Source of the DNA: Alteromonas sp. RKMC-009
Lineage (GTDB): Bacteria; Pseudomonadota; Gammaproteobacteria; Enterobacterales; Alteromonadaceae
Direction of reading: 5' to 3'
DNA: 64,000 nucleotides
Assembly: GCF_003584565.2 (NCBI RefSeq)
Contig: NZ_CP031010.1
Coordinates: 558,001 to 622,000 of the forward strand
Every line of letters starts with the position of its first letter. Position 1 is the stretch's first letter. The notes beneath the pieces are model-generated. The model saw only the letters and a list, made by a program, of their open reading frames with translations. It was not told the DNA's origin and made no database searches. Shown one piece after another: positions 1 through 64,000 of the stretch. The position numbers were made by a program, and so were the translations under genes.

Positions 1-2
1 GA

Positions 3-467
3 TGGTCACCGGTAGCCTGGTTTGCAGCCTTATTTTTAACTGCAGGCTCAGTACTAATGAGTTGTGCCGTGGAGGAACCTGCCAGTGTGGAAGGTACCTG
101 GGTAATCACCTCGTCAGTAACACCTGGCATTAGTGCTATGTTACCTGAGCAGGCGGAAATGTGGCTGGGTCAGTCGTTTCAGTACACCCCCGATAACGTG
201 ATCCTGGGACAAACTCAATGCGGTCCTGCTGAGTGGAAAGAAACCTCCCTGTCGAGCGATGACTTTCTTCGCGAATATCATGTGTCGTTTGAAAGACTCG
301 GCATTGTTGCCAATCGTGTAGCCCGTTTCGATGTCAGTTGCCACGGGGAACATGTACCCGGCCAGTCAGTACTGGTTGCCGGTAAAGACAAAGCGTTTAC
401 TCTGTGGGACGGGGTTTTCTTTAAAATGGAAAAAGCCGGACCTGACCCGCAACAATTCGCCGGATAA
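3..467 (+). CDS. Putative small lipoprotein, 5' end outside the window
   Basis: The reading frame is open from the left edge. The codons before the first in-window ATG (57) encode a hydrophobic stretch (WFAALFLTAGSVLMSC) that looks like a signal peptide ending in a lipobox-like L-M-S-C. The true start is therefore inferred to lie upstream of the window and the mature protein to begin at the Cys encoded near position 63. The mature part, about 134 residues, has no domain I recognise; it contains two further Cys residues (QCGPAEW and VSCHGE) that could pair in the periplasm. It lies 58-73 bp ahead of dnaB on the same strand. Function unknown; the lipoprotein reading is moderately supported because Met at -2 of a lipobox is unusual. 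Confidence 0.6.
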   Translation, partial: WSPVAWFAALFLTAGSVLMSCAVEEPASVEGTWVITSSVTPGISAMLPEQAEMWLGQSFQYTPDNVILGQTQCGPAEWKETSLSSDDFLREYHVSFERLGIVANRVARFDVSCHGEHVPGQSVLVAGKDKAFTLWDGVFFKMEKAGPDPQQFAG

Positions 468-540
468 AAAGCCCTCAGGCATTGCTTTTCGCTCTGATTC
501 ACGGAAAATATCAGATCCCTGATTTTTGGATGTGCGTATT

Positions 541-1929
541 GTGAAAGCTGTTTCCACCTCAAAAGACAAAAATGTCGAAAAGCTGAAAGTACCGCCGCAC
601 AGCATCGAAGCTGAACAAGCGGTGCTGGGCAGTATGCTTATCGATCGTGAGAGCTGGGATAAAGTCGCAGAGCTGGTTACAGACGCAGATTTTTATAATC
701 ATTCCCACCAGGTCATATTCAAAGTTATTCTGAAATTGCTGGGCGAAAGTCAGCCTGTGGATTTGATCACTGTTTCAGAAGCCCTGGAACACCGCAATGA
801 GTTAGAAGACGCCGGTGGTTTCGCTTACCTGGCTGAGCTTGCCAAAAATACCCCCAGTTCTGCCAACGTGACGTCCTATGCGAAAATTGTCAGTGAACGG
901 GCAATTACCCGGGAGCTTATTGGTGTAGCCCACGAAATTGCAGAAGTGGGATACAACCCGGAAGGCCGGGACAGTGCTGATATTCTCGACATGGCCGAGA
1001 GTAAAGTATTTGAGATCGCCGAGAAGCGTACCGGTGAAAATGAAGGTCCCCGTGACGTCGACTCCGTACTGGATAAGACCATCAAACGGCTTGAGTCGCT
1101 GATTGAAACCAGTAAAGAAGTAACCGGGGTAACCACAGGTTTCAGTGATCTGGATAAGAAGACCAGTGGATTACAGCCCTCCGACTTAATCATTGTCGCG
1201 GCCCGTCCTTCGATGGGTAAAACCACATTTGCCATGAACTTATGTGAAAACGCTATGATGGCTGAAACAAAACCTGTACTGGTTTTCAGTCTTGAGATGC
1301 CGTCGGAACAAATCATGATGCGTATGCTCGCATCACTCAGCCGTGTCGACCAAACCCGTATCCGTACTGCGCAGCTGGACGATCAGGAGTGGGCCAGGGT
1401 ATCCAATACAATGGCTATGCTGAAAGACAAAGATAACCTGTTTATTGATGACTCCTCCGGTCTGACACCCATGGACGTGCGTTCCCGTGCCCGTAAGCTG
1501 GCCAGAGAGCGCGGGGGGATCAGTCTGATCATGGTGGATTACCTTCAGCTTATGCGTGTACCTTCATTAAGTGATAACCGTACGTTGGAGATTGCTGAAA
1601 TCTCCCGCTCACTGAAAGCGCTGGCAAAAGAACTGGAAGTGCCTGTTGTGGCGCTGTCACAGCTGAACCGTAGTTTGGAGCAGCGTGCTGATAAGCGGCC
1701 GGTGAACTCTGACTTGCGTGAATCCGGTTCAATCGAGCAGGATGCCGACTTAATCATGTTTATTTACCGTGATGAGGTGTATCACGAGAACAGTGAGTAT
1801 AAAGGTATTGCTGAGATCATCATCGGTAAGCAAAGGAACGGTCCAATCGGAACCAGCCGGTTAACCTTCCAGGGACAGTTCTCCCGTTTTGATAACTATG
1901 CCGGTCCGGCATTTGATGACGAGTATTAA
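541..1929 (+). CDS. dnaB: Replicative DNA helicase DnaB
   Basis: DnaB is the hexameric 5'-3' helicase that unwinds DNA ahead of the replisome and recruits primase. The N-terminal domain opens with the family hallmark PPHSIEAEQAVLGSML. The RecA-like C-terminal domain carries Walker A (ARPSMGKTTFAMNL), Walker B (LIMVDYLQLM) and the DnaB motif DLRESGSIEQDADLIMFIYR. Length (about 462 residues) fits the family. No ATG is available: GTG at 541 is preferred because a GGATG-like ribosome site lies 8 bases before it; an in-frame TTG at 526 would add five residues. In many gammaproteobacteria alr follows dnaB, but here a terminator and a convergent ompA-like gene follow. Sequence identification is secure; only the start is uncertain. 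Confidence 0.97.
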   Translation: MKAVSTSKDKNVEKLKVPPHSIEAEQAVLGSMLIDRESWDKVAELVTDADFYNHSHQVIFKVILKLLGESQPVDLITVSEALEHRNELEDAGGFAYLAELAKNTPSSANVTSYAKIVSERAITRELIGVAHEIAEVGYNPEGRDSADILDMAESKVFEIAEKRTGENEGPRDVDSVLDKTIKRLESLIETSKEVTGVTTGFSDLDKKTSGLQPSDLIIVAARPSMGKTTFAMNLCENAMMAETKPVLVFSLEMPSEQIMMRMLASLSRVDQTRIRTAQLDDQEWARVSNTMAMLKDKDNLFIDDSSGLTPMDVRSRARKLARERGGISLIMVDYLQLMRVPSLSDNRTLEIAEISRSLKALAKELEVPVVALSQLNRSLEQRADKRPVNSDLRESGSIEQDADLIMFIYRDEVYHENSEYKGIAEIIIGKQRNGPIGTSRLTFQGQFSRFDNYAGPAFDDEY

Positions 1930-1995
1930 TCAGCCCGGGGAAAGGTGAGTGCGTACCGGAAATGCTTAATTGCTTTGCCAGATAAACAGACACAA

Positions 1996-2019
1996 AAAAG
2001 GCGCCGTAAGGCGCCTTTT
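1996..2019. terminator. Bidirectional intrinsic terminator between dnaB and ompA
   Basis: Perfect 10-bp inverted repeat AAAAGGCGCC-GTAA-GGCGCCTTTT. The A/T flanks give a GC stem followed by a U-tract when read on either strand, so it can end both the rightward dnaB transcript and the leftward ompA-like transcript. Confidence 0.9.
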
Positions 2020-2038
2020 GAATATCTGAGTTGTTGAA

Positions 2039-3169
2039 TTAACGCTTTTCAGGTACTTCAACAATCGCTGTTACGCGAATAGAGATACGACGGTTTACAC
2101 GGTTAGCTTCTGCAGAGCTACCTTCCATCAGCAGTTCTGATTCACCGAAACCTTTAGTGCTCAGACGTGATGCATCGATACCATATTCGTTAACCAGTAC
2201 ATTTTTGAATGCTTCAGCACGACGCTCAGACAGCTCCATGTTATAGCTTTCGGTACCTGGTGCAGATGCGTGGCCTTCGATTACCGCTTCAGTTTTACCG
2301 TAGCGCTTGAAGAAAGCAACGAAGTCTTCGATGTCAGCAGAGTGAGGTTCTGCAACTTCAGCACTTTCGTTTGCGAACAGTACACGCAGGTTGTGCGTAA
2401 CTTCTTCTTTATCAAATACAGTACAACCGTCAGAATCAACTTTGTCGTTCATTGGTGTGTCAGGGCACAGATCTTTACCATCTGCTACGCCGTCTTTATC
2501 GCTGTCCGCGATAACAGCACAACCTTTAGAATCAACTTGCGTACCGGCAGGCGTGTTAGGGCACTGGTCCATGCTGTTCAGTACGCCGTCATTGTCGCTG
2601 TCGCCGTCTACAACAGGCGCTGGCTTGCTGTAGCTTGAAGTTTTAGACTGGCCAAACGGGAATGCCAGACCTACTTTTACACTGTAATCGTAGTATGAAT
2701 CATCAAAATCACGGTAAGCAGCGATTTCAGTTGTCAGCTTAACGTCGTCATTGATGTCCCAGTGTTTACCAATACCAACATTGGCAAGGTTGTAGTTTTC
2801 GTCTAACAGCTGGCGCTTAACACCACCGAATACGTACCACAGGTCATCTGGCAGGAAGTATAAAGCGTCAACACCGAACATGTGACCAGAGATGCTGTCT
2901 TTTGAACCCAGCACTTGTTGGTAGTCCATATCCAGAACAGTATATTCACCACGCACAGCCCAGCTCTCGTCGAAACGCCAGCCGTATTCAAAACCGAAAC
3001 CAAAACCGTCGTCCATCAGATCCGGTGCTGGCTTAGTTTCTTCCGTGTTGTAATACATGCCATGCAGCCCTAACCAGCTGTCAAATGGCTTGCCGTCTTC
3101 CTGAGCCGCTACGTTCGCAGATGCTGCAACAGCAAAAGCAAGAGCAGTAAATTTAAAAGTTTTGTTCAT
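2039..3169 (-). CDS. OmpA-family outer membrane porin with calcium-binding type-3 repeats
   Basis: A 376-residue outer membrane protein. A signal peptide (MNKTFKFTALAFAVAASANVAAQ) is followed by an eight-strand-type beta-barrel domain (about 25-175), two Asp-rich thrombospondin-type-3-like repeats (DSDNDGVLNSMDQCPNTP and DSDKDGVADGKDLCPDTP, each with one Cys pair partner), and a C-terminal OmpA peptidoglycan-binding domain with the signature EGHASAPGTESYNMELSERRA and NRRISI. It should anchor the outer membrane to the wall. The start is set at ATG 3169 because AGGA (3177-3180) is spaced 7 bases from it; an in-frame GTG at 3175 is too close to that site. The gene is monocistronic and closes at a shared terminator. 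Closest to OprF/OmpA-type proteins of Alteromonadales; no specific symbol is claimed. Confidence 0.93.
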   Translation of the reverse strand: MNKTFKFTALAFAVAASANVAAQEDGKPFDSWLGLHGMYYNTEETKPAPDLMDDGFGFGFEYGWRFDESWAVRGEYTVLDMDYQQVLGSKDSISGHMFGVDALYFLPDDLWYVFGGVKRQLLDENYNLANVGIGKHWDINDDVKLTTEIAAYRDFDDSYYDYSVKVGLAFPFGQSKTSSYSKPAPVVDGDSDNDGVLNSMDQCPNTPAGTQVDSKGCAVIADSDKDGVADGKDLCPDTPMNDKVDSDGCTVFDKEEVTHNLRVLFANESAEVAEPHSADIEDFVAFFKRYGKTEAVIEGHASAPGTESYNMELSERRAEAFKNVLVNEYGIDASRLSTKGFGESELLMEGSSAEANRVNRRISIRVTAIVEVPEKR

Positions 3170-3277
3170 TTTCACATCCTGTATAACGTTGAGTGATTAG
3201 TAAAATCGGGTGGATGATAGCTCTTAGCACACGCCGTGCCAATAGACAAAAGAGCATAAAATAGATAATAACTAATA

Positions 3278-3712
3278 TTATCGCCAAATTCCTTGCAAAG
3301 TGGCTATGATGCGCCGGTTGCCACCAGAATTGCGATGTTCGCCTAAAATTATGCCTTGCCAGGTGCCAAGTTGTAACTCCCCGTTTTTAACGGGAATTGT
3401 TACCTCACATCCTAATAAACTGGACTTAATGTGTGCGGGCATATCATCACTTCCTTCATAGGTATGTGTAAAATATGCCGTGCTTTCCTGTACAGTATGC
3501 TTAAACCACGCTTCCAGATCACTTCTTACCGACGGATCTGCATTTTCATTAATAGTCAGACTAGCACTGGTGTGCTGTAGCCAGAGGTGCAATTGCCCAA
3601 TCTTTACATTGTGAAGTTCAGGCAGGGCGCGCTCTACGTGGGAGGTGATTAAATGAAAACCCCGCCTGAAAGCGGGGAGAGAGAATTCCTGCTGATGCCA
3701 GTTACTTGTCAA
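3278..3712 (-). CDS. yjbQ: YjbQ/UPF0047 family protein (secondary thiamine-phosphate synthase-like)
   Basis: A 144-residue single-domain protein of the YjbQ family, seen from LHLWLQHTSASLTINENADPS, the central YEGSDDMPAHIKSSLLG and the C-terminal GTWQGIILGEHRNSGGNRRI, which matches the E. coli protein closely. Family members have weak thiamine-phosphate synthase activity; the physiological role is uncertain. The frame is open far upstream, but the family starts at a point matching TTG 3712, with GGAAA about 7 bases before it; the longer version would add residues unlike the family. This TTG start overlaps the end of cheX by 11 bases, implying translational coupling. Last gene of a zur-cheX-yjbQ operon. 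Confidence 0.88.
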   Translation of the reverse strand: MTSNWHQQEFSLPAFRRGFHLITSHVERALPELHNVKIGQLHLWLQHTSASLTINENADPSVRSDLEAWFKHTVQESTAYFTHTYEGSDDMPAHIKSSLLGCEVTIPVKNGELQLGTWQGIILGEHRNSGGNRRIIATLQGIWR

Positions 3713-4166
3713 AGCAGATTTCCATATGCGCCAGACCCGCATCACACATAAATGGCATAATGAGCTTTGCACCATCTACCTGATGACTGATGGTGTGTTG
3801 CTTTCCGGATACAACGATAGGCGTAGCCATACCAAAATCAAAGCCCTTTTCAGCAAGATCCCGTTTTGCGTTGCCGCAAATCATGTTGGTTACTTCACCC
3901 ACCATGTCGCCCACTTCCGCATCCAGTTTCTCCGGACGTTCGCCCACCATACGCTCCATAATGGTCAGCGCGAGACCTTCATCAAACGTAATCGACATTG
4001 ACCCTTTTACCTGCGGGCCCACCATGCCAATTAATCCTGAAACGTCGCCCTGAGCAACATCACTTTGTTTTCTCTTGGGTTTTCCGGGCTTTAACGTGGT
4101 TTGTGCCATGGTTTCCATGACATTCAGTAAACCATTGATGAAAGGATTAACAAACTCAACATTCAT
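3702..4166 (-). CDS. cheX: CheX-family chemotaxis phosphatase
   Basis: A 154-residue CheC/CheX-type protein. CheX dephosphorylates the response regulator CheY~P and so resets chemotaxis or related two-component signalling in the cytoplasm. The N-terminus MNVEFVNPFINGLLNVMETM and the central helix GEVTNMICGNAK, carrying the E-x-x-N catalytic pair, are the recognised CheX features, followed by TPIVVSGKQHTI and the C-terminal dimerisation strands. Start ATG 4166 has AGGA at a good distance and overlaps the last 11 bases of zur; the frame runs on upstream but that part is zur antisense to no family. No other chemotaxis gene is nearby, so its partner regulator is encoded elsewhere. Some CheX homologues act on regulators other than CheY. 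Confidence 0.88.
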   Translation of the reverse strand: MNVEFVNPFINGLLNVMETMAQTTLKPGKPKRKQSDVAQGDVSGLIGMVGPQVKGSMSITFDEGLALTIMERMVGERPEKLDAEVGDMVGEVTNMICGNAKRDLAEKGFDFGMATPIVVSGKQHTISHQVDGAKLIMPFMCDAGLAHMEICFDK

Positions 4167-4629
4167 GATTTTTTTCCTCAAGCTCCGCACTTTCTGCATC
4201 CTGACAATCTGCACAAAGGCCGTGAGCTTCAATTGTTTGCTTTGATACTTTGAATCCGTGCTGTTTTGCCTGACTGTCCAGCGTTTCCTGCAGCCCTTCT
4301 GACTGTATCTCGGCAACATCACCGCAACTGTCGCAAATTAGGAACTGTACCGGATGGTGACAACCAAAATGATGACAGGCAACAAAAGCATTGGTCGATT
4401 CCAGCCGGTGAATGAAACCGAATTCCAGCAGAAAATCCAGTGCACGGTATACCGTGGCCGGTTTTGCGCTTGATTCCGTTTCCTTGAGGGCATCAAGTAA
4501 TTCATACGCCCCCATAGGCCCGTGTTTACCCAGCAAGATTTCATATACTTTTTCCCGCAGAGGGGTGAATCTTGCTCCCCGTTGTTCACAATAGGCACGG
4601 GCTTTATTAATGAGGGTAGTACTATTCAT
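4156..4629 (-). CDS. zur: Zinc uptake regulator Zur (Fur family repressor)
   Basis: A 157-residue Fur-superfamily repressor. The winged-helix half contains KPATVYRALDFLLEFGFIHRLESTNAFVACHH, nearly the E. coli Zur sequence and different from Fur. The dimerisation half holds the structural zinc cysteines ICDSCGD and CADCQD and the EAHGLC motif typical of Zur. With zinc bound it represses zinc uptake and zinc-free ribosomal protein paralogues. It leads an operon with cheX and yjbQ, each junction overlapping by 11 bases. No clear palindromic Zur box was found in the 212-base divergent region with nudC, so autoregulation is not supported here. Confidence 0.93.
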   Translation of the reverse strand: MNSTTLINKARAYCEQRGARFTPLREKVYEILLGKHGPMGAYELLDALKETESSAKPATVYRALDFLLEFGFIHRLESTNAFVACHHFGCHHPVQFLICDSCGDVAEIQSEGLQETLDSQAKQHGFKVSKQTIEAHGLCADCQDAESAELEEKNHEC

Positions 4630-4841
4630 GATGTTTTACCGGCAAACGTCTGATTTTTTTTGTCTGGTGATCATGCGATTAAACAGCAGACTGCGTTCAA
4701 TGCATCTGATTTCTATTCTCAGTATAACATTGGCCCGTACCTTAACAATGATATCGCGGTGAGTGAAATGCATTTACTGTAAATTGTTGTGTAAAAAAAC
4801 TAAACTGGGCGGCATTCTCAGCGCCCACCGGGGTATGTTCA

Positions 4842-5675
4842 ATGATCAAAGCGGTATCTGACCGGCAGTTGCAATCTGCTCAGGCACACTGGCTGATATT
4901 CAGCCGCGATAAAATACTCGTTCCTAAATCCACTACTTCACTTTATCTGGGCGGCTGGTCTGCACTGGAGTTTATTGCTCATCATCAGGCCAGCATTGTG
5001 GAACTGCCGCCGCTTTCAGAACATCACGCTGTGGGCGCGCCTGTCTACATTATTGATACGGGGGCAGAGCACATTGAACAGGACAACTGGGAACTGACAT
5101 CTCTGCGCACCTTACTGGCGGCTGGTACTGATGAGCAATTTAATGTTCTGGCCAGAGCCTGGCAGTATGTACATTTTCTGCGCACTCATCGCTATTGCGG
5201 TCAGTGCGGGGCTAAGATGGAACAGGTTGACTGGGAAATGGCGATGCAGTGCCATCAGTGCAAGCACCGTGTTTATCCCCGTATCTCGCCTTGCATTATT
5301 GTTGCTATTTACCGGCAGAATCAGATTTTGCTGGCTAAAGGGGTGAGGCATAAAGATACCAATATGTATTCTACCATTGCCGGATTTGTCGAAAGTGGTG
5401 AGAGCCTCGAGCAGGCAGTACACAGGGAAGTCGAAGAGGAAGTGGGCGTAAAGGTGAAAAATCTCACTTACTTTGACAGTCAGCCCTGGCCATTCCCCCA
5501 CTCGTTAATGATGGGTTATCTGGCAGAATATGAAAGTGGTGACATTGTGCCCGAAGAAGGAGAAATCGTGGATGCGCAGTGGTTCGATATTGACGCACTG
5601 CCGGATATTCCGCCCAAATTATCTATTGCAGGACGTCTTATTGAGGCGGTACTGAATAAGCACAAAGGCGGTTAG
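4842..5675 (+). CDS. nudC: NADH pyrophosphatase / NAD-capped RNA hydrolase NudC
   Basis: A 277-residue Nudix hydrolase that splits NADH to NMNH and AMP and removes NAD caps from RNA. After a family-typical N-terminal domain a zinc ribbon is visible (YCGQCGAKM ... CHQCKHRVYPR), then the Nudix box GFVESGESLEQAVHREVEEE and the NudC signature SQPWPFPHSLMMGY. Length matches the family. ATG 4842 is the natural start but has only a weak ribosome site (CCGGGG further upstream). Divergent from zur and followed by a GC-rich hairpin. Confidence 0.95.
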   Translation: MIKAVSDRQLQSAQAHWLIFSRDKILVPKSTTSLYLGGWSALEFIAHHQASIVELPPLSEHHAVGAPVYIIDTGAEHIEQDNWELTSLRTLLAAGTDEQFNVLARAWQYVHFLRTHRYCGQCGAKMEQVDWEMAMQCHQCKHRVYPRISPCIIVAIYRQNQILLAKGVRHKDTNMYSTIAGFVESGESLEQAVHREVEEEVGVKVKNLTYFDSQPWPFPHSLMMGYLAEYESGDIVPEEGEIVDAQWFDIDALPDIPPKLSIAGRLIEAVLNKHKGG

Positions 5676-5688
5676 CAGATAATAAAAA

Positions 5689-5705
5689 GCCCCGCGATGC
5701 GGGGC
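5689..5705 (+). terminator. GC hairpin after nudC
   Basis: GCCCCGC-GAT-GCGGGGC, a perfect 7-bp stem 14 bases after the nudC stop. It is preceded by AAAAA but lacks an immediate T-tract on the + strand, so it may stabilise the 3' end rather than terminate efficiently. Confidence 0.55.
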
Positions 5706-5940
5706 CTCAGGATTGTGCGTCGGTCCCTTTTAATAATGTTAAACAAAATTAAAGGGCTTCTTTATGTTGTGTCTATTATTATCGACATGTACTTAAGTAG
5801 CAAGACTAAAGTCTTATACTTTTGGTTATTTTTATGCCATTTGGTGGCAAAAACTGTGATTACTTGATCTGTGACCGCCGTTTCAACCTTATTTATTGCT
5901 ATACTCCCGCCAGAATCAGTATTGAAAACAGAGGAAATGC
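5706..5940 (+). promoter_or_regulatory. hemE upstream region with extended -10 promoter
   Basis: A 235-base AT-rich region. The best promoter candidate is an extended -10, TG-C-TATACT (5897-5905), about 36 bases before the hemE ATG, with no good -35. Two short inverted repeats lie upstream: AAGACT-AA-AGTCTT (5802-5815) and TGCCA-5-TGGCA (5835-5849), which could be operator sites. A clean ribosome site, AGAGGA, precedes the hemE start. Confidence 0.45.
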
Positions 5941-7032
5941 ATGACGGCTAACAGCCCTTCCACAGCGCGTCCGGCGCTGAAAAATGACAGATATTTACGC
6001 GCATTGCTGAAGCAACCTGTTGATGTAACGCCGGTTTGGATGATGCGACAGGCCGGTCGTTATTTGCCTGAATATAAAGCAACCCGTGCTGAAGCCGGTG
6101 ACTTTATGTCGTTATGCAAAAATGCAGAACTGGCTTGTGAAGTGACTTTACAACCTCTGCGTCGCTTTCCTCTGGATGCTGCGATTTTATTTTCAGATAT
6201 CCTGACGATTCCTGATGCAATGGGATTAGGTCTGTATTTCGAAGCCGGAGAAGGCCCGCGTTTTAAAAATCCGGTTACATCAAAAGCGGATGTGGACAAA
6301 ATTGGTATCCCTGATCCCGAAGGGGAGCTTCAGTATGTGATGAATGCTGTGCGCACCATCCGCAGAGAATTAAAAGGTGAAGTACCGCTTATCGGTTTCT
6401 CAGGCAGTCCCTGGACGCTGGCTACTTATATGGTAGAAGGCGGATCAAGCAAGGCATTTACGAAAATTAAGAAAATGGCATTCGCAGAGCCCGCGATACT
6501 GCATGCGCTGCTGGGCAAACTTGCCGACTCTGTCACCAGTTATCTGAATGCCCAGATTGCTGCGGGCGCGCAGTCTGTGATGATTTTCGATACCTGGGGT
6601 GGTGTACTTTCGCCGCGGGATTACAAAGAATTTTCTCTACAGTATATGGCGCGTATTGTCGAAGGGCTGACCCGTGAAAGTGATGGGCGCCGGGTGCCGG
6701 TGACTCTGTTTACAAAAAACGGTGGCATGTGGCTGGAAGCAATTGCTGCGACAGGTTGTGATGCAGTTGGTCTGGACTGGACAATTGATATTGCAGATGC
6801 CAAAGCCCGCGTAGGGGAAAAAGTCGCGTTGCAGGGCAATATGGACCCGTCCATGCTGTACGCGCCACCAGCGCGTATTGAAGAGGAAGTGGCGGGCATT
6901 CTGGCCGGCTTCGGTGAAGGCTCAGGGCATGTGTTTAATTTAGGCCATGGTATCCATCTGGACGTGCCGCCTGAGCATGCCGGCGTTTTTGTTGATGCGG
7001 TTCACCGTCTGAGTCGTCAGTACCACAAATAA
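5941..7032 (+). CDS. hemE: Uroporphyrinogen decarboxylase
   Basis: A 363-residue cytosolic enzyme that decarboxylates the four acetates of uroporphyrinogen III to coproporphyrinogen III in heme synthesis. The N-terminal signature [15 protein letters not shown] and the active-site region [17 protein letters not shown] are present, with [23 protein letters not shown] and the C-terminal [15 protein letters not shown]. Length is typical (E. coli 354). ATG 5941 sits behind AGAGGA. Own promoter and own terminator, so probably monocistronic; hemH of the same pathway lies 13 kb downstream. Confidence 0.98.
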
Positions 7033-7056
7033 AGACGACGCTGTTTTACTTTTTAG

Positions 7057-7090
7057 AAAGGGCTACGCATCACGCGGCAGCCCTTTTTTT
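7057..7090 (+). terminator. Intrinsic terminator of hemE
   Basis: AAAGGGCT (7057-7064) pairs with AGCCCTTT (7079-7086), followed by a T-run. The hairpin overlaps the last codons of the convergent queG gene (stop at 7063-7065), so the two 3' ends share this structure. Confidence 0.8.
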
Positions 7091-8205
7091 ATTACCCGGG
7101 TGAGACGCTGCTGTTGCCGGTTGCTGACTGTTTCCCTGTCTTGCTTCCCTGCCTGTTGTGTCAGCGCCCAGTCAATGTGTTCCTGAACCATCTCTGACAC
7201 ACTTCCCGAACGACCTTCAAGAGCCGACACAATGGCTTCACTGGCCGATGCGTTGCCCATGGCAACGGCAATATTACGTAACCATTTTTCATGCCCTATC
7301 CGCCGTATAGGTGAGCCTTCAGTATTCTTCAGGAACGTAGATTCATCCCAGGCAAACAGGGTGGTCAGTGGCTGACCGTGCAATTGCTTGCGGGCGTGGA
7401 AGTCTGTTTCTTCTGTAATTGAAGCATAGCGGTTCCATGGACACACCAGCTGACAGTCATCACAGCCGTATATGCGGTTCCCCATCAGAGGACGATATGT
7501 TTCCGGAATCGGCCCGTTGTTTTCAATGGTGAGGTAAGAAATGCACTTTCTGGCATCAACGGTATAAGGCGCGACGATGGCTTGTGTGGGGCAAATCGTC
7601 AGGCAGGCAGTACAACTGCCGCACCCTTCTTCTACCGGCTCGTCTACAGGCAGCGGCAAGTTGATGAACAACTCGCCGAGAAAAAACCAGGAGCCGGCTT
7701 CTTTACTGATAGTGAGAGAGTGTTTACCTGTCCAGCCGGTACCGGCTTTTTCAGCGATAGCGTGTTCCAGCACCGGTGCGGAGTCGACAAAAGGCCGCCA
7801 CTGCGCATCCTCAAACTGCGCAGATATTTTTTCACCCAGTTGTTTCAGACGTTGCCGCAGTACTTTGTGGTAGTCACGGCCAAGCGCGTACCGGCTGACA
7901 TAACCAATCTGATCATCAGAAAGATGGCGGGCAAAAGACGCATCCGGAGGAAGATAGTCCATGCGCACACTGATGACTCTCACGGTGCCGGGCAGTAACT
8001 CTGCGGGCCGGGCCCTTTTGGTGCCGTGCGCGGCCATATATTCCATATCACCGTGATAACCCTTTTCCAGCCATGCCATCAACTTATCTTCATGCTGACT
8101 GAGATCAACATCACTGATACCCACATGCTGAAAACCTAGCGCGCGGCCCCAAGCCTTGATATCGTTTGTTAATCTATTGAGATCGATTGATTGCAACGCG
8201 GACAT
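7063..8205 (-). CDS. queG: Epoxyqueuosine reductase QueG
   Basis: A 380-residue cobalamin- and iron-sulfur-dependent enzyme that performs the last step of queuosine tRNA modification, reducing epoxyqueuosine to queuosine. Two 4Fe-4S clusters are visible (CGSCTACLTICPTQAI and CDDCQLVCPWN); the N-terminal domain includes RMDYLPPDA and the active-site region around GWTGKHSLTISKEAGSWFFLGE; a short HEAT-like tail follows. The open frame reaches 8322, but the family begins at MSALQSIDLNRL, ATG 8205, giving a length equal to E. coli QueG. That start codon overlaps the start of nnr on the other strand, an arrangement also known for queG/nnr in E. coli. Confidence 0.95.
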   Translation of the reverse strand: MSALQSIDLNRLTNDIKAWGRALGFQHVGISDVDLSQHEDKLMAWLEKGYHGDMEYMAAHGTKRARPAELLPGTVRVISVRMDYLPPDASFARHLSDDQIGYVSRYALGRDYHKVLRQRLKQLGEKISAQFEDAQWRPFVDSAPVLEHAIAEKAGTGWTGKHSLTISKEAGSWFFLGELFINLPLPVDEPVEEGCGSCTACLTICPTQAIVAPYTVDARKCISYLTIENNGPIPETYRPLMGNRIYGCDDCQLVCPWNRYASITEETDFHARKQLHGQPLTTLFAWDESTFLKNTEGSPIRRIGHEKWLRNIAVAMGNASASEAIVSALEGRSGSVSEMVQEHIDWALTQQAGKQDRETVSNRQQQRLTRVIKKGLPRDA

Positions 8206-9712
8206 GGAAACTATGCTGGATACTAAACTCGCGACAAGCTTATCACATAAACTCTTTCGCGCCGAACAGGTAAGAGAACACGAACAGGCCGCAGCGGAGC
8301 AATCCGGCTGCGATCTGGCCACCCTGATGGAGCGTGCAGGTGCTTCTGTATTCCGTCAATGTCAGAGCCTGCTGCCAAACACTCACGTTTATCTTGTGAT
8401 GGTAGGGCAGGGCAACAATGCCGGCGACGGTTATATCGCTGCACTGAAAGCAAAAGAAGCAGGCAAGCAGGTGCATGTGTGCGCCGTCGAACCTCACCGC
8501 ATTCTTGAAGGCGATGCTGGTCGGGCACAGAAGCGCTGGCTTGATGCCGGCGGCAAAATTGAAGTCTTCGATAAAGGCTTGCTGGATAAAGCGGGACTGG
8601 TTGTCGACGCAATGCTGGGTACCGGAATCACCAGTTATATCCGCAATGAATTTGCTGACATTATTGATGCCATCAACGCTCATACTATTCCTGTGGTCAG
8701 TATCGATGTGCCCTCCGGTCTGGATGCCAATACCGGTCAGTCATTAGGCCGATGTATTGAAGCTGATGTCACCGTCACATTCGTGGGTATCAAACCAGGC
8801 TTGTCTACCGGTGCCGGTAAGCAGTCCTGCGGTAAGTTAGTTTACGATGACCTCGGAATCGGTAAAGCCTTCTCTGAACTCGCCCGTTCGTCAGCCAGCT
8901 TACTGGATATCGAACAGTTCCGCGGTATGGGGCCACGTGCGGTACACAGTCACAAAGGTACATACGGCCGGTTATTGTGCGTTGGCGGCAATAAAGGCAC
9001 TGCCGGGGCAATCCGTCTGTCCAGTGAAGCTGCGTTGCGCAGCGGTGCCGGTATGGTGCGGGTTTATACCCATGAAGCGTCAACCATTCAGGTCAGCGCC
9101 GGCCGTCCGGAGCTGATGGTGACAGATGAAAACCTGGAAGATGCATTGAGCTGGGCGACCTGCGTGGTGATCGGACCCGGTCTGGGGCAGGATGACTGGG
9201 CAGAAACCGTATTTCAAACGGTGATGAAGCACTGTCAGACTCATCCGAAGCCCATGGTGCTGGATGCCGATGCGTTGAATTTGCTCAGCCGTCAGGCCAC
9301 TGCGTATACCATTAATGACTGTATTTTAACGCCACATGCCGGAGAAGCGGCGCGCCTGCTGGGTGTGTCTGTGGATGATGTGGAAGCCGAACGTTTTAAC
9401 TATGCCAGACAATGCGCCCAGCGTTATCATGCCACCTGTGTGTTGAAAGGCGCGGGAACCATTATTGATAACGAGCGGTCTACCTGGGTAAGTAAACACG
9501 GTAATCCGGGTATGGCAACGGCGGGTAGCGGTGATGTGCTCAGTGGTATTCTGGGAGCGCTGCTTGCGCAGGGGCTGTCACGGGATATCGCTGCAAAATA
9601 TGGCGTCACTGTGCATGCTAAAGCCGGTGATGATCTGGCTGACTTGTACGGCCAACGTGGTATGATTGCCAGCGATTTATTTGACGCCGTCAGGGTGCTC
9701 ATCAACCAGTAG
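8204..9712 (+). CDS. nnr: Bifunctional NAD(P)H-hydrate epimerase / dehydratase Nnr
   Basis: A 502-residue metabolite-repair enzyme. The N-terminal YjeF domain (about 10-215) epimerises R-NAD(P)HX; it shows GQGNNAGDGYIAA and the substrate loop VVDAMLGTG plus SIDVPSGLDANTG. The C-terminal ribokinase-like dehydratase domain (about 240-500) restores NAD(P)H with ADP; it shows SHKGTYGRLLCVGGNKG, LTPHAGEAARLLG and the catalytic TAGSGDVLSGI. ATG 8204 is used; ATG 8213 is an alternative. The frame opens at 8156 but that part overlaps queG coding sequence. Heads the block nnr-tsaE-amiB-mutL-miaA-hfq. Confidence 0.95.
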   Translation: METMLDTKLATSLSHKLFRAEQVREHEQAAAEQSGCDLATLMERAGASVFRQCQSLLPNTHVYLVMVGQGNNAGDGYIAALKAKEAGKQVHVCAVEPHRILEGDAGRAQKRWLDAGGKIEVFDKGLLDKAGLVVDAMLGTGITSYIRNEFADIIDAINAHTIPVVSIDVPSGLDANTGQSLGRCIEADVTVTFVGIKPGLSTGAGKQSCGKLVYDDLGIGKAFSELARSSASLLDIEQFRGMGPRAVHSHKGTYGRLLCVGGNKGTAGAIRLSSEAALRSGAGMVRVYTHEASTIQVSAGRPELMVTDENLEDALSWATCVVIGPGLGQDDWAETVFQTVMKHCQTHPKPMVLDADALNLLSRQATAYTINDCILTPHAGEAARLLGVSVDDVEAERFNYARQCAQRYHATCVLKGAGTIIDNERSTWVSKHGNPGMATAGSGDVLSGILGALLAQGLSRDIAAKYGVTVHAKAGDDLADLYGQRGMIASDLFDAVRVLINQ

Positions 9713-9732
9713 TATTTGTTGAAGCAGAGTTT

Positions 9733-10215
9733 ATGTCGTACGCAGAACATGTTTTCCGGTCAGATTCACCGGAAGCCACACAAAAAATTTCAGAGCAATT
9801 AGCCAGCTCTGTTAAGAGCAGGCTGCCAGCAGGCCTGGTGATTTATCTGGAAGGCGACCTGGGCGCCGGCAAAACGACATTTTCCCGCTTTTTCATTCAA
9901 ACACTCGGACACGCGGGGCACGTAAAAAGCCCCACGTATACCCTGGTGGAACCATACGAACTGGACGAAGTATCTGTTTATCACTTTGATCTGTACCGTC
10001 TGGCGGATCCTGAAGAACTGGAATTCATGGGGATCCGTGATTACTTCGGCGAAAAGAATGTTTGTCTGATTGAATGGCCGCAAAAGGGGGCCGAATTCTT
10101 GGCATCTGCGGATTTAGTGATTAGTATTAACTCACATGATGATGTGCGGACATTGCACATTGCCGCGAAATCAGCGGCCGGTGATGCTGTTGTTTGTGCA
10201 CTGAGTGCCCCATAA
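9733..10215 (+). CDS. tsaE: tRNA threonylcarbamoyladenosine biosynthesis ATPase TsaE
   Basis: A 160-residue P-loop ATPase that works with TsaB and TsaD to place the t6A modification at position 37 of ANN-decoding tRNAs. Walker A is EGDLGAGKTTFSR; further family motifs are KSPTYTLVEPYE, YHFDLYRL and LIEWPQKG. Length matches E. coli (153). It lies 20 bases after nnr and 41 bases before amiB, the conserved gammaproteobacterial order. Confidence 0.96.
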   Translation: MSYAEHVFRSDSPEATQKISEQLASSVKSRLPAGLVIYLEGDLGAGKTTFSRFFIQTLGHAGHVKSPTYTLVEPYELDEVSVYHFDLYRLADPEELEFMGIRDYFGEKNVCLIEWPQKGAEFLASADLVISINSHDDVRTLHIAAKSAAGDAVVCALSAP

Positions 10216-10256
10216 AAAATAAAAAAGCTGACGAAAGGAAATTTTCAGGGCGAAAT

Positions 10257-11591
10257 ATGTTGCGCATAATCGTTTACACAATCTGTTTGTGGTCACTGGC
10301 ATGCGCTGCCTGGGCACAAAACCAGATTAGCGGAGTCAGGGCTGCACCTTCCGGTGACAGGACGCGCGTTGTGCTTGATCTTAAAACGGCGCCTGAATTT
10401 ACCTATTTTTCTTTAGACAACCCTGCCAGGCTGGTTATTGATCTTGCGGATACCGATAACGGCAGTGACCTGTCACAGGCTGATATCACCGGTGACCTGG
10501 TGAAGCGGGTGCGCCACTCAACACCAAAGAACAGTCAGTCAGCCCGCATCGTTATCGAAATGGCGAGAAAGGCAAAGCCTTCCATTTTTCCTGTTGAGCC
10601 TGATGGTCCCTACGGACACCGCCTGGTGGTTGATTTAATTGATCCGAACCCCGGCCCCGCTGCGCCGCTGGCGTCTACTTCCGTCGTGCTGGATACGAAA
10701 AACAACAGTCGCGACCGCGATATTATTGTTGCCATTGATGCGGGTCACGGCGGTAATGACCCCGGTTCTATCGGCCGTGCCGGTACTTACGAAAAACACA
10801 TTACCCTGAGTATTGCCAAATACCTTGAAAAACTGGTTAATGCGGAATCCGGCATGCGTGCAGTAATGACACGGGAAGGCGATTATTACGTCGGGCTGAA
10901 CCGCCGGCCTGAAATCGCCCGCAAAAGTAAAGCTGACTTACTGATTTCAATACACGCTGATGCCTTTACCACAGCCGGTCCGAGAGGCGGATCGGTGTGG
11001 GTATTGTCAATGCGCCGTGCTGATACTGAACTGGGTCGCTGGCTGGAAAGAACCGAACAGCATTCTGAATTACTGGGCGGCGCAGCAGAAGTAATTTCTG
11101 ATAACGCCAGCGAGCGTTATCTGGCAGAAACCATTCTCGGTCTGTCCATGGATCATTCTATGTCAGCCAGCTACGACCTCAGTCAGAAAGTGATAAAAGA
11201 GTTGCGTGGCGTAACACGTATGCACAAGTCTTCTCCGCAGGCGGCCAGTCTCGCCGTTCTGACAGCGCCGGATATTCCGTCAATCCTGGTAGAAACCGGT
11301 TTTATCAGTAATCCGCAGGAAGAAAAGAACCTGAACTGGAGTGAATACCGCGAGCGGCTGGCCACCTCAATGTTTGAGGCAATCAAGACGTATTTTCGTC
11401 AGGTCCCGCCGGACGGTACTTTATGGGCTTCACAAAAATCCCGTAATTTAATTCACAAGGTTCGCAGTGGTGAGTCATTGTCCTTGCTGGCGCAACGTTA
11501 CAATGTCAAAATCAGTACCATTAAAGCGGCAAATAACCTTAGCGGCGACACCGTACAGATTGGTCAGGAACTGACCATCCCGAGAACCTGA
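10257..11591 (+). CDS. amiB: N-acetylmuramoyl-L-alanine amidase AmiB-type with LysM domain
   Basis: A 444-residue periplasmic zinc amidase that splits septal peptidoglycan during cell separation. In order: signal peptide ([21 protein letters not shown]), AMIN targeting domain (about 22-135), Amidase_3 domain (about 155-385) with the zinc ligands in [16 protein letters not shown] and SIHADAF and the catalytic Glu in [10 protein letters not shown], and a C-terminal LysM domain from [16 protein letters not shown]. The signal peptide start at ATG 10257, behind AGGG, is preferred; an upstream in-frame start at 10194 lies inside tsaE and would put a charged segment before the signal. Confidence 0.95.
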
Positions 11592-11610
11592 AACAAAGTC
11601 TGGAATTCCC

Positions 11611-13419
11611 TTGCCTATACAGCTACTCCCACCGCAGTTAGCGAACCAAATCGCTGCCGGCGAAGTGGTAGAAAGACCTGCGTCTGTTGTTAAAGAACTG
11701 ATTGAGAACAGTCTCGACGCCGGTGCCACACGTATCGAACTGGATATTGAAAAAGGCGGGCATAAGCGTATCAGATTGCGTGACAACGGTGGCGGCATCT
11801 GTAAAGACGAATTACCCCTGGCGCTCAGCCGTCATGCAACCAGTAAAATTGCAACGCTGGATGATCTCGAACAAATCATGTCGTTAGGGTTCCGCGGTGA
11901 AGCACTGGCCAGTATCAGCTCAGTCAGCAGGCTTACTCTGACTTCCAGACCGGAAGATCAGGAGCAGGCATGGCAGGCTCACTGTGAAGGTCGTGACATG
12001 GAGGTTACTGTGAATCCGGTTGCCCACCCGAATGGCACGACTATCGACGTGGCTGATTTGTTTTACAATACGCCGGCAAGACGCAAGTTTCTGCGCACTG
12101 AAAAAACCGAATATCAGCATATCGAAGATGTGGTCCGCAGGATCGCACTCAGCCATCCCGACGTGTCCTTTTTGCTGAAACATAACGGCAAGATGACAAA
12201 GCGTTATCAGGCTTCGTCATCTGATCCTCTGACCCGCCGTATCAGTGCGGTAATGGGGCAAAAGTTTCTGAGCAACGCGGTTTACGTGAAAACCGGCTAT
12301 GACGGCATGACACTTGAAGCCTGGCTGGGCAATGAGACCATGCTAAGAAGCAGTACCGACAGCCAGTTCAGTTTTGTAAACGGCCGGGGTATGCGGGACA
12401 AACTCATCCTGCACGCAATCCGTCAGGCTTATGAAAGTGTGTGGGGTGTGCTGGAACAACCGTCTTTCGTGGTTTACCTGACCGTTGATCCCCGTGATGT
12501 GGATGTGAATGTGCATCCGGCCAAACATGAAGTCCGCTTTCAGCAAAGCCGCCTTGTACATGATTTTATCTGTAAGGCTGTGGCTGACGCGCTCAGTGAC
12601 GGTGACACCGGTGAAACAGCACAGTTTGATGAGCCGGAACATGATTACATCCGCCCCCTTACTCCGGCGCAGCCGCAGGGTACGCATCAGGGGCATTCCC
12701 CGGAAAATAACGGATACAGCACAACAGCAACGCAATCCGTGCCGCGCTCCGCACAGTCTTTTGCAGGTTCCTCTGCCGGAACTGCACAGGGACGCTATCA
12801 TGGAAGCGGGGCGGCAGGAGGAACGGGCCGTCACCGCAGTGCACCGGTGCCTGCTGCAACGGTGGCCGATTACGGGCAGCGCTACAGCACTTTGCTCAGC
12901 TCACAGATTGATACGCAGGAGACCTCTGCGTTATCATTCTTGCAGTTAAATGAATATGTAAGAATTTACTGTCATAAAAACAACTGTTTGCTTTTATCTG
13001 TAAACGCTATAATCGCCCAATGGGTGGCGGCTCAAATTGAGCAGGCCGGCACATCGCAACCATTGCTGATGCCGGTATCAGTGGCCAACACGAATGTAAG
13101 TGAACAAACCGTTGAGGTTTTGCAGGATCACCACTTTGAAATCAGTCTGGTGGCAGGTAAATACCGGTTACAACAGGCACCTTCAGGATGCAGACATTTT
13201 CCCTGGGTGAACTGGTTTCCGGTCATGCTGACTTCCGGCGGGCAGAACCTGAATGATGTGCTAAAGTCTTTAATATCAGTGACAACCGTACCGGCTGATA
13301 TTCTTACAGCTGTGTGGCACGGATTTGAATTGATGCCTGTCAGTGAACAGATTACCGTGCTGGAGCAACAGGGTCGCAGCCAGCCGGCAGACAGATTAAT
13401 AGAGACGTGGCCGGAATGA
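11611..13419 (+). CDS. mutL: DNA mismatch repair protein MutL
   Basis: A 602-residue GHKL ATPase that links MutS mismatch recognition to strand incision. The N-terminal ATPase shows [17 protein letters not shown] and [19 protein letters not shown]; the transducer domain has [12 protein letters not shown] and [15 protein letters not shown] Ser/Gly/Gln-rich linker (about 350-425) precedes the dimerisation domain. The DQHAxxE endonuclease motif of Dam-independent MutL proteins is not present, so this is the E. coli type that depends on MutH. It begins at TTG 11611 directly at the family start [19 protein letters not shown] and overlaps miaA by ATGA. Confidence 0.97.
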
Positions 13420-14348
13420 GTGAAAGTCAGAATATGAAGCCCGTCGTAAGTATTATGGGGCCTACCGCTTCCGGTAAAACAGGTCTGGCGCTGGAGCTGT
13501 CACAAAGCGTACCGTGTGAAATTATCAGTGTTGACTCAGCGCTGGTGTATAAAGGCATGGACATCGGTACGGCAAAGCCGACCGCGGAAGAACAGGCGCT
13601 GGCGCCACACTGGCTGATTGATATTATCGATCCGTCTGAAACGTATTCCGTGGCGGAATTCCGCCGCGATGTTATTTCGCTGGTTAACGATATCCATCAG
13701 CGTGGCAAACTGCCGGTGCTGGTGGGTGGTACGATGATGTACTTTAATGCCTTGATAAATGGTATTTCGCCCTTACCTAAGTCTGACGATGAGGTGAGAG
13801 CGGGCATTGTCCGGGATGCCGGGGCGCATGGATGGCAAGCCTTACACGATGAATTATCTCGTGTAGACCCTGTAAGTGGCGCCCGCATTCACCCGAATGA
13901 TCCGCAGCGTGTAACACGGGCGCTTGAGGTTTACCGGTCAACCGGCCGCAGTCTCACTGACTGGCAGGCCGAAAAAGGCGAGCCATGTCCTTTTCAGGTG
14001 ACGCAATTTGCGATAGCACCGGAAGACAGAGCAGTGTTACACGGTCGTATTGAACAGCGGTTCGATATGATGCTTGAAGATGGCTTCATTGATGAAGTGA
14101 AGACATTGTTTGCCCGGGGTGATCTTCATGAAGATTTACCCTCTATACGTTCAGTAGGATACCGTCAGGCGTGGCAGTATTTACAAGGGCAACTCGACTA
14201 TGCAGAAATGCGTGAGAAAGGTATTATTGCAACGCGTCAACTTGCAAAACGGCAACTGACCTGGTTAAGAGGCTGGCCGGAACTGCACTGGCTTGACACG
14301 TTTGCTAACTATAATTTGACGAATATTTTGTCAAAAATCACACTTTAA
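13416..14348 (+). CDS. miaA: tRNA dimethylallyltransferase MiaA
   Basis: A 310-residue enzyme that attaches the dimethylallyl group to A37 of tRNAs reading U-starting codons. P-loop [15 protein letters not shown], then [19 protein letters not shown], the conserved [15 protein letters not shown] and [12 protein letters not shown], and the C-terminal [12 protein letters not shown] and [16 protein letters not shown] 13416 shares ATGA with the mutL stop, implying coupled translation; an ATG at 13434 is an alternative. Upstream of hfq as in E. coli. Confidence 0.97.
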
Positions 14349-14378
14349 GTGTTGGATTGTGTTATACATTAAGCGCGG

Positions 14379-14422
14379 TGGCAAACGTATATGTTTGCCA
14401 TGGAAATAATAAAAACTAAGGA
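14379..14422 (+). promoter_or_regulatory. hfq leader: inverted repeat plus ARN motif
   Basis: Between miaA and hfq a perfect 8-bp inverted repeat TGGCAAAC-GTATAT-GTTTGCCA (14379-14400) is followed by four consecutive A-R-N triplets AAT AAT AAA AAC (14405-14416) and then the ribosome site AAGGA (14418-14422). ARN repeats are the known ligand of the Hfq distal face, and E. coli Hfq represses its own translation at the leader. An autoregulatory role here is inference. Confidence 0.45.
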
Positions 14423-14428
14423 TATCAA

Positions 14429-14683
14429 ATGGCTAAAGGGCAATCACTACAAGACCCATTCTTGAATGCGTTAAGAAAAGAGCGTATTCCCGTATCCATT
14501 TATCTGGTAAATGGGATCAAACTTCAGGGGCAAGTGGAATCGTTCGACCAGTTCGTGATTCTGTTGAAAAACACAGTTAGCCAGATGGTTTACAAGCATG
14601 CCATTTCAACGGTTGTACCATCACGTGCTATCACTATGCCTAGCTCAACCCAAGGGGATGCTGAAAATAGTAAAAGTGAATAA
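14429..14683 (+). CDS. hfq: RNA chaperone Hfq
   Basis: An 84-residue Sm-like hexameric RNA-binding protein that pairs small RNAs with target mRNAs. The whole Sm core is recognisable: [36 protein letters not shown] and the Sm2 motif [12 protein letters not shown]. The C-terminal tail is short (about 18 residues, rich in Ser, Gln and acidic residues) compared with E. coli (102 residues in total). Good ribosome site AAGGA before ATG 14429. Followed 17 bases later by hflX. Confidence 0.98.
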
Positions 14684-14700
14684 TTTAAAAGGTACATTGC

Positions 14701-15990
14701 TTGTTTGACCGTTATGAAGCCGGTGAACAGGCTATTCTTGTTCATGTAAATTTTGCTGACGAGAACAGCAAAGAAGATCTCGCCGAGCTTGAATTGCTCG
14801 TATCTTCTGCGGGAGTGAATGCGGTAGACGTACTTACGACGTCGCGCAGTGCTCCACATGCTAAGTATTTCGTTGGTTCTGGTAAAGCCGAAGAGATTGC
14901 TGCTTCTGTGAAAGCGCATGATGCTAATGTAGTGATTTTCAATCATGCGTTATCGCCGTCTCAAGAGCGGAATCTCGAAGCCATCTGCAAATGCCGGGTC
15001 TTAGATCGTACCGGCCTTATCCTCGATATCTTCGCACAACGTGCCCGGACACATGAAGGTAAGTTACAGGTGGAACTGGCACAGCTTCGACATATTTCTA
15101 CCCGGTTAATTCGTGGATGGACACACCTTGAGCGCCAGAAAGGCGGGATAGGTCTGCGTGGTCCGGGTGAAACACAGCTCGAAACTGACCGCCGGTTGTT
15201 ACGTGGCCGGATTAAGGCCATTCTCCGCAGGCTGGAGAAAGTACAGAAGCAACGTGAGCAAGGGCGCAGATCGCGCAAACGTGCCGAAATTCCCACGGTT
15301 TCTCTGGTTGGTTATACCAACGCAGGGAAATCGACGTTATTTAATACCATCACAAATTCCCACGTGTATGCAGCTGATCAGCTGTTTGCCACGCTGGATC
15401 CTACTCTGCGAAAAATTGACTTGCAGGATGTGGGGCCGGCTATTCTGGCAGATACCGTCGGGTTTATCCGTCATCTCCCTCACGATCTGGTTGCAGCATT
15501 TAAAGCCACGTTACAGGAAACACAGGAAGCGGATTTACTGCTTCATGTTGTTGATGTGGCAGAAGCAAACTACCGTGAAACGATGGATGAAGTGAATGCG
15601 GTGCTTGAAGAAATTGAAGCAGATGATATTCAACAATTAATAATCTGTAATAAGATTGATAAACTTGATGAAATATCACCGCGTATAGATAGAGACGACG
15701 AGGGTGTACCTGTTCGTGTATGGGTGTCTGCTCATTCCGGAGAGGGGCTCGATTTATTGAGTAAAGCACTTACCGATTGCTTAGGACAGAGCATGGTAAG
15801 TTACACACTGCGGATCCCCCCGGCGCAAAGCAAATTGCGCGGGGTGTTGTATGATTTAAATTGTATCGCAAATGAGGCCTATGACGACGGCGGTGACTGG
15901 GTAGTGGATGTAAGAATGCCCACCAGTGACTGGAACCGGTTAGAAAAACGCCTTGATGACGGCTTGTCCGGATATGTGGTACATCATTAA
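14701..15990 (+). CDS. hflX: Ribosome-associated GTPase HflX
   Basis: A 429-residue GTPase that binds the 50S subunit and splits stalled ribosomes under stress. N-terminal HflX domain (about 1-190) with GLRGPGETQLETDRR, then a coiled linker and the G domain with G1 GYTNAGKSTLF, G3 DTVGFIRHLP and G4 NKID. It starts with TTG at 14701, where the family begins (LFDRYEAGEQAILVHV), 17 bases after hfq. Followed by hflK after a 113-base gap that may hold another promoter. Confidence 0.97.
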   Translation: MFDRYEAGEQAILVHVNFADENSKEDLAELELLVSSAGVNAVDVLTTSRSAPHAKYFVGSGKAEEIAASVKAHDANVVIFNHALSPSQERNLEAICKCRVLDRTGLILDIFAQRARTHEGKLQVELAQLRHISTRLIRGWTHLERQKGGIGLRGPGETQLETDRRLLRGRIKAILRRLEKVQKQREQGRRSRKRAEIPTVSLVGYTNAGKSTLFNTITNSHVYAADQLFATLDPTLRKIDLQDVGPAILADTVGFIRHLPHDLVAAFKATLQETQEADLLLHVVDVAEANYRETMDEVNAVLEEIEADDIQQLIICNKIDKLDEISPRIDRDDEGVPVRVWVSAHSGEGLDLLSKALTDCLGQSMVSYTLRIPPAQSKLRGVLYDLNCIANEAYDDGGDWVVDVRMPTSDWNRLEKRLDDGLSGYVVHH

Positions 15991-16103
15991 ACGACAGATT
16001 CGTAACGACAGATTTTAAAATCAGATCCCAAAATAATTGAACGGCTGTTCATCGCGGGCAGCATATTCAGGTATCGAGGGTTAACCACTTATGGAGTATC
16101 AGC

Positions 16104-17252
16104 ATGGCTTGGAATGAGCCGGGTGGCAAAAATAACGACCCGTGGAAAAACCGCGGTGGTCGCGATCAGGGGCCCCCGGATTTGGACGACGTGTTCAAAA
16201 ACCTGTTTGGTAAATTCGGAAAAATGGGCGGTGGCAACGGTGGTTCAGGTAAAAGCCTGGGCACAGTCGGTGCTGCTATTCTAATCGCGCTGCTGGCCGT
16301 AATCTGGGTGGTAAGCGGGTTCTATACCATCCGTGAATCAGAACGTGGTGTGGTGCTTCGTTTCGGTGAATATTCTCAGCAGGTAGAACCGGGACTTCGC
16401 TGGAAACCAACCTTTATCGATACCGTTATTCCGGTTGATGTCACATCTATCCGCGACCAGGCGTCCAGCGGCTCCATGCTGACTGAAGACGAAAACGTGG
16501 TGCGTGTTCAGATGGAAATGCAATACCGCGTGGTAGACCCGTATCGCTGGACGTTTGCGGTAACCAGCCCTGAAATGAGCCTGAGCCAGGCACTCGACAG
16601 TGCAATCCGTTACGTTGTAGGTCACTCACAAATGGATGACGTATTAACTGATGGCCGTGAAGTTACCCGTCAACGTGTCTGGGAAGAGTTGCAATCTATC
16701 CTTGAACCTTATGACCTTGGTGTCACCATCACCGATATGAACTTCCGTGATGCCCGTCCGCCTGAAGAAGTGAAAGATGCATTCGATGATGCTATCGCCG
16801 CTCAGGAAGATGAACAGCGTTTCATCCGTGAAGCCGAAGCTTATGCACGTGAAATTGAACCCCGTGCCCGTGGTCAGGTTAACCGGATGAATGAAGAAGC
16901 GCAGGCTTACAAAGAGCGTGTCATTCTGGAAGCGCAGGGTGAAGTGGCCCGTTTCTCTGAACTGCTGCCTCAGTTTGAAGCTGCGCCTCAGGTTACCCGT
17001 GAGCGTATCTATCTGGAAACGATGGAAGAGGTACTGGGTAAAACCAGCAAAGTGCTTATCGACAGCAAAGGTGGAAATAACATGATGTATCTGCCGCTGG
17101 ATAAAATGATGGAACAAAAATCATCATCTGCGCCGGCCCGTTCATCTTCGTCTTATCAGTCGCTGCCATCTTCATCCGGCAGTAACTCATCGGGCTCAGC
17201 AACGCAGAGTTCCGGTTTCCGTGACAGTCGTTTCGGTAACGGAGGAGAATAA
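16104..17252 (+). CDS. hflK: FtsH protease modulator HflK
   Basis: A 382-residue SPFH/band-7 membrane protein that forms with HflC the cage around FtsH and limits its degradation of membrane substrates. A Gly/Asp-rich cytoplasmic N-terminus (MAWNEPGGKNNDPWKNRGG) is followed by one membrane helix (GAAILIALLAVIWVVSGFYTI), the SPFH domain (about 75-265) with SERGVVLRFGEY, a helical coiled region and a Ser-rich C-terminus. Three bases separate it from hflC. Confidence 0.97.
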   Translation: MAWNEPGGKNNDPWKNRGGRDQGPPDLDDVFKNLFGKFGKMGGGNGGSGKSLGTVGAAILIALLAVIWVVSGFYTIRESERGVVLRFGEYSQQVEPGLRWKPTFIDTVIPVDVTSIRDQASSGSMLTEDENVVRVQMEMQYRVVDPYRWTFAVTSPEMSLSQALDSAIRYVVGHSQMDDVLTDGREVTRQRVWEELQSILEPYDLGVTITDMNFRDARPPEEVKDAFDDAIAAQEDEQRFIREAEAYAREIEPRARGQVNRMNEEAQAYKERVILEAQGEVARFSELLPQFEAAPQVTRERIYLETMEEVLGKTSKVLIDSKGGNNMMYLPLDKMMEQKSSSAPARSSSSYQSLPSSSGSNSSGSATQSSGFRDSRFGNGGE

Positions 17253-17255
17253 CGC

Positions 17256-18140
17256 ATGAAGAACTTACTCATTGCAGTAGTAGTACTGTTTGTTATTTTG
17301 CTGTCCGGGTCGTTATTTGTCGTAAGCGAAGGCGAAAGGGCGATTGTTATCCAGTTCGGTAAAGTACAACGTGATGACGCCACCGGCGAAACCCGTGTAT
17401 TCGAACCCGGCCTGCATTTCAAATTGCCGTTTATCGATTCTGTCCGTCGTCTGGATGCCCGCATTCAAACGTTGGATGATGTGCCTGACCGCTTCGTTAC
17501 TTCAGAGAAGAAAGACCTTATTGTCGACTCTTACGTGAAGTGGAAAATTGCTGATTTCGCAAAATATTATCTCTCTACACAAGGTGGTAATAAGTTGCAG
17601 GCAGAGGCGCTTCTGAAACAGAAGGTGAACAACGGTCTGCGTTCTGAATTCGGTGCCCGCACCATTGCACAAATTGTATCCGGTGAGCGTTCTGCACTGA
17701 TGAATCAGGCAATGGAACAAGCCAGCGAATCATCTAAAGAACTGGGTATTGAAATTGTTGACGTACGGGTTAAGCAAATTAACCTGCCAAACGAAGTCAG
17801 CAACGCGATCTTCCAGCGTATGCGTGCAGAGCGTGCTGCGGTAGCCCGTGAGCACCGTTCGGAAGGTCAGGAACAAGCTGAAGTGATCCGCGCTGATATC
17901 GATGCAAAGGTTACCGTTATGCTGGCAGACGCCGAGCGTAATGCCCGTCAGGTACGTGGTGAAGGCGACGCACTGGCAGCACAAATCTATGCAACGTCTT
18001 ACTCGAAGAACCCTGATTTCTATAGCTTCCTGCGCAGCATGGATGCCTATCGTAAGAGCTTCAATGGTAAAGATGACGTGATGGTGCTTGCACCGGACAG
18101 CGATTTCTTTAAATACCTGGATAACTCCAAGGGTAAATAA
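17256..18140 (+). CDS. hflC: FtsH protease modulator HflC
   Basis: A 294-residue partner of HflK with the same architecture: an N-terminal membrane anchor (LLIAVVVLFVILLSGSLFVV), an SPFH domain with SEGERAIVIQFGKV and VDSYVKWKI, and an Ala/Glu-rich helix ending in SEGQEQAEVIRADIDAK and a C-terminal PDSDFFKYL. Usual length for the family. Ends the operon at a strong terminator. Confidence 0.97.
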   Translation: MKNLLIAVVVLFVILLSGSLFVVSEGERAIVIQFGKVQRDDATGETRVFEPGLHFKLPFIDSVRRLDARIQTLDDVPDRFVTSEKKDLIVDSYVKWKIADFAKYYLSTQGGNKLQAEALLKQKVNNGLRSEFGARTIAQIVSGERSALMNQAMEQASESSKELGIEIVDVRVKQINLPNEVSNAIFQRMRAERAAVAREHRSEGQEQAEVIRADIDAKVTVMLADAERNARQVRGEGDALAAQIYATSYSKNPDFYSFLRSMDAYRKSFNGKDDVMVLAPDSDFFKYLDNSKGK

Positions 18141-18154
18141 ATCGTAACTTACTG

Positions 18155-18181
18155 AAAAACCCGCTTTAAGCGGGTTTTTTT
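18155..18181 (+). terminator. Intrinsic terminator of the hflK-hflC operon
   Basis: AAAAACCCGCTT pairs with AAGCGGGTTTTT, giving a GC stem with a 7-T tail 15 bases after the hflC stop. Confidence 0.92.
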
Positions 18182-18354
18182 ATGCCCCTAAAACCCACTG
18201 TCAGACGTTTTTTTCGTCGTCCTAAAGTATGGAAAATAGCCGCTTTACAGCCCTTTTGCTGCGAAGACGCTGTTTATTCGCTATACTGTGCGCGACATTA
18301 TTATAATCAGGCTGTATAAAATGCAGATCTGAATAAAAACGACAGAGGTTTATC

Positions 18355-19953
18355 TTGAGTTCCAATCAGTCTCAGGTGCCGTCCCGCGGGGATGCTGCAC
18401 AGAGCGGATGGTTCGCACGATTTTTGGCTACCGTAGAGTGGCTCGGGAATTTGTTGCCGCATCCGATCACATTATTCGCATTACTTTCTGTATTCATCGT
18501 CATCTTAAGTGGCATCCTGGGTTACTTCGATGTGGCTGTGGCCGATCCCCGTCCTGAAGGCGCAAAAGGCCGGGAAGCTGACGGCATGATCGAAGTCATT
18601 TCGCTGATGAGTGCCGAAGGTCTTCAGCGCATCGTTACCGGTCTGGTGACCAATTTCACAAGCTTTGCGCCGCTCGGTACTGTGCTGGTGGCATTGTTGG
18701 GTGTCTCTGTGGCTGAGCACTCCGGTATGCTTTCCGCGCTGATGCGCTCTCTGGTGATGGGTGCACCTAAGCGTGTGGTCACATTCGCCGTAGTGTTTGC
18801 CGGCATTCTTTCAAATACCGCATCTGAGCTGGGTTATGTTGTCCTTATTCCGCTGGCAGCCATGATCTTCCATTCTCTGGGTCGTCATCCGCTGGCCGGG
18901 CTGGCTGCTGCATTTGCCGGTGTGTCGGCGGGTTACAGCGCAAACCTGTTACTTGGCACCGTTGACCCGTTACTTTCCGGCATCACTGAAGCCGCCGCGC
19001 ATATGATTGACCCTGAATATGTGGTCGGCCCTGAAGTAAACTGGTATTTCATGTTTATCAGTACCTTTGTGATTGCCATCATGGGCACCTTTGTGACTGA
19101 AAAAATTGTCGAGCCAAGGCTGGGTAAGTACAACGAATCGGATGCGTCTGTGGAATTGGAAGGTCAGTCCATGGAAGCGCCAACGGCTCTGGAAAAGAAA
19201 GGTCTGAAAATGGCCGGCCTTGCATTCGTGGCAGTGTGTGCCGTGCTGGCACTTACCGTCGTACCTGAAAATGGCCCGCTGCGAAATCCGGAAACCGGTC
19301 TTATAACCGGTTCGCCTTTTCTTAAAGGTATCGTTGCTTTTATTTTCATTACCTTTGCTATACCCGGCTTCGTGTACGGCAGGGTAACGGGTTCGATGAA
19401 AAATGACCGCGATGTGATCAACGCCATGTCTAAAAGCATGGGTGCCATGGGTCTCTACATCACGCTGGTATTTTTCGCCGCCCAGTTTGTAGCCTTCTTT
19501 AAATGGACGAACCTCGGTACGTTTCTCGCCGTTAAAGGTGCTGCGTTGTTGCAGGCCGCGGGTCTTGACGGGCCGTCGGTATTCATTCTGTTTATTTTGA
19601 TGTGCGGACTGGTGAATTTGTCGCTGGGCAGTGCCTCGGCACAGTGGGCTGTGACTGCGCCCATTTTCGTGCCCATGCTGATGTTATTAGGTTATGCACC
19701 GGAGGTGATTCAGGCTGCGTATCGTATCGGCGACTCGGTTACCAACGTGATCTCGCCGATGATGAGCTATTTTGGGCTGATCCTCGCCATGGCGGCTAAG
19801 TATCGTAAGGATGTCGGGATGGGCACCTTGATTGCCATGATGCTGCCTTATTCAATGGTGTTTATCCTCGGCTGGTCCCTGCTGTTTTTCTTCTGGGTAT
19901 TCCTCCTTGGCATGCCCGTGGGACCGGGAGCGGCAACCTTTTATACACCTTAA
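18355..19953 (+). CDS. AbgT-family transporter
   Basis: A 532-residue polytopic inner-membrane protein of the AbgT family (p-aminobenzoyl-glutamate or antimetabolite transport). Family features seen: the N-terminal VEWLGNLLPHPITLFALLSVFI, GVSVAEHSGMLSALMR, SNTASELGYVVLIPLAAMIFHSLGRHPLAGLAAAFAGVSAGYSANLL, and near the C-terminus GSASAQWAVTAPIFVPM and DSVTNVISPMMSYF. About a dozen hydrophobic segments. It starts with TTG 18355 behind AGAGG. Some AbgT members are importers of p-aminobenzoyl-glutamate, others export sulfonamides; the sequence alone does not decide. Flanked by terminators, so a single transcription unit. Confidence 0.92.
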   Translation: MSSNQSQVPSRGDAAQSGWFARFLATVEWLGNLLPHPITLFALLSVFIVILSGILGYFDVAVADPRPEGAKGREADGMIEVISLMSAEGLQRIVTGLVTNFTSFAPLGTVLVALLGVSVAEHSGMLSALMRSLVMGAPKRVVTFAVVFAGILSNTASELGYVVLIPLAAMIFHSLGRHPLAGLAAAFAGVSAGYSANLLLGTVDPLLSGITEAAAHMIDPEYVVGPEVNWYFMFISTFVIAIMGTFVTEKIVEPRLGKYNESDASVELEGQSMEAPTALEKKGLKMAGLAFVAVCAVLALTVVPENGPLRNPETGLITGSPFLKGIVAFIFITFAIPGFVYGRVTGSMKNDRDVINAMSKSMGAMGLYITLVFFAAQFVAFFKWTNLGTFLAVKGAALLQAAGLDGPSVFILFILMCGLVNLSLGSASAQWAVTAPIFVPMLMLLGYAPEVIQAAYRIGDSVTNVISPMMSYFGLILAMAAKYRKDVGMGTLIAMMLPYSMVFILGWSLLFFFWVFLLGMPVGPGAATFYTP

Positions 19954-19972
19954 CGAAATGTAATGTCTCTGA

Positions 19973-19996
19973 GGCCGGTTGATACCGGCCTTTTTT
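19973..19996 (+). terminator. Intrinsic terminator after the AbgT-family gene
   Basis: GGCCGGT (19973-19979) pairs with ACCGGCC (19984-19990) and is followed by six T residues. Confidence 0.9.
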
Positions 19997-20089
19997 ATTG
20001 GCAACATGCGGCGATAGTAATCGCTTAAACTGAATCAAATAATCGTTATAAATGTCTGATTCCGGGGATCAAAAGTGTCTCAGGTTCAG

Positions 20090-20095
20090 TATAAT
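20090..20095 (+). promoter_or_regulatory. Candidate -10 box for hemH
   Basis: A consensus TATAAT 45 bases before the hemH start. No good -35 hexamer is found at the usual spacing, so this is tentative. Confidence 0.35.
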
Positions 20096-20140
20096 TAATT
20101 GTCTTTTTGATTAGTTGGCAGCGATTTCAGGTAAAGCAGC

Positions 20141-21220
20141 ATGAAATATATTAACTCTACCCATTTCACACATGGCCAGGCAGACCGGCTGGGTGTGCTG
20201 ATCACCAATTTAGGTACGCCTGAACAGCCGACCAAAGCTGCGCTGAAGCCTTACCTGAAAGAGTTTCTTTCCGATCCCCGGGTTGTCGAAGTTCCCCGCC
20301 TGATTTGGTGGTTTGTACTCAACGGGGTGATCCTGAACTTCCGGCCCGGACGCTCTGCAAAAGCCTATTCCACAGTGTGGACAGACGAAGGTTCACCGTT
20401 AATGGCGATCACTAAGGCTCAACATGCAGCACTGGCAGAGAAGTGCCGGGAAAAATACGGTGACGATGTGGTCGTTGATTTTGCCATGCGCTATGGACAG
20501 CCGTCCGTGGCGTCTGCCATCGACAGAATGCTCAGTCAGGGCGTGAGAAAGCTGGTAGTACTGCCGCTGTATCCGCAGTATTGTGCATCCACCACTGCGT
20601 CTACTTTTGATGCTGTGACTGCCGATTTTACCCGCCGCCGTTGGATGCCGGAACTGCGTTTTGTAACGCACTATAATGACGAACCCGCTTACATCGAAGC
20701 GCTGGCTGCAAGTGTCAGGCAGCACTGGGAGGAAAACGGCAAAGCTGATTTGCTGGTTATGTCCTATCACGGGATCCCGAAGCGTTACCTGACCAATGGT
20801 GATCCATACCACTGCGAGTGTCATAAAACATCAAGATTGCTGGCTGAAGCGCTGGATCTGAAATCAGACGAATACATGACCACCTTCCAGTCCCGTTTTG
20901 GCCGCGAAGAGTGGCTTCAGCCGTACACTGACGAAACTATGAAAGGACTGCCGGGTAAAGGCGTGCGGTCCGTGCAGGTACTGTGCCCCGGATTTTCAGC
21001 GGACTGCCTGGAAACCATTGAAGAAATCGGTGAGGAAAACAAAGACTACTTTATGGAAGCCGGCGGAAAGCGTTTTGAATATATTCCTGCGCTAAACGAC
21101 TCACCGGCACATATTGATACGTTAATGACACTCATCGAACGTAATCTGCAAGGCTGGCAGGCATCTGCACAAAACCGTAAACGGGAAGCACTGGCGAAAG
21201 CCCTCGGTGCAGACAAGTAA
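20141..21220 (+). CDS. hemH: Ferrochelatase
   Basis: A 359-residue enzyme inserting ferrous iron into protoporphyrin IX, the last step of heme b synthesis. Motifs: GVLITNLGTPEQPTKAALKPYL, SDPRVVEVPRLIWW, PLYPQYCASTTAS, the active-site region MSYHGIPKRYL, and LCPGFSADCLETIEEI. A Cys cluster YHCECHKTS sits after the active site, as in many proteobacterial enzymes, and could ligate iron. Slightly longer than E. coli HemH (320), mainly at the C-terminus. Monocistronic or weakly linked to the DUF4112 gene downstream. Confidence 0.97.
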   Translation: MKYINSTHFTHGQADRLGVLITNLGTPEQPTKAALKPYLKEFLSDPRVVEVPRLIWWFVLNGVILNFRPGRSAKAYSTVWTDEGSPLMAITKAQHAALAEKCREKYGDDVVVDFAMRYGQPSVASAIDRMLSQGVRKLVVLPLYPQYCASTTASTFDAVTADFTRRRWMPELRFVTHYNDEPAYIEALAASVRQHWEENGKADLLVMSYHGIPKRYLTNGDPYHCECHKTSRLLAEALDLKSDEYMTTFQSRFGREEWLQPYTDETMKGLPGKGVRSVQVLCPGFSADCLETIEEIGEENKDYFMEAGGKRFEYIPALNDSPAHIDTLMTLIERNLQGWQASAQNRKREALAKALGADK

Positions 21221-21236
21221 GCTGTCCGGTGATAAA

Positions 21237-21254
21237 AGCCGGATTAGCCCGGCT
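21237..21254 (+). terminator. Short hairpin after hemH
   Basis: AGCCGG-ATTAGC-CCGGCT, a 6-bp stem 16 bases after the hemH stop with only a short A/T tail. Possibly a weak terminator or attenuator ahead of the next gene. Confidence 0.4.
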
Positions 21255-21280
21255 ATTTATCGTTGAACAGGAGAATGACC

Positions 21281-21697
21281 ATGGACAGTAATGTAAAAGC
21301 ACCGGAAGAGCTGCTCAAGGCACAAAAATGGGCAAACATGCTGGATACGGCGATAAAGTTGCCTGTTATTCCCTTCCGCATCGGGCTGGATTCTATAATC
21401 GGTCTCATCCCGGGCGCCGGTGACGCTGCCATGCTCATTGCCGGTTTTCGTATTATCTCTCTTGGAAAAAAGATGGGCATGCCATCCGGCTTGCTTAAAA
21501 CCATGGTACGTAATTCCGTCATGGACTTCGCTCTCGGCTTCATCCCGTTTGTTGGCGATATTGCTGACTTCTTTTATAAATCTAACAGTAAAAATGTGCA
21601 GATCATGGAGAAGTGGTGGATAAGTAATAATAAGGCAGCGGTCGACCGCGCCACGCAGGAAAAATTGTCAGCCTGGCAGGAGCAACTCACCGACTGA
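21281..21697 (+). CDS. DUF4112 domain membrane protein
   Basis: A 138-residue protein of the DUF4112 family, recognised by LDSIIGLIPGAGDAAMLIAG and the repeated motif FIPFVGDIADFFYKSN; both are Gly/Pro-hinged hydrophobic hairpins that likely insert in the membrane. The C-terminus is amphipathic and charged. Function of the family is unknown. ATG 21281 is selected because CAGGAG lies 7 bases before it; TTG 21263 and ATG 21275 in the same frame have no usable ribosome site. Between hemH and the acetolactate-synthase-like gene. Confidence 0.82.
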   Translation: MDSNVKAPEELLKAQKWANMLDTAIKLPVIPFRIGLDSIIGLIPGAGDAAMLIAGFRIISLGKKMGMPSGLLKTMVRNSVMDFALGFIPFVGDIADFFYKSNSKNVQIMEKWWISNNKAAVDRATQEKLSAWQEQLTD

Positions 21698-21799
21698 CCC
21701 GGCGTTCCGGCCCGGAACTGTAAACAAACCTAATCGCTTTTAGCTTTCCCGCCGTAGCACACCTTACCAGCTAGTAAACGTAAGGAGCGACAGAACGGA

Positions 21800-23440
21800 A
21801 TGAAAGCCTCAGACCTCTTTGTTAAAGCGCTTGAAGCTGAAGGTGTGGAATACATCTTCGGTATTCCGGGTGAGGAAAACCTCGATTTACTGGAATCTCT
21901 CCGCACATCTGACATTAAACTTGTTCTGACCCGCCACGAACAGGGAGCGGGATTCATGGCAGCCACCTACGGCCGGCTTACCGGTAAAGTTGGCGTGTGT
22001 TTATCTACCCTCGGCCCCGGCGCAACGAATTTAGTGACGCCCGCCGCCTATGCGCAACTAGGCGCTATGCCGGTGTTAATGATCACTGGCCAGAAGCCGG
22101 TAAAAACCAGCAAACAGGGGCGTTTTCAGGTCATTGATGTGGTAGATATGATGCGTCCTATCACTAAATACACAACCCAGATTGTCAGCGGTGACCGTAT
22201 TCCGTCTGTTGTGCGCGAAGCTTTCCGTCTTGCATCAGAAGAGCGCCCCGGCGCAGTGCACATTGAATTGCCGGAGGACATTGCTGATGAAAGCACTTCA
22301 GCGTCCCTGTTGAAGCCCAGTTATACCCGCAGACCGATTGCTGAGTATAAAGCCATCCGCGAAGCTGTTGAGATGATTGAAAGGGCTGCGTCTCCATTGT
22401 TACTTATCGGTGCCGGCGCAAACCGTAAACTCACAGCAAAAATGCTCAGAGAGTTTGTAGATAAAACAGGGATCCCGTTTGTCACCACCCAAATGGGAAA
22501 AGGGGTGCTTAATGAAAGTGATCCTCTGTTTGCCGGAAACACTGCGTTGTCCGACGGTGACTTTGTCCACCGTGCCATCAGTCGTGCCGATCTCATTATC
22601 AATGTTGGCCATGATGTGGTTGAGAAGCCGCCGTTTTTTATGCACGACGACGGAAAGAAAGTCATTCATATTAATTTTGAGCCGGCCGCTGTTGACCCTG
22701 TGTACTTCCCTCAGGCAGAAGTTGTCGGCGACATCGCTAACAGTATCTGGCAAATCAAGGAAAAGGTCTCCCCGCAGTCCGGCTGGAAGCTGGATTTTTA
22801 TAAAGATGTGCACGATGCCTATGTCAACCACAGGCGGGAAGCGGAAGATGACGACCGGTTTCCGGTTCTGCCGGAACGTTTTGTCCGCGATATCCGCAAA
22901 GTGATGCCGGATGAAGGTATTGTGACGCTGGATAACGGCGTGTACAAAATCTGGTTTGCCAGAAACTATCCGGCTTACCACCCCAATACTTTACTGCTTG
23001 ATAATGCCCTTGCCTCTATGGGGGCCGGTCTGCCTTCTGCTATTGCTGCAAAACTCGTTAATCCTGACAAGCCCGTAATCAGTGTATGTGGTGACGGTGG
23101 CTTTATGATGAACAGTCAGGAACTGGAAACTGCCGTCAGACTCAATCTCGATCTGACTGTCATTATTCTGCGGGATGACGCTTACGGCATGATCAAATGG
23201 AAACAGGCTCATATGTCTTTCGACAACTTCGGGCTGGACTACGGGAATCCTGACTTCGTGCAGTATGCCAACAGCTATGGCGCCCACGGCTGGCGCATTG
23301 AAGATACCGCGTCACTCAGCGAGGTTATCACCCGGTGTATTAATACGCCCGGCGTTCATGTTGTGGACTGCCCGGTTGATTACAGTATGAATGATGAAAC
23401 GCTGAATCAGACAATCCGCGAATTAAGTGACAAGCTTTAA
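21800..23440 (+). CDS. Thiamine-diphosphate enzyme, acetolactate synthase large subunit-like
   Basis: A 546-residue three-domain TPP enzyme. The PYR domain shows FGIPGEENLDLLESL and the catalytic Glu in RHEQGAGFMAATYGR; the central domain has GAGANRK; the PP domain carries the GDGGFMMNSQELETAVRLN start of the TPP motif and ILRDDAYGMIKWKQ. This matches the catabolic acetolactate synthase-like branch rather than the biosynthetic IlvB/IlvG branch, and no regulatory subunit gene follows. It lies 11 bases from an aldehyde dehydrogenase, which suggests that the TPP enzyme generates or uses an aldehyde or 2-oxoacid for that enzyme. The exact substrate is not determined by the sequence. Confidence 0.85.
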   Translation: MKASDLFVKALEAEGVEYIFGIPGEENLDLLESLRTSDIKLVLTRHEQGAGFMAATYGRLTGKVGVCLSTLGPGATNLVTPAAYAQLGAMPVLMITGQKPVKTSKQGRFQVIDVVDMMRPITKYTTQIVSGDRIPSVVREAFRLASEERPGAVHIELPEDIADESTSASLLKPSYTRRPIAEYKAIREAVEMIERAASPLLLIGAGANRKLTAKMLREFVDKTGIPFVTTQMGKGVLNESDPLFAGNTALSDGDFVHRAISRADLIINVGHDVVEKPPFFMHDDGKKVIHINFEPAAVDPVYFPQAEVVGDIANSIWQIKEKVSPQSGWKLDFYKDVHDAYVNHRREAEDDDRFPVLPERFVRDIRKVMPDEGIVTLDNGVYKIWFARNYPAYHPNTLLLDNALASMGAGLPSAIAAKLVNPDKPVISVCGDGGFMMNSQELETAVRLNLDLTVIILRDDAYGMIKWKQAHMSFDNFGLDYGNPDFVQYANSYGAHGWRIEDTASLSEVITRCINTPGVHVVDCPVDYSMNDETLNQTIRELSDKL

Positions 23441-23451
23441 GGAGTTCTTAC

Positions 23452-24879
23452 ATGTTGAATGAAAGCTATCCCTACTATCTTGCAAGCAAACCTGTGTTTG
23501 CTAATACCGATCTGGAAGTTACGAACAAGTATACCGGTGAAGTGGCAACAAGAGTGGCCAAAGCCGGTGCTGATGTTATCGATAAAGCCATTGCTGCGGC
23601 AGAAAAGGCGCAACCGGCCATGGCGGCCATGAAGCCCTATGAACGCAAAGCGGTACTGGAACATTGCGTAAAACGCTTTACGGAACGTAAAGACGAGCTG
23701 GCAAAGGCGCTGTGTATTGAAGCCGGAAAACCGATAAAAGATGCGCAGGGAGAAGTAACCCGCCTGATTGATACTTTTCAGATAGCGGCTGAAGAATGTG
23801 TGCGTATAGAAGGTCAGGTACTGAACCTTGAGATATCCGCCCGGGCTTCCGGCTACCAGGGTATGACAAAACGGGTGCCCATTGGTCCCTGTTCATTTAT
23901 CTCGCCGTTTAACTTTCCGTTAAATCTGGCCGCGCATAAAGTTGCGCCGGCGATTGCTGCCGGTTGCACGTTTGTTCTGAAACCGGCTTCAAGAACACCC
24001 ATCGGCGCATTGATTATCGGTGAAGTGCTGGCAGAAACAGATTTACCTGAAGGGGCATTTTCTATTCTGCCATGCAACCGTGATGGTGCGGATTTGTTTA
24101 CTACTGATGAACGGTTAAAGCTGTTGAGTTTTACCGGCTCCCCCGACGTGGGCTGGGCACTAAAAGCCAAAGCAGGTAAAAAGCCTGTAGTACTGGAACT
24201 TGGCGGTAACGCTGCCTGTGTCGTGGATGAAGATGCTGATATCGATGATGCTATCAAACGCATTATCGTTGGCGCCTATTATCAGTCCGGTCAGAGCTGT
24301 ATCAGTGTGCAACGTATACTGGTACACAAAAACATTTATGAAACCTTCCGTGAAAAATTCGTTCATGAGGTGTCGGCATTAGTGGCCGGCGATCCTGCAG
24401 ATGAAAATACGTTTATCGGCCCCATGATTTCAGAGTCTGAGGCGGAAAGGCTGGAGGATTGGATCCACGAAGCCAGAGAGGCTGGCGCAACGGTTCTGTG
24501 TGGTGGCACACGAAAAGGCGCTATGCTCGATGCCACCGTCATGGAAGGCGTACCGGCAGACTGTAACGCCAGTGCAGAAGAGGCTTTCGGGCCGCTCTCG
24601 GTTTTAGTGCCATTCGACGATTATGACGAAGCCTTAAAAGAGGTTAATAACAGCCGCTATGGTTTGCAGGCAGGCATTTTCACCCGTGATTTGTATAAAG
24701 CTCATAAAGCGTGGGATGTTCTGGAAGTCGGCGGCGTAGTGATCGGCGATGTGCCAAGCTGGCGGGTTGATAATATGCCCTATGGCGGAGTGAAGGATTC
24801 CGGCCTTGGCAGGGAAGGGATCCGCTATGCCATCGAAGATATGACCGAAACCAGGCTGATGGTTATCAGAACACCCTGA
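23452..24879 (+). CDS. Aldehyde dehydrogenase family protein
   Basis: A 475-residue NAD(P)-dependent aldehyde dehydrogenase. Visible motifs: cofactor region PFNFPLNLAAHKVAPAIAAG, SFTGSPDVGW, the general-base Glu in VLELGGNAA, the catalytic Cys in YYQSGQSCISVQR, and the C-terminal PYGGVKDSGLGREG. It is in an operon with the upstream TPP enzyme (11-base gap), with AAGGAG before ATG 23452. The substrate is not known; the family includes semialdehyde and lactaldehyde-type dehydrogenases, and the pairing suggests an aldehyde linked to 2-oxoacid chemistry. Confidence 0.92.
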   Translation: MLNESYPYYLASKPVFANTDLEVTNKYTGEVATRVAKAGADVIDKAIAAAEKAQPAMAAMKPYERKAVLEHCVKRFTERKDELAKALCIEAGKPIKDAQGEVTRLIDTFQIAAEECVRIEGQVLNLEISARASGYQGMTKRVPIGPCSFISPFNFPLNLAAHKVAPAIAAGCTFVLKPASRTPIGALIIGEVLAETDLPEGAFSILPCNRDGADLFTTDERLKLLSFTGSPDVGWALKAKAGKKPVVLELGGNAACVVDEDADIDDAIKRIIVGAYYQSGQSCISVQRILVHKNIYETFREKFVHEVSALVAGDPADENTFIGPMISESEAERLEDWIHEAREAGATVLCGGTRKGAMLDATVMEGVPADCNASAEEAFGPLSVLVPFDDYDEALKEVNNSRYGLQAGIFTRDLYKAHKAWDVLEVGGVVIGDVPSWRVDNMPYGGVKDSGLGREGIRYAIEDMTETRLMVIRTP

Positions 24880-24907
24880 TCCAGGGTCAGTAAGGGAATA
24901 AATCCGG

Positions 24908-24949
24908 GCCGGTGTCACAACCGGCTGTAACCCTACGTGAGATTTTTTT
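24908..24949 (+). terminator. Putative terminator after the aldehyde dehydrogenase
   Basis: GCCGGT-GTCACA-ACCGGC stem (24908-24925); the T-run (24943-24949) comes 17 bases later, so it is not a canonical intrinsic terminator. Confidence 0.4.
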
Positions 24950-25030
24950 CATTTGCTATCATCCGCCAGGTTGATTTAATAAAAGAAAAGTTGTCTCTAT
25001 TATCCCTGATAACAGTGAACAGGCCTCAAT

Positions 25031-25795
25031 ATGTTAGATAAAAGTCAGTTAAGCCCACCGGTTGCGACAGCGAATGTGAACGCTCAGGAAATCGCCCGCT
25101 TTGATGCGCTGGCTGATGCATGGTGGGATCCTGACGGAAAATATAAAACCGCGCTGTCTTTCAATGCCGCCCGGGTAGATTTTATCGAACAGGCAATCAA
25201 TAAGCATTTTCGCCCTAAGGGATTGGCGGATGCATTGTTTGAGGGTTTATCTGTATTGGACGTTGGCAGTGGCGGCGGGTTGATTTGCGAGCCTCTGGCT
25301 AAACGTGGCGCAGACGTGACCGGCATTGATGCCAGTGCGACCAGTGTCGAAGTTGCAAGACGGCATGCACTGAAGCAAAACTTGCCGGTAAGCTACCACC
25401 ATTGCCTGGCCGGTGAATGGGCAGATAAAGGACAACAGTATGATGTGGTTATCAATGCTGAGGTGGTAGAACATGTACCTGATCAGCAAACGCTGATTCA
25501 GGAATGCGCCTCCATGGTTAAACCGGGCGGGTTACTCATTCTGGCAACCTTAAACCGTACTTTTCGCAGTTTTATTGTTGCTATAGTGGGGGCCGAATAT
25601 GTTATGCGCTATCTGCCGGTGGGTACGCACAGCTGGTCAAAGTTCGTGAAACCTGAGGAGCTTGACAGCTGGACAGGCAGTCAGTTTGTACGTCACACAC
25701 AAAGCGGGTTTAAGCTTAACCCGCTCACCGGACACTGGAAAACCACGCCTTCCATGGCGGTAAACTATCTCTGCTGCTATAAAAAGCAGCCCTGA
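25031..25795 (+). CDS. ubiG: Ubiquinone biosynthesis O-methyltransferase UbiG
   Basis: A 254-residue SAM-dependent enzyme catalysing both O-methylations of ubiquinone synthesis. The family start ANVNAQEIARFDALADAWWDPDGKYK is followed by motif I VLDVGSGGGLICEPLAKRGADVTGID, the acidic INAEVVEHVPD and the C-terminal LATLNRTFRSF with HSWSKFVKPEEL. Length is near E. coli UbiG (240). Stands alone, convergent with the PhoD-like gene 32 bases downstream. Confidence 0.97.
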   Translation: MLDKSQLSPPVATANVNAQEIARFDALADAWWDPDGKYKTALSFNAARVDFIEQAINKHFRPKGLADALFEGLSVLDVGSGGGLICEPLAKRGADVTGIDASATSVEVARRHALKQNLPVSYHHCLAGEWADKGQQYDVVINAEVVEHVPDQQTLIQECASMVKPGGLLILATLNRTFRSFIVAIVGAEYVMRYLPVGTHSWSKFVKPEELDSWTGSQFVRHTQSGFKLNPLTGHWKTTPSMAVNYLCCYKKQP

Positions 25796-25827
25796 CAGTG
25801 CGGTCTTCCCGTCCGGTAGTGGGTTGG

Positions 25828-27522
25828 TCAGCTTAGCAGCTCAGCTTGGGTGAACCTGGCGGTATGTACACTGGCTATGTGCACATCTTCCGATGAAATA
25901 GTGCTTACGTATAACCAGTTAGCCTCTACCTCCTGAGGCGTAAAGGTCACTGTCATGTATCCTCTCAGGTTCAGATTGCAGTATTCAAGATCCTTCACCA
26001 GCAGCGGCAGAGCCTGTGCCAGGCGGTGTGCCTCATTGTTATCCATTGTCAGATAACTTTCTATTCCGGGAGACGAGACGCTGGATGTGCCGAACTCTAT
26101 ACCCACGGCCTGATTGTCGCCGGTGGTCAGTTTGTTGCACCAGCCGTTATGCGTATCGCCGGCAAAGACGACGGCCGCTTTCCCTTTTTCCCTGAACTGC
26201 TTATAAAGTGTTTCCCGCTCTGCCGGATAGCCGTCCCAGGCATCGAGGTTGTATGCCATCGTGGTGTTTAGCCGCGCGGTTTCTTCATCGCTCACCGGTT
26301 GTCCGGCAATTTGTTTGCGGCGGATATCAGCAAGAGCATGGATTTTTGACGGTATTTCTTCCCTTGGTGTGCCGGAGAATATTTCTGCCGGGAAAAACAT
26401 TTTTCCCATTAATACCTGTTGCCCCAGCACTTGCCAAGTCGCTTTACTCTTTTCCAGGGATTCAAATAACCAGTCCCGTTGTTGCAAGCCCAGCATAGTG
26501 CGGTCTTCTGCCATCAGCGCGGTAGTGAAGCCGATGTCATCAAACTGGCCGGTCTCTTCGTCAGTAAAAGCAGCGTAACTAAGTTGCTTATCCCGTCCGA
26601 TGATACGGGTGTCCAGCATGTACAGTGAAAGCAAGTCACCAAATTCGAATGTACGGTAGATTGTCGGATCGGTGTCGCTCACCGGTGGCCGGATGGGTAG
26701 CCACTCATAGTAGGCCTGCACCGCAGCGGCGCGGCGTTTAAAGAAGTCGCCTTCGTCAGGCTGGTGGTTTTCGGCACCTGTGGTGTAGGTATCGTTTGCC
26801 ACTTCATGGTCGTCCCACACTACAATCCAGGGCTTATTCTGATGCAGGGCTCTTAAGCCTTTATCAGTGCGGTAAATGGCGTACCGGTTCCGGTAATCGG
26901 CAAGGGTGATGATTTCTTCATCGTTATCAGTGGCAAAGGTGCGACCTAATTCAGCTGCACGCTCTGTGGCGTAGCCGTCCCCGGCATATTCGTAAATGTA
27001 GTCACCGAGATGCAATACAAAGTCGATACTCTCATCTGCAGACGCTGCCAGATAGGGCGTAAAAAAACCGGCAGGGTAGTTTGAGCAGGAGAACAATCCG
27101 AGTTTGACGTTGTCGACCTGTCCCGCCGGTAAAGTAAGTGTTTTCCCCACAGGTGATGTTTCTGTAGCAGTTGAAAACCGGTAAAAATAGCGGGTGGACG
27201 GTAATAACTCCCGTACATCTACTTTTATTGTGTAGTCACGGGCAGCGATGGCTTTGGCATGTCCCGAACGGATGATATCTGAGAAGTTACTGTCTACTGC
27301 GATTTCCCAGAAAATCGTTGCCGAAGGGGAGTCGCCGGCAGGAACCGCTCTGGTCCATAAGATAATGCTGTCCGCAGACGGGTCACCACTGGCAACACCA
27401 TGAGAAAAAGAAACCGGATTCTCCGGTAAGCCTGCAGTTGAACTGCACCCGGTTAAACCGGTAGAAATAACCATACTGCCGCTTAGTGCGGCGGATAATT
27501 TAAGAAATAAACGGCGGTCCAT
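25828..27522 (-). CDS. phoD: PhoD-family alkaline phosphatase, probable Tat-exported lipoprotein
   Basis: A 564-residue secreted phosphodiesterase/phosphatase that releases phosphate from esters. The N-terminus combines a twin-arginine motif (DRRLFLK) with a hydrophobic core and a lipobox-like LTGC at residues 23-26, so it is probably exported folded and anchored in the outer membrane. After a fibronectin-like PhoD_N domain (about 35-135), the metallophosphatase domain shows LFSCSNYPAGFF, LHLGDYIYEYAGDGY, WDDHEVANDTY and the C-terminal VFAGDTHNGW, the expected Fe/Ca ligands. Single gene, divergent from rnr. A Pho box was not identified. Confidence 0.92.
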   Translation of the reverse strand: MDRRLFLKLSAALSGSMVISTGLTGCSSTAGLPENPVSFSHGVASGDPSADSIILWTRAVPAGDSPSATIFWEIAVDSNFSDIIRSGHAKAIAARDYTIKVDVRELLPSTRYFYRFSTATETSPVGKTLTLPAGQVDNVKLGLFSCSNYPAGFFTPYLAASADESIDFVLHLGDYIYEYAGDGYATERAAELGRTFATDNDEEIITLADYRNRYAIYRTDKGLRALHQNKPWIVVWDDHEVANDTYTTGAENHQPDEGDFFKRRAAAVQAYYEWLPIRPPVSDTDPTIYRTFEFGDLLSLYMLDTRIIGRDKQLSYAAFTDEETGQFDDIGFTTALMAEDRTMLGLQQRDWLFESLEKSKATWQVLGQQVLMGKMFFPAEIFSGTPREEIPSKIHALADIRRKQIAGQPVSDEETARLNTTMAYNLDAWDGYPAERETLYKQFREKGKAAVVFAGDTHNGWCNKLTTGDNQAVGIEFGTSSVSSPGIESYLTMDNNEAHRLAQALPLLVKDLEYCNLNLRGYMTVTFTPQEVEANWLYVSTISSEDVHIASVHTARFTQAELLS

Positions 27523-27630
27523 GTGTCATCCTGAGCCGGGTAAAAGCTCATACTAGTCAGCATATATGACGAATTCGTGGCAGGTGGAGTTGGATAACTG
27601 TTGAACAGTGCAATGCTTTTGGCAAATAAC

Positions 27631-27639
27631 TGTTATAAT
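27631..27639 (+). promoter_or_regulatory. Extended -10 promoter of rnr
   Basis: TG-T-TATAAT, a perfect extended -10 element 31 bases before the rnr ATG. No strong -35 at the ideal spacing, which extended -10 promoters do not need. Confidence 0.6.
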
Positions 27640-27669
27640 GGCGCCAAAGCAAAATCAATAAGTGAGTAC

Positions 27670-30069
27670 ATGAGCGACGATCCCCATTTTCAGCGAGAAA
27701 AAGAGAAATACGATAATCCGGTAGCAAGCCGTGAGTATTTAATGTCTGTCATGAAAGAGCAGGGCAAGCCCTTGTCTTTTCTAGAAATCTGCTCGCTGGT
27801 GGACGCGTTCGAAGAAGACAGCCGGATTGGCATTCAGCGCCGCCTGCGCGCCATGGAACGTCAGGGCCAGGTGCAGTTTACCAAGCAGAAGAAATATGCG
27901 CTGCAAAACCGTGATGAACTGATCCGTGGCCGTATTATCGGTCACCGTGACGGTTACGGCTTCCTTCGCCCTGAAGACAACAGCGGCGATTTATTTATCA
28001 GTGCGGGACAGATGAATCTGTTCATGCACGACGATTTCGTTGAAGCCCGTGAAAGCGGTACTGACCGCCGTGGACGCCGTGAAGCTTTCATCAATCAGGT
28101 AATTGAACCACGCAGTGAGCCCATTGTCGGCCGGTTCTTCGTAGAAAAGGGCATTGCCGTTGTGATGCCTGATGACAGCCGTCTTCAGCATGAAATTGTT
28201 ATCCCGCCGGAAGCAACGAAAGGTGCCCGTATGGGTCAGGTGGTAGTGGTTGAGATCACCCAGCGTCCCCGCCGTCGCATCAGTCCTGTCGGAAAAATTA
28301 TCGAAATCCTCGGTGACCACATGGCACCCGGCATGGAAATCGAAATGGCGTTGCGTACCTTCGATATCCCTCATGTCTGGCCTGACGCCGTTGAGCGCTA
28401 CGTTAAACGGTTCACTGAAGACGTACCGGAAGAATCTAAAGAAGGACGCATCGATCTGCGTCAGTTACCACTGGTAACGATAGACGGTGAAGATGCCCGT
28501 GACTTCGATGATGCTGTGTTCTGTGAGCCGCTGGATGAAGGGGGCTGGCAGTTGTGGGTGGCCATTGCCGATGTGAGTACCTATGTGAAGCTGGGTACGG
28601 CCCTCGATAAAGAAGCACAGAATCGTGGTAATTCTGTGTATTTCCCTGATCAGGTGATTCCCATGTTGCCGGAAGTACTGTCGAACGGGTTATGTTCACT
28701 GAATCCGGAAGTAGACCGCCTGTGTATGGTCTGTGAAATGACAATCACTGAGCAGGGAAAGCTGGATAAGTATCAGTTTTATGAAGCGGTGATGAACTCT
28801 CACGCCCGTCTGACCTACACCAAAGTGTGGCAGATCCTGGAAGGTGACAAGGAACTTCATCAGCGATACGAGGCTCAGGTGCCTCATCTGCGTAACTTGC
28901 ATGATTTGTATCGGGCATTGAAACGCGCCCGTGCCCAGCGTGGTGCCATCGAGTTTGAAACGCAGGAAAGTAAATTCGTTTTCAATGCTCAGCGCAAGAT
29001 AGAAAACATTGTACCGGTAGTCCGTAACGACGCGCACAAAATGATTGAAGAGTGCATGATCATGGCGAACGTCAGTGCGGCAAAAATGCTGGAGAAGCAC
29101 AACCAGCCTGCGTTATACCGGGTACATGACAAACCTGATGCAGACCGTCTGACGGCATTTACCTCCTATTTAGGAGAAGTAGGCATCCCCCATCGTATCA
29201 CTGAAGGGGCAAGTCCTGCAGATTTCACCGATGTTGTAGATAAGATCAGAGCCCGTCCGGACCAGGAGCTTATTCAAACCATGCTGCTGCGCTCTATGAA
29301 GCAGGCGGTTTACGATTGCGATAACGTAGGACACTTTGGTCTTGCGCTGGACGAGTATGCGCACTTTACCTCGCCAATCCGCCGTTATCCGGACTTAGTG
29401 GTGCACCGCGCCATTAAAGCGATTCTTAAAAAGCAGAAGCAAAAGGTTACTGGCCCGAAAGCGTATACCGTTGAGGAAGTGGAACAACTCGGTGAACAGT
29501 GCTCCATGACCGAACGTCGTGCCGATGATGCTACCCGTGATGTGGCCGACTGGCTCAAGTGCGAGTTTATGCAGGATCACGTGGGTTCTACCTTTGACGG
29601 TGTTGTCAGTTCGGTGACTAACTTCGGTTTGTTTGTGCGTATTACGGACTACCATATTGATGGCCTGGTCCATATTACGTCTCTGGACGATGATTACTAC
29701 CGCTATGATGATGTTAAACAAACTTTGCAAGGTGAATCCGGCGCAAGGCAGTTCCGCTTAGGTGATACTTTGTCGGTCAAAGTGGCAGCGGTGAACCTGG
29801 ATGAAAGAAAGATTGATTTAATTCTCGACGGCACTATGCTGCGCGGCCGCGGTGGTAAAAAAGTGCAGGTGAGAACGGCAGCATCAAAATCTGCCGGCGA
29901 TCGCAGGAACACGACCGACCGCAGAGAAGGCGGAAAATCGTCTGCCACCGGAAAAGGGCGTAAATCGCGGGAGAAAGGTAAAACCGATCGCCGTTCTGAC
30001 AGCAAGAAGCCGGCAACCCGTGCGCCGAAGAAATCCCGTATTAAATCAGGTAAAGGTAAGAAAAAGTAA
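27670..30069 (+). CDS. rnr: Ribonuclease R
   Basis: A 799-residue processive 3'-5' exoribonuclease that degrades structured RNA and works with tmRNA. In order: N-terminal winged helix, cold-shock domains (GRIIGHRDGYGFLRPED), RNB catalytic domain with VTIDGEDARDFDDAVFC (four metal-binding Asp) and FTSPIRRYPDL, an S1 domain (FDGVVSSVTNFGLFVRI), and a Lys/Arg-rich tail of about 75 residues that should bind RNA. ATG 27670 matches the E. coli start MSxDP; the frame opens at 27601 but that part contains the promoter. Directly followed by rlmB. Confidence 0.98.
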   Translation: MSDDPHFQREKEKYDNPVASREYLMSVMKEQGKPLSFLEICSLVDAFEEDSRIGIQRRLRAMERQGQVQFTKQKKYALQNRDELIRGRIIGHRDGYGFLRPEDNSGDLFISAGQMNLFMHDDFVEARESGTDRRGRREAFINQVIEPRSEPIVGRFFVEKGIAVVMPDDSRLQHEIVIPPEATKGARMGQVVVVEITQRPRRRISPVGKIIEILGDHMAPGMEIEMALRTFDIPHVWPDAVERYVKRFTEDVPEESKEGRIDLRQLPLVTIDGEDARDFDDAVFCEPLDEGGWQLWVAIADVSTYVKLGTALDKEAQNRGNSVYFPDQVIPMLPEVLSNGLCSLNPEVDRLCMVCEMTITEQGKLDKYQFYEAVMNSHARLTYTKVWQILEGDKELHQRYEAQVPHLRNLHDLYRALKRARAQRGAIEFETQESKFVFNAQRKIENIVPVVRNDAHKMIEECMIMANVSAAKMLEKHNQPALYRVHDKPDADRLTAFTSYLGEVGIPHRITEGASPADFTDVVDKIRARPDQELIQTMLLRSMKQAVYDCDNVGHFGLALDEYAHFTSPIRRYPDLVVHRAIKAILKKQKQKVTGPKAYTVEEVEQLGEQCSMTERRADDATRDVADWLKCEFMQDHVGSTFDGVVSSVTNFGLFVRITDYHIDGLVHITSLDDDYYRYDDVKQTLQGESGARQFRLGDTLSVKVAAVNLDERKIDLILDGTMLRGRGGKKVQVRTAASKSAGDRRNTTDRREGGKSSATGKGRKSREKGKTDRRSDSKKPATRAPKKSRIKSGKGKKK

Positions 30070-30810
30070 ATGGCGCAACAAGAATGGTTATATGGTCTGC
30101 ATGCCATGCAGTCGGTATTGGAAAACGAGCCGGAGCGGGTACTGGAAGTACTGGTACTCAAAGGCCGTGATGACGACCGTCTCAAGAATATTATTAATCA
30201 GGCCAGACGGTTTGGGATCAGCGTGCAGTTTTGTCAGCGCAAGGTACTCGATGACAAAGTGCAGGGCGAACAGCATCAGGGGGTAGTTGCACGTGCCAAG
30301 CCTGCACGGGCGCTGGATGAAGCCGATCTCGATGCTATCCTGAGCCGTCACGCAGAACCTTTTCTGCTGGTGCTTGATGGTGTTACCGACCCTCATAACA
30401 TTGGCGCCTGTTTACGTACCGCCGACGCTGCCGGTGTGCATGCCTTAATCGTACCCAAGGATAAATCCGGTGGCCTTACTGCAACAGCCAGAAAAGTTGC
30501 CTGTGGTGCCGCAGAGTCTGTTCCGCTTATTCAGGTTACCAACCTTGCCCGTACGCTCAAGCATTTGCAGGAAAAAGGCGTGTGGATTGCCGGTACTGCC
30601 GGAGAAGCTGAACAGCTTATTTATGATGTTGACCTGAAAGGGCCTACAGCGCTGGTAATGGGCGCTGAAGGTAAAGGCATGCGCAGGCTCACCCGTGAAC
30701 ATTGCGACCAGTTAGTCAAATTACCCATGGCTGGTGCCGTATCGTCACTCAATGTGTCGGTGGCGACGGGGGTGTGTTTGTACGAAATAGTCAGGCAACG
30801 TCAGAGCTGA
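30070..30810 (+). CDS. rlmB: 23S rRNA (guanosine-2251-2'-O)-methyltransferase RlmB
   Basis: A 246-residue SPOUT-class methyltransferase modifying G2251 in the peptidyl-transferase centre. N-terminal substrate domain with [14 protein letters not shown], then the knotted domain with [41 protein letters not shown] and [19 protein letters not shown] follows the rnr stop without a gap (TAAATG), implying translational coupling; rnr-rlmB is the E. coli order too. Confidence 0.98.
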
Positions 30811-30819
30811 TTTCAAATT

Positions 30820-30844
30820 AAGGCCACATTTTGTGGCCTTTTTT
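30820..30844 (+). terminator. Intrinsic terminator of rnr-rlmB
   Basis: AAGGCCACA pairs with TGTGGCCTT and runs into a T-tract, 10 bases after the rlmB stop. Confidence 0.9.
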
Positions 30845-30934
30845 ATACCCGCAGTCCGCACTCTGACGGGCATTTACTTAGGTATAATATTCATTTATTT
30901 TTAATATTTAATTAAATAGTTCTTAAAAAAATAC

Positions 30935-30949
30935 TGAGAATCATTATTA
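30935..30949 (+). promoter_or_regulatory. Fur box upstream of the siderophore receptor
   Basis: TGAGAATCATTATTA matches the 7-1-7 Fur consensus TGATAATNATTATCA at 12 of 14 defined positions. It lies 38 bases before the receptor start; a TATAAT element is at 30883-30888. Iron-repressed expression of the receptor is inferred. Confidence 0.7.
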
Positions 30950-30986
30950 TTACCGCGTCAGGACCAACCAACAGGTAATAATCATT

Positions 30987-33104
30987 GTGAAAAAGTCTAT
31001 TTTGTCACTCAGTATTCTCTCCGCCCTTTGTTTGTCAGGCAACGTCGTTGCTCAGGAACAGGCTAAGGTTGAGGCGCAGGAAGAAAGTGTAGAACGTATC
31101 ACTATCCGCGGTGCCTTCTTCGGCCAGCAGGTCGCAGACGCGGTGAAAACACCCACGTTATTGCTGAATGTGCCGCAGTCAGCGTCTATTATCGGTGAAG
31201 CACAAATTGAAGAGCAGGGTCTGTTCAGCGTTGCTGATGCTATGCAATATACCCCGGGTGTCAGTATCGGGTTGGGTGAAGATCACCGGGACCAGATCAC
31301 TATTCGCGGTCAGAACACCACTGCTGACTTCTTTGTTGATGGTTTACGGGATGATGTGCAGTATTTCCGTCCGCTCTATAACGTAGAGCGTATTGAAATC
31401 ATGCGTGGCTCCAATGCTCTGTTATTTGGCCGCGGTGGCGGTGGTGGTGTGGTTAACCGTGTAACCAAAACCGCTGATGTATCATCAGACTTCACAGTAC
31501 TGAGTGGTAACATCGATACGTTCAGTGCCGGCGGCATTACCTTTGATACCAATGTCGTTATCGATAAAGACCAGGCATTCCGTCTGAATGCAGCCGCAGA
31601 CAGTGTTGATAATCACCGCGATTTTAAAGATGGCAGCCGTTATGCTTTTAATCCGACCTGGTATCTTGCGCTGAGCGACGTCACTTCTTTGAATGCATCT
31701 TATGAGTATGTGAACGATGACAGGCTGGTGGACAGAGGGATCCCGTCGTTGAACGGAAAGCCGTTAAATGGCGTTTACGATACATTCTTTGGTGATAAGG
31801 ATTTCAACAACACCACGCTGGAAGCCCACATCGCCCGTGTAAAGCTGGATCATAAATTATCAGCGGAGTGGTCAGTGAATACTACTGTGCAGTTTGCTGA
31901 CTACGACAAGGCTTATCAGAACTTGTATCCCACTGCCTTCGATGATGAATCCCAGTTGGTCACTCTCGACGGCTACCGCGATACCACACAGCGGGAAAAC
32001 TTCCTGTGGCAGCTTAACGCTATTGGTCAGTTCGATACCGGGGCAGTTTCTCACACTGTACTGGCCGGTGCTGAATATGCGGATCAGAGCACAGAGAATG
32101 CGCGCCTGGACAATCAGTTCCTTGAAAATGGCAGTGACAAACTGTCATTCATGTTCAGCGATCCCCTTGTGGTTCCGGCACACACATTAACCGCTCCGGT
32201 ACGAGACCGTGCGTCTGATGTCAGTGTGGTTTCTGCTTTTGTGCAGGATGAAATCGGCCTGAGTGAAAACTGGGTACTGGTTGCCGGTTTGCGATACGAC
32301 AGCTTTGATATTGATGTTACCGATCAGATTGAAATTAACGATGGCGCAGAAGATGGCAACAACGGTTTGCTGTCCAGTGATGACAGTGAAATCTCTCCCC
32401 GCTTTGGTGTGATTTTTAAACCGGCGGAAGATATTTCACTGTACGCCAGTTACAGTGTGTCGTTCCTGCCACGCTCCGGCGATCAGTTCCTTACTTTGTC
32501 ATTGAGTTCTGCGGCTCTGGATGCTGAAGAGTTCAGGAATACGGAAGTGGGCTTTAAATGGAACCTGACTGATTCACTGAACCTTTCTGCGGCCGCATTC
32601 AAAGTGGAAAGAGAAAACGGTGCCACAGTGGATCCGGACAATCCTGAGGTGTCACAACTGACCGGCACAGAAACACAGGGCTTCGAGTTGCAGTTGTCGG
32701 GATATATCACAGATTCATGGTCTGTGACCGGCGGTTACAGCTACCTCGATGGCAACCAGACCAGTGTTTCCGGCGCCGGTTCCGGTGAAGGTCAGCGACT
32801 GGCACAACTGCCGGAGCATATGTTCAGTGTGTGGAACAAATTCCTGATTGACGAGAAGTGGCAATGGGGACTGGGTATTGTTCATCAGTCAGAGCAGTAT
32901 GCGTCTTTGAGTAACAATGTGACTTTACCTTCCTTTACACGCTTTGATGCTGCTGTGTTCTATACTCACAGCGATGCATTGTCATTGCAGCTCAACGTGA
33001 ATAACGTGCTTGATACGCAGTATTTCCCCTCAGCACACAATGACAACAACATCAGTACAGGCGCGCCGCTGCACGCAAGAGTTGCAGCGACTTACCGCTT
33101 CTGA
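30987..33104 (+). CDS. TonB-dependent siderophore receptor
   Basis: A 705-residue outer-membrane receptor that imports ferric siderophore using TonB energy. Signal peptide (MKKSILSLSILSALCLSGNVVAQ), a TonB-box-like ERITIRG near residue 40, the plug domain (about 55-155) with LLNVPQSASII, ADAMQYTPGVSIG, ITIRGQNTTADFFVDGLRDDVQYFRPLYNVERIEIMRGSNALLFGRGGGGGVVNRVTK, and a 22-strand barrel ending in the C-terminal aromatic signature VAATYRF. The pattern resembles the Fiu/catecholate group. Preceded by a Fur box and followed by its own terminator. Confidence 0.94.
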   Translation: MKKSILSLSILSALCLSGNVVAQEQAKVEAQEESVERITIRGAFFGQQVADAVKTPTLLLNVPQSASIIGEAQIEEQGLFSVADAMQYTPGVSIGLGEDHRDQITIRGQNTTADFFVDGLRDDVQYFRPLYNVERIEIMRGSNALLFGRGGGGGVVNRVTKTADVSSDFTVLSGNIDTFSAGGITFDTNVVIDKDQAFRLNAAADSVDNHRDFKDGSRYAFNPTWYLALSDVTSLNASYEYVNDDRLVDRGIPSLNGKPLNGVYDTFFGDKDFNNTTLEAHIARVKLDHKLSAEWSVNTTVQFADYDKAYQNLYPTAFDDESQLVTLDGYRDTTQRENFLWQLNAIGQFDTGAVSHTVLAGAEYADQSTENARLDNQFLENGSDKLSFMFSDPLVVPAHTLTAPVRDRASDVSVVSAFVQDEIGLSENWVLVAGLRYDSFDIDVTDQIEINDGAEDGNNGLLSSDDSEISPRFGVIFKPAEDISLYASYSVSFLPRSGDQFLTLSLSSAALDAEEFRNTEVGFKWNLTDSLNLSAAAFKVERENGATVDPDNPEVSQLTGTETQGFELQLSGYITDSWSVTGGYSYLDGNQTSVSGAGSGEGQRLAQLPEHMFSVWNKFLIDEKWQWGLGIVHQSEQYASLSNNVTLPSFTRFDAAVFYTHSDALSLQLNVNNVLDTQYFPSAHNDNNISTGAPLHARVAATYRF

Positions 33105-33141
33105 GCTGATTAATAAGCTTATTTTCAGCATACAGTGAAAT

Positions 33142-33164
33142 GGCCGGTGTTTACCGGCCGTTTT
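33142..33164 (+). terminator. Intrinsic terminator of the receptor gene
   Basis: GGCCGGT-GTTT-ACCGGCC followed by GTTTTG, 38 bases after the receptor stop. Confidence 0.85.
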
Positions 33165-33335
33165 GTTGCTTAAATGGATCAAATTGTTCGATTCTTCAGT
33201 TCAATGTAAACAGTGCAAAGATTGCGTAAATCGTCGAACTGACGCGGGTTTCAGAGAGACTTAACGGGGTAAAATAACGACGTTCCGGTTAATCCGGACA
33301 TCAATCACTACTTTCAGTTAAGGATTTACGTTTTT

Positions 33336-34712
33336 ATGGTATCCCGCACACTTAAGTCGCTTATTAAGTTGTTTGCTGCCGTTGGCGTTGCTGTTGGCCT
33401 GACCGCCTGCGGCGGGTCAGACAGCAGTTCAGACTACTCGTACGCATACATTCAGTTTTACAATGCTTCACCTAACGGGGCAACTGTCACAATGCGTGAA
33501 GTTGACGGCGACGATTTAGGTTCTGCACAATTCGGTGACACAACCTCACTGATTTCAGCTGATTCCGGTGACCTGGAATTGGAATTCATCCGCACCGATT
33601 CTGACGATCAGGAAATCCTGCTTGAAGAGATGACGGTCAACCTCAGCACCGGTTACAAAACGTTGATCGTTCTGAGCGGTGATTTCAGTCAGCCTGAATT
33701 CATCGAATACAAATTTGAGCGTGAGTCTTTAGATGACCACTTCCGTCTGTTCGTTACCAGCATGATGGTGGATGAATCTCAGTACGATTTTTACCTGGCA
33801 GAAGACGGCGACCCGTTTGAAGCGGCAAACTATCTGGGTACTGTGTCTTATCAGGAATTGTCTGAAATGACTTTCTGGGATCCGGATGACGACAGTGACG
33901 ATTTTGACTCGGGTGAATACACGATTTATCTGACACAGCCGGGCTCTACCGACGTGGTTTTCGAATCGCAAACACTGGATTTCACCTACGATACTGAATA
34001 TGTTCTGGCAATCCGCGATATCAGTGGTGCCATTCAGGCCGGTATGTCTGTAGATACTATTCTGAACTCGTCTTACGTAACAAACATCACAGACGTAGAT
34101 GCAGACGCACAATACCGTATCTATAACAGCACAGAATCCACATCACCGCTGACGGTTACCTTCGGTGGTAATGACGGTGAAGAAGACACTGAATTCACAT
34201 TGTCTGCCGGTGAACTGTCTGACTTTACCGAAATCAAATACGGCGACTACCGTGTCACTGTGCAAACTGAAGACGGCAGTGCAACAGCGCTGACTAACAA
34301 GCTGATCACCCTTAATCAGGGCGAAAGTAAGGCGATTATGATTTACGAAGCTGACGGCAAACTGGCTGCAGCAACGTTTGTTGAAAGTGGTCTGCCCCAG
34401 TCTTACGACAAAACCGTTAACTTCATCAATCTGGTAAGCGATTTCGATAATATCGATTTCTATCTGGTGCGCAGCGACGAAACTATCGACACTGCTGATT
34501 ACTACACCATGAATCTTGAGCTTGCTGAAAGCAGCACACTGGTTCTGCCTTCTGACTACTACGAAATCATCGCAGTATATGAAGACGAAAACGATGAACA
34601 GGTACTGCTTGACCGTACTGCACTGTACGGTTTCACAGAAGAAGAAAACTACATCGTTACTGTAGAGCCTGCAGATACAGCAACAGGGTATGAAATCAAC
34701 GTATTGTACTGA
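33336..34712 (+). CDS. Acidic lipoprotein with DUF4397-like repeats
   Basis: A 458-residue predicted lipoprotein. The signal peptide KLFAAVGVAVGLTAC has a clear lipobox LTAC (Cys about residue 25) followed by Gly-Gly-Ser and a Ser-rich linker. The mature part is strongly acidic with three or four beta-rich repeats that begin like YIQFYNASPNG, YRIYNSTESTSPLTVTF and VNFINLVSDFDNIDFYL, the pattern of DUF4397 domains. Such domains occur in surface or periplasmic proteins of unknown function. It has its own terminator and no obvious partner. Confidence 0.75.
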   Translation: MVSRTLKSLIKLFAAVGVAVGLTACGGSDSSSDYSYAYIQFYNASPNGATVTMREVDGDDLGSAQFGDTTSLISADSGDLELEFIRTDSDDQEILLEEMTVNLSTGYKTLIVLSGDFSQPEFIEYKFERESLDDHFRLFVTSMMVDESQYDFYLAEDGDPFEAANYLGTVSYQELSEMTFWDPDDDSDDFDSGEYTIYLTQPGSTDVVFESQTLDFTYDTEYVLAIRDISGAIQAGMSVDTILNSSYVTNITDVDADAQYRIYNSTESTSPLTVTFGGNDGEEDTEFTLSAGELSDFTEIKYGDYRVTVQTEDGSATALTNKLITLNQGESKAIMIYEADGKLAAATFVESGLPQSYDKTVNFINLVSDFDNIDFYLVRSDETIDTADYYTMNLELAESSTLVLPSDYYEIIAVYEDENDEQVLLDRTALYGFTEEENYIVTVEPADTATGYEINVLY

Positions 34713-34755
34713 TACGTGATTAACGAAAGCACCGGCGCCCCTTTCCGGTGAACAG

Positions 34756-34797
34756 CGGGGTGGAAACAGGGAATGTTTCCACCCCGTTTTATTTTGT
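34756..34797 (+). terminator. Strong intrinsic terminator after the acidic lipoprotein
   Basis: A perfect 13-bp stem, CGGGGTGGAAACA with TGTTTCCACCCCG, followed by TTTTATTTT. Confidence 0.93.
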
Positions 34798-34841
34798 GTG
34801 TTAATCTTTAAGGAGAGTCCTAAGCGTTCATACGGGGCAAT

Positions 34842-36899
34842 ATGAAACTGATAAAAGCGCTACATGCTATTTCTGCAGACGGTAAAAGCTCGACTGAAGA
34901 CAAATTGAAACGGCTGTTACAGCTTGGTCTTGATGCCTTCGACATGGAGCTTGGCATCGTCAGTCATATCAAAGACGGCGTCTATACGGTCGTTTCTGCC
35001 ATTTCTCCCGAAGATGCGCTCCAGAAGGGCGACAGTTTTGAACTGAAAAATACCTACTGCCGTGACACCCTGGCAGCTGACGGTATTGTCGCTTATCACG
35101 ATGCTGAAAAATCCCCCGGCGTGTCTCATCCTGCTTATCAGGCTTTTGCGCTTAAAAGCTATATCGGTATTCCTTATTTCGTCAACGGCGAACGCTACGG
35201 CACAGTGAATTTCTCCCGGGTTGATGCCAAAGAACGTCAGTTCGACAATGACGAGCTTGATTACATTGTGCTTCTGGCCGAATGGGTAGGCACTGAGATT
35301 GCCCGTGAGCATCAGCTTCAGGCCATCGTCGAACAGCAAAAAGCATTACAGCATCAGCATTTGCTGCATTTACAGATGTCAGAGCTGGCACGGGTGGGAA
35401 CCTGGGAAATGAACCGCAATACCGGTGAAATCTCATTGTCTGATTCTCTGGTAAAACTGTTCGAAATCCCCGAAGGGGATCACATCACCTTCGACACCAT
35501 GCAACGGGTGGTAAAACACGACAAAGACGTGGAAGTCTTGCGGGGACTCATGGAAAAGTCCGTTGAAGATGAAGCCCCCTGGTCTCATGAGTTCGAAGCT
35601 GTTTCACTGGGCGGCCGGCAATACTGGGTACAGACTCAGGGGGCTGTTGACACCAGTGATCCTGACAATATCCGGTTTTTCGGTGCTACGCAGGATGTGA
35701 CCCACAGAATACTAGTTGCCAGGGAACTGGAGAACCGCCGTCATGTGGCGGAGCAGGCACTGGAGTCGCGGAGCCTTTTTCTGGCGAACATGAGCCATGA
35801 AATCAGAACGCCCATCAATGGTATCGTCGGTATGCTGGAGGCCCTGAAAAAAACGTCGTTGACGGAGCAGCAAAACAAATTTTGTAAACTTGCAGGGGAG
35901 AGTGCGTCCAGTTTGCTGCAAATCGTTAATGATGTGCTGGATTTCTCAAAAATAGATGCCGGAGGTCTGGAGCTTGAAAGCATTCCGGTGAACTTAAGCC
36001 GCATTGCTGAAGAACAATACCGGCTGTTCTCTATGCCGGCTCAGAAAAAGCAACTTTCATTGACCCTCGATACCCGTGGTACTGACGATCTGGTCTTTCT
36101 AACAGATCCAACACGCATAAGGCAAATTTTTACAAACCTCATCAGTAATGCGATTAAATTTACTGACCGTGGTGAAATAAATATCAAACTGAAAGCGATT
36201 AAGCAGGCCCGCCAGCAGTATCTGGTTCAGATTATGATCCGTGATGAAGGAATTGGTATCGCACCGGAACATCAGGCGGCCATATTTTCACCGTTCAGAC
36301 AGGGCGACAGCAATACGACAAGACGCTTTGGTGGCACAGGACTGGGCTTGTCGATTGTGTCTCAGATAGCCGCGCACATGCATGGCGGTATTCGTGTTAA
36401 CAGTAAACCCGGAGAAGGGGCAACGTTTATCGTTGCGCTGAAGCTGAATGAAGCGTCAGACCATGAAAATGAAACAGAAGACGCAGGTGACATACTGAGA
36501 CCGGCGGACCTGGCAGGAAAGCGGGTACTGGTAGTTGAAGATAACGAGATCAATCAGATAGTCGTAAAAGAGCAGCTCAAAGAATTCAGTGTCGTGTGTG
36601 ATATTGCCGGCCATGGCGCTGAAGCCATTGAGATGGTGATCAGAAGCATCGCCGGTAACCATCCTTATGATTTGATATTAATGGATTGCCAGATGCCAGT
36701 CATGGACGGTTACGAAGCATCGAAAAAGATTCGTCAGCTTGGCGGACAGGCAGAGATTGTCCCTATCATTGCTCTGACTGCAAATGTGCTGGTGGGTGAA
36801 CGGGAAAAATGCTTACTTGCCGGTATGAATGACTATTTAACTAAACCCGTCGATAAAGAACAGTTTACCCGCTGTTTGCATCGATATTTACTCGCCTAG
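34842..36899 (+). CDS. Cytosolic hybrid sensor histidine kinase (GAF-PAS-HisKA-HATPase-REC)
   Basis: A 685-residue hybrid kinase without any membrane segment. Order: GAF domain (about 15-165) with AYHDAEKSPGVSHPAYQ; a helical linker; PAS domain (about 185-285); HisKA with the phospho-His in ANMSHEIRTPINGIVG (about His319); HATPase with N box NLISNAIKF, G1 RDEGIGIAPE and G2 FGGTGLGLSIV; and a C-terminal receiver with LILMDCQMPVMDGYE (phospho-Asp about 615) and LTKPVDKEQF. No Hpt or output domain is present, so the phosphate must pass to an Hpt protein encoded elsewhere. It sits just upstream of the ribosomal spc operon on the same strand; there is no sign of functional linkage. Confidence 0.93.
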   Translation: MKLIKALHAISADGKSSTEDKLKRLLQLGLDAFDMELGIVSHIKDGVYTVVSAISPEDALQKGDSFELKNTYCRDTLAADGIVAYHDAEKSPGVSHPAYQAFALKSYIGIPYFVNGERYGTVNFSRVDAKERQFDNDELDYIVLLAEWVGTEIAREHQLQAIVEQQKALQHQHLLHLQMSELARVGTWEMNRNTGEISLSDSLVKLFEIPEGDHITFDTMQRVVKHDKDVEVLRGLMEKSVEDEAPWSHEFEAVSLGGRQYWVQTQGAVDTSDPDNIRFFGATQDVTHRILVARELENRRHVAEQALESRSLFLANMSHEIRTPINGIVGMLEALKKTSLTEQQNKFCKLAGESASSLLQIVNDVLDFSKIDAGGLELESIPVNLSRIAEEQYRLFSMPAQKKQLSLTLDTRGTDDLVFLTDPTRIRQIFTNLISNAIKFTDRGEINIKLKAIKQARQQYLVQIMIRDEGIGIAPEHQAAIFSPFRQGDSNTTRRFGGTGLGLSIVSQIAAHMHGGIRVNSKPGEGATFIVALKLNEASDHENETEDAGDILRPADLAGKRVLVVEDNEINQIVVKEQLKEFSVVCDIAGHGAEAIEMVIRSIAGNHPYDLILMDCQMPVMDGYEASKKIRQLGGQAEIVPIIALTANVLVGEREKCLLAGMNDYLTKPVDKEQFTRCLHRYLLA

Positions 36900-37005
36900 C
36901 ATACCTATTCACAGCCACGGCCATTAAGGTGCACAGCCCCGGTAACACCGTAAGCAAATCGTCTAAAATTAATTCAAAAACGCACTATCACTTCTCAATC
37001 TTTTC

Positions 37006-37071
37006 TGTTATAGTTTCGCGCCCTTTTTATGGGGGTATGTACATAAAAGCGGCAATATCTGCTGCTTTTAT
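37006..37071 (+). promoter_or_regulatory. spc operon promoter and leader hairpin
   Basis: TG-T-TATAGT (37006-37014) is an extended -10 element about 105 bases before rplN. The leader it produces contains ATAAAAGC-13-GCTTTTAT (37043-37071) with an inner GCA/TGC pairing. Such a leader may regulate the operon or mark a processing site. A separate promoter fits with the absence of the S10 operon upstream. Confidence 0.5.
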
Positions 37072-37119
37072 CAGCGCAAACGACTCGAGAGAGTCTTAAT
37101 TATCGAGCGGAGCACTAAC

Positions 37120-37488
37120 ATGATCCAAATGCAAACTAACCTGGATGTAGCCGACAACAGCGGCGCTCGCAGGGTTCAGTGTATTAAGGTTCTTGGTGGC
37201 TCGCATCGCCGTTATGCAGGTATCGGTGACATCATCAAAGTTACTGTTAAGGAAGCAATTCCTCGCGGTAAAGTAAAAAAAGGTGACGTACTGAACGCAG
37301 TGGTGGTGCGTACTAGAAAAGGCGTTCGTCGTGCAGATGGTTCTACCATCCGTTTTGACGCAAACGCGGCTGTATTGTTAAACAACAATAAGCAACCTAT
37401 TGGTACGCGTATCTTTGGACCGGTTACACGTGAGCTGAGAAGTGACAACTTCATGAAAATCATCTCACTGGCCCCAGAGGTACTATAA
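37120..37488 (+). CDS. rplN: 50S ribosomal protein L14
   Basis: A 122-residue protein at the subunit interface of the 50S. Recognised from [20 protein letters not shown], the universally conserved N-terminus, and [11 protein letters not shown]. First gene of the spc operon here; in E. coli it follows rpsQ of the S10 operon, but no rpsQ lies upstream in this window. Confidence 0.99.
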
Positions 37489-37500
37489 GGAGTCACGATA

Positions 37501-37815
37501 ATGGCTAGAAAAATTCGTCGTGATGATGAAGTAGTCGTATTGGCGGGTAAAGATAAAGGCAAACAAGGCAAAGTCCTGAAAGTGCTGGTATCTGAAGACC
37601 GTGTAGTTGTAGAAGGTGTAAACCTTGTCAAGAAGCACCAGAAGCCAAACCCTCACATGGGCGTAGCTGGCGGTATTGTTGAGAAAGAAGCATCTCTGCA
37701 CGTTTCTAATGTTGCGGTAGTTAACCCTGCTACGGGTAAAGCTGACCGTATTGGTTTCCGTACTGAAGACGGTAAGAAAGTTCGTTTCTTTAAGTCTAAC
37801 GGTGAACTTGTTTAA
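37501..37815 (+). CDS. rplX: 50S ribosomal protein L24
   Basis: A 104-residue assembly-initiator protein of the 50S. The KOW motif [20 protein letters not shown] and [15 protein letters not shown] are clear. GGAG precedes the ATG; order rplN-rplX-rplE as in E. coli. Confidence 0.99.
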
Positions 37816-37831
37816 TTAATTGGAGAGTACG

Positions 37832-38371
37832 ATGGCGAAACTGCATGATTTCTATAAAGAAACGGTAGTAGCTGACCTTGCTAAGCAGTTCAGTTACCAA
37901 AGCGTCATGCAAGTCCCTCGGATTGAAAAAATCACCTTAAACATGGGTTTAGGTGAAGCCGTAGCTGACAAGAAAGTTCTTGAGAATGCGACTGCCGATA
38001 TGGCTGCTATCGCAGGTCAAAAACCTATTGTTACCGTTGCGCGTAAATCTGTTGCGGGTTTTAAAATCCGTGAAGGTTATCCGATTGGCTGTAAAGTAAC
38101 CCTGCGTGGCGAGCGTATGTGGGAATTCTTAGAGCGTTTGATTTCAATCGCAATTCCTCGTATCCGCGACTTCCGTGGCCTGAGTTCAAAGTCTTTTGAC
38201 GGTCGTGGAAACTACAGCATGGGCGTTCGTGAACAAATCATCTTCCCTGAAATCGATTTCGATAAAGTGGATAAAGTACGCGGTATGGATATCACTATCA
38301 CTACCAGTGCAAAAACTGATGATGAAGCACGTGCTCTGTTGACCGCGTTCAACTTCCCATTCAAAAAATAA
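37832..38371 (+). CDS. rplE: 50S ribosomal protein L5
   Basis: A 179-residue protein of the central protuberance that binds 5S rRNA. Motifs [22 protein letters not shown] and EYS-like [19 protein letters not shown] 37832 behind GGAGAG is chosen; the frame also opens at TTG 37820. In E. coli, S8 represses the spc operon at the start of rplE mRNA; the first codons here (AKLHDFYK) are close to those of E. coli, so the same S8 target is likely but was not folded. Confidence 0.99.
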
Positions 38372-38384
38372 GGGGTGTAGGGTT

Positions 38385-38690
38385 ATGGCAAAAGAATCAA
38401 TGAAGGCCCGTGAAGTAAAGCGTGCGAAGCTTGTCGCTAAGTATGCTGAAAAACGTGCCGCACTTAAAGCGATTATCAGCGATGTTAACGCCTCTGAAGA
38501 AGAGCGTTGGGATGCTGTTCTGAAGCTACAACAACTGCCACGTGACAGTGCTAAATCTCGTCAGCAAAACCGCTGCCGCGTTACTGGCCGTCCACACGGT
38601 TTCCTACGTAAGTTCGGTCTGAGCCGTATCAAGTTGCGTGAAGCAGCGATGCGCGGTGAAGTCCCTGGCCTGAAAAAAGCCAGCTGGTAA
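38385..38690 (+). CDS. rpsN: 30S ribosomal protein S14
   Basis: A 101-residue S14 of the long, zinc-free type: no CxxC pairs, ending in [38 protein letters not shown] sequence. Needed in the 30S head. In Zur-controlled genomes a second short zinc-related S14 can exist elsewhere, none here. Confidence 0.99.
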
Positions 38691-38703
38691 GGAGTAGCTA
38701 AAA

Positions 38704-39096
38704 ATGAGCATGCAAGATCCTATCGCGGATATGTTTACCCGCATCCGTAACGGCCAGATGGCACAGAAAGTTTCTGTTGTTATGCCTTCTTCAAAACTTC
38801 GCGTAGCAATCTGTGAAGTACTGAAAGCTGAAGGTTATATCACTGACTTCGCTGCTTCTGGTGACGTTAAGCCTACTCTTGAAGTTACTCTTAAGTACTT
38901 CGAAGGTAAGCAAGTAATCGACACAATTGAACGTGTAAGCCGTCCTGGTCTGCGCATCTATAAGAAAAAAGATGAGCTGCCAAAAGTAATGGGTGGTTTA
39001 GGCGTTGCTATCGTGTCAACTTCTAAAGGTGTGATGACTGACCGTGCTGCGCGTAAAGCAGGCATGGGCGGTGAGATCATCGGTTATGTAGCGTAA
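38704..39096 (+). CDS. rpsH: 30S ribosomal protein S8
   Basis: A 130-residue 16S-rRNA-binding protein and known translational repressor of the spc operon in E. coli. [18 protein letters not shown] at the start and [18 protein letters not shown] sequence ([17 protein letters not shown]) near the end are diagnostic. Confidence 0.99.
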
Positions 39097-39110
39097 TCGG
39101 AGGAGTTGAA

Positions 39111-39644
39111 ATGTCACGAGTAGCAAAAGCCCCTGTTAACGTAGCATCTGGCGTTGAAGTTAAAATCAACGGTCAGGAAGTTACTGTTAAGGGTAGTAAA
39201 GGTACACTGGTACGTGTATTCAACGACGCTGTTGAAGTTGTACAAGAAGAGAACCAGCTGAAAGCACTTCCTCGTGAAGGTTTTGCTGATGCATGGGCTC
39301 AGGCTGGTACTGCGCGCGCGCTGTTGAACGGCATGGTCCAGGGTGTATCTGAAGGTTTCGAGAAAAAACTGCAGTTGCAAGGTGTTGGTTACCGTGCACA
39401 AGCACAAGGTGCCAAACTGAACCTGACTTTAGGTTTCTCACACCCTGTAGTTTATGAAATGCCTGAAGGCATTACAGTTGAAACTCCTACACAAACTGAA
39501 ATCCTCGTTAAAGGCGCGGATAAGCAGGTTGTAGGTCAGGTTGCGGCAAACATTCGCGGCTACCGTCCACCAGAGCCTTACAAAGGTAAAGGTGTTCGTT
39601 ATGCTGATGAAAACGTTCGTCGTAAAGAAGCTAAGAAAAAGTAG
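39111..39644 (+). CDS. rplF: 50S ribosomal protein L6
   Basis: A 177-residue protein at the factor-binding side of the 50S. The duplicated L6 fold is seen with [17 protein letters not shown] and the C-terminal [27 protein letters not shown]. Stop codon lies 13 bases before rplR. Confidence 0.99.
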
Positions 39645-39656
39645 GTGGGTGATACG

Positions 39657-40010
39657 ATGGATAAGAAAACATCACGTTTACGTCGCGCAACTCGCGCACG
39701 CGCTAAAATCCGTGAATTGGCCGCGCATCGCCTGGTAATTAACCGTACACCTCGCCACATCTATGCCCAGTTAATCGCGCCTAGCGGTTCTGAGGTACTG
39801 GCGGCGGCTTCTACCGTTGAAAAAGGTCTGGCAGCAGATCTGAAAGCAACTGGTAATGCAGAAGCAGCTGCGGCAGTGGGTAAAGCTATCGCCGAGCGTG
39901 CAATCGAAAAAGGCATCAAAGTTGTTGCTTTCGATCGCAGCGGTTTTAAATACCACGGTCGCGTAAAAGCATTAGCTGATGCAGCTCGCGAAGCTGGTCT
40001 TCAGTTCTAG
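39657..40010 (+). CDS. rplR: 50S ribosomal protein L18
   Basis: A 117-residue 5S-rRNA-binding protein. [20 protein letters not shown] and [26 protein letters not shown] identify it. ATG 39657 with AGGTGG upstream is the family start; the frame also opens at GTG 39645. Confidence 0.99.
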
Positions 40011-40022
40011 GAGTGAAGAATA

Positions 40023-40523
40023 ATGGCTAAACAAGAAGTTCAAAACGGTGAATTTTTAGAGAAATTGATCGCTGTAAACCGCGTTTCTAAAGTGGTTAAA
40101 GGTGGTCGTATCTTTAGTTTCACTGCACTGACTGTAGTTGGTGACGGCAATGGCCGTGTTGGTTTTGGTTACGGTAAAGCACGTGAAGTGCCTGCTGCTA
40201 TCCAAAAAGCGATGGAAAAAGCGCGTCGCAACATGGTTAACGTAGACCTGAACGGTCACACGTTGCAGCACCCAATTAAAGGTCGTCACTCTGGCTCTAA
40301 AGTTTACATGCAGCCTGCATCTGAAGGTACCGGTATCATTGCCGGTGGTGCGATGCGTGCAGTACTTGAAGTAGCTGGTGTACAGAACGTACTTTCAAAA
40401 TGCTACGGCTCTACAAACCCAATCAACGTTGTTCGTGCAACAGTAAACGCGCTGACTGAGATGAACTCTCCAGCGGGTATTGCAGCGAAGCGTGGATTGT
40501 CTGTAGAAGAAATTTTGGGGTAA
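40023..40523 (+). CDS. rpsE: 30S ribosomal protein S5
   Basis: A 166-residue protein involved in decoding fidelity. Motifs [42 protein letters not shown] and AGIQ-type [26 protein letters not shown]. Typical length. Confidence 0.99.
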
Positions 40524-40529
40524 TCAGAC

Positions 40530-40709
40530 ATGGCAACGATTAAAGTAAAGCAAACTAAAAGTGCAATTGGCCGTCTGCCAAAGCACAAAGCGACGCTTAA
40601 AGGCTTAGGTCTTCGTAAAATCAACCATGTCCGTGAACTGGAAGATACCCCAGCAGTACGTGGCATGATCAACCGTGTATATTACATGGTTGAGATCGTG
40701 GAGGAGTAA
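40530..40709 (+). CDS. rpmD: 50S ribosomal protein L30
   Basis: A 59-residue protein read directly from the sequence between rpsE and rplO. It starts [20 protein letters not shown] and continues with [20 protein letters not shown], the L30 signature, ending [10 protein letters not shown]. Starts 6 bases after the rpsE stop and ends 3 bases before rplO. Position and sequence leave no doubt. Confidence 0.98.
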
Positions 40710-40712
40710 GAC

Positions 40713-41147
40713 ATGCGTTTAAATACAATTTCTCCTGCAGAAGGTTCAAAACCAGCAGCTAAGCGTGTAGGTCGTGGTATTGGTTCAGGTCTGGGTAAAA
40801 CCGGTGGCCGTGGTCACAAAGGCCAAACCAGCCGTTCAGGCGGTACCATCAGACAAGGCTTTGAAGGTGGTCAGATGCCAATTCAGCGCCGTCTGCCTAA
40901 GTTTGGTTTCACCTCTCGTAAGAGCTTTGTTACCGATCAGGTAACTCTGACTGAAATCGCTAAGGTTGAAGGTGATACGGTTTCCCTTGACTCTTTGAAA
41001 GCTGCTGGTCTTGTTAAGAAAGACGTGCAGTTCGTTAAAGTAGTTAAGAGCGGCGAAGTATCGCGCGCTGTTACAGTTAGCGGGTTAAAGGTTACTAAAG
41101 GCGCTCTTGCAGCGATTGAAGCCGCCGGCGGTAAAGTAGAGGAATAA
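40713..41147 (+). CDS. rplO: 50S ribosomal protein L15
   Basis: A 144-residue assembly protein of the 50[39 protein letters not shown] and [17 protein letters not shown] are characteristic, with the C-terminal alpha/beta domain. The stop is 5 bases ahead of secY. Confidence 0.99.
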
Positions 41148-41152
41148 GCTAG

Positions 41153-42472
41153 ATGGCTAAACCAGGATTGGATTCAGGCGCGAAAAGCGGCTTGAGTGAG
41201 CTGAAGTCAAGGTTGTTGTTCGTACTAGGTGCGATCGTCGTATTCAGACTGGGCTCTTATGTGCCTCTTCCTGGCATCGATGCGGCAGTTCTTGCTGAGT
41301 TGTTTGAGCAACAAAAAGGTACCATCGTAGAAATGTTCAACATGTTCTCCGGTGGTGCGCTTGAGCGTGCATCCGTTCTGGCTTTGGGCATTATGCCATA
41401 CATTACTGCATCAATTATTATGCAGTTGCTCACGGTGGTTCATCCACCGATGATGGAGCTTAAAAAAGAAGGCGAAGCAGGCCGTCGTAAAATCAGTCAG
41501 TACACGCGTTATTTGACGCTGGTACTGGCTACGTTCCAATCTATTGGAATCGCGACGAACCTGCCTAACCTGATTAATGGTTTGGTTATAAACCCTGGCT
41601 TCGGATTCTACTTTACAGCGGTAGTTAGCTTAGTCACAGGAACCATGTTCCTGATGTGGTTAGGTGAGCAAATTACTGAACGTGGTATCGGTAACGGTAT
41701 CTCGATATTGATTTTTGCTGGTATTGTTGCCGGTCTGCCAACAGCGATTGGTCAGACAGCGGAACAAGCAAGACAGGGCGACATTAACCTGTTGTTCCTG
41801 ATGTTGATTGGCGTAATTGTCATCGGCCTGATTTACCTGGTAGTGTTCGTAGAACGTGCCCAGCGTCGTATTGTTGTGAACTATGCTAAGCGTCAGCAGG
41901 GCCGTAAGGTTTTTGCAGCGCAAAGCACACACTTACCGCTGAAAGTGAACATGGCTGGTGTTATTCCACCAATCTTCGCATCCAGCATCATTCTGTTCCC
42001 GTCCACCATTGCTGGTTGGTTCGGTCAGAATGAATCTACAGCGTGGTTGCAGGATGTAGCATTAATGCTTTCTCCTGGTCAGCCGCTGTACGTGATGTTA
42101 TACGCAACTGCGATTATCTTCTTCTGCTTCTTCTATACAGCGTTGGTTTTCAATCCGCGTGAAACAGCAGATAACCTGAAGAAGTCCGGTGCGTTCATTC
42201 CTGGTATCCGTCCGGGTGAGCAAACATCACGTTATATCGATAAGGTAATGACTCGTCTGACTCTGGCTGGCGCACTTTACATAACCTTTATTTGTTTAGT
42301 GCCTGAATTCATGTTGATTGCGTGGAATGTGCCGTTCTACTTCGGTGGTACGTCGCTTCTGATTATCGTGGTTGTTATCATGGACTTTATGGCACAGGTG
42401 CAGACACATCTGATGTCCAGTCAGTATGAGTCTGTTCTGAAGAAAGCTAATCTGAAAGGCTACGGCCGCTAA
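41153..42472 (+). CDS. secY: Protein translocase subunit SecY
   Basis: A 439-residue channel of the Sec translocon with ten membrane helices. Signatures: [44 protein letters not shown], the cytosolic loop [13 protein letters not shown], and the C-terminal [15 protein letters not shown] and [19 protein letters not shown]. Part of the spc operon as in E. coli. Confidence 0.99.
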
Positions 42473-42497
42473 GATTAGTGCACTACGGAGTGATGTA

Positions 42498-42614
42498 ATG
42501 AAAGTTCGTGCATCAGTAAAGAAGATTTGCCGTAACTGTAAAATCATCAAGCGCAACGGTGTTGTGCGTGTGATTTGCAGCTCTGACCCTAAGCATAAGC
42601 AGCGTCAAGGCTAA
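42498..42614 (+). CDS. rpmJ: 50S ribosomal protein L36
   Basis: A 38-residue protein too short for routine ORF calling, read as [20 protein letters not shown] and a Cys/His tail ending KHKQRQG. It keeps the zinc-ribbon ligands (C-x2-C, C, H), so it is the zinc-containing form; Zur-regulated organisms often carry a zinc-free paralogue elsewhere. It ends the spc operon, 161 bases before rpsM. Confidence 0.98.
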
Positions 42615-42642
42615 TCTAAAACGCGGTTAAAATTCGAAATGT

Positions 42643-42670
42643 AAGCTGAACCTCGTACTGGGTTCAGCTT
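42643..42670 (+). terminator. Hairpin between the spc and alpha operons
   Basis: AAGCTGAACC-8-GGTTCAGCTT, a perfect 10-bp stem, extended outward by TCGAAAT/ATTTCGA flanks. The downstream sequence GCTCTATTTCG is only moderately T-rich, so partial termination or mRNA processing between rpmJ and rpsM is possible. Confidence 0.5.
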
Positions 42671-42702
42671 GCTCTATTTCGATTTTATGAACCTTAAGTT
42701 GC

Positions 42703-42790
42703 AATTTTGTCGTCGGGTAAGTATCCTATCGGGCTTTTTAGGTCGTCGACATTAAAATTAAGAGGAGTGCTGTTAATGGCCCGTATCGCT
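42703..42790 (+). promoter_or_regulatory. Alpha-operon leader, S4-repressed ribosome binding site
   Basis: The leader contains GTCGGGT, AGTATCCT, CGGGCTTTTTAG and AGGAGTGC in the order known for the E. coli alpha-operon RBS pseudoknot, and leads into [14 protein letters not shown]. In E. coli ribosomal protein S4 binds this structure and represses translation of rpsM and downstream genes. The match is by eye from remembered family sequence; pseudoknot pairing was not computed. Confidence 0.75.
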
Positions 42791-43132
42791 GGCATTAACA
42801 TTCCTGAACACAAGCACACTGTAATCGCGCTTCAAGCGATTTACGGTGTAGGCGCAACTCGTGCAAAAGAGATCTGTGCTAACGCTGGTGTTGCAGAATC
42901 AACAAAAGTAAAAGAGCTTGACGAAGCAACTGTAGAGAAGCTTCGTGAAGAAGTGGCAAAGTTCACCGTTGAAGGTGATCTGCGTCGTGAAGTATCTATG
43001 AGCATCAAACGTTTGATGGACCTGGGTTGCTTCCGTGGTATCCGCCACCGTCGTAGCTTGCCTCTACGTGGTCAGCGCACTAAAACTAATGCGCGTACCC
43101 GTAAAGGTCCTCGTAAGCCAATTAAGAAGTAA
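42776..43132 (+). CDS. rpsM: 30S ribosomal protein S13
   Basis: A 118-residue head protein of the 30[41 protein letters not shown] and the basic C-terminus are diagnostic. ATG 42776 after AGAGGAG is the start; the frame opens earlier at 42707, inside the leader. First gene of the alpha operon. Confidence 0.99.
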
Positions 43133-43148
43133 GCGGGGAGATTAAGTT

Positions 43149-43541
43149 ATGGCAAAAGCACCTACTCGTACTACGCGTAAACGCGCTAAGCGTCAGGTTG
43201 CAGACGGTATGGCTCATATCCATGCGTCTTTCAACAACACAATTGTGACTATCACTGACCGTCAAGGCAATGCATTAGCATGGGCGACATCAGGTGGTTC
43301 AGGTTTCCGTGGTTCACGTAAATCTACACCTTTTGCTGCACAGGTTGCTGCTGAGCGTGCTGGCGTAGCCGCACAAGACTACGGTCTGAAAAACCTTGAA
43401 GTTTTCGTTAAAGGTCCGGGTCCAGGCCGTGAGTCTGCTATCCGTGCACTTAACGCAACTGGTTATAAGATCACAAACATTACCGATGTGACCCCTATTC
43501 CTCACAACGGTTGTCGTCCACCGAAAAAACGTCGCGTTTAA
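43149..43541 (+). CDS. rpsK: 30S ribosomal protein S11
   Basis: A 130-residue platform protein. [39 protein letters not shown] and [18 protein letters not shown] identify it. Confidence 0.99.
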
Positions 43542-43565
43542 TCGCCGGACAGTTGGAGAAAGAAC

Positions 43566-44186
43566 ATGGCAAGATATTTGGGTCCTAAACTCAAACTTAG
43601 CCGTCGCGAAGGAACTGACCTGTTCCTGAAAAGCGGCGTTCGCGCAATCGATTCTAAGTGTAAAATCGATAATGCGCCTGGTCAGCACGGTGCCCGTCGT
43701 GGCCGTCTGTCTGACTACGGTGTACAGTTGCGTGAAAAGCAAAAAGTTCGTCGTATGTACGGCGTTCTGGAAAAACAATTCCGTAACTACTATAAAGAAG
43801 CTGCCCGTCTGAAAGGCAACACCGGTGAAAACCTGTTGCAACTTCTTGAGCAGCGTCTGGATAACGTAGTTTATCGTATGGGATTCGCCAGCACTCGTGC
43901 AGAAGCACGTCAGCTGGTTAGCCACAAGGCGATCATGGTAAATGGTCAAGTTGTGAACATTCCATCGTTTAACGTTTCTGCCGAAGACGTGGTTTCTGTT
44001 CGTGAAAAGGCTAAAAAGCAAGCGCGTATCGTTGCTGCTTTGGAACTGGCTGACCAACGTGAGAAGCCAACCTGGATTGAAGTAGACAACAGCAAAATGG
44101 AAGGCACTTTCAAGCGCGTTCCGGAAAGAACTGACCTGTCTGCTGAAATTAACGAACAGTTGATCGTCGAACTTTACTCTAAGTAA
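43566..44186 (+). CDS. rpsD: 30S ribosomal protein S4
   Basis: A 206-residue primary 16S-rRNA-binding protein and, in E. coli, the translational repressor of this operon through the leader at 42703-42790. [40 protein letters not shown] and the S4 domain [21 protein letters not shown] are visible. Confidence 0.99.
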
Positions 44187-44208
44187 AGCTAACTAAAGAG
44201 GAAGCATT

Positions 44209-45195
44209 GTGGGTTCTGTGACTGAATTCCTGAAACCGAGATTAGTTGAGATCGAAAACGTTTCTCCTACTCGTGCCAAAGTAACTTTGGAACCACTGGA
44301 GCGCGGCTTTGGCCACACTCTGGGTAACGCCCTTCGCCGTATCTTACTGTCATCCATGCCTGGATGTGCGGTAACTGAGGTCGAAATTGACGGCGTATTA
44401 CACGAGTACAGCACCAAAGAAGGTGTGCAGGAAGATGTAATCGAAATTCTGCTGAATCTGAAAGGTTTAGCGGTTCGCCTTGAAGGTAAAACTGAGGCAA
44501 CCCTGACAATAGTGAAATCTGGCGCTGGCCCTGTTGTTGCTGGTGATATTCAGCATGACGGTGACGTAGAAATCGTTAACCCTGAGCACGTTATCTGTAC
44601 TTTAACCGGCGAAGCTGAAATCAGCATGCGCATTAAAGTTGAAACTGGCCGTGGTTACATTCCTGCTGCTACTCGTCGCTCCTCCGAGGAAGATGATCGT
44701 CCAATTGGTCGTTTGTTAGTTGATGCTTCATACAGCCCTGTTGAACGTATTGCTTATTCAGTCGAGTCTGCCCGTGTTGAACAACGCACAGACTTAGACA
44801 AACTGATCATCGATATGGAAACGAACGGTACTCTGGATCCTGAAGAAGCGATCCGCCGCGCAGCCACTATTCTGGCTGAGCAATTAGATGCCTTCGTTGA
44901 TCTGCGTGACGTTTCTGAACCTGTTCAGAAAGAAGAGAAGCCGGAATTCGATCCGATTCTGTTACGTCCTGTTGATGACCTGGAATTAACTGTACGTTCT
45001 GCAAACTGTTTGAAAGCAGAAGCTATCCAGTACATTGGTGACCTGGTTCAGCGTACTGAGGTTGAGTTACTTAAGACGCCTAACCTTGGTAAGAAATCGC
45101 TAACTGAAATCAAAGATGTTCTTGCATCTCGTGGATTGTCTCTGGGCATGCGCCTGGAAAACTGGCCACCAGAGAGCATCGCTGAGAAAGATTAA
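44209..45195 (+). CDS. rpoA: RNA polymerase subunit alpha
   Basis: A 328-residue subunit that nucleates RNA polymerase assembly and contacts UP elements and activators. The N-terminal domain shows [21 protein letters not shown]; the C-terminal domain holds the DNA-contacting [11 protein letters not shown] and [16 protein letters not shown]. It begins at GTG 44209, which matches the family N-terminus ([14 protein letters not shown]), behind AAAGAGG. Confidence 0.99.
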
Positions 45196-45236
45196 TCAGG
45201 TTTTTATCAAACTGATTTGTAGAGAAGGATAAAACT

Positions 45237-45635
45237 ATGCGCCATCGTAAGAGTGGTCGTCAGTTGAATCGCAACAGCAGCCATCGTCAAGCTATGTTCA
45301 AAAACATGGCCGGCTCACTGGTCAAGCACGAAGTGATCAAAACGACGTTACCAAAAGCGAAAGAATTACGTCGCGTAATCGAGCCTTTAATCACACTGGC
45401 TAAACAAGACAGCGTTGCAAACCGCCGTCTGGCTATGGCCCGTACAGGTGATAAAGAGGTAGTAGGTAAACTGTTCAACGAGCTTGGTCCTCGTTACGAA
45501 GCTCGCCCTGGCGGTTACACTCGCATTCTTAAATGCGGTTTCCGTACAGGCGACAACGCTCCTATGGCGTTTGTTGAACTGGTAGACCGTCCTGAAGTTG
45601 AAGTTTCTGAAGAAGCCGAAGCGACAGAAGAGTAA
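45237..45635 (+). CDS. rplQ: 50S ribosomal protein L17
   Basis: A 132-residue 50S protein. [20 protein letters not shown] and [25 protein letters not shown] are diagnostic; the C-terminus ends in an acidic [11 protein letters not shown] extension. Last gene of the alpha operon, before a strong terminator. Confidence 0.99.
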
Positions 45636-45649
45636 GAGATTACTTCATT

Positions 45650-45690
45650 AAAAAAGGGACCTGAGTGAAAACTCAGGTCCCTTTTTTTTG
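45650..45690 (+). terminator. Strong terminator of the alpha operon
   Basis: A 17-bp near-perfect stem AAAAAAGGGACCTGAGT with ACTCAGGTCCCTTTTTT, GAAA tetraloop, and an 8-T tail. It works on both strands and marks the border between the ribosomal operons and the AT-richer glycan island. Confidence 0.95.
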
Positions 45691-46227
45691 TTACAATTAT
45701 AATGAGGTCTGAGTAGGGACTTTGTCCATATGGTTTTACCCTGAACTCCAATGTGGCTACTTTCCCTTTTAGTACGACCAAACACTCTAGCTTATTATTT
45801 AGCTAGTCTTTAACTTTTATATATAAAACATAACTCATTAATTATGCATTTTAGCTATGCAACACAATATTCCTGCTCAGCTAAAAATATACTACGTGGT
45901 TAGCGCTTTCATAAAGTAAAGCTAAAGGTTACCATAATCAGCGTCTTAGCTAACGAATTTTCCAAGGTGCCGACTGAGTGAATTCATGTCCAACTGCAAG
46001 CTTTCAATAAAAATTCAAAGGCAGTTACGAGGCAAATAATTAAGGCAGTCTTGTGCGTAATTATCTAGGCTTCGGCGTGGAATTGTTAGAAGAAGGTATG
46101 CAGTTCATATTATCGGCCTAATAAACCGTGAGCGTATTCTTGTGGATTTATGAATCCCCACCAGCGGTGTAAACCCTAAAAACAATCTGCGATACAGCAC
46201 TGAGCGAATAATAAGAGAGATAGAGCA
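45691..46227. other. 537-base AT-rich non-coding junction
   Basis: No coding sequence is recognisable in any frame and every frame has frequent stops. The word AGCTA recurs at about 45801, 45853, 45879, 45920 and 45948, and CTAGC-10-GCTAG forms a small inverted repeat near 45787-45806. No JUMPStart/ops element, att site or IS end was identified. It is the left flank of the glycan island and should hold the promoter of the gene at 46228. Confidence 0.5.
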
Positions 46228-47514
46228 ATGCAATTTTTAGTCAGCTTAAAAAATAGTGAATCATGGCAGCAAATAATTAACCGTTGCCAGCTCGCATCGC
46301 TGAAGAAGTTCGATGACATTAACGAACTTCATACAGAGTCAACGGATAGCAAAGCCTACTGCATCTATTCCGCGTTGACCTTAGCCGACATCAGCCAACT
46401 CTTAGCAAACAAAGAAATTCAGTTAGTGCTTAGCCTCGATTCACCAGAAATTTTAGTTTCGAACTTACTGCGCGAAGGCAAATCTCTTAGCCACTCTGTT
46501 TCCATCTGGAATCAGCAAACGGTGGAAATCTTAAAATTGCAGCAGCAACATCGGCGACAGCTTCATCTTGCGCAAGCCGATGGCCTACTAATCTGCCCTG
46601 CCCAAATACCTGAATGGCTTGCAAGTAAGTTTTCTGCAATTGGCGAGGCACCTTCACGCCTTAGTCATGACTTCTACTCCCTCATGGCTTCGCAAGCGCT
46701 AAGACAAAATCATGAAACAGAAACCACTTGGCAACGACTTATCGCCTGCAGCCTGCCATTACTTGATGACCCCTATCTCAGCTTTGACCTTGACGCAATT
46801 TACCAAGTGGCCATAGTTCAAAAAGAGGAGCAGCTGGCAGATAGCAAAGGCGAAAACGAACTCCTTTTGCATCAACTTTTCCACGTTCAAGAAGAGCTAG
46901 AAAAGGCTTTTAGTGCAGAGAAACAACAACAAATCAAGTTAGAAAAGACCTCACAATTAAACAAAAACACTGAGCAACAACTGGCTGTAAGCAAGGACGA
47001 AAACGAAGTTTTACTGCAGCAGCTGTTCTCTGTACAGGAAGAACTGGACTACAAGCTAAAAAAAGCAGCAGCCGAAGTTGTAAAATCAAAACACCAACTG
47101 GCCGCCGTTCAGGCAGAGTTAAAGGCAATATCTGCTTCAAAATTGTGGAAAAGCGTTGCTCCAGTGCGCAAACTGACAAAAGTCCTCAGCGCAAAGAGAC
47201 GAAACAGAGAGCAACTCAGGCAAGACGCCGCCCTTATTCTGGCGTCAGAATACTTTGACGTTAGCTGGTATCTACAAAACTACCAAGATGTAGCAGAGTC
47301 AGGTATGCCCCCTGCCGAACATTATTTATGTTTCGGCGGAGCCGAGGGTCGCGCACCAGGTCCTTTGTTCGACAGCAACTGGTATTTATCCAGATACCCA
47401 GATGTCGCTAAAAATGGCATTAACCCTTTATTACACTACGTAAAATTTGGAGTGCAAGAAGGCCGAACCCCATCTCCTAAACTTCAACAGCATCAGAAAG
47501 GGACGAATTTATGA
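46228..47514 (+). CDS. Coiled-coil protein with two C-terminal YPDV-type repeats
   Basis: A 428-residue protein with no catalytic domain that I recognise. The N-terminal 200 residues form an unfamiliar alpha/beta domain. The middle (about 205-300) is a Glu/Gln-rich coiled coil in which the phrase ENE-LL-QLF-VQEEL occurs twice (GENELLLHQLFHVQEELE and DENEVLLQQLFSVQEELD). The C-terminus has two 38-residue aromatic repeats (Phe343 and Phe381 onward; second one FDSNWYLSRYPDVAKNGINP, ending HYVKFGVQEGRTPSP). The repeat also occurs in the genes at 58257 and 61324. It overlaps the next gene by 4 bases (ATGA), so they are co-translated. Probable role in a surface-glycan complex, by context only. Confidence 0.72.
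   Translation: MQFLVSLKNSESWQQIINRCQLASLKKFDDINELHTESTDSKAYCIYSALTLADISQLLANKEIQLVLSLDSPEILVSNLLREGKSLSHSVSIWNQQTVEILKLQQQHRRQLHLAQADGLLICPAQIPEWLASKFSAIGEAPSRLSHDFYSLMASQALRQNHETETTWQRLIACSLPLLDDPYLSFDLDAIYQVAIVQKEEQLADSKGENELLLHQLFHVQEELEKAFSAEKQQQIKLEKTSQLNKNTEQQLAVSKDENEVLLQQLFSVQEELDYKLKKAAAEVVKSKHQLAAVQAELKAISASKLWKSVAPVRKLTKVLSAKRRNREQLRQDAALILASEYFDVSWYLQNYQDVAESGMPPAEHYLCFGGAEGRAPGPLFDSNWYLSRYPDVAKNGINPLLHYVKFGVQEGRTPSPKLQQHQKGTNL
47254..47481 (+). repeat. Two 114-bp protein-coding YPDV repeats
   Basis: Two successive 38-codon units start at Phe codons 47254 and 47368. They share FDxxWYLxxYxDVAxxGxxP, then HYxxFGxxEGRxPxP. DNA identity between units is low, so the repetition is old and maintained at protein level. 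Confidence 0.8.
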
Positions 47515-48683
47515 CACTTAGTACATACGCAGGCTCAGACACGCTCGTTTGGCTAGGTGTCGGTTACAACGCTGACCTAAGCTGCATTGCCGATGAGACA
47601 CAGGTTGTACTGGTTGATGCTAACCCAAGTGCTTTAAAAACATTAGAAAAACAAAGCGTTGCAAAAAGTGGGATCAAAGAGAATCTAACATTCGCGCCGG
47701 TGTGCCTTGCGCCTCGGGCAGGCGAAACCGAATTTTATCATTATAATCTCAGTGAATATTCAGCGTTGTCAGAATTGACCGGCCTTCGCAAGCTGTTTCC
47801 AGGCATAAAACTTAAAACCACACAAACCCTAACTACAACCCCTATTGCTGAATTTATCCGTAACCAGACATTAAATAATAAAAACAACACATTACGAATA
47901 GACATCATCGATCAATGCTTACCGTTATTGCGTGCCCTGGCACAAGACGGATTACTAAGCATATTTAACCACTTAGAACTGCAAACTAGTACTGAGTCCA
48001 TGTACCAAAACGCAGCCACTACTTCTGACATAGTTCAATTCCTCAGCCAACAAGGCTACGAGTTACGAACCCAAGACAACAGCGACCCAGATTTACCAAA
48101 GCTGGGTTTTACTGTAAACCCTCTTTGGCAGACTCTACAAGGCACCCAGCAACAGCTTTTAGAAGAAAAGAAGAAGGCTGAGCAAAAAGAAGCTGAGCAG
48201 GCGAAGGCATTGGCCGAGAAAGATTCTAAGATTGCAGAAGCTAACAAGATCGCATCTGAAGCGGCCAAACAGTTGGAAATCATAAAAGCTGAGCAAGCGA
48301 AGGCATTGGCCGAAAAAGACTTTAAGATTGCCGAAGCAAACAAAGCAGCATCGGAAGCCGCCAAACAGCTGAATGTCATCAAGACTGAAAAAGCTGACCA
48401 AGCTAAAGTACTGGCTGAGAAAGAAACAAAACTGATCGAAATTGATAAGCAACGAGTTGAACAAAAAGCCGCCAAAGAAAAACAAACGGACGCCTTAAAA
48501 GAGGTAAAAACTCAGTGCAAAGTCCTGCAAACACAAAACCGTGAACTCCAGATCCAAGAAAAAGAAAATCGTGTACAGCTCGAACAACTTAAAGCTGAAC
48601 TACTAAAAGCCGAAGCCCAAATCACCCTAATTCGTGATTTATTCTTCAAAAATAGCACATTTCAACGCCCAGAAGGACAGTGA
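47511..48683 (+). CDS. FkbM-like methyltransferase-fold domain fused to a long coiled coil
   Basis: A 390-residue protein. The first 200 residues look like a degenerate FkbM-type Rossmann domain: VWLGVGYNADL at the glycine-loop position, VVLVDANPSALKTLEK (acidic end of strand 2), LRIDIIDQCLPLLRAL at strand 4, and FLSQQGYELRTQDNSDPD. The canonical G-x-G-x-G loop is not intact, so activity is doubtful. From about residue 215 to the end is an Ala/Lys/Glu-rich coiled coil containing three imperfect copies of AEQAKALAEKDxKIAEANK. The C-terminal EAQITLIRDLFFKN resembles endings of other coiled-coil glycan proteins. Overlaps the upstream gene by ATGA and is 1 base from the next. Confidence 0.68.
   Translation: MTLSTYAGSDTLVWLGVGYNADLSCIADETQVVLVDANPSALKTLEKQSVAKSGIKENLTFAPVCLAPRAGETEFYHYNLSEYSALSELTGLRKLFPGIKLKTTQTLTTTPIAEFIRNQTLNNKNNTLRIDIIDQCLPLLRALAQDGLLSIFNHLELQTSTESMYQNAATTSDIVQFLSQQGYELRTQDNSDPDLPKLGFTVNPLWQTLQGTQQQLLEEKKKAEQKEAEQAKALAEKDSKIAEANKIASEAAKQLEIIKAEQAKALAEKDFKIAEANKAASEAAKQLNVIKTEKADQAKVLAEKETKLIEIDKQRVEQKAAKEKQTDALKEVKTQCKVLQTQNRELQIQEKENRVQLEQLKAELLKAEAQITLIRDLFFKNSTFQRPEGQ
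48192..48452 (+). repeat. 96-bp tandem repeat encoding coiled-coil heptads
   Basis: Unit 1 48192-48287, unit 2 48288-48383, then a 9-base insertion and a decayed third unit from 48393. Units 1 and 2 are clearly similar at DNA level, which suggests recent duplication within the coiled coil. Confidence 0.8.
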
Positions 48684-48684
48684 A

Positions 48685-49746
48685 ATGAGTGATATAAAAA
48701 AGCAGCGTTACCACTCGAGATTAGATGCCTTTCATCCAATGATAGAACTTTATAATCTATGGCAATTTGGTTACTGGACAAGACTCGCACAAATTCAAAC
48801 GATACAGAATGAAGAACAACTCGCGCTTAAAGCCAGTGCTCAGCTTCAACTTGGACAAATAGAACAGGTAAAACAAACACTTAAGGATATACCAGAACGC
48901 CCTAGTGAACAAACTGCCAAATTATTGATCTCAGGCGTGTTCAACACACTAGGCAAAGCCCATGCAATACTTGAAGATAAAGAAAACTCTGAAAAAAACT
49001 TTAAGTTAGCTATAGAGAGCTACATAGGTAAGACTCGCAGCAAACACATTATTCAAGCTCGTAAAAACGAACAGCTAGCTCAATTGAATAAATGTACTCG
49101 TTGGATCAGCTTAGACAGTTATGATCAACGAGGTCAAATAAAAAAATTATTCATTGATTGTGGAGGGCATGATGGTTGCTCAACCATCAAATTCAAACTA
49201 TCCAACCCAGGCTACGAGATAATAACCTTTGAAGGCAATCCCGAGCTTTGGCCTTACTACGAAAATTTACCTACCCAGCTGATTAAAAAGTTGGTAAGTA
49301 ATTATACGGGAGAGATTGAATTCATTATTGATCCAGTTGATGCTGACGGCAGCTCAATAGTTAAAGAAAAAAACATCGATTTCCATAAAGAAGTAAAGAA
49401 TGAAGATTGTCCGGTTATTGTTATGCCGTGCATTGATTTATCAGAGTTTATTCGCGAGAAAGCGAAATACTATCAAGAGATAGTACTCAAACTCGATGTA
49501 GAAGGCGCTGAATACGCCATACTCGAAAAAATGCATCAAGATGACACTCTCAAGTATATTACAAAGCTATACGCAGAGTTTCATTGGTATAAAATTGACA
49601 TGCCTAAAGAGCAACACGATGCTCTTATCGAAAAACTCAATCCCTTTTTTGAAATAGAAGAGTGGGATGCCGCTGAGTTTTCCGTGCACAAAAAGGGCAT
49701 CAGTAACAAAAAGATCAGACAACAAATATTAAAAGCAATAAATTAA
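48685..49746 (+). CDS. FkbM family methyltransferase with TPR-like N-terminus
   Basis: A 353-residue protein. Residues 1-135 are helical with a TPR-like pattern (SAQLQLGQIEQVKQTL, FNTLGKAHAILEDKENSEKNFKLAIES). The FkbM SAM-dependent methyltransferase domain follows (about 150-330): KLFIDCGGHDGCSTIKF (SAM loop), EIITFEGNPELW, SSIVKEKN, and ILKLDVEGAEYAILEKM (here VLKLDVEGAEYAIL), the family hallmark. FkbM enzymes O-methylate sugars or lipids. ATG 48685 follows the previous stop at 1 base with AAGGA upstream; a longer frame from 48634 overlaps the upstream gene. Confidence 0.85.
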   Translation: MSDIKKQRYHSRLDAFHPMIELYNLWQFGYWTRLAQIQTIQNEEQLALKASAQLQLGQIEQVKQTLKDIPERPSEQTAKLLISGVFNTLGKAHAILEDKENSEKNFKLAIESYIGKTRSKHIIQARKNEQLAQLNKCTRWISLDSYDQRGQIKKLFIDCGGHDGCSTIKFKLSNPGYEIITFEGNPELWPYYENLPTQLIKKLVSNYTGEIEFIIDPVDADGSSIVKEKNIDFHKEVKNEDCPVIVMPCIDLSEFIREKAKYYQEIVLKLDVEGAEYAILEKMHQDDTLKYITKLYAEFHWYKIDMPKEQHDALIEKLNPFFEIEEWDAAEFSVHKKGISNKKIRQQILKAIN

Positions 49747-49757
49747 AAGAGTAGCAC

Positions 49758-52700
49758 ATGGACTTTTCAAACCTTTTAAGGCAAGCCAATAACGCTTTTA
49801 GAGAACAAGACTATAAAACTGCTTTAGAGCTCTACCAGCAATACGCTCAACAAAGCTCTGAACATCAGCAGCGTATAAATGTAAACTTAAAGCTCGCTGA
49901 AGCACGTTTAAATAGAAAAAGAAAAGACGCGGAACAAAACGCAAAATCTGCACTTACCACTAAAGACAAAATAATTGTTTACACTGTAAACATCGGTGGT
50001 TACGAGAGTGTAAAAGAACCAATGGTCATCGACCCAACAGTAGAGTATATACTGTTCACCGACAATAAAGAGCTCGTATCAAAACATTGGAAAATTATAC
50101 AGCTAAACGACAAGCTCGATGACCCGCGCCGTACCTCGCGTCTTCCCAAAATATTGGCCCACAAATACTTGCCAGAACATGACATAAGCGTCTACATCGA
50201 CTCAAGTCTCGAAATCAAAACCCCAGACGTTCGTAAAATGATATCCGAGTGTATGGAAGGGGATGATATTGCCTTATACAAGCATTACAAGAGAAAATGT
50301 GTTTATGATGAAATAGAATTTGTCATGAATTCAACAGACCGTGTTGTTGCAAATAAAGAATTGTGCTTGTCGGCATTAAAAAAATATGAAGATATTGACT
50401 ATCCAAGAGATAACGGCTTATTTGAAAATGCATTTATTTTTAGGCGCAATACTGATAAAAATAAAAAACTAAATAAGCGTTGGTGGAATGAGTACATAGT
50501 AGGTACTGAACGTGATCAGTTTACCTTTATGTATGCGCTTGAAGTAGAAGGTGTAAGGCCTAATCCGATTAAAATTGGCAAGCAGTTCCGCATTAACCCA
50601 TACGTAAATTTTCATAAACACGTTTATAGATCGCATAGCAAACCAAAACAGCCACATGTTTTTATTGCTTATGCTCCAAAGTCATATGGCATGAACCTAG
50701 GTCGTTGTTATAACGAATATATGGAACGATTAGATGAAGATGAGTACGCACTTTTCATCGACCATGATGCTATGTTCACAAATAATAGCTGGCGCGATGT
50801 TGTTGTTAGTGCTTTTTCAGAACACGCTGGAGAAACAGCTCTTTTTATCAGTCGAACAAATAGAATTAATAATCCTTATCAACGATTAAATTTACTAGAG
50901 AATAATCATAACTTATTAGATCATGACGTTTTTGCTACTAATTTATCTAAAAGATACGGCAAGTCAGTTGTAGAGTGCGCTAAGTTACCTTCATCTTCCG
51001 GGGTAATAATTATGCTTAGCAAAAAAACTTGGCTGAAACACAAGTTCACAGATGGCTTTTTAAAAGTCGACAACAATATTCACTTATCTCATCGAAATGC
51101 TGGTGACCCTGTATATATTATGCAGGGCTTGCACGTATATCATTTTTATAGAGCTGATAATGATCTTTCGCATGCTGTTAAAGATATTTCAAGCTTACCA
51201 AAAGACTCAACCTCGAAAATTGGTCATGTAGTCAGGAATTTTGTTACAAGTGATCTTAGTGCTGAATCTTTATCAAAGTACATGAAACTCCTAAAAGATG
51301 ATGAATACGGTATATTCTTGCCCGAACAAGCAATGTTCTGTAACAAAGATTGGTACACGAGGGTTTGCGATTTTTTAGAAAAAGAGCACTCTGTGGGATT
51401 AATGGTATTCAATAATAACTTTATGGATGAGAAAGCTCCTTTAGAGTTTGATGTGGTAAAACACAAGCAATATGCAGCATCGCTATTAGGTTCTAACTCA
51501 GATTGCGCATTAGCTTATGAAGAAGAACTAGTGCAAGGGGGATTGAGCGCATTTTTGCTGTCCAAGAAGGCATGGAAAGAATTGGAGGTACAAGCGCATG
51601 TTGACTTTAAGTCGTTAGCCACAGCTGTATCTAAAGCTAAGCAGAAAGCACGATTTGTTAAAAGCGTTTATGTGCTTGATAAAAATAAAGATCATAGAGA
51701 TAGAGCTGTTTCGCGATACTTAAATAATCAACTTAATATAGCAGTTTTAACCTACGGGTTTTGGCCTCAGCAAGCTGGTATGGAGATGATGGTGAATAAC
51801 CTGTCATCGCAACTGACAAAAGCAGGGAATAACGTTGTCTTGTTCGCACCCAAGCCTAAGAAAGATTACAAAGAGCTTAAGTCTAATTATATTATCAGAC
51901 GTTTTAAATCTACTGACGATATGAAGCGTATTTTTAGAGAACACCATGCCAGCATGCCATTTGAGGCTCTTTATGTACAAGGAGCCTATGAGCCAGCATC
52001 TTTAGCGCTTGAGCTCAAAAGAGAATTAGATGTGCCGGTAGTGTTGCGGACTCATGGTGAAGATATCCAAATTGACAAGGAGTCTAACTACGGTTACAGG
52101 CTAGATCCTAAAAAAAATGAAGTTATCTTACGCAATCTCCGTCAAGTTGATCATAATGTCGTTATTGGTCCGCACATATATGACGAAGTACGCCCGTTAA
52201 CTGATGGCCCGATTAGTTTGATATATAATGGCGTTGATACAGAACATTTTACTCCTGGCAGGGAGTATCTGATACATGATAAATTCAATCTTCCGAAAGC
52301 AACAAAAATTCTTATAACTGTTGGGCGAAATGTAAAAAAGAAGAGTCTGCATTTAGCTATTGACGCTTTAGCTCTAATTCGAGAAGAAAGACAGGATGTC
52401 GTCCTCGTTCATGCTGGTAAAGAGGGGAACGGTTTAAACTTAGTCGAATATGCAAGGAAAAAGGGTGTCGAAGATTGCTTCTTCCAGTTAGGTGAAATCA
52501 GTTATTTTGATATGCCATCTATATATAGAAGTAGCGATATATTTGTATTTCCAGCTAAAACTGAAACATTTGGAAATGTTACTGTTGAAGCGATGGCTTG
52601 TGGTTTGCCTTGCGTTGAGTTTGATTATGAAGTTAATAGAAGTAAAATTGTACATGGTAAAACTGGCTATATTTTAGATTACGGTAATATTCATGAGATG

Positions 52701-53561
52701 AAAGCCGCTCTGAGTCGCTTATTAGATGATTCAAATTTGATGAATGAGTTTTCTAAAAACTCGAGAGTATTTGTTGAGGATACGTTTTCATGGAAGGCTG
52801 TCCGAGAGCAATATTTGAGAATTTTTAGAACATCATCGGAATCAAGTTTGACTGATATTAAATTAAGTGTGATTGGAAGTTGTAGAGCCTACTCCCCCAT
52901 TGAAAGGAGTATCCATGAAGATTTCAAAATAGCACATGGTAAAACTAACTGGTTCACACATAGCACTAGAGATGTTATTCAGAAAATTAACGTTCTAAAA
53001 AATTCTTTAGAAATACCTGAAGAATATGTCCCTTTAGTTATTAATGATGTCTCCAGATACTTTCCTGAATTTCATCGAGAAGACTTCTTTGACGATACTG
53101 ATGTTTTTATAATTGAGATATCTTCTATAAAGTCTAATAATTATAATGGATTTGAGTTACAGCAGTGGTGCCTTAGAGATATAGAAAACTCTTCGGATGA
53201 TTTTTACATTGAAGTCGCAGCTAATGCTGAAACAAGAATTATGACTTACGAAGATGTTTATGATGATCTGGAGCTAATTTATTCGATGTTATCACGTAAG
53301 CCAATAATTTTTCTCTCTCATAATTTACTGGAGAGACCTGATGGTAGTGTGCCGAAGCCAAGGCTTATAATACAGAAAGCCCTATCAGATTTTTCGCTAA
53401 ATAACGAGAATGTTTTCTATTTTGATCCAACAGAAGTTATCTTAAGGTATGGAGTGAGTTCATCAATGAAAGATTTGGCTCATTATAATAAAGATTTCGA
53501 ACTGGTGATTGGTAATGAAATTTTAAAATTTATCAAAGATAAAATATTTATAGGTAAATAA
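49758..53561 (+). CDS. Giant multidomain glycosyltransferase (TPR, DUF616-like, two GT-A-like copies, GT4, SGNH-like)
   Basis: A 1267-residue cytosolic protein with no membrane segment. Modules by eye: TPR-like start (1-65); DUF616-like transferase (about 70-290: VYTVNIGGYESVKEP, YILFTDN, RLPKILAHKYLPEHDISVYIDSS, ERDQFTFMYAL); GT-A-like domain A (about 300-475: YMERLDEDEYALFIDHDAMF, LSKKTWLKH); domain B (about 490-653), a diverged copy (YMKLLKDDEYGIFLPEQAMF, LSKKAWKEL) without the D-x-D; GT4 (about 660-1030: WPQQAGMEMMVNNLSSQL, IYNGVDTEHFTPGREY, KTETFGNVTVEAMACGLP with the E-x7-E pair); C-terminal domain (1035-1267) beginning KLSVIGSCRAYSPIERS, resembling SGNH/GSCFA-type domains. It would add at least two sugars and possibly modify them. 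AT-rich; starts 11 bases after the FkbM gene. Confidence 0.82.
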   Translation: MDFSNLLRQANNAFREQDYKTALELYQQYAQQSSEHQQRINVNLKLAEARLNRKRKDAEQNAKSALTTKDKIIVYTVNIGGYESVKEPMVIDPTVEYILFTDNKELVSKHWKIIQLNDKLDDPRRTSRLPKILAHKYLPEHDISVYIDSSLEIKTPDVRKMISECMEGDDIALYKHYKRKCVYDEIEFVMNSTDRVVANKELCLSALKKYEDIDYPRDNGLFENAFIFRRNTDKNKKLNKRWWNEYIVGTERDQFTFMYALEVEGVRPNPIKIGKQFRINPYVNFHKHVYRSHSKPKQPHVFIAYAPKSYGMNLGRCYNEYMERLDEDEYALFIDHDAMFTNNSWRDVVVSAFSEHAGETALFISRTNRINNPYQRLNLLENNHNLLDHDVFATNLSKRYGKSVVECAKLPSSSGVIIMLSKKTWLKHKFTDGFLKVDNNIHLSHRNAGDPVYIMQGLHVYHFYRADNDLSHAVKDISSLPKDSTSKIGHVVRNFVTSDLSAESLSKYMKLLKDDEYGIFLPEQAMFCNKDWYTRVCDFLEKEHSVGLMVFNNNFMDEKAPLEFDVVKHKQYAASLLGSNSDCALAYEEELVQGGLSAFLLSKKAWKELEVQAHVDFKSLATAVSKAKQKARFVKSVYVLDKNKDHRDRAVSRYLNNQLNIAVLTYGFWPQQAGMEMMVNNLSSQLTKAGNNVVLFAPKPKKDYKELKSNYIIRRFKSTDDMKRIFREHHASMPFEALYVQGAYEPASLALELKRELDVPVVLRTHGEDIQIDKESNYGYRLDPKKNEVILRNLRQVDHNVVIGPHIYDEVRPLTDGPISLIYNGVDTEHFTPGREYLIHDKFNLPKATKILITVGRNVKKKSLHLAIDALALIREERQDVVLVHAGKEGNGLNLVEYARKKGVEDCFFQLGEISYFDMPSIYRSSDIFVFPAKTETFGNVTVEAMACGLPCVEFDYEVNRSKIVHGKTGYILDYGNIHEMKAALSRLLDDSNLMNEFSKNSRVFVEDTFSWKAVREQYLRIFRTSSESSLTDIKLSVIGSCRAYSPIERSIHEDFKIAHGKTNWFTHSTRDVIQKINVLKNSLEIPEEYVPLVINDVSRYFPEFHREDFFDDTDVFIIEISSIKSNNYNGFELQQWCLRDIENSSDDFYIEVAANAETRIMTYEDVYDDLELIYSMLSRKPIIFLSHNLLERPDGSVPKPRLIIQKALSDFSLNNENVFYFDPTEVILRYGVSSSMKDLAHYNKDFELVIGNEILKFIKDKIFIGK

Positions 53562-53564
53562 TTT

Positions 53565-54278
53565 ATGTGTGCTTCTACGGAAAATGTTAATATACCTGAG
53601 GGATTTTCTTGTGAAGGGGAATCAAACTTCTTTGATATTGGTGATGCTATAAATCTTACCGGTTCAGTGACGGGGAACAATAACAAGATTGTCATAAGGA
53701 ACACCGCTAATAGTAAACCGAGAAATATCCAATTAATTATGAATGGTGATGGGAATGAAATTTCTGTTCAAAAGCTTGGGCGAGTTAAAGGTCTGATTAT
53801 TAGAGTCGGTTCAAATCTTCCTGCAAATAATACATTTCTTGAAATTTCTCCTGGTTTTACTAATGAAGGCGGCAACAGGTTTTTGCTTTTCAATAGTGGG
53901 AACGTGCTAAAAATAGGAAGGGACTGCCTATTTTCAAAGAACATAACAATAAGATGTGGAGACCAACCTCATTTGCTCTTCGATCGTTCGACTGGTGACT
54001 ATCTTGATATATCTGAAGGGGTTTTTATCGGTAATCGAGTTTGGGTTGGTGAAGAAGTATATATTACAAAGAGAGCCACAGTTCCTTCTAATTGTCTTAT
54101 AGGAGCTCACTCTGTAGTTACGAAAAGATTTGAAAACGAGTACTGTGCGATTGCAGGTAATCCATCTAAAGTTGTTAGAGAAAATGTTGAATGGATTCGC
54201 AATGTAAGTGTTCTCGAAGATAATTCAGATTATAAGAAGTCATTCTATAAATACTATGATGGCTTTAAGGCTGATTAA
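53565..54278 (+). CDS. Left-handed beta-helix acyltransferase
   Basis: A 237-residue acyltransferase of the hexapeptide (LbH) class, of the kind that O-acetylates sugars with acetyl-CoA. Imperfect hexapeptide turns run through residues 40-200 (GNNNKIVI, GDGNEISV, LKIGRDCLFSKNITIRCGD, ISEGVFIGNRVWVGEEVYI, IGAHSVVTKRFENEYCAIAGNPSKVV); the last resembles the conserved end of WbbJ/maltose-acetyltransferase-like enzymes. The usual catalytic His is not obvious: GD-Q-PH-L is the best candidate region. It begins 3 bases after the giant transferase gene and ends the rightward operon that started at 46228. Confidence 0.85.
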   Translation: MCASTENVNIPEGFSCEGESNFFDIGDAINLTGSVTGNNNKIVIRNTANSKPRNIQLIMNGDGNEISVQKLGRVKGLIIRVGSNLPANNTFLEISPGFTNEGGNRFLLFNSGNVLKIGRDCLFSKNITIRCGDQPHLLFDRSTGDYLDISEGVFIGNRVWVGEEVYITKRATVPSNCLIGAHSVVTKRFENEYCAIAGNPSKVVRENVEWIRNVSVLEDNSDYKKSFYKYYDGFKAD

Positions 54279-54320
54279 TCATGAATTATTTAGTTACCTC
54301 CGTAGCTGGTGGGTAAACCT

Positions 54321-54350
54321 CCCCTAATTATTGTTATAATTAATTAGGGG
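54321..54350. terminator. Hairpin between convergent glycan genes
   Basis: CCCCTAATTA-10-TAATTAGGGG, a perfect 10-bp inverted repeat 42 bases after the acyltransferase stop and 11 bases from the convergent gene. No T-run on either side, but position suggests a shared transcript end. Confidence 0.6.
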
Positions 54351-54360
54351 TAGTTCACTA

Positions 54361-55686
54361 TTACTTTTTCACTTTATACTCTTTTCGAAAGGACTCTATC
54401 CTATCTTTAGGAAAAAATTGTGTAAGTTGGTTATTAAACCTTTCTCGGAATCTTTTATCATCCACTCGGTTAGAGCCTCCAGTGTCCTTTCTATAGTCAA
54501 CCTCAATTAAAGTACTGTTTGGCTCGTAAACAAAGCGATTATCTAACTTAGCTAACAGAGTTATTTCATTGTCCGCTTTGTGCGCTTTGTAGTAGGGATT
54601 CAAAATAGCATTTTCATAAAACTTTCTAACCCAAGTCTTACGAACCATCCCAAAAGAAGCAATACGACCAAACCACTTTCCATCGTTAAATGCTAGTAAA
54701 CCAGCACCTTCACTTTCAATTCTTTCTAGAGCTATCTTAAGCCAACCTCTACCAGGGAAAGCATCTTGGGCAACAAAAACGATAAAGCGGGAGTCACATT
54801 TAGCTGCGACGGAATTGAGTGTACTCATGAATCCTCCTCCCACATCATCCATTGCGATGATAACCGTCCCCCATGTACCAGCGCGCGAAGCTAATATTGC
54901 AGCTGTTTTGTAGCCCAATTCTTCATCAATACATGGCATAACTATTGATACTGAAGGCGATACACGAAGATCTGTACTATCTAGCTCGCTCATGTTTAAG
55001 CTAATAACGTCTTCAAATAAAAAGTCTACAGAATCTTTGCACACGTCCGGAGGAATAACACTGGAAGAAAAATATAGGACTTTTCTAGTTTTAAAGTCAA
55101 ATAAATTACCTAAGCTATTAAATAACGTGGTAATCGAAAATTTTAAATTATTAGGCTTAGTACTCACGATTATGCTTAGTTCACTAGCTGATATTTTGGG
55201 AAGGTAACTAGAAGATATTTCACCGATTCCATTTTCTACAAAGTAAATCTGCTGACATGTCAAATTCTCGCTATAAACTAATAAGCGTTTTTTGTATTCA
55301 AGTAATTTAGAGAGAATTTTTTGTGAGGATTTTGAACGCGCGTCTTTTTTACCTGAATTAATTTGAACTAATGTCCAAGATTTTTTGCTGGACTCTTCTC
55401 TATGAATAAGATCTAAAATAACATTTTCTATATTTTTATCCGTCAAATCACAAACTATCACCGTATCAAATTTGGCAAATTTTTCTTCATCACTATTATT
55501 TGAAAACTTTGTGTAGTTTACGGATATCCCGATTTTAGCATGCAACTCTCTTAAAGCTAATGCAGTATTAAATTTTAGTAACTCTTTTAGATCAGGGTTT
55601 TCTTTAATTGCTAGGTTATAAAAGTTTAAAGCCTCTTTATAATTTTCTTTAAGAAATTCATCATTACCTTTTTCAAGAAAAGTCAT
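54361..55686 (-). CDS. TPR-like plus GT-A-type glycosyltransferase
   Basis: A 441-residue protein. The N-terminal GNDEFLKENYKEALNFYNLAI is a TPR-like unit, similar to the start of the giant gene at 49758 (NNAFREQDYKTALELYQQYA). A diverged central domain (about 60-235) is followed by a GT2/GT-A-like domain (about 240-400: SPSVSIVMPCIDEELGYKTAA, VIIAMDDVGGGF, SRFIVFVAQDAFPGRGW, FGMVRKTWVRKFY, AHKADNEITLLAKL), with the acidic QD/ADNE positions typical of nucleotide-sugar enzymes. ATG 55686 is chosen for the AGGA 6 bases ahead; TTG 55704 lacks one. Target sugar unknown. Very AT-rich. Confidence 0.75.
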   Translation of the reverse strand: MTFLEKGNDEFLKENYKEALNFYNLAIKENPDLKELLKFNTALALRELHAKIGISVNYTKFSNNSDEEKFAKFDTVIVCDLTDKNIENVILDLIHREESSKKSWTLVQINSGKKDARSKSSQKILSKLLEYKKRLLVYSENLTCQQIYFVENGIGEISSSYLPKISASELSIIVSTKPNNLKFSITTLFNSLGNLFDFKTRKVLYFSSSVIPPDVCKDSVDFLFEDVISLNMSELDSTDLRVSPSVSIVMPCIDEELGYKTAAILASRAGTWGTVIIAMDDVGGGFMSTLNSVAAKCDSRFIVFVAQDAFPGRGWLKIALERIESEGAGLLAFNDGKWFGRIASFGMVRKTWVRKFYENAILNPYYKAHKADNEITLLAKLDNRFVYEPNSTLIEVDYRKDTGGSNRVDDKRFRERFNNQLTQFFPKDRIESFRKEYKVKK

Positions 55687-56104
55687 TTGATATCCTGAAT
55701 ACAATTGTAAATTTACTTTTCTAGAGCAGTTTGCTTTAGATTATTCAAAAAATAATAGTGGATAGAATTAATCGCACAATATAGGCAGCCTAGGGAAATA
55801 AAAAGTAGCATGCTCACTTAAGTACTACCCTTCGGTCTTCTTCGATACCAAACTTCAGAAATTGTAAATATGGGCTAATGACTTGTAATTGAACATCTAT
55901 GTTTTGCTCAAGATAAGAAACCCCATCAAAAAAGAGACTAGCCTGTCTACTTTCTTTCCAACCAAACTTTAAGCAGTAACAAGCAGGGTCGACTTTACTT
56001 TACGGCGTAAGCACTAATTCAACTGATACTAAAAGCCGGCCCCCTATCACCCCATTGTTTTAAATTATTCAGGCCAGGTGAAGTTTGTTGTTCTACGCAT
56101 AAAT
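55687..56104. other. 418-base gap containing a decayed repeat gene
   Basis: Between two leftward genes. No intact gene fits; the minus strand carries a decayed YPDV-repeat fragment (listed separately at 55814-55999). The rest is AT-rich with frequent stops in all frames and should include the promoter for the gene ending at 54361. No IS ends were seen. Confidence 0.6.
55814..55999 (-). pseudogene. Relic of a YPDV-repeat protein
   Basis: The minus strand reads 61 codons without a start: SKVDPACYCLKFGWKESRQ, then FFDGVSYLEQNIDVQLQVIS, then FLKFGIEEDRR and a TGA at 55814-55816. These align with the repeat of neighbouring genes: the end of one unit (VDP--Y-LKFGWKE-R) and nearly all of the next (FDxxxYLxxNxDV ... 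FLKFGxEExR). An in-frame TAA at 56000-56002 closes it upstream. It has no ATG and is too short for a gene of this class, so it is read as the remains of a deleted or disrupted gene. Confidence 0.65.
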
Positions 56105-57019
56105 TTATTTGTACCCAAACAGTTCTACAGATTTATCCTTATAGTCGTGCCACAACTTGATACTTGGCATATTACCTATGGAATCTGTTTTTTCCGTCCA
56201 CGGTTTAAATGCTCCAGCGTAATGCAACACGGAGATTTTCTCCAATAGTTCCCTATAAACTTTATCTGACGCCAATCTCAGGAAACTGTCCTGAAAGTTA
56301 AACGTACTGGAAACCATGCCGATATATTTGCGCTTGTCTCCGAAATACTCACTAAGAAGACCTTGCTCATGAATGGAAATGCGCTCAGAGGCATATTGCG
56401 TAATCGTATTAAAAAAGGCATCACAAAGAAAATCGCCGCTTACCAGCATCATACCTGAATTGATTCTCTTAATGTGTTTGCCGTCGAACTGGCCGTCATA
56501 CATTTTTAGTAATTGTGAGTCAGTATCGCCTTCCCGTAAGGATTGTTGAAACTGTGGGCTGGTTACCAGGGGCTTATTGGGAAATGCGTCAAAAAGAGCC
56601 TGCATTGGATTGTGGACAATCATGTCTACATCGAGGAACAGTAACTTACTAGTTTCTTGTTTTTCAAATACTGACCATTTTAAAAACGTACCTCTGTTCC
56701 AGTCCGCTCGCTCTGGCCTTTTTACATTTTCTTTCGCAAGGGAATATAGGGTCTCTTTTCGTTTTCCGTCTAGTAACGAAACTTTATCTGCTACCAGTTG
56801 AACAAAGCTATCTGAAAGCAGTTTCTTATCATCGGTATAGATAACAATTGGGTTATCAGTGAGCACACCGTTATAGGCCATACTTCCTAGCATAACTTTG
56901 AAACAATCTAAGTAGCCACTGTCAAATGCAAACGCTAGGGTTACATCGTTATATACTGTGGCCTTATGTTTACCCGAATTGGAAATTAAACCTTCGCGAT
57001 ACAAGCTGTTTATAGCCAT
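56105..57019 (-). CDS. Glycosyltransferase family 8-like protein
   Basis: A 304-residue retaining glycosyltransferase of the GT8 type (LgtC/glycogenin group). VTLAFAFDSGYLDCFKVMLGSM opens the nucleotide-binding fold; the metal-binding D-x-D is in LLFLDVDMIVHNPMQALFD; RINSGMMLVSGDF and the C-terminal VLHYAGAFKPW (H-x2-G-x2-KPW) are the family signatures. Start ATG 57019 with AAGGAA upstream. It is 9 bases downstream of the alginate-lyase-like gene, and both form a leftward operon. The sugar and acceptor are unknown. Confidence 0.88.
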   Translation of the reverse strand: MAINSLYREGLISNSGKHKATVYNDVTLAFAFDSGYLDCFKVMLGSMAYNGVLTDNPIVIYTDDKKLLSDSFVQLVADKVSLLDGKRKETLYSLAKENVKRPERADWNRGTFLKWSVFEKQETSKLLFLDVDMIVHNPMQALFDAFPNKPLVTSPQFQQSLREGDTDSQLLKMYDGQFDGKHIKRINSGMMLVSGDFLCDAFFNTITQYASERISIHEQGLLSEYFGDKRKYIGMVSSTFNFQDSFLRLASDKVYRELLEKISVLHYAGAFKPWTEKTDSIGNMPSIKLWHDYKDKSVELFGYK

Positions 57020-57028
57020 GGAGTTCCT

Positions 57029-58171
57029 TTAATTACTTCTGTTTGATGCTGTACATGTCAAATGCGTTAATGCATCCCAAGACATGAAATGTTCGCTAAA
57101 TCTGCCGGGGTACCAGTCGTTGTAAGCCTTAATGTAACTAAAGTCGCGTTTATCTAGATGTTGACGACTAAAGTAGTGGTTGTAAGCGATCTGGTATCCT
57201 GCGCTCTTAAGGTGGCTATTCTTATATCGCCCCCTTTTGAGCCCTTTGGGGGATGGTACCTCACCATTAAACATTTTTGCAAAGTGCTCAAGTACCTTGA
57301 GTAACCGCGGCTCTTTGTTTTCAAAAGAAAGTGCGTATAGGTTAGTGCCGTTGTGCCAGGCTATCTCAGCGGTTTGCATCCATGAGATAAGCGTATACTG
57401 GGGATGCCATGTATCGCGAAGATAATCAGCCTTCAGGCTACCTGATGCGGTACTGACGTCGGCAAGGTTACGTTTATACAATTTAACAGCCTCCGCGAAT
57501 CTATCATTATCTTCTAAATAGACTGCCAGAGCTATTTCACTTAACACTGATGTGGCTCCCCAGTTATTTTCTCTATAAGCTTTTGATGCATAGCTTCCAA
57601 GCGTTTTAGCAAACTTATTAAATTGCAATTGATTGGCTGGTTTCCAATTGGCTGCGCCGTTATTGTAATTTTTAATAATGTCTGCTGCACCCAGCCATAT
57701 GGGGAGCGCCCAAGCCGCCTCAAGGTAAGCCTGATCGTCTTTTCCTTTTGTCACTTCTAAATCCCGGAAAGTATATGCCCACTCCGTTAAAATAGTTTTG
57801 GCTTTATCAAGGTACCGTGTGTCTGAAGTCGCTACCCACATAAGTGCGAGTGCTCTGGCCGCATGAGCATCTCCGCGAAACGCTGCTTCATACTTATTCC
57901 CTGTGTAAGCTTCTACATATACAATTTCATAGGCATGGTGCTGACGAGTTAGGGTGGCGTATTCGCTTGTGGTTAACTGCTCGAATGCGGGTTGTCTTTC
58001 ATCACACTGTTGCTCTTTAAGGTTTGTTAACTGTAGCTGACTGGCACCGATACTCGGGTGAGTAAAGGTCTGGGCCGTGCATAGCGAGGACAGAAAAACT
58101 AAAACACCCAATAAAAATAAGCGAGACAAACAAGCTGGGGAGCGCGTATGTAGAAATTGTGGTTTAACCAT
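57029..58171 (-). CDS. Secreted alginate-lyase-family protein
   Basis: A 380-residue protein with an N-terminal signal peptide (LFLLGVLVFLSSLCTAQ) and an all-helical Alginate_lyase (PL5-like, alpha/alpha toroid) domain: FRGDAHAARALALMWVATSD, AYLEAAWALPIWLGAADII, the conserved NNWGATSVLSEIALAVYL and the C-terminal SAGYQIAYNHYFS. Periplasmic or extracellular location is expected. Lyases of this kind trim uronic-acid polymers and occur inside exopolysaccharide loci as well as in degradation loci; the context here points to the former. Start ATG 58171 behind GGAG. First gene of the operon with the GT8 gene; divergent from the gene at 58257. Confidence 0.82.
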   Translation of the reverse strand: MVKPQFLHTRSPACLSRLFLLGVLVFLSSLCTAQTFTHPSIGASQLQLTNLKEQQCDERQPAFEQLTTSEYATLTRQHHAYEIVYVEAYTGNKYEAAFRGDAHAARALALMWVATSDTRYLDKAKTILTEWAYTFRDLEVTKGKDDQAYLEAAWALPIWLGAADIIKNYNNGAANWKPANQLQFNKFAKTLGSYASKAYRENNWGATSVLSEIALAVYLEDNDRFAEAVKLYKRNLADVSTASGSLKADYLRDTWHPQYTLISWMQTAEIAWHNGTNLYALSFENKEPRLLKVLEHFAKMFNGEVPSPKGLKRGRYKNSHLKSAGYQIAYNHYFSRQHLDKRDFSYIKAYNDWYPGRFSEHFMSWDALTHLTCTASNRSN

Positions 58172-58256
58172 GTATATCTCCTAAGTTCTGGTGAGTGTCC
58201 ACGGTAACTGATAATATTCCCAGCAAGATTCGATAAAGTACTGGTTAATAGGTGTA

Positions 58257-60299
58257 ATGGCGGTAAAGCAACTAACACTGCAGATTAAAGAATATATTCA
58301 AAGCAAAGCAGCTATGCGCTCCCTTCTCAAATTGATGAGAGATAGTGGAAAATTTGATAGAGAATACTATCTTTCGACGTATCCGGATGTCATGCAGGAT
58401 CCCACCTGGGCGCGAAAGCCTGAATTGCACTACTTGAAATATGGAGCAAGCGAACTGCGTAATCCTGCGCCATGGTTTGAAACCCAGTTTTACCTGCAAC
58501 AAAACCCCGATGTTCAGGAACATAATATTAATCCATTTGTTCATTATATATTACATGGTGCTATGGAAGGGCGAAAGCCCAATCCAAAACAACAAAAAAG
58601 ATATTTGGACAACTCAGTAGATAAAATTAGGTATAGCATTGTAAACCATCTCTGGGGCGGTTATTCAAAGCCGGCTTTGAGAGATCTGGAGGCTATCTAC
58701 ACCAATGAGCAAAAAGATAATGATCTTCGCTATTTTGCTGCATGGCAGGCGGCGCGGTGGTATTACTTTGTCGACGACTATAAAACGTCACTCTCTTTGG
58801 GAGAGTTAATCGATTCATTGGGGGAAGAATATCGTCTCGGCAAAGTGGCTGTAATGAATAAAGCTTATTGTCTGATGCATTTGGGACAAACAGAAGCTGC
58901 ACGGAAGACATTGCAGGAATTCTTGGATAAAAAGCCGGATGATGCCGATATGCTATTGTCTATATCCAATGTGCAGACAACGGAAGAAGAGCGTCTTACT
59001 AAAATTAATGCGGCATTTTCCAGTCATGGATATGCCTCTATTGAGCGGATAGATCCGAGCAAGCCACTTTCGTTTGCGAATATCCAGGCATCAGCGCCGA
59101 AAATTGAGTCGGAAAAGAAAGTAAGTGTCATTATACCCACGTACATGACGGAAGATAGGTTGGGGATTGCCATTCAGTCACTGCTAAATCAGAGTTGGCA
59201 AAATCTTGAAATCATCGTTGTTGATGATTGTAGCCCCGATGGCACGTATGCAGTCGCACAAAAATTCGCCGAGCAAGATAGCAGAGTGATTCCTGTCAGA
59301 CAGGAAAAAAACGGTGGTGCTTATCGGGCACGCAATACTGGCCTTAAGCTAGCAACTGGAGATTTTATTACCACGCATGATGGTGATGACTGGTCGCATC
59401 CTCAGAAAATCGCGGCTCAAATGGATTTCCTTGAAAGAAATCCCAATGTGAAGGGGGTGTGTACTCACTGGACGCGTGCCTTAGATAATCTTCACTTTAG
59501 TCATAACTGGCGCCTCAATCCTCGATTAATCCACTGGAGTCACTCATCATTTTTATTCCGCAGGGAAATTGTAGATGACGTGGGTTTCTGGGATTCTGTT
59601 GTTGTAGGAGGGGATACTGAGTTCATCTGGCGAATACAGGCAAAATACCGTAGATGGTCAGTAAAAAACATAATCAGCGCTGTACCAATGGCGTTTGCTT
59701 TGGATGATGATGGATCTTTGACTCGCACGAAGTCCACCCATGTGAAAACGATTCATAATGGTCTGCGCCACATCTATCGGAGTGGTTGTGAATGGTGGCA
59801 TAAAAACACCAGTGACTACTATGTTGATGATTCGGAAAAAAGACCGTTTAATACTGCCCAGACAATGGTTACTAGAGGTGATACTGACTTAGATTGTGAC
59901 GTTCTGTTTATCGCTGATTTTTCCGAATCAAAAGACAATGATGTGATTTATGAGAAGATTAAACAAGCTCTCAGCAATAGGAGGAAGGTCGGAATATACC
60001 ATTGGCCGGTTTACGGAGAATTCAGAGAGAACTTTGATGCTCGGTACTTCAATTTGCTAATGTCCGATTTAACACACCCTGTAGTTTACGGAATGAATGT
60101 TAAAGCAAACCAGGTTATTGCTTCTTCCCCTCAGCTTTTCGAAGAAGAATTGGAAAATGTTGCCTCGATAACAACGAGCGAATTCACACTCCTTTCTGAA
60201 AGCCACACGGGAGTGGAACGTGAGGCATTGGAAAGTCGTATTGAGTCAATTTTCTCAGTGAAACCTGAAGTAGAATTGGTTGAGCAGCACAATGTCTAA
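58257..60299 (+). CDS. YPDV-repeat / GT2 glycosyltransferase
   Basis: A 680-residue protein. Two YPDV-type repeats are at the N-terminus (Phe33: FDREYYLSTYPDVMQDP; Phe74: FETQFYLQQNPDVQEHNINP, ending HGAMEGRKPNP). A TPR-like helical region (about 120-250: FAAWQAARWYYFVDDYKTSL, GQTEAARKTLQEFLDKKPDDADML) follows. The GT2 domain (about 283-520) has VSVIIPTYMTEDRLGIAIQS, IIVVDDCSPDGT, the D-x-D-type HDGDDWSHPQK and GGDTEFIWRIQ. The last 150 residues are not recognised. The GT2 part is a clear paralogue of the one in the gene at 61324. The frame's only good start is ATG 58257; it overlaps the next gene by 8 bases. Confidence 0.85.
   Translation: MAVKQLTLQIKEYIQSKAAMRSLLKLMRDSGKFDREYYLSTYPDVMQDPTWARKPELHYLKYGASELRNPAPWFETQFYLQQNPDVQEHNINPFVHYILHGAMEGRKPNPKQQKRYLDNSVDKIRYSIVNHLWGGYSKPALRDLEAIYTNEQKDNDLRYFAAWQAARWYYFVDDYKTSLSLGELIDSLGEEYRLGKVAVMNKAYCLMHLGQTEAARKTLQEFLDKKPDDADMLLSISNVQTTEEERLTKINAAFSSHGYASIERIDPSKPLSFANIQASAPKIESEKKVSVIIPTYMTEDRLGIAIQSLLNQSWQNLEIIVVDDCSPDGTYAVAQKFAEQDSRVIPVRQEKNGGAYRARNTGLKLATGDFITTHDGDDWSHPQKIAAQMDFLERNPNVKGVCTHWTRALDNLHFSHNWRLNPRLIHWSHSSFLFRREIVDDVGFWDSVVVGGDTEFIWRIQAKYRRWSVKNIISAVPMAFALDDDGSLTRTKSTHVKTIHNGLRHIYRSGCEWWHKNTSDYYVDDSEKRPFNTAQTMVTRGDTDLDCDVLFIADFSESKDNDVIYEKIKQALSNRRKVGIYHWPVYGEFRENFDARYFNLLMSDLTHPVVYGMNVKANQVIASSPQLFEEELENVASITTSEFTLLSESHTGVEREALESRIESIFSVKPEVELVEQHNV
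58353..58589 (+). repeat. Two YPDV repeats at the start of the GT2 gene
   Basis: Units begin at Phe codons 58353 (41 codons) and 58476 (38 codons). They share FxxxxYLxxxPDV, then HYxxxGxxExRxPxP, with the repeats of the genes at 46228 and 61324. Confidence 0.78.
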
Positions 60300-61137
60300 C
60301 AGTAATCGAAAAATTTTTGTAGTGATACGCTATTCCATTCTGTCAAAAACGAAAGCATGGAAAATTTCAGATACAAAGGATAGGGAAAAATATAAGCAAA
60401 TCTTGTTCTCTGAAGCACGTATGGATACTAAGTTTCTGTTTTTCAAGGAACTTGTTCTGCCATCGTTGGCACAGAACGAGTCTCGTGTTAAAAACGCTGA
60501 AGTGGTAGTGCTGCTTTATACTTCCACGCAACTTCCTGATAAACAACGGAATAAGTTGAAGGAATTGTGTTCACCTTACAATTTCATGAATATCAGATAC
60601 ATTACCGAAGATGATAACTTTCATGAATGTGTGAGAAGGGATTTGCATGCTAGCTTATCGCAAGCAACGGGTAATAGTGTGTATGCTACTGTCAGGTTGG
60701 ACGATGATGATGCACTTGGTAAAGATTTTCTGCTGAACGTTGAGAAGTATGTTTCTAATGAATTCTCGGAGCGAATTATTACATTTCCTTGCGGATTCGA
60801 GAGCTTATACGAGCCACGTGAGAAGACAATTTTAAAAACCATTGAAATTGACTACCCAAAGGTCGCAGTCGGTCTGACTAAGATCCATAAATTCGATAAC
60901 GAAAAAACTGGTGCCTCAGCAACATTCAGCATTTATGACGCTGGAAACCATACTAAGGTCGATAAGTCGCATGTGGTCGTGCAGGAAAGGGGGACTCGGC
61001 CGTACTATCTGAAGTTGGCCTATGCCGAACAGGATACGGCTGAAAAAGGGTTTGTAAGGCGGAGTGAAAATGCGCCTATAGTTGAATACGAAAGGCTTGT
61101 GGCGGAATTCCCAGTTATTTCAGGCTTGCTCAGTTAA
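60292..61137 (+). CDS. Putative rhamnosyltransferase-like protein
   Basis: A 281-residue protein resembling the Rhamno_transf family: IFVVIRYSILSKTKAWKI near the start, then LFFKELVLPSLAQNESR, a central YATVRLDDDDALGKDFL with an acidic motif suitable for a nucleotide-sugar/metal site, and TRPYYLKLAYAEQ. The family is named for rhamnosyl transfer but few members are tested. ATG 60292 overlaps the upstream stop by 8 bases, so the two transferases are translationally coupled. Not membrane-spanning. Confidence 0.75.
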   Translation: MSNSNRKIFVVIRYSILSKTKAWKISDTKDREKYKQILFSEARMDTKFLFFKELVLPSLAQNESRVKNAEVVVLLYTSTQLPDKQRNKLKELCSPYNFMNIRYITEDDNFHECVRRDLHASLSQATGNSVYATVRLDDDDALGKDFLLNVEKYVSNEFSERIITFPCGFESLYEPREKTILKTIEIDYPKVAVGLTKIHKFDNEKTGASATFSIYDAGNHTKVDKSHVVVQERGTRPYYLKLAYAEQDTAEKGFVRRSENAPIVEYERLVAEFPVISGLLS

Positions 61138-61323
61138 TGTCTGTCTAAACTGAAAAAACATCGTGTATCTTTACAGTTTGAATAAGTAGATATTCAAGAT
61201 GTGACTTGAATTGCAATTCACTGCTTCATGGGCCGTTTACAATAGCAATCGCAGAACAATGACCGCTGATATACCTTAATAGAAACATAAAAGTTAGAAA
61301 AGGGGAGGGAGAGTTTCCCGAAT

Positions 61324-63969
61324 TTAATAAGGAGCCGATACTTGCCCAAGCGCAGTGAGATACTGTTTTGATATTGCTTCTTGTCCATAGCGTGTTACTG
61401 CGATATCCCGAACCATCCGTTGTATCTTTGCCAGCCCCGCTTTGTTTTTTTGTAGAGTAATGATTCGGTCTGCAACATATTGATAATCACCAAATGGAGC
61501 AAGATAACCTGCTGATAGATCAATGATTTCTTCCAGCGCTCCCCAGTTATAGGCAATGGGTACGCAGCTACAAGCCATACCTTCTACGACTGTTCTGCCG
61601 AATGATTCCTGAAAGTGCGATAGATTCAGTATCACATCCATATTCTGATAAGCATCAACAGGATTAGTAGCATAACCACAGTACGCTACATTTTTCTGGG
61701 AGTAACTTTCGAGCCGAGCGGTGAGGGCTTCAGTTTCCGGCCCATACAGAAAAAAAGTGATGTCTTGGTGCTTTTTAGCAACGAATTCAGCAATTTTAAA
61801 AAAGTCGTCGATACCTTTTTTAATGGTGTTACTGCTTAGCATAATAACGTTCAAGGTAGAGGTGGCAGACTTATCCTGCGTTCTTCGAAATTGCCTGGTA
61901 TCTATTGCGTTGTAAACAATAGTTGTTTTTTCTTTCAGGTTAACAAACGATGCAGTGACACCGGAATTGGCGATAACGAGGTCAGCGCATTCGTCAATAT
62001 GTTGTCTGATTTGCTCTGGCGTTGCATTTAGTCGGCTACACAAATCCGTATCGTGATTAGGCAGTTCCCTCACATGCATCAATGACTTCACTCCAGATTG
62101 TCTGGCTGCTAAATGAGGTTCCCAGAGTGTGAGCGTATTTACATAAACCACGGATGTTTTACTGGCAGTAATGATTGAGCTAATTTGACCCGTAACTTCT
62201 ACGATTTCCCTTCTACCCCTTCGCCACCATGGGAGTGGAGTAAAATAGATTTTGCTGACAGAGTCAGCTATCTCTCTGATATACCTATGGTTAATGCCGC
62301 TGGGTAATATAACTGTTATATCAGCATTCTGCTGATATAACATTTTTATGCAATCAAGAAAGCTTCGTTCGGCACCAAACAATTCGTTACCAGCCAGGTG
62401 AGCAACCATAAGTACTTTTTTACCGCTTTGTTTTTTAGCATCGCCAGTTACAGAAAACAATTTAGTCTTATCGACAGGCTCTGATGCCCACAATGAAATA
62501 GCTTCGAAGTTTGATTTTCCTTTAATGTACGCGAGACCACTTACACTCAGGTAGGGATTAGGATCGCGACCTTCGTCGATGCCGTGATTAATGAAGTGAG
62601 TTAGAGGATCAACACTAGCTGCGGCGATGTCAGGGTAGGCGTCTATATACCAGTCAGGGTCGAATAAGTCTTTAGTCTTTAGCGCTTTTTTAAGATTGGC
62701 TTTTCGTATTTCCAAGGAGCCTCGGCAAATCAATGGAGGTGCAACGAACTTGCGTACGGCACGCTGCGGCATATAGAGTCTTCTTGCACGGTTATGCCAT
62801 TCTATAGCCGCATCATTATAATCCTTTCTAATTCCTGAGTACTGAGTACGCAGGTGTGTGGCGCTGGTTTGAGTCAGTGACCCCTTGTCAACTCGACCGA
62901 AGGCAAGGGGAACTCCGGGCATAACTTCACTGATCGCAGCCGGGCCGTACTTTTTCTGGATCCGCAGCCAATATTCAGTGTCTGCATTAACCGAGACATT
63001 ATCCCAATAGCCAAGTTTTCTGAAAACTGAGCGACGAAACATAAGGCTGGATACATTTCTGTAAATCCAGCCTTGTTCCATTCGCCATGTTTCAAAATGC
63101 AGTGACGGATCGGTTCTTGCCCAGTAGGATACGGCGGCTTTTACCTTTCGGTAGCAGCGTATTGCTTCAACCTGCTTTTCAATTTTTTGTGGGTGGGACC
63201 AGTCGTCGGCATCATGAACGGTAATAAGTTGGCCCTTCGACAATTTAAGACCTGCATTTCTGGCAGCATAGGCTCCTCCGTTTTCAGGCAGTGGAATAAA
63301 TTTGATCCTTGAATCCTGTTTAACGAACTTTTCGATAACGGCTTTACTGTTATCTGTAGATGCATCGTCTACAACGATTATTTCGATCTTTGAGTAGGTC
63401 TGACTTAATAGGCTATTTAACGCCGTCGCCAACGTATTCTCTGCGTTGTAGCAGGGAATGAGTACTGATACTAAAGGGCTGAAATAGTTTAGCGTAATTG
63501 CAGATTGCTCGGAGTTAGCCGTTAATGAATCCAATGTTGCAGACTGGTTTACGGTAAGTGGAATTAAGTTGTGGCGCTTAAATAGATGATTGATGACTGC
63601 CAGCTTCTCTGCACCTTTTTTCAACATAGATGCGGCCAGAAGTTTATTATCGGATGGTAACCAGCCTTTATGCTCTAGAACTCGCCTGGCATTCTCGATA
63701 TCTCCACAATGAAAGTAGGCACTAAATGCAAGCAAATATGGGCCGTCATGGCGGATAAACAATTTTAAGTTTTCGTCTAAAAGCAGATCCTCTGCATATT
63801 CTTTTGTTGCCCCCCAGTTGCCCCAGCTAGCATGCCATCTGCAAATAAACCAGGTAGCTAGACTCTGCTCAAAGTTGTTATGGTTACTTGCTATCTTATT
63901 TAAGCGCTGAAGAACCTCTTCAGGCTCGGAAACGGCCCACAATCGGTTGTCCAGCTTAACCGTTTCCAT
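61324..63969 (-). CDS. GT2 / YPDI-repeat / GT4 bifunctional glycosyltransferase, possibly longer at the N-terminus
   Basis: An 881-residue protein from ATG 63969. Modules: helical TPR-like start (about 15-130); GT2 domain (about 165-400: VSVLIPCYNAENTLATALNS, IIVVDDASTDNS, HDADDWSHPQK, NADTEYWLRIQ); one YPDV-type repeat (Phe436: FDPDWYIDAYPDIAAASVDP, ending HGIDEGRDPNP); and GT4 (about 520-875: KVLMVAHLAGNELFGAERSF, VVYVNTLTLWEPHLAA, IVYNAIDTRQFRR, and the E-x7-E region ESFGRTVVEGMACSCVP). The frame stays open upstream of 63969 to the right window edge, so the real start may lie outside. It could transfer two different sugars. Leftward, convergent with the gene ending at 61137. Confidence 0.82.
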   Translation of the reverse strand: METVKLDNRLWAVSEPEEVLQRLNKIASNHNNFEQSLATWFICRWHASWGNWGATKEYAEDLLLDENLKLFIRHDGPYLLAFSAYFHCGDIENARRVLEHKGWLPSDNKLLAASMLKKGAEKLAVINHLFKRHNLIPLTVNQSATLDSLTANSEQSAITLNYFSPLVSVLIPCYNAENTLATALNSLLSQTYSKIEIIVVDDASTDNSKAVIEKFVKQDSRIKFIPLPENGGAYAARNAGLKLSKGQLITVHDADDWSHPQKIEKQVEAIRCYRKVKAAVSYWARTDPSLHFETWRMEQGWIYRNVSSLMFRRSVFRKLGYWDNVSVNADTEYWLRIQKKYGPAAISEVMPGVPLAFGRVDKGSLTQTSATHLRTQYSGIRKDYNDAAIEWHNRARRLYMPQRAVRKFVAPPLICRGSLEIRKANLKKALKTKDLFDPDWYIDAYPDIAAASVDPLTHFINHGIDEGRDPNPYLSVSGLAYIKGKSNFEAISLWASEPVDKTKLFSVTGDAKKQSGKKVLMVAHLAGNELFGAERSFLDCIKMLYQQNADITVILPSGINHRYIREIADSVSKIYFTPLPWWRRGRREIVEVTGQISSIITASKTSVVYVNTLTLWEPHLAARQSGVKSLMHVRELPNHDTDLCSRLNATPEQIRQHIDECADLVIANSGVTASFVNLKEKTTIVYNAIDTRQFRRTQDKSATSTLNVIMLSSNTIKKGIDDFFKIAEFVAKKHQDITFFLYGPETEALTARLESYSQKNVAYCGYATNPVDAYQNMDVILNLSHFQESFGRTVVEGMACSCVPIAYNWGALEEIIDLSAGYLAPFGDYQYVADRIITLQKNKAGLAKIQRMVRDIAVTRYGQEAISKQYLTALGQVSAPY
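62551..62664 (-). repeat. Single YPDV-type repeat inside the GT2/GT4 gene
   Basis: One 38-codon unit, FDPDWYIDAYPDIAAASVDP followed by HFINHGIDEGRDPNP, placed exactly between the GT2 and GT4 domains. Same module as in the genes at 46228 and 58257 and in the relic at 55814. Confidence 0.78.
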
Positions 63970-64000
63970 TGCGCAAGGCCAGCGCCCCTCTTTCCAACCA

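Follow-up and report, generated by a model that had tools for sequence, protein, structure and literature searches.

A 38-residue helical repeat shared by glycosyltransferases, secreted enzymes and phage endolysins is a candidate envelope-glycan-binding unit

The repeated unit found in the glycan island belongs to a family of repeats, about 38 amino acids long and made of three short helices, that has no name in the libraries searched and whose dyads or longer arrays probably hold proteins on cell-envelope glycan; to this reading we assign a probability of about 0.55. The preliminary description had proposed either a docking scaffold for transferases or a glycan-binding module: since hosts also occur outside glycan-synthesis loci, as secreted, wall and phage proteins, glycan binding is favoured and the transferase scaffold is not. 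Judging from predicted domain order, exported and phage members sit where wall- or polymer-binding modules usually do, and the host sequences suggest that the unit binds sugar polymers.

Five units in three genes, plus a relic, had been described in the window, i.e. the whole stretch of 64,000 nucleotides analysed. Profile search and alignment confirm them, and set the unit at 38 residues. The relevant features are as follows.

46228..47514, + strand: 428-aa protein, with an N-terminal region, a long coiled coil (by reading) and a C-terminal dyad
47242-47367, + strand: unit 1 (FDVSWYLQNYQDV...EGRAPGP), C-terminal dyad of the 46228 gene
47356-47487, + strand: unit 2 (FDSNWYLSRYPDV...EGRTPSP), C-terminal dyad of the 46228 gene
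55817-55999, - strand: relic, two degenerate units between stops, downstream of and in frame with the GT8 gene 56105-57019(-)
58257..60299, + strand: 680-aa glycosyltransferase, with an N-terminal dyad, a TPR-like region and GT2
58341-58475, + strand: unit 3, with an insert of 3 residues, N-terminal dyad of the 58257 gene
58464-58592, + strand: unit 4, N-terminal dyad of the 58257 gene
61324..64000, - strand: part of the 61324 gene inside the window, with unit, helical region, GT2, unit and GT4; its start lies past the window end
62542-62676, - strand: unit 5, a profile match in the GT2/GT4 interval of the 61324 gene
63970-64000, - strand: unit 6, of which the final residues GWKEGRWPCA fall in the window; the remainder extends to ~64080, past the window

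When the five full units are aligned, ten columns are invariant and pairwise identity to the first unit is 36-48%, as expected of old copies; a fresh duplication inside the island is thereby ruled out. A profile of the five units, run against the complete genome (5.0 Mb) at E<=10, matches 7 places, all within the island. Two of the seven lie outside the training set: the relic (E 1.6e-5 in this search, 3.7e-10 when window pieces are searched) and the sixth unit, at C1:621976-622080(-) with E 2.2e-14. The latter corrects the 61324 gene, whose start had been wrongly placed at 63969: the reading frame continues past the window end, and GWKEGRWPCA precedes that ATG. The complete gene (locus L009) encodes 930 aa, with units at the N-terminus and between GT2 and GT4 according to profile and Pfam coordinates. 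Each of the three genes thus carries two units. For the N-terminal region of the 46228 protein, no Pfam family scores above cut-off. C-terminal-dyad proteins matching 46228 by BLAST are present in 11 of 12 fetched genus regions, all chosen for holding several hosts, with some matches only over the coiled-coil end and the dyad; a 61324-like protein, with units at the N-terminus and in the middle and 38-58% identity, is present in 8 of these 12 regions.

Units 1 and 2 were modelled with AlphaFold, the repeat reaching a pLDDT of 96-97; a four-unit array is predicted as a compact helical repeat (pLDDT 96.7, pTM 0.88). The unit is rich in Trp, Tyr and Phe. In 47 two-unit arrays, which include the window genes and a few duplicates, a Trp precedes the invariant Tyr in 37 of the first units versus 8 of the second ones: the dyad, as read from aligned sequences, is asymmetric, with a conserved aromatic, a feature shared by many sugar binders. 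Tyr8, Asp14, His25, Gly30, Glu33 and Arg35 are common to all three groups compared; their role may be structural only, which counts against the binding reading.

No model of Pfam-A or NCBIfam scores above its curated cut-off over the units, when hosts, including those from phages, are analyzed protein by protein, and no repeat family of such kind appears among the families listed in the host domain tallies. TPR or another catalogued repeat is rejected on these grounds. The PDB contains neither a sequence nor a fold match, and the searches brought up no homologue whose structure or ligand is known, which counts against the binding reading. Against PHROG, the best E for window units is 0.048. 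For phage hosts, the best stretches of phrog_1794, 5182, 1512 and 16823 (endolysin and tape-measure families) extend into the units, and these families may hold units, to judge from the overlap; none of the PHROG families listed corresponds to the unit alone. A literature search, for which sequence motifs are poor terms, brought up no paper whose listing describes the repeat in question.

The association with glycosyltransferases holds for 39 of the 44 N-terminal and middle hosts of the phylum sample (GT2, GT4, RgpF, WsaF-like), while many other matches fall outside glycan-synthesis loci, which is in part the outcome named beforehand as refuting the scaffold. Their spread is not random: RTX, M10 and S8 proteins, wall hydrolases and phage endolysins recur, and confinement of the unit to glycan loci is ruled out by these hosts. 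Pfam annotation (101 of 107 complete hosts, having dropped five small, doubtful or duplicate proteins and a very long one; 43 of 44 hosts of N-terminal or middle type, having dropped one above 1900 aa) reports RTX in 7, M10 C-terminal in 3 and CAP in 2 of 57 mixed hosts (25 of 42 families listed), S8 in 2 of 44 (25 of 32 listed) and an epimerase on one phylum-sample host (25 of 28 listed). As to the idea that the unit links the genes of glycan islands, unit genes do recur together in the genus, but transferases seldom neighbour hosts: with custom profiles and greedy ORF calling, they account for 15 of 93 neighbours at a distance of one and for 4 of 77 at a distance of two, so the unit is no general marker of such islands.

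A protein search, restricted to lengths of 0.55-1.75 of the query, returned 910 unit proteins. The 120 listed, when sorted by eye, comprise glucosaminidase (27), CAP (18), GH25 (14), transglutaminase (14), Amidase_3 (7), Amidase_2 (4), YkuD (4) and deacetylase (4) proteins, and 17 with none; the ten carrying an organism name are all from Lachnospiraceae. The profile, built from mostly Gram-negative loci, matches all 120, with E from 1.7e-10 (weakest) to 4.4e-46 (strongest), and profile-profile comparison of dyad on dyad gives a probability of 98.3 and E 1.4e-14. By these comparisons, the units of transferase, secreted, wall-hydrolase and endolysin hosts are homologous. In a simple hydropathy test, a hydrophobic N-terminal segment is found in 98 of the 120 proteins, versus 1 of 40 and 0 of 39 hosts of the N-terminal type; the C-terminal multi-unit class has it in 1 of 13. 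Of 15 arrays with at least five units, 14 stop no more than 25 residues short of the protein end, partly because of the class definition.

Phage wall hydrolases differing in catalytic domain also carry the repeats at the C-terminus, as cell-wall-binding repeats of endolysins do. On viral contigs of IMG/VR, the C-terminus is made of 2 or 4 units in five Amidase_2 proteins; an Amidase_3 and a GH25 protein likewise carry units, and an NlpC/P60 match on a viral host is below its cut-off. One of the five Amidase_2 proteins has a SPOR match behind the units. Units are present also in two tape-measure proteins (L247, L223) and in several unnamed phage proteins; as these are not known glycan binders, they count against the binding reading. 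The viral scan, whose pattern itself demands part of the motif, yielded at least 120 stretches: 65 of 120 loci have a unit-bearing ORF at E<=1e-3, and 34 ORFs reach E<=1e-8. Among named phages, tblastn of one endolysin dyad gave no match, and two other queries both hit one and the same unannotated record. Giant-virus glycan enzymes match the units by fold, including one sugar-nucleotide reductase; this enzyme and the epimerase need no polymer binder, which again counts against the binding reading.

Profile searches detect the unit in 51 of 398 genomes from the phylum and in 36 of 59 from the genus. The phylum loci (L129-L180) are 52 regions picked among the matches listed; 34 of the 51 positive genomes supplied them, some more than once, so that their 65 hosts are not independent. 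The whole collection amounts to 153 hosts and 654 units, mostly from Gram-negative loci, window genes and some duplicates included; it draws on at least 80 of 147 confirmed loci from a consensus-query search, which favours typical units. Arrays contain 1 to 22 units. For the 107 complete hosts, they are C-terminal in 38, N-terminal in 45, in the middle in 19 and whole-length in 5; among arrays at the C-terminus, six is the commonest number of units, seen in 19 of 44 hosts when truncated ones are counted. Some small proteins consist of little beyond a dyad.

If the unit binds glycan, both glycosyltransferases of the island and the coiled-coil 46228 protein would use their dyads to hold the lipid- or protein-linked chain as it grows; the grip would keep the transferases processive and gather them on one chain, while the 46228 protein would act as a spacer or in setting chain length. 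RTX proteins, wall hydrolases and endolysins would instead be anchored by the unit to the completed polymer. More tentatively, one fold might read envelope glycans inside as well as outside the membrane, as a clamp on nascent chains for cytosolic transferases, as a grip on finished polymer for secreted enzymes, wall hydrolases and lysins, and also in giant-virus glycan enzymes, unit number and sequence forming a readable code for chain type; this extension we consider possible, with the odds against it.

Second in rank, and rather unlikely, is a docking scaffold, where units of separate proteins pair (a C-terminal dyad with an N-terminal one) and assemble a transferase complex. Co-occurrence within the genus is strong: short ORFs (frame <=628 aa, two adjacent units) are present in 22 of 59 genomes, all 22 of which also have a larger unit ORF (>=640 aa), while 12 genomes have the larger ORF without the short one (Fisher p 6e-8, ignoring kinship and linkage, with rows hand-sorted and limits set after inspection). 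Docking predicts this pairing of short dyad ORFs with larger hosts as well, which counts against the binding reading. C-terminal-unit and N-terminal-unit hosts adjoin in four loci (L176, L066, L101, L115), the 61324-like protein of the picked multi-host regions combines both unit positions, and a precedent is offered by O-antigens, whose polymerases and terminators are established to form multiprotein complexes that involve coiled coils (PMC11231755). A scaffold specific to glycan-synthesis loci is nevertheless at odds with the other kinds of hosts: phage endolysins and exported wall enzymes have units and no transferase domain. All 13 rechecked single-match genomes, of the 51 positive, contain one host ORF at E<=1e-3, two of them with an extra match only at E 0.025-0.044, and in two genus genomes a frame of 593-594 aa, bearing a single unit, stands alone, as any larger host is missing.

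Recruitment to the membrane or to a lipid carrier, by short amphipathic aromatic helices bringing enzymes to lipid-linked substrates, is improbable. Transferase-type hosts are, by hydropathy, almost devoid of signal-peptide-like or membrane segments, yet probably act at the membrane, and the aromatic composition of the unit would suit such a role; exported wall hydrolases and RTX proteins, however, encounter no cytosolic lipid carrier, and the array model is compact rather than a set of free amphipathic helices. An equally poor candidate is a rigid spacer setting inter-domain distance with no ligand, which fits the confident array model and the variable unit number, but not the mostly terminal arrays, the small proteins scarcely exceeding one dyad or the residues kept across phyla.

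Should glycan binding hold, one testable function would apply to many unannotated stretches, in glycosyltransferases and RTX enzymes as well as in endolysins and the wall hydrolases of gut bacteria. It would also give insight into how soluble transferases remain on one chain, add a new type of module for targeting endolysins and supply a profile missing from annotation libraries. Were the ligand a protein instead, domain libraries would still lack this family, which is organised in dyads and occurs across phyla and in viruses.

Several known systems resemble the unit in part. The carbohydrate-binding domain of Wzt (PMC9445017) likewise provides glycan binding to a protein of the cytosol, which handles new O-antigen; the unit differs in being a 38-aa helical repeat, and Wzt_C (PF14524) has no match in this genome, while the control matches in 2 of 14 named genomes. 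A check of PF01943, PF04932, PF14524 and PF01061 rejects the presence of a full Wzx/Wzy or Wzm/Wzt system at this site: PF01943, PF04932 and PF01061 have no match inside the island, the first two being ~200 kb or more away and the nearest PF01061 ~32 kb past the last unit. The 46228 and 61324 proteins recall the coiled-coil and two-transferase pair of WbdD-type terminators and multi-domain polymerases (PMC11231755), although Pfam recognises no terminator domain in 46228 and the genome has no Wzt_C. TPR and other helical hairpins form short helical arrays too, and a TPR-like region follows the units of 58257; its Pfam TPR matches, at residues 188-236, lie behind the units and cover none of them. 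With RTX, type-I-secreted proteins (PMC3034196), one host class shares RTX repeats next to C-terminal unit arrays, while the unit is distinct from the Gly/Asp nonapeptide and most hosts are not RTX proteins. From the CW_7/Cpl-7 wall-binding repeats (PMC5705596) the unit is set apart by having no Pfam match above cut-off or PDB fold and by its presence on cytosolic-looking transferases; like them, it forms short tandem repeats, C-terminal on phage endolysins and widespread on wall hydrolases.

The glycan island comprises 11 main ORFs of the window (46228-63969). Just before it lie three genes (43566-45635), presumed by reading to be rpsD, rpoA and rplQ, and the island starts directly behind this rpsD-rpoA-rplQ-like group (43566-46228). 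The repeated unit is found at the following places.

Intact and relic units in the glycan island (position, strand, content)
46228-47514, + strand: glycan island gene, 38-residue unit twice
58257-60299, + strand: glycan island gene, 38-residue unit twice
gene at 61324, - strand: 38-residue unit twice; full form 930 aa, cut by the window edge
55817-55999, - strand: relic unit pair, sharing its frame with the GT8 gene 56105-57019(-), which is upstream of the relic

The five copies counted in the preliminary description were all recovered; a sixth, outside that count, is located at the N-terminus of the 930-aa form of the edge-cut gene. A profile search of the whole 5.0-Mb genome (E <= 10) reports seven unit places, all inside the island. 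The relic dyad falls in or beside the lowest-G+C kilobase of the island (55000-56000, 0.31; window 0.47). Further island genes above the Pfam cut-off code for GT4, GT8, an FkbM methyltransferase, an alginate-lyase-family protein and a Rhamno_transf protein, while a weak GT2-like gene and a hexapeptide protein score under it, the latter slightly. The alginate-lyase-family protein (57029-58171(-)) lies within the synthesis island, adjoining the GT8 gene. At 47511-49746(+) two genes overlap, one combining a long coiled coil with an FkbM match under the cut-off, the other a clear FkbM methyltransferase: this predicted pairing of coiled coil and methyltransferase recalls chain-terminator rulers.

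Units are present in 36 of the 59 genomes of the genus sample. Frames were sorted by hand: 22 genomes feature a short frame that holds two units side by side, accompanied by a larger unit-bearing frame in 22 out of 22; 12 have the larger frame without the short dyad, and two have nothing but a single-unit frame of 593-594 aa. Twelve regions, from eleven unit-bearing genomes, were selected for holding several hosts (unit-bearing ORFs). A C-terminal-dyad protein matching that at 46228 is found in 11 of them, the match being limited in some cases to the dyad and the end of the coiled coil; relatives of the 61324 product are found in 8 (38-58% identity, units starting at residues 4-55 and 474-526). 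In 4 (L327, L329, L334, L335) the dyad gene adjoins a 132-aa ORF, as in the window, likened to rplQ by its size alone. The recurrence of these relatives and of the 132-aa neighbour indicates that both the site and the set of genes recur, with variable glycan islands repeatedly lodged beside rpsD-rpoA-rplQ-like genes.

The unit was detected in 51 of the 398 genomes of the phylum sample, the present one included (profile, E <= 1e-4), and a scan of 84,980 species with a consensus query yielded at least 147 confirmed loci. Titles among the 80 loci listed include Proteobacteria, Acidobacteria, a cyanobacterium, Desulfobacterales, Chloroflexi, Bacteroidota, Kiritimatiellae, Spirochaetes and Actinobacteria. 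The fetched loci total 654 units in 153 host ORFs, duplicates counted. The unit is also matched by 120 plasmid records, annotated, among the 60 listed, as glycosyltransferase, GH99-like, methyltransferase, M10 metallopeptidase, Hint, hemolysin-type, hypothetical and others.

For 65 hosts chosen out of the phylum sample, the array is N-terminal in 39, in the middle in 5, C-terminal in 12 (one cut at the region end) and of the whole-length class in 9. By home-made profiles, a GT2, GT4, RgpF or WsaF-like domain is carried by 39 of the 44 hosts whose array is N-terminal or in the middle, and by 3 of 20 C-terminal or whole-length ones. Pfam was run on 43 of those 44; the 25 families listed out of 28 are of glycan type, apart from a methyltransferase, an epimerase set and a subtilase, one each. 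On C-terminal and whole-length hosts its matches are sparse (GT2 in 2, GT4-type in 1, RTX in 1). In Microvirga arabica, five ORFs with C-terminal unit arrays are packed in 9.3 kb (L106:1074-10348); in one of these, the units are preceded by a match to a parallel beta-helix repeat and by a weak one to AlgG. Two small proteins (L137:8598-9125(-), 176 aa; L165:8957-9547(+), 197 aa), from genomes of about 2.0-2.5 Mb, consist of a single dyad and a Lys/Thr/Pro-rich tail.

Other hosts lie outside glycan synthesis. Among 57 hosts Pfam recognized RTX repeats in 7, M10 C-terminal domains in 3 and CAP in 2; a second Pfam set contains subtilases in 2 of 44. On IMG/VR contigs, five Amidase_2, one Amidase_3 and one GH25 protein carry units at or near the C-terminus, which in endolysins is the place of wall-binding domains. 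Units also occur on two tape-measure proteins and on several unnamed phage proteins. Four units of one of these endolysins, used as query, retrieved 910 proteins. The best 120, tallied by eye, include 27 glucosaminidases, 18 CAP, 14 GH25, 14 transglutaminases, 11 amidases, 4 YkuD, 4 deacetylases and others, with 17 having no Pfam domain; an organism is named for 10 of these 120, Lachnospiraceae every time. All 120 are matched by the profile from the 153 hosts, and profile-profile comparison of the two unit sets gives E 1.4e-14, showing that these proteins carry the same unit. Three groups of hosts (N-terminal-array, six-unit C-terminal, Lachnospiraceae-type) all keep Tyr8, Asp14, His25, Gly30, Glu33 and Arg35. 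Across 47 arrays of two units, duplicates counted, Trp stands directly ahead of the invariant Tyr 37 times in the first unit and 8 times in the second; given this asymmetry, the working form looks like the dyad rather than the lone unit. Hosts with one unit do occur.

In window and other hosts, no Pfam-A or NCBIfam model scores over cut-off across the unit. The best PHROGs match of the window units has E 0.048; some endolysin and tape-measure PHROGs extend into the units of phage hosts, and such families may therefore contain them. No sequence relative was found in the PDB, nor a solved fold by Foldseek (best E 9.7 for two units, 3.5 for four). AlphaFold gives confident models of the window dyad (pLDDT 96.5, pTM 0.85, 137 aligned sequences) and of a four-unit array from host L018 (pLDDT 96.7, pTM 0.88), in which each unit is built of three helices, all short, joined to an extended linker. 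A viral structure library gave 24 matches at E <= 10, two at E <= 0.001. In fold comparison alone, the five best have probability 1.00, yet TM-scores of only 0.43-0.52; all are giant-virus proteins, named uncharacterized, FkbM methyltransferase, DUF5672, dTDP-sugar reductase and glycosyltransferase.

A simple hydropathy test detects an N-terminal hydrophobic segment in 98 of the best 120 endolysin-query proteins; among C-terminal hosts with at least five units 1 of 13 has one, and the two counts for N-terminal-type hosts are 1 of 40 and 0 of 39. The unit is thus common to exported proteins and to proteins of cytosolic look.

Action on or at envelope polymers is the most plausible common feature of transferases, wall hydrolases, RTX enzymes and endolysins, and binding of such polymers by the unit would account for all four host classes. 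A docking module, joining partner proteins, would explain the transferase hosts and the co-occurrence in the genus; it leaves unexplained the endolysin hosts and the lone host ORF seen in each of the rechecked genomes (13 out of 13), and appears unlikely. Since polymer binding covers all four classes and docking fewer, the unit is preferably read as a glycan-binding module, with a probability of roughly 0.55. Tape-measure proteins and sugar-nucleotide enzymes suit neither reading well.

The exporter, flippase and polymerase families tried were not found within the island, so its product could also be a protein-linked glycan. O-antigen machinery is described as having coiled-coil terminators and multi-domain polymerases (PMC11231755), and Wzt as having a glycan-binding domain (PMC9445017). 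The island may be likened to the former in its coiled-coil and multi-domain proteins, and to Wzt in its putative glycan-binding module.
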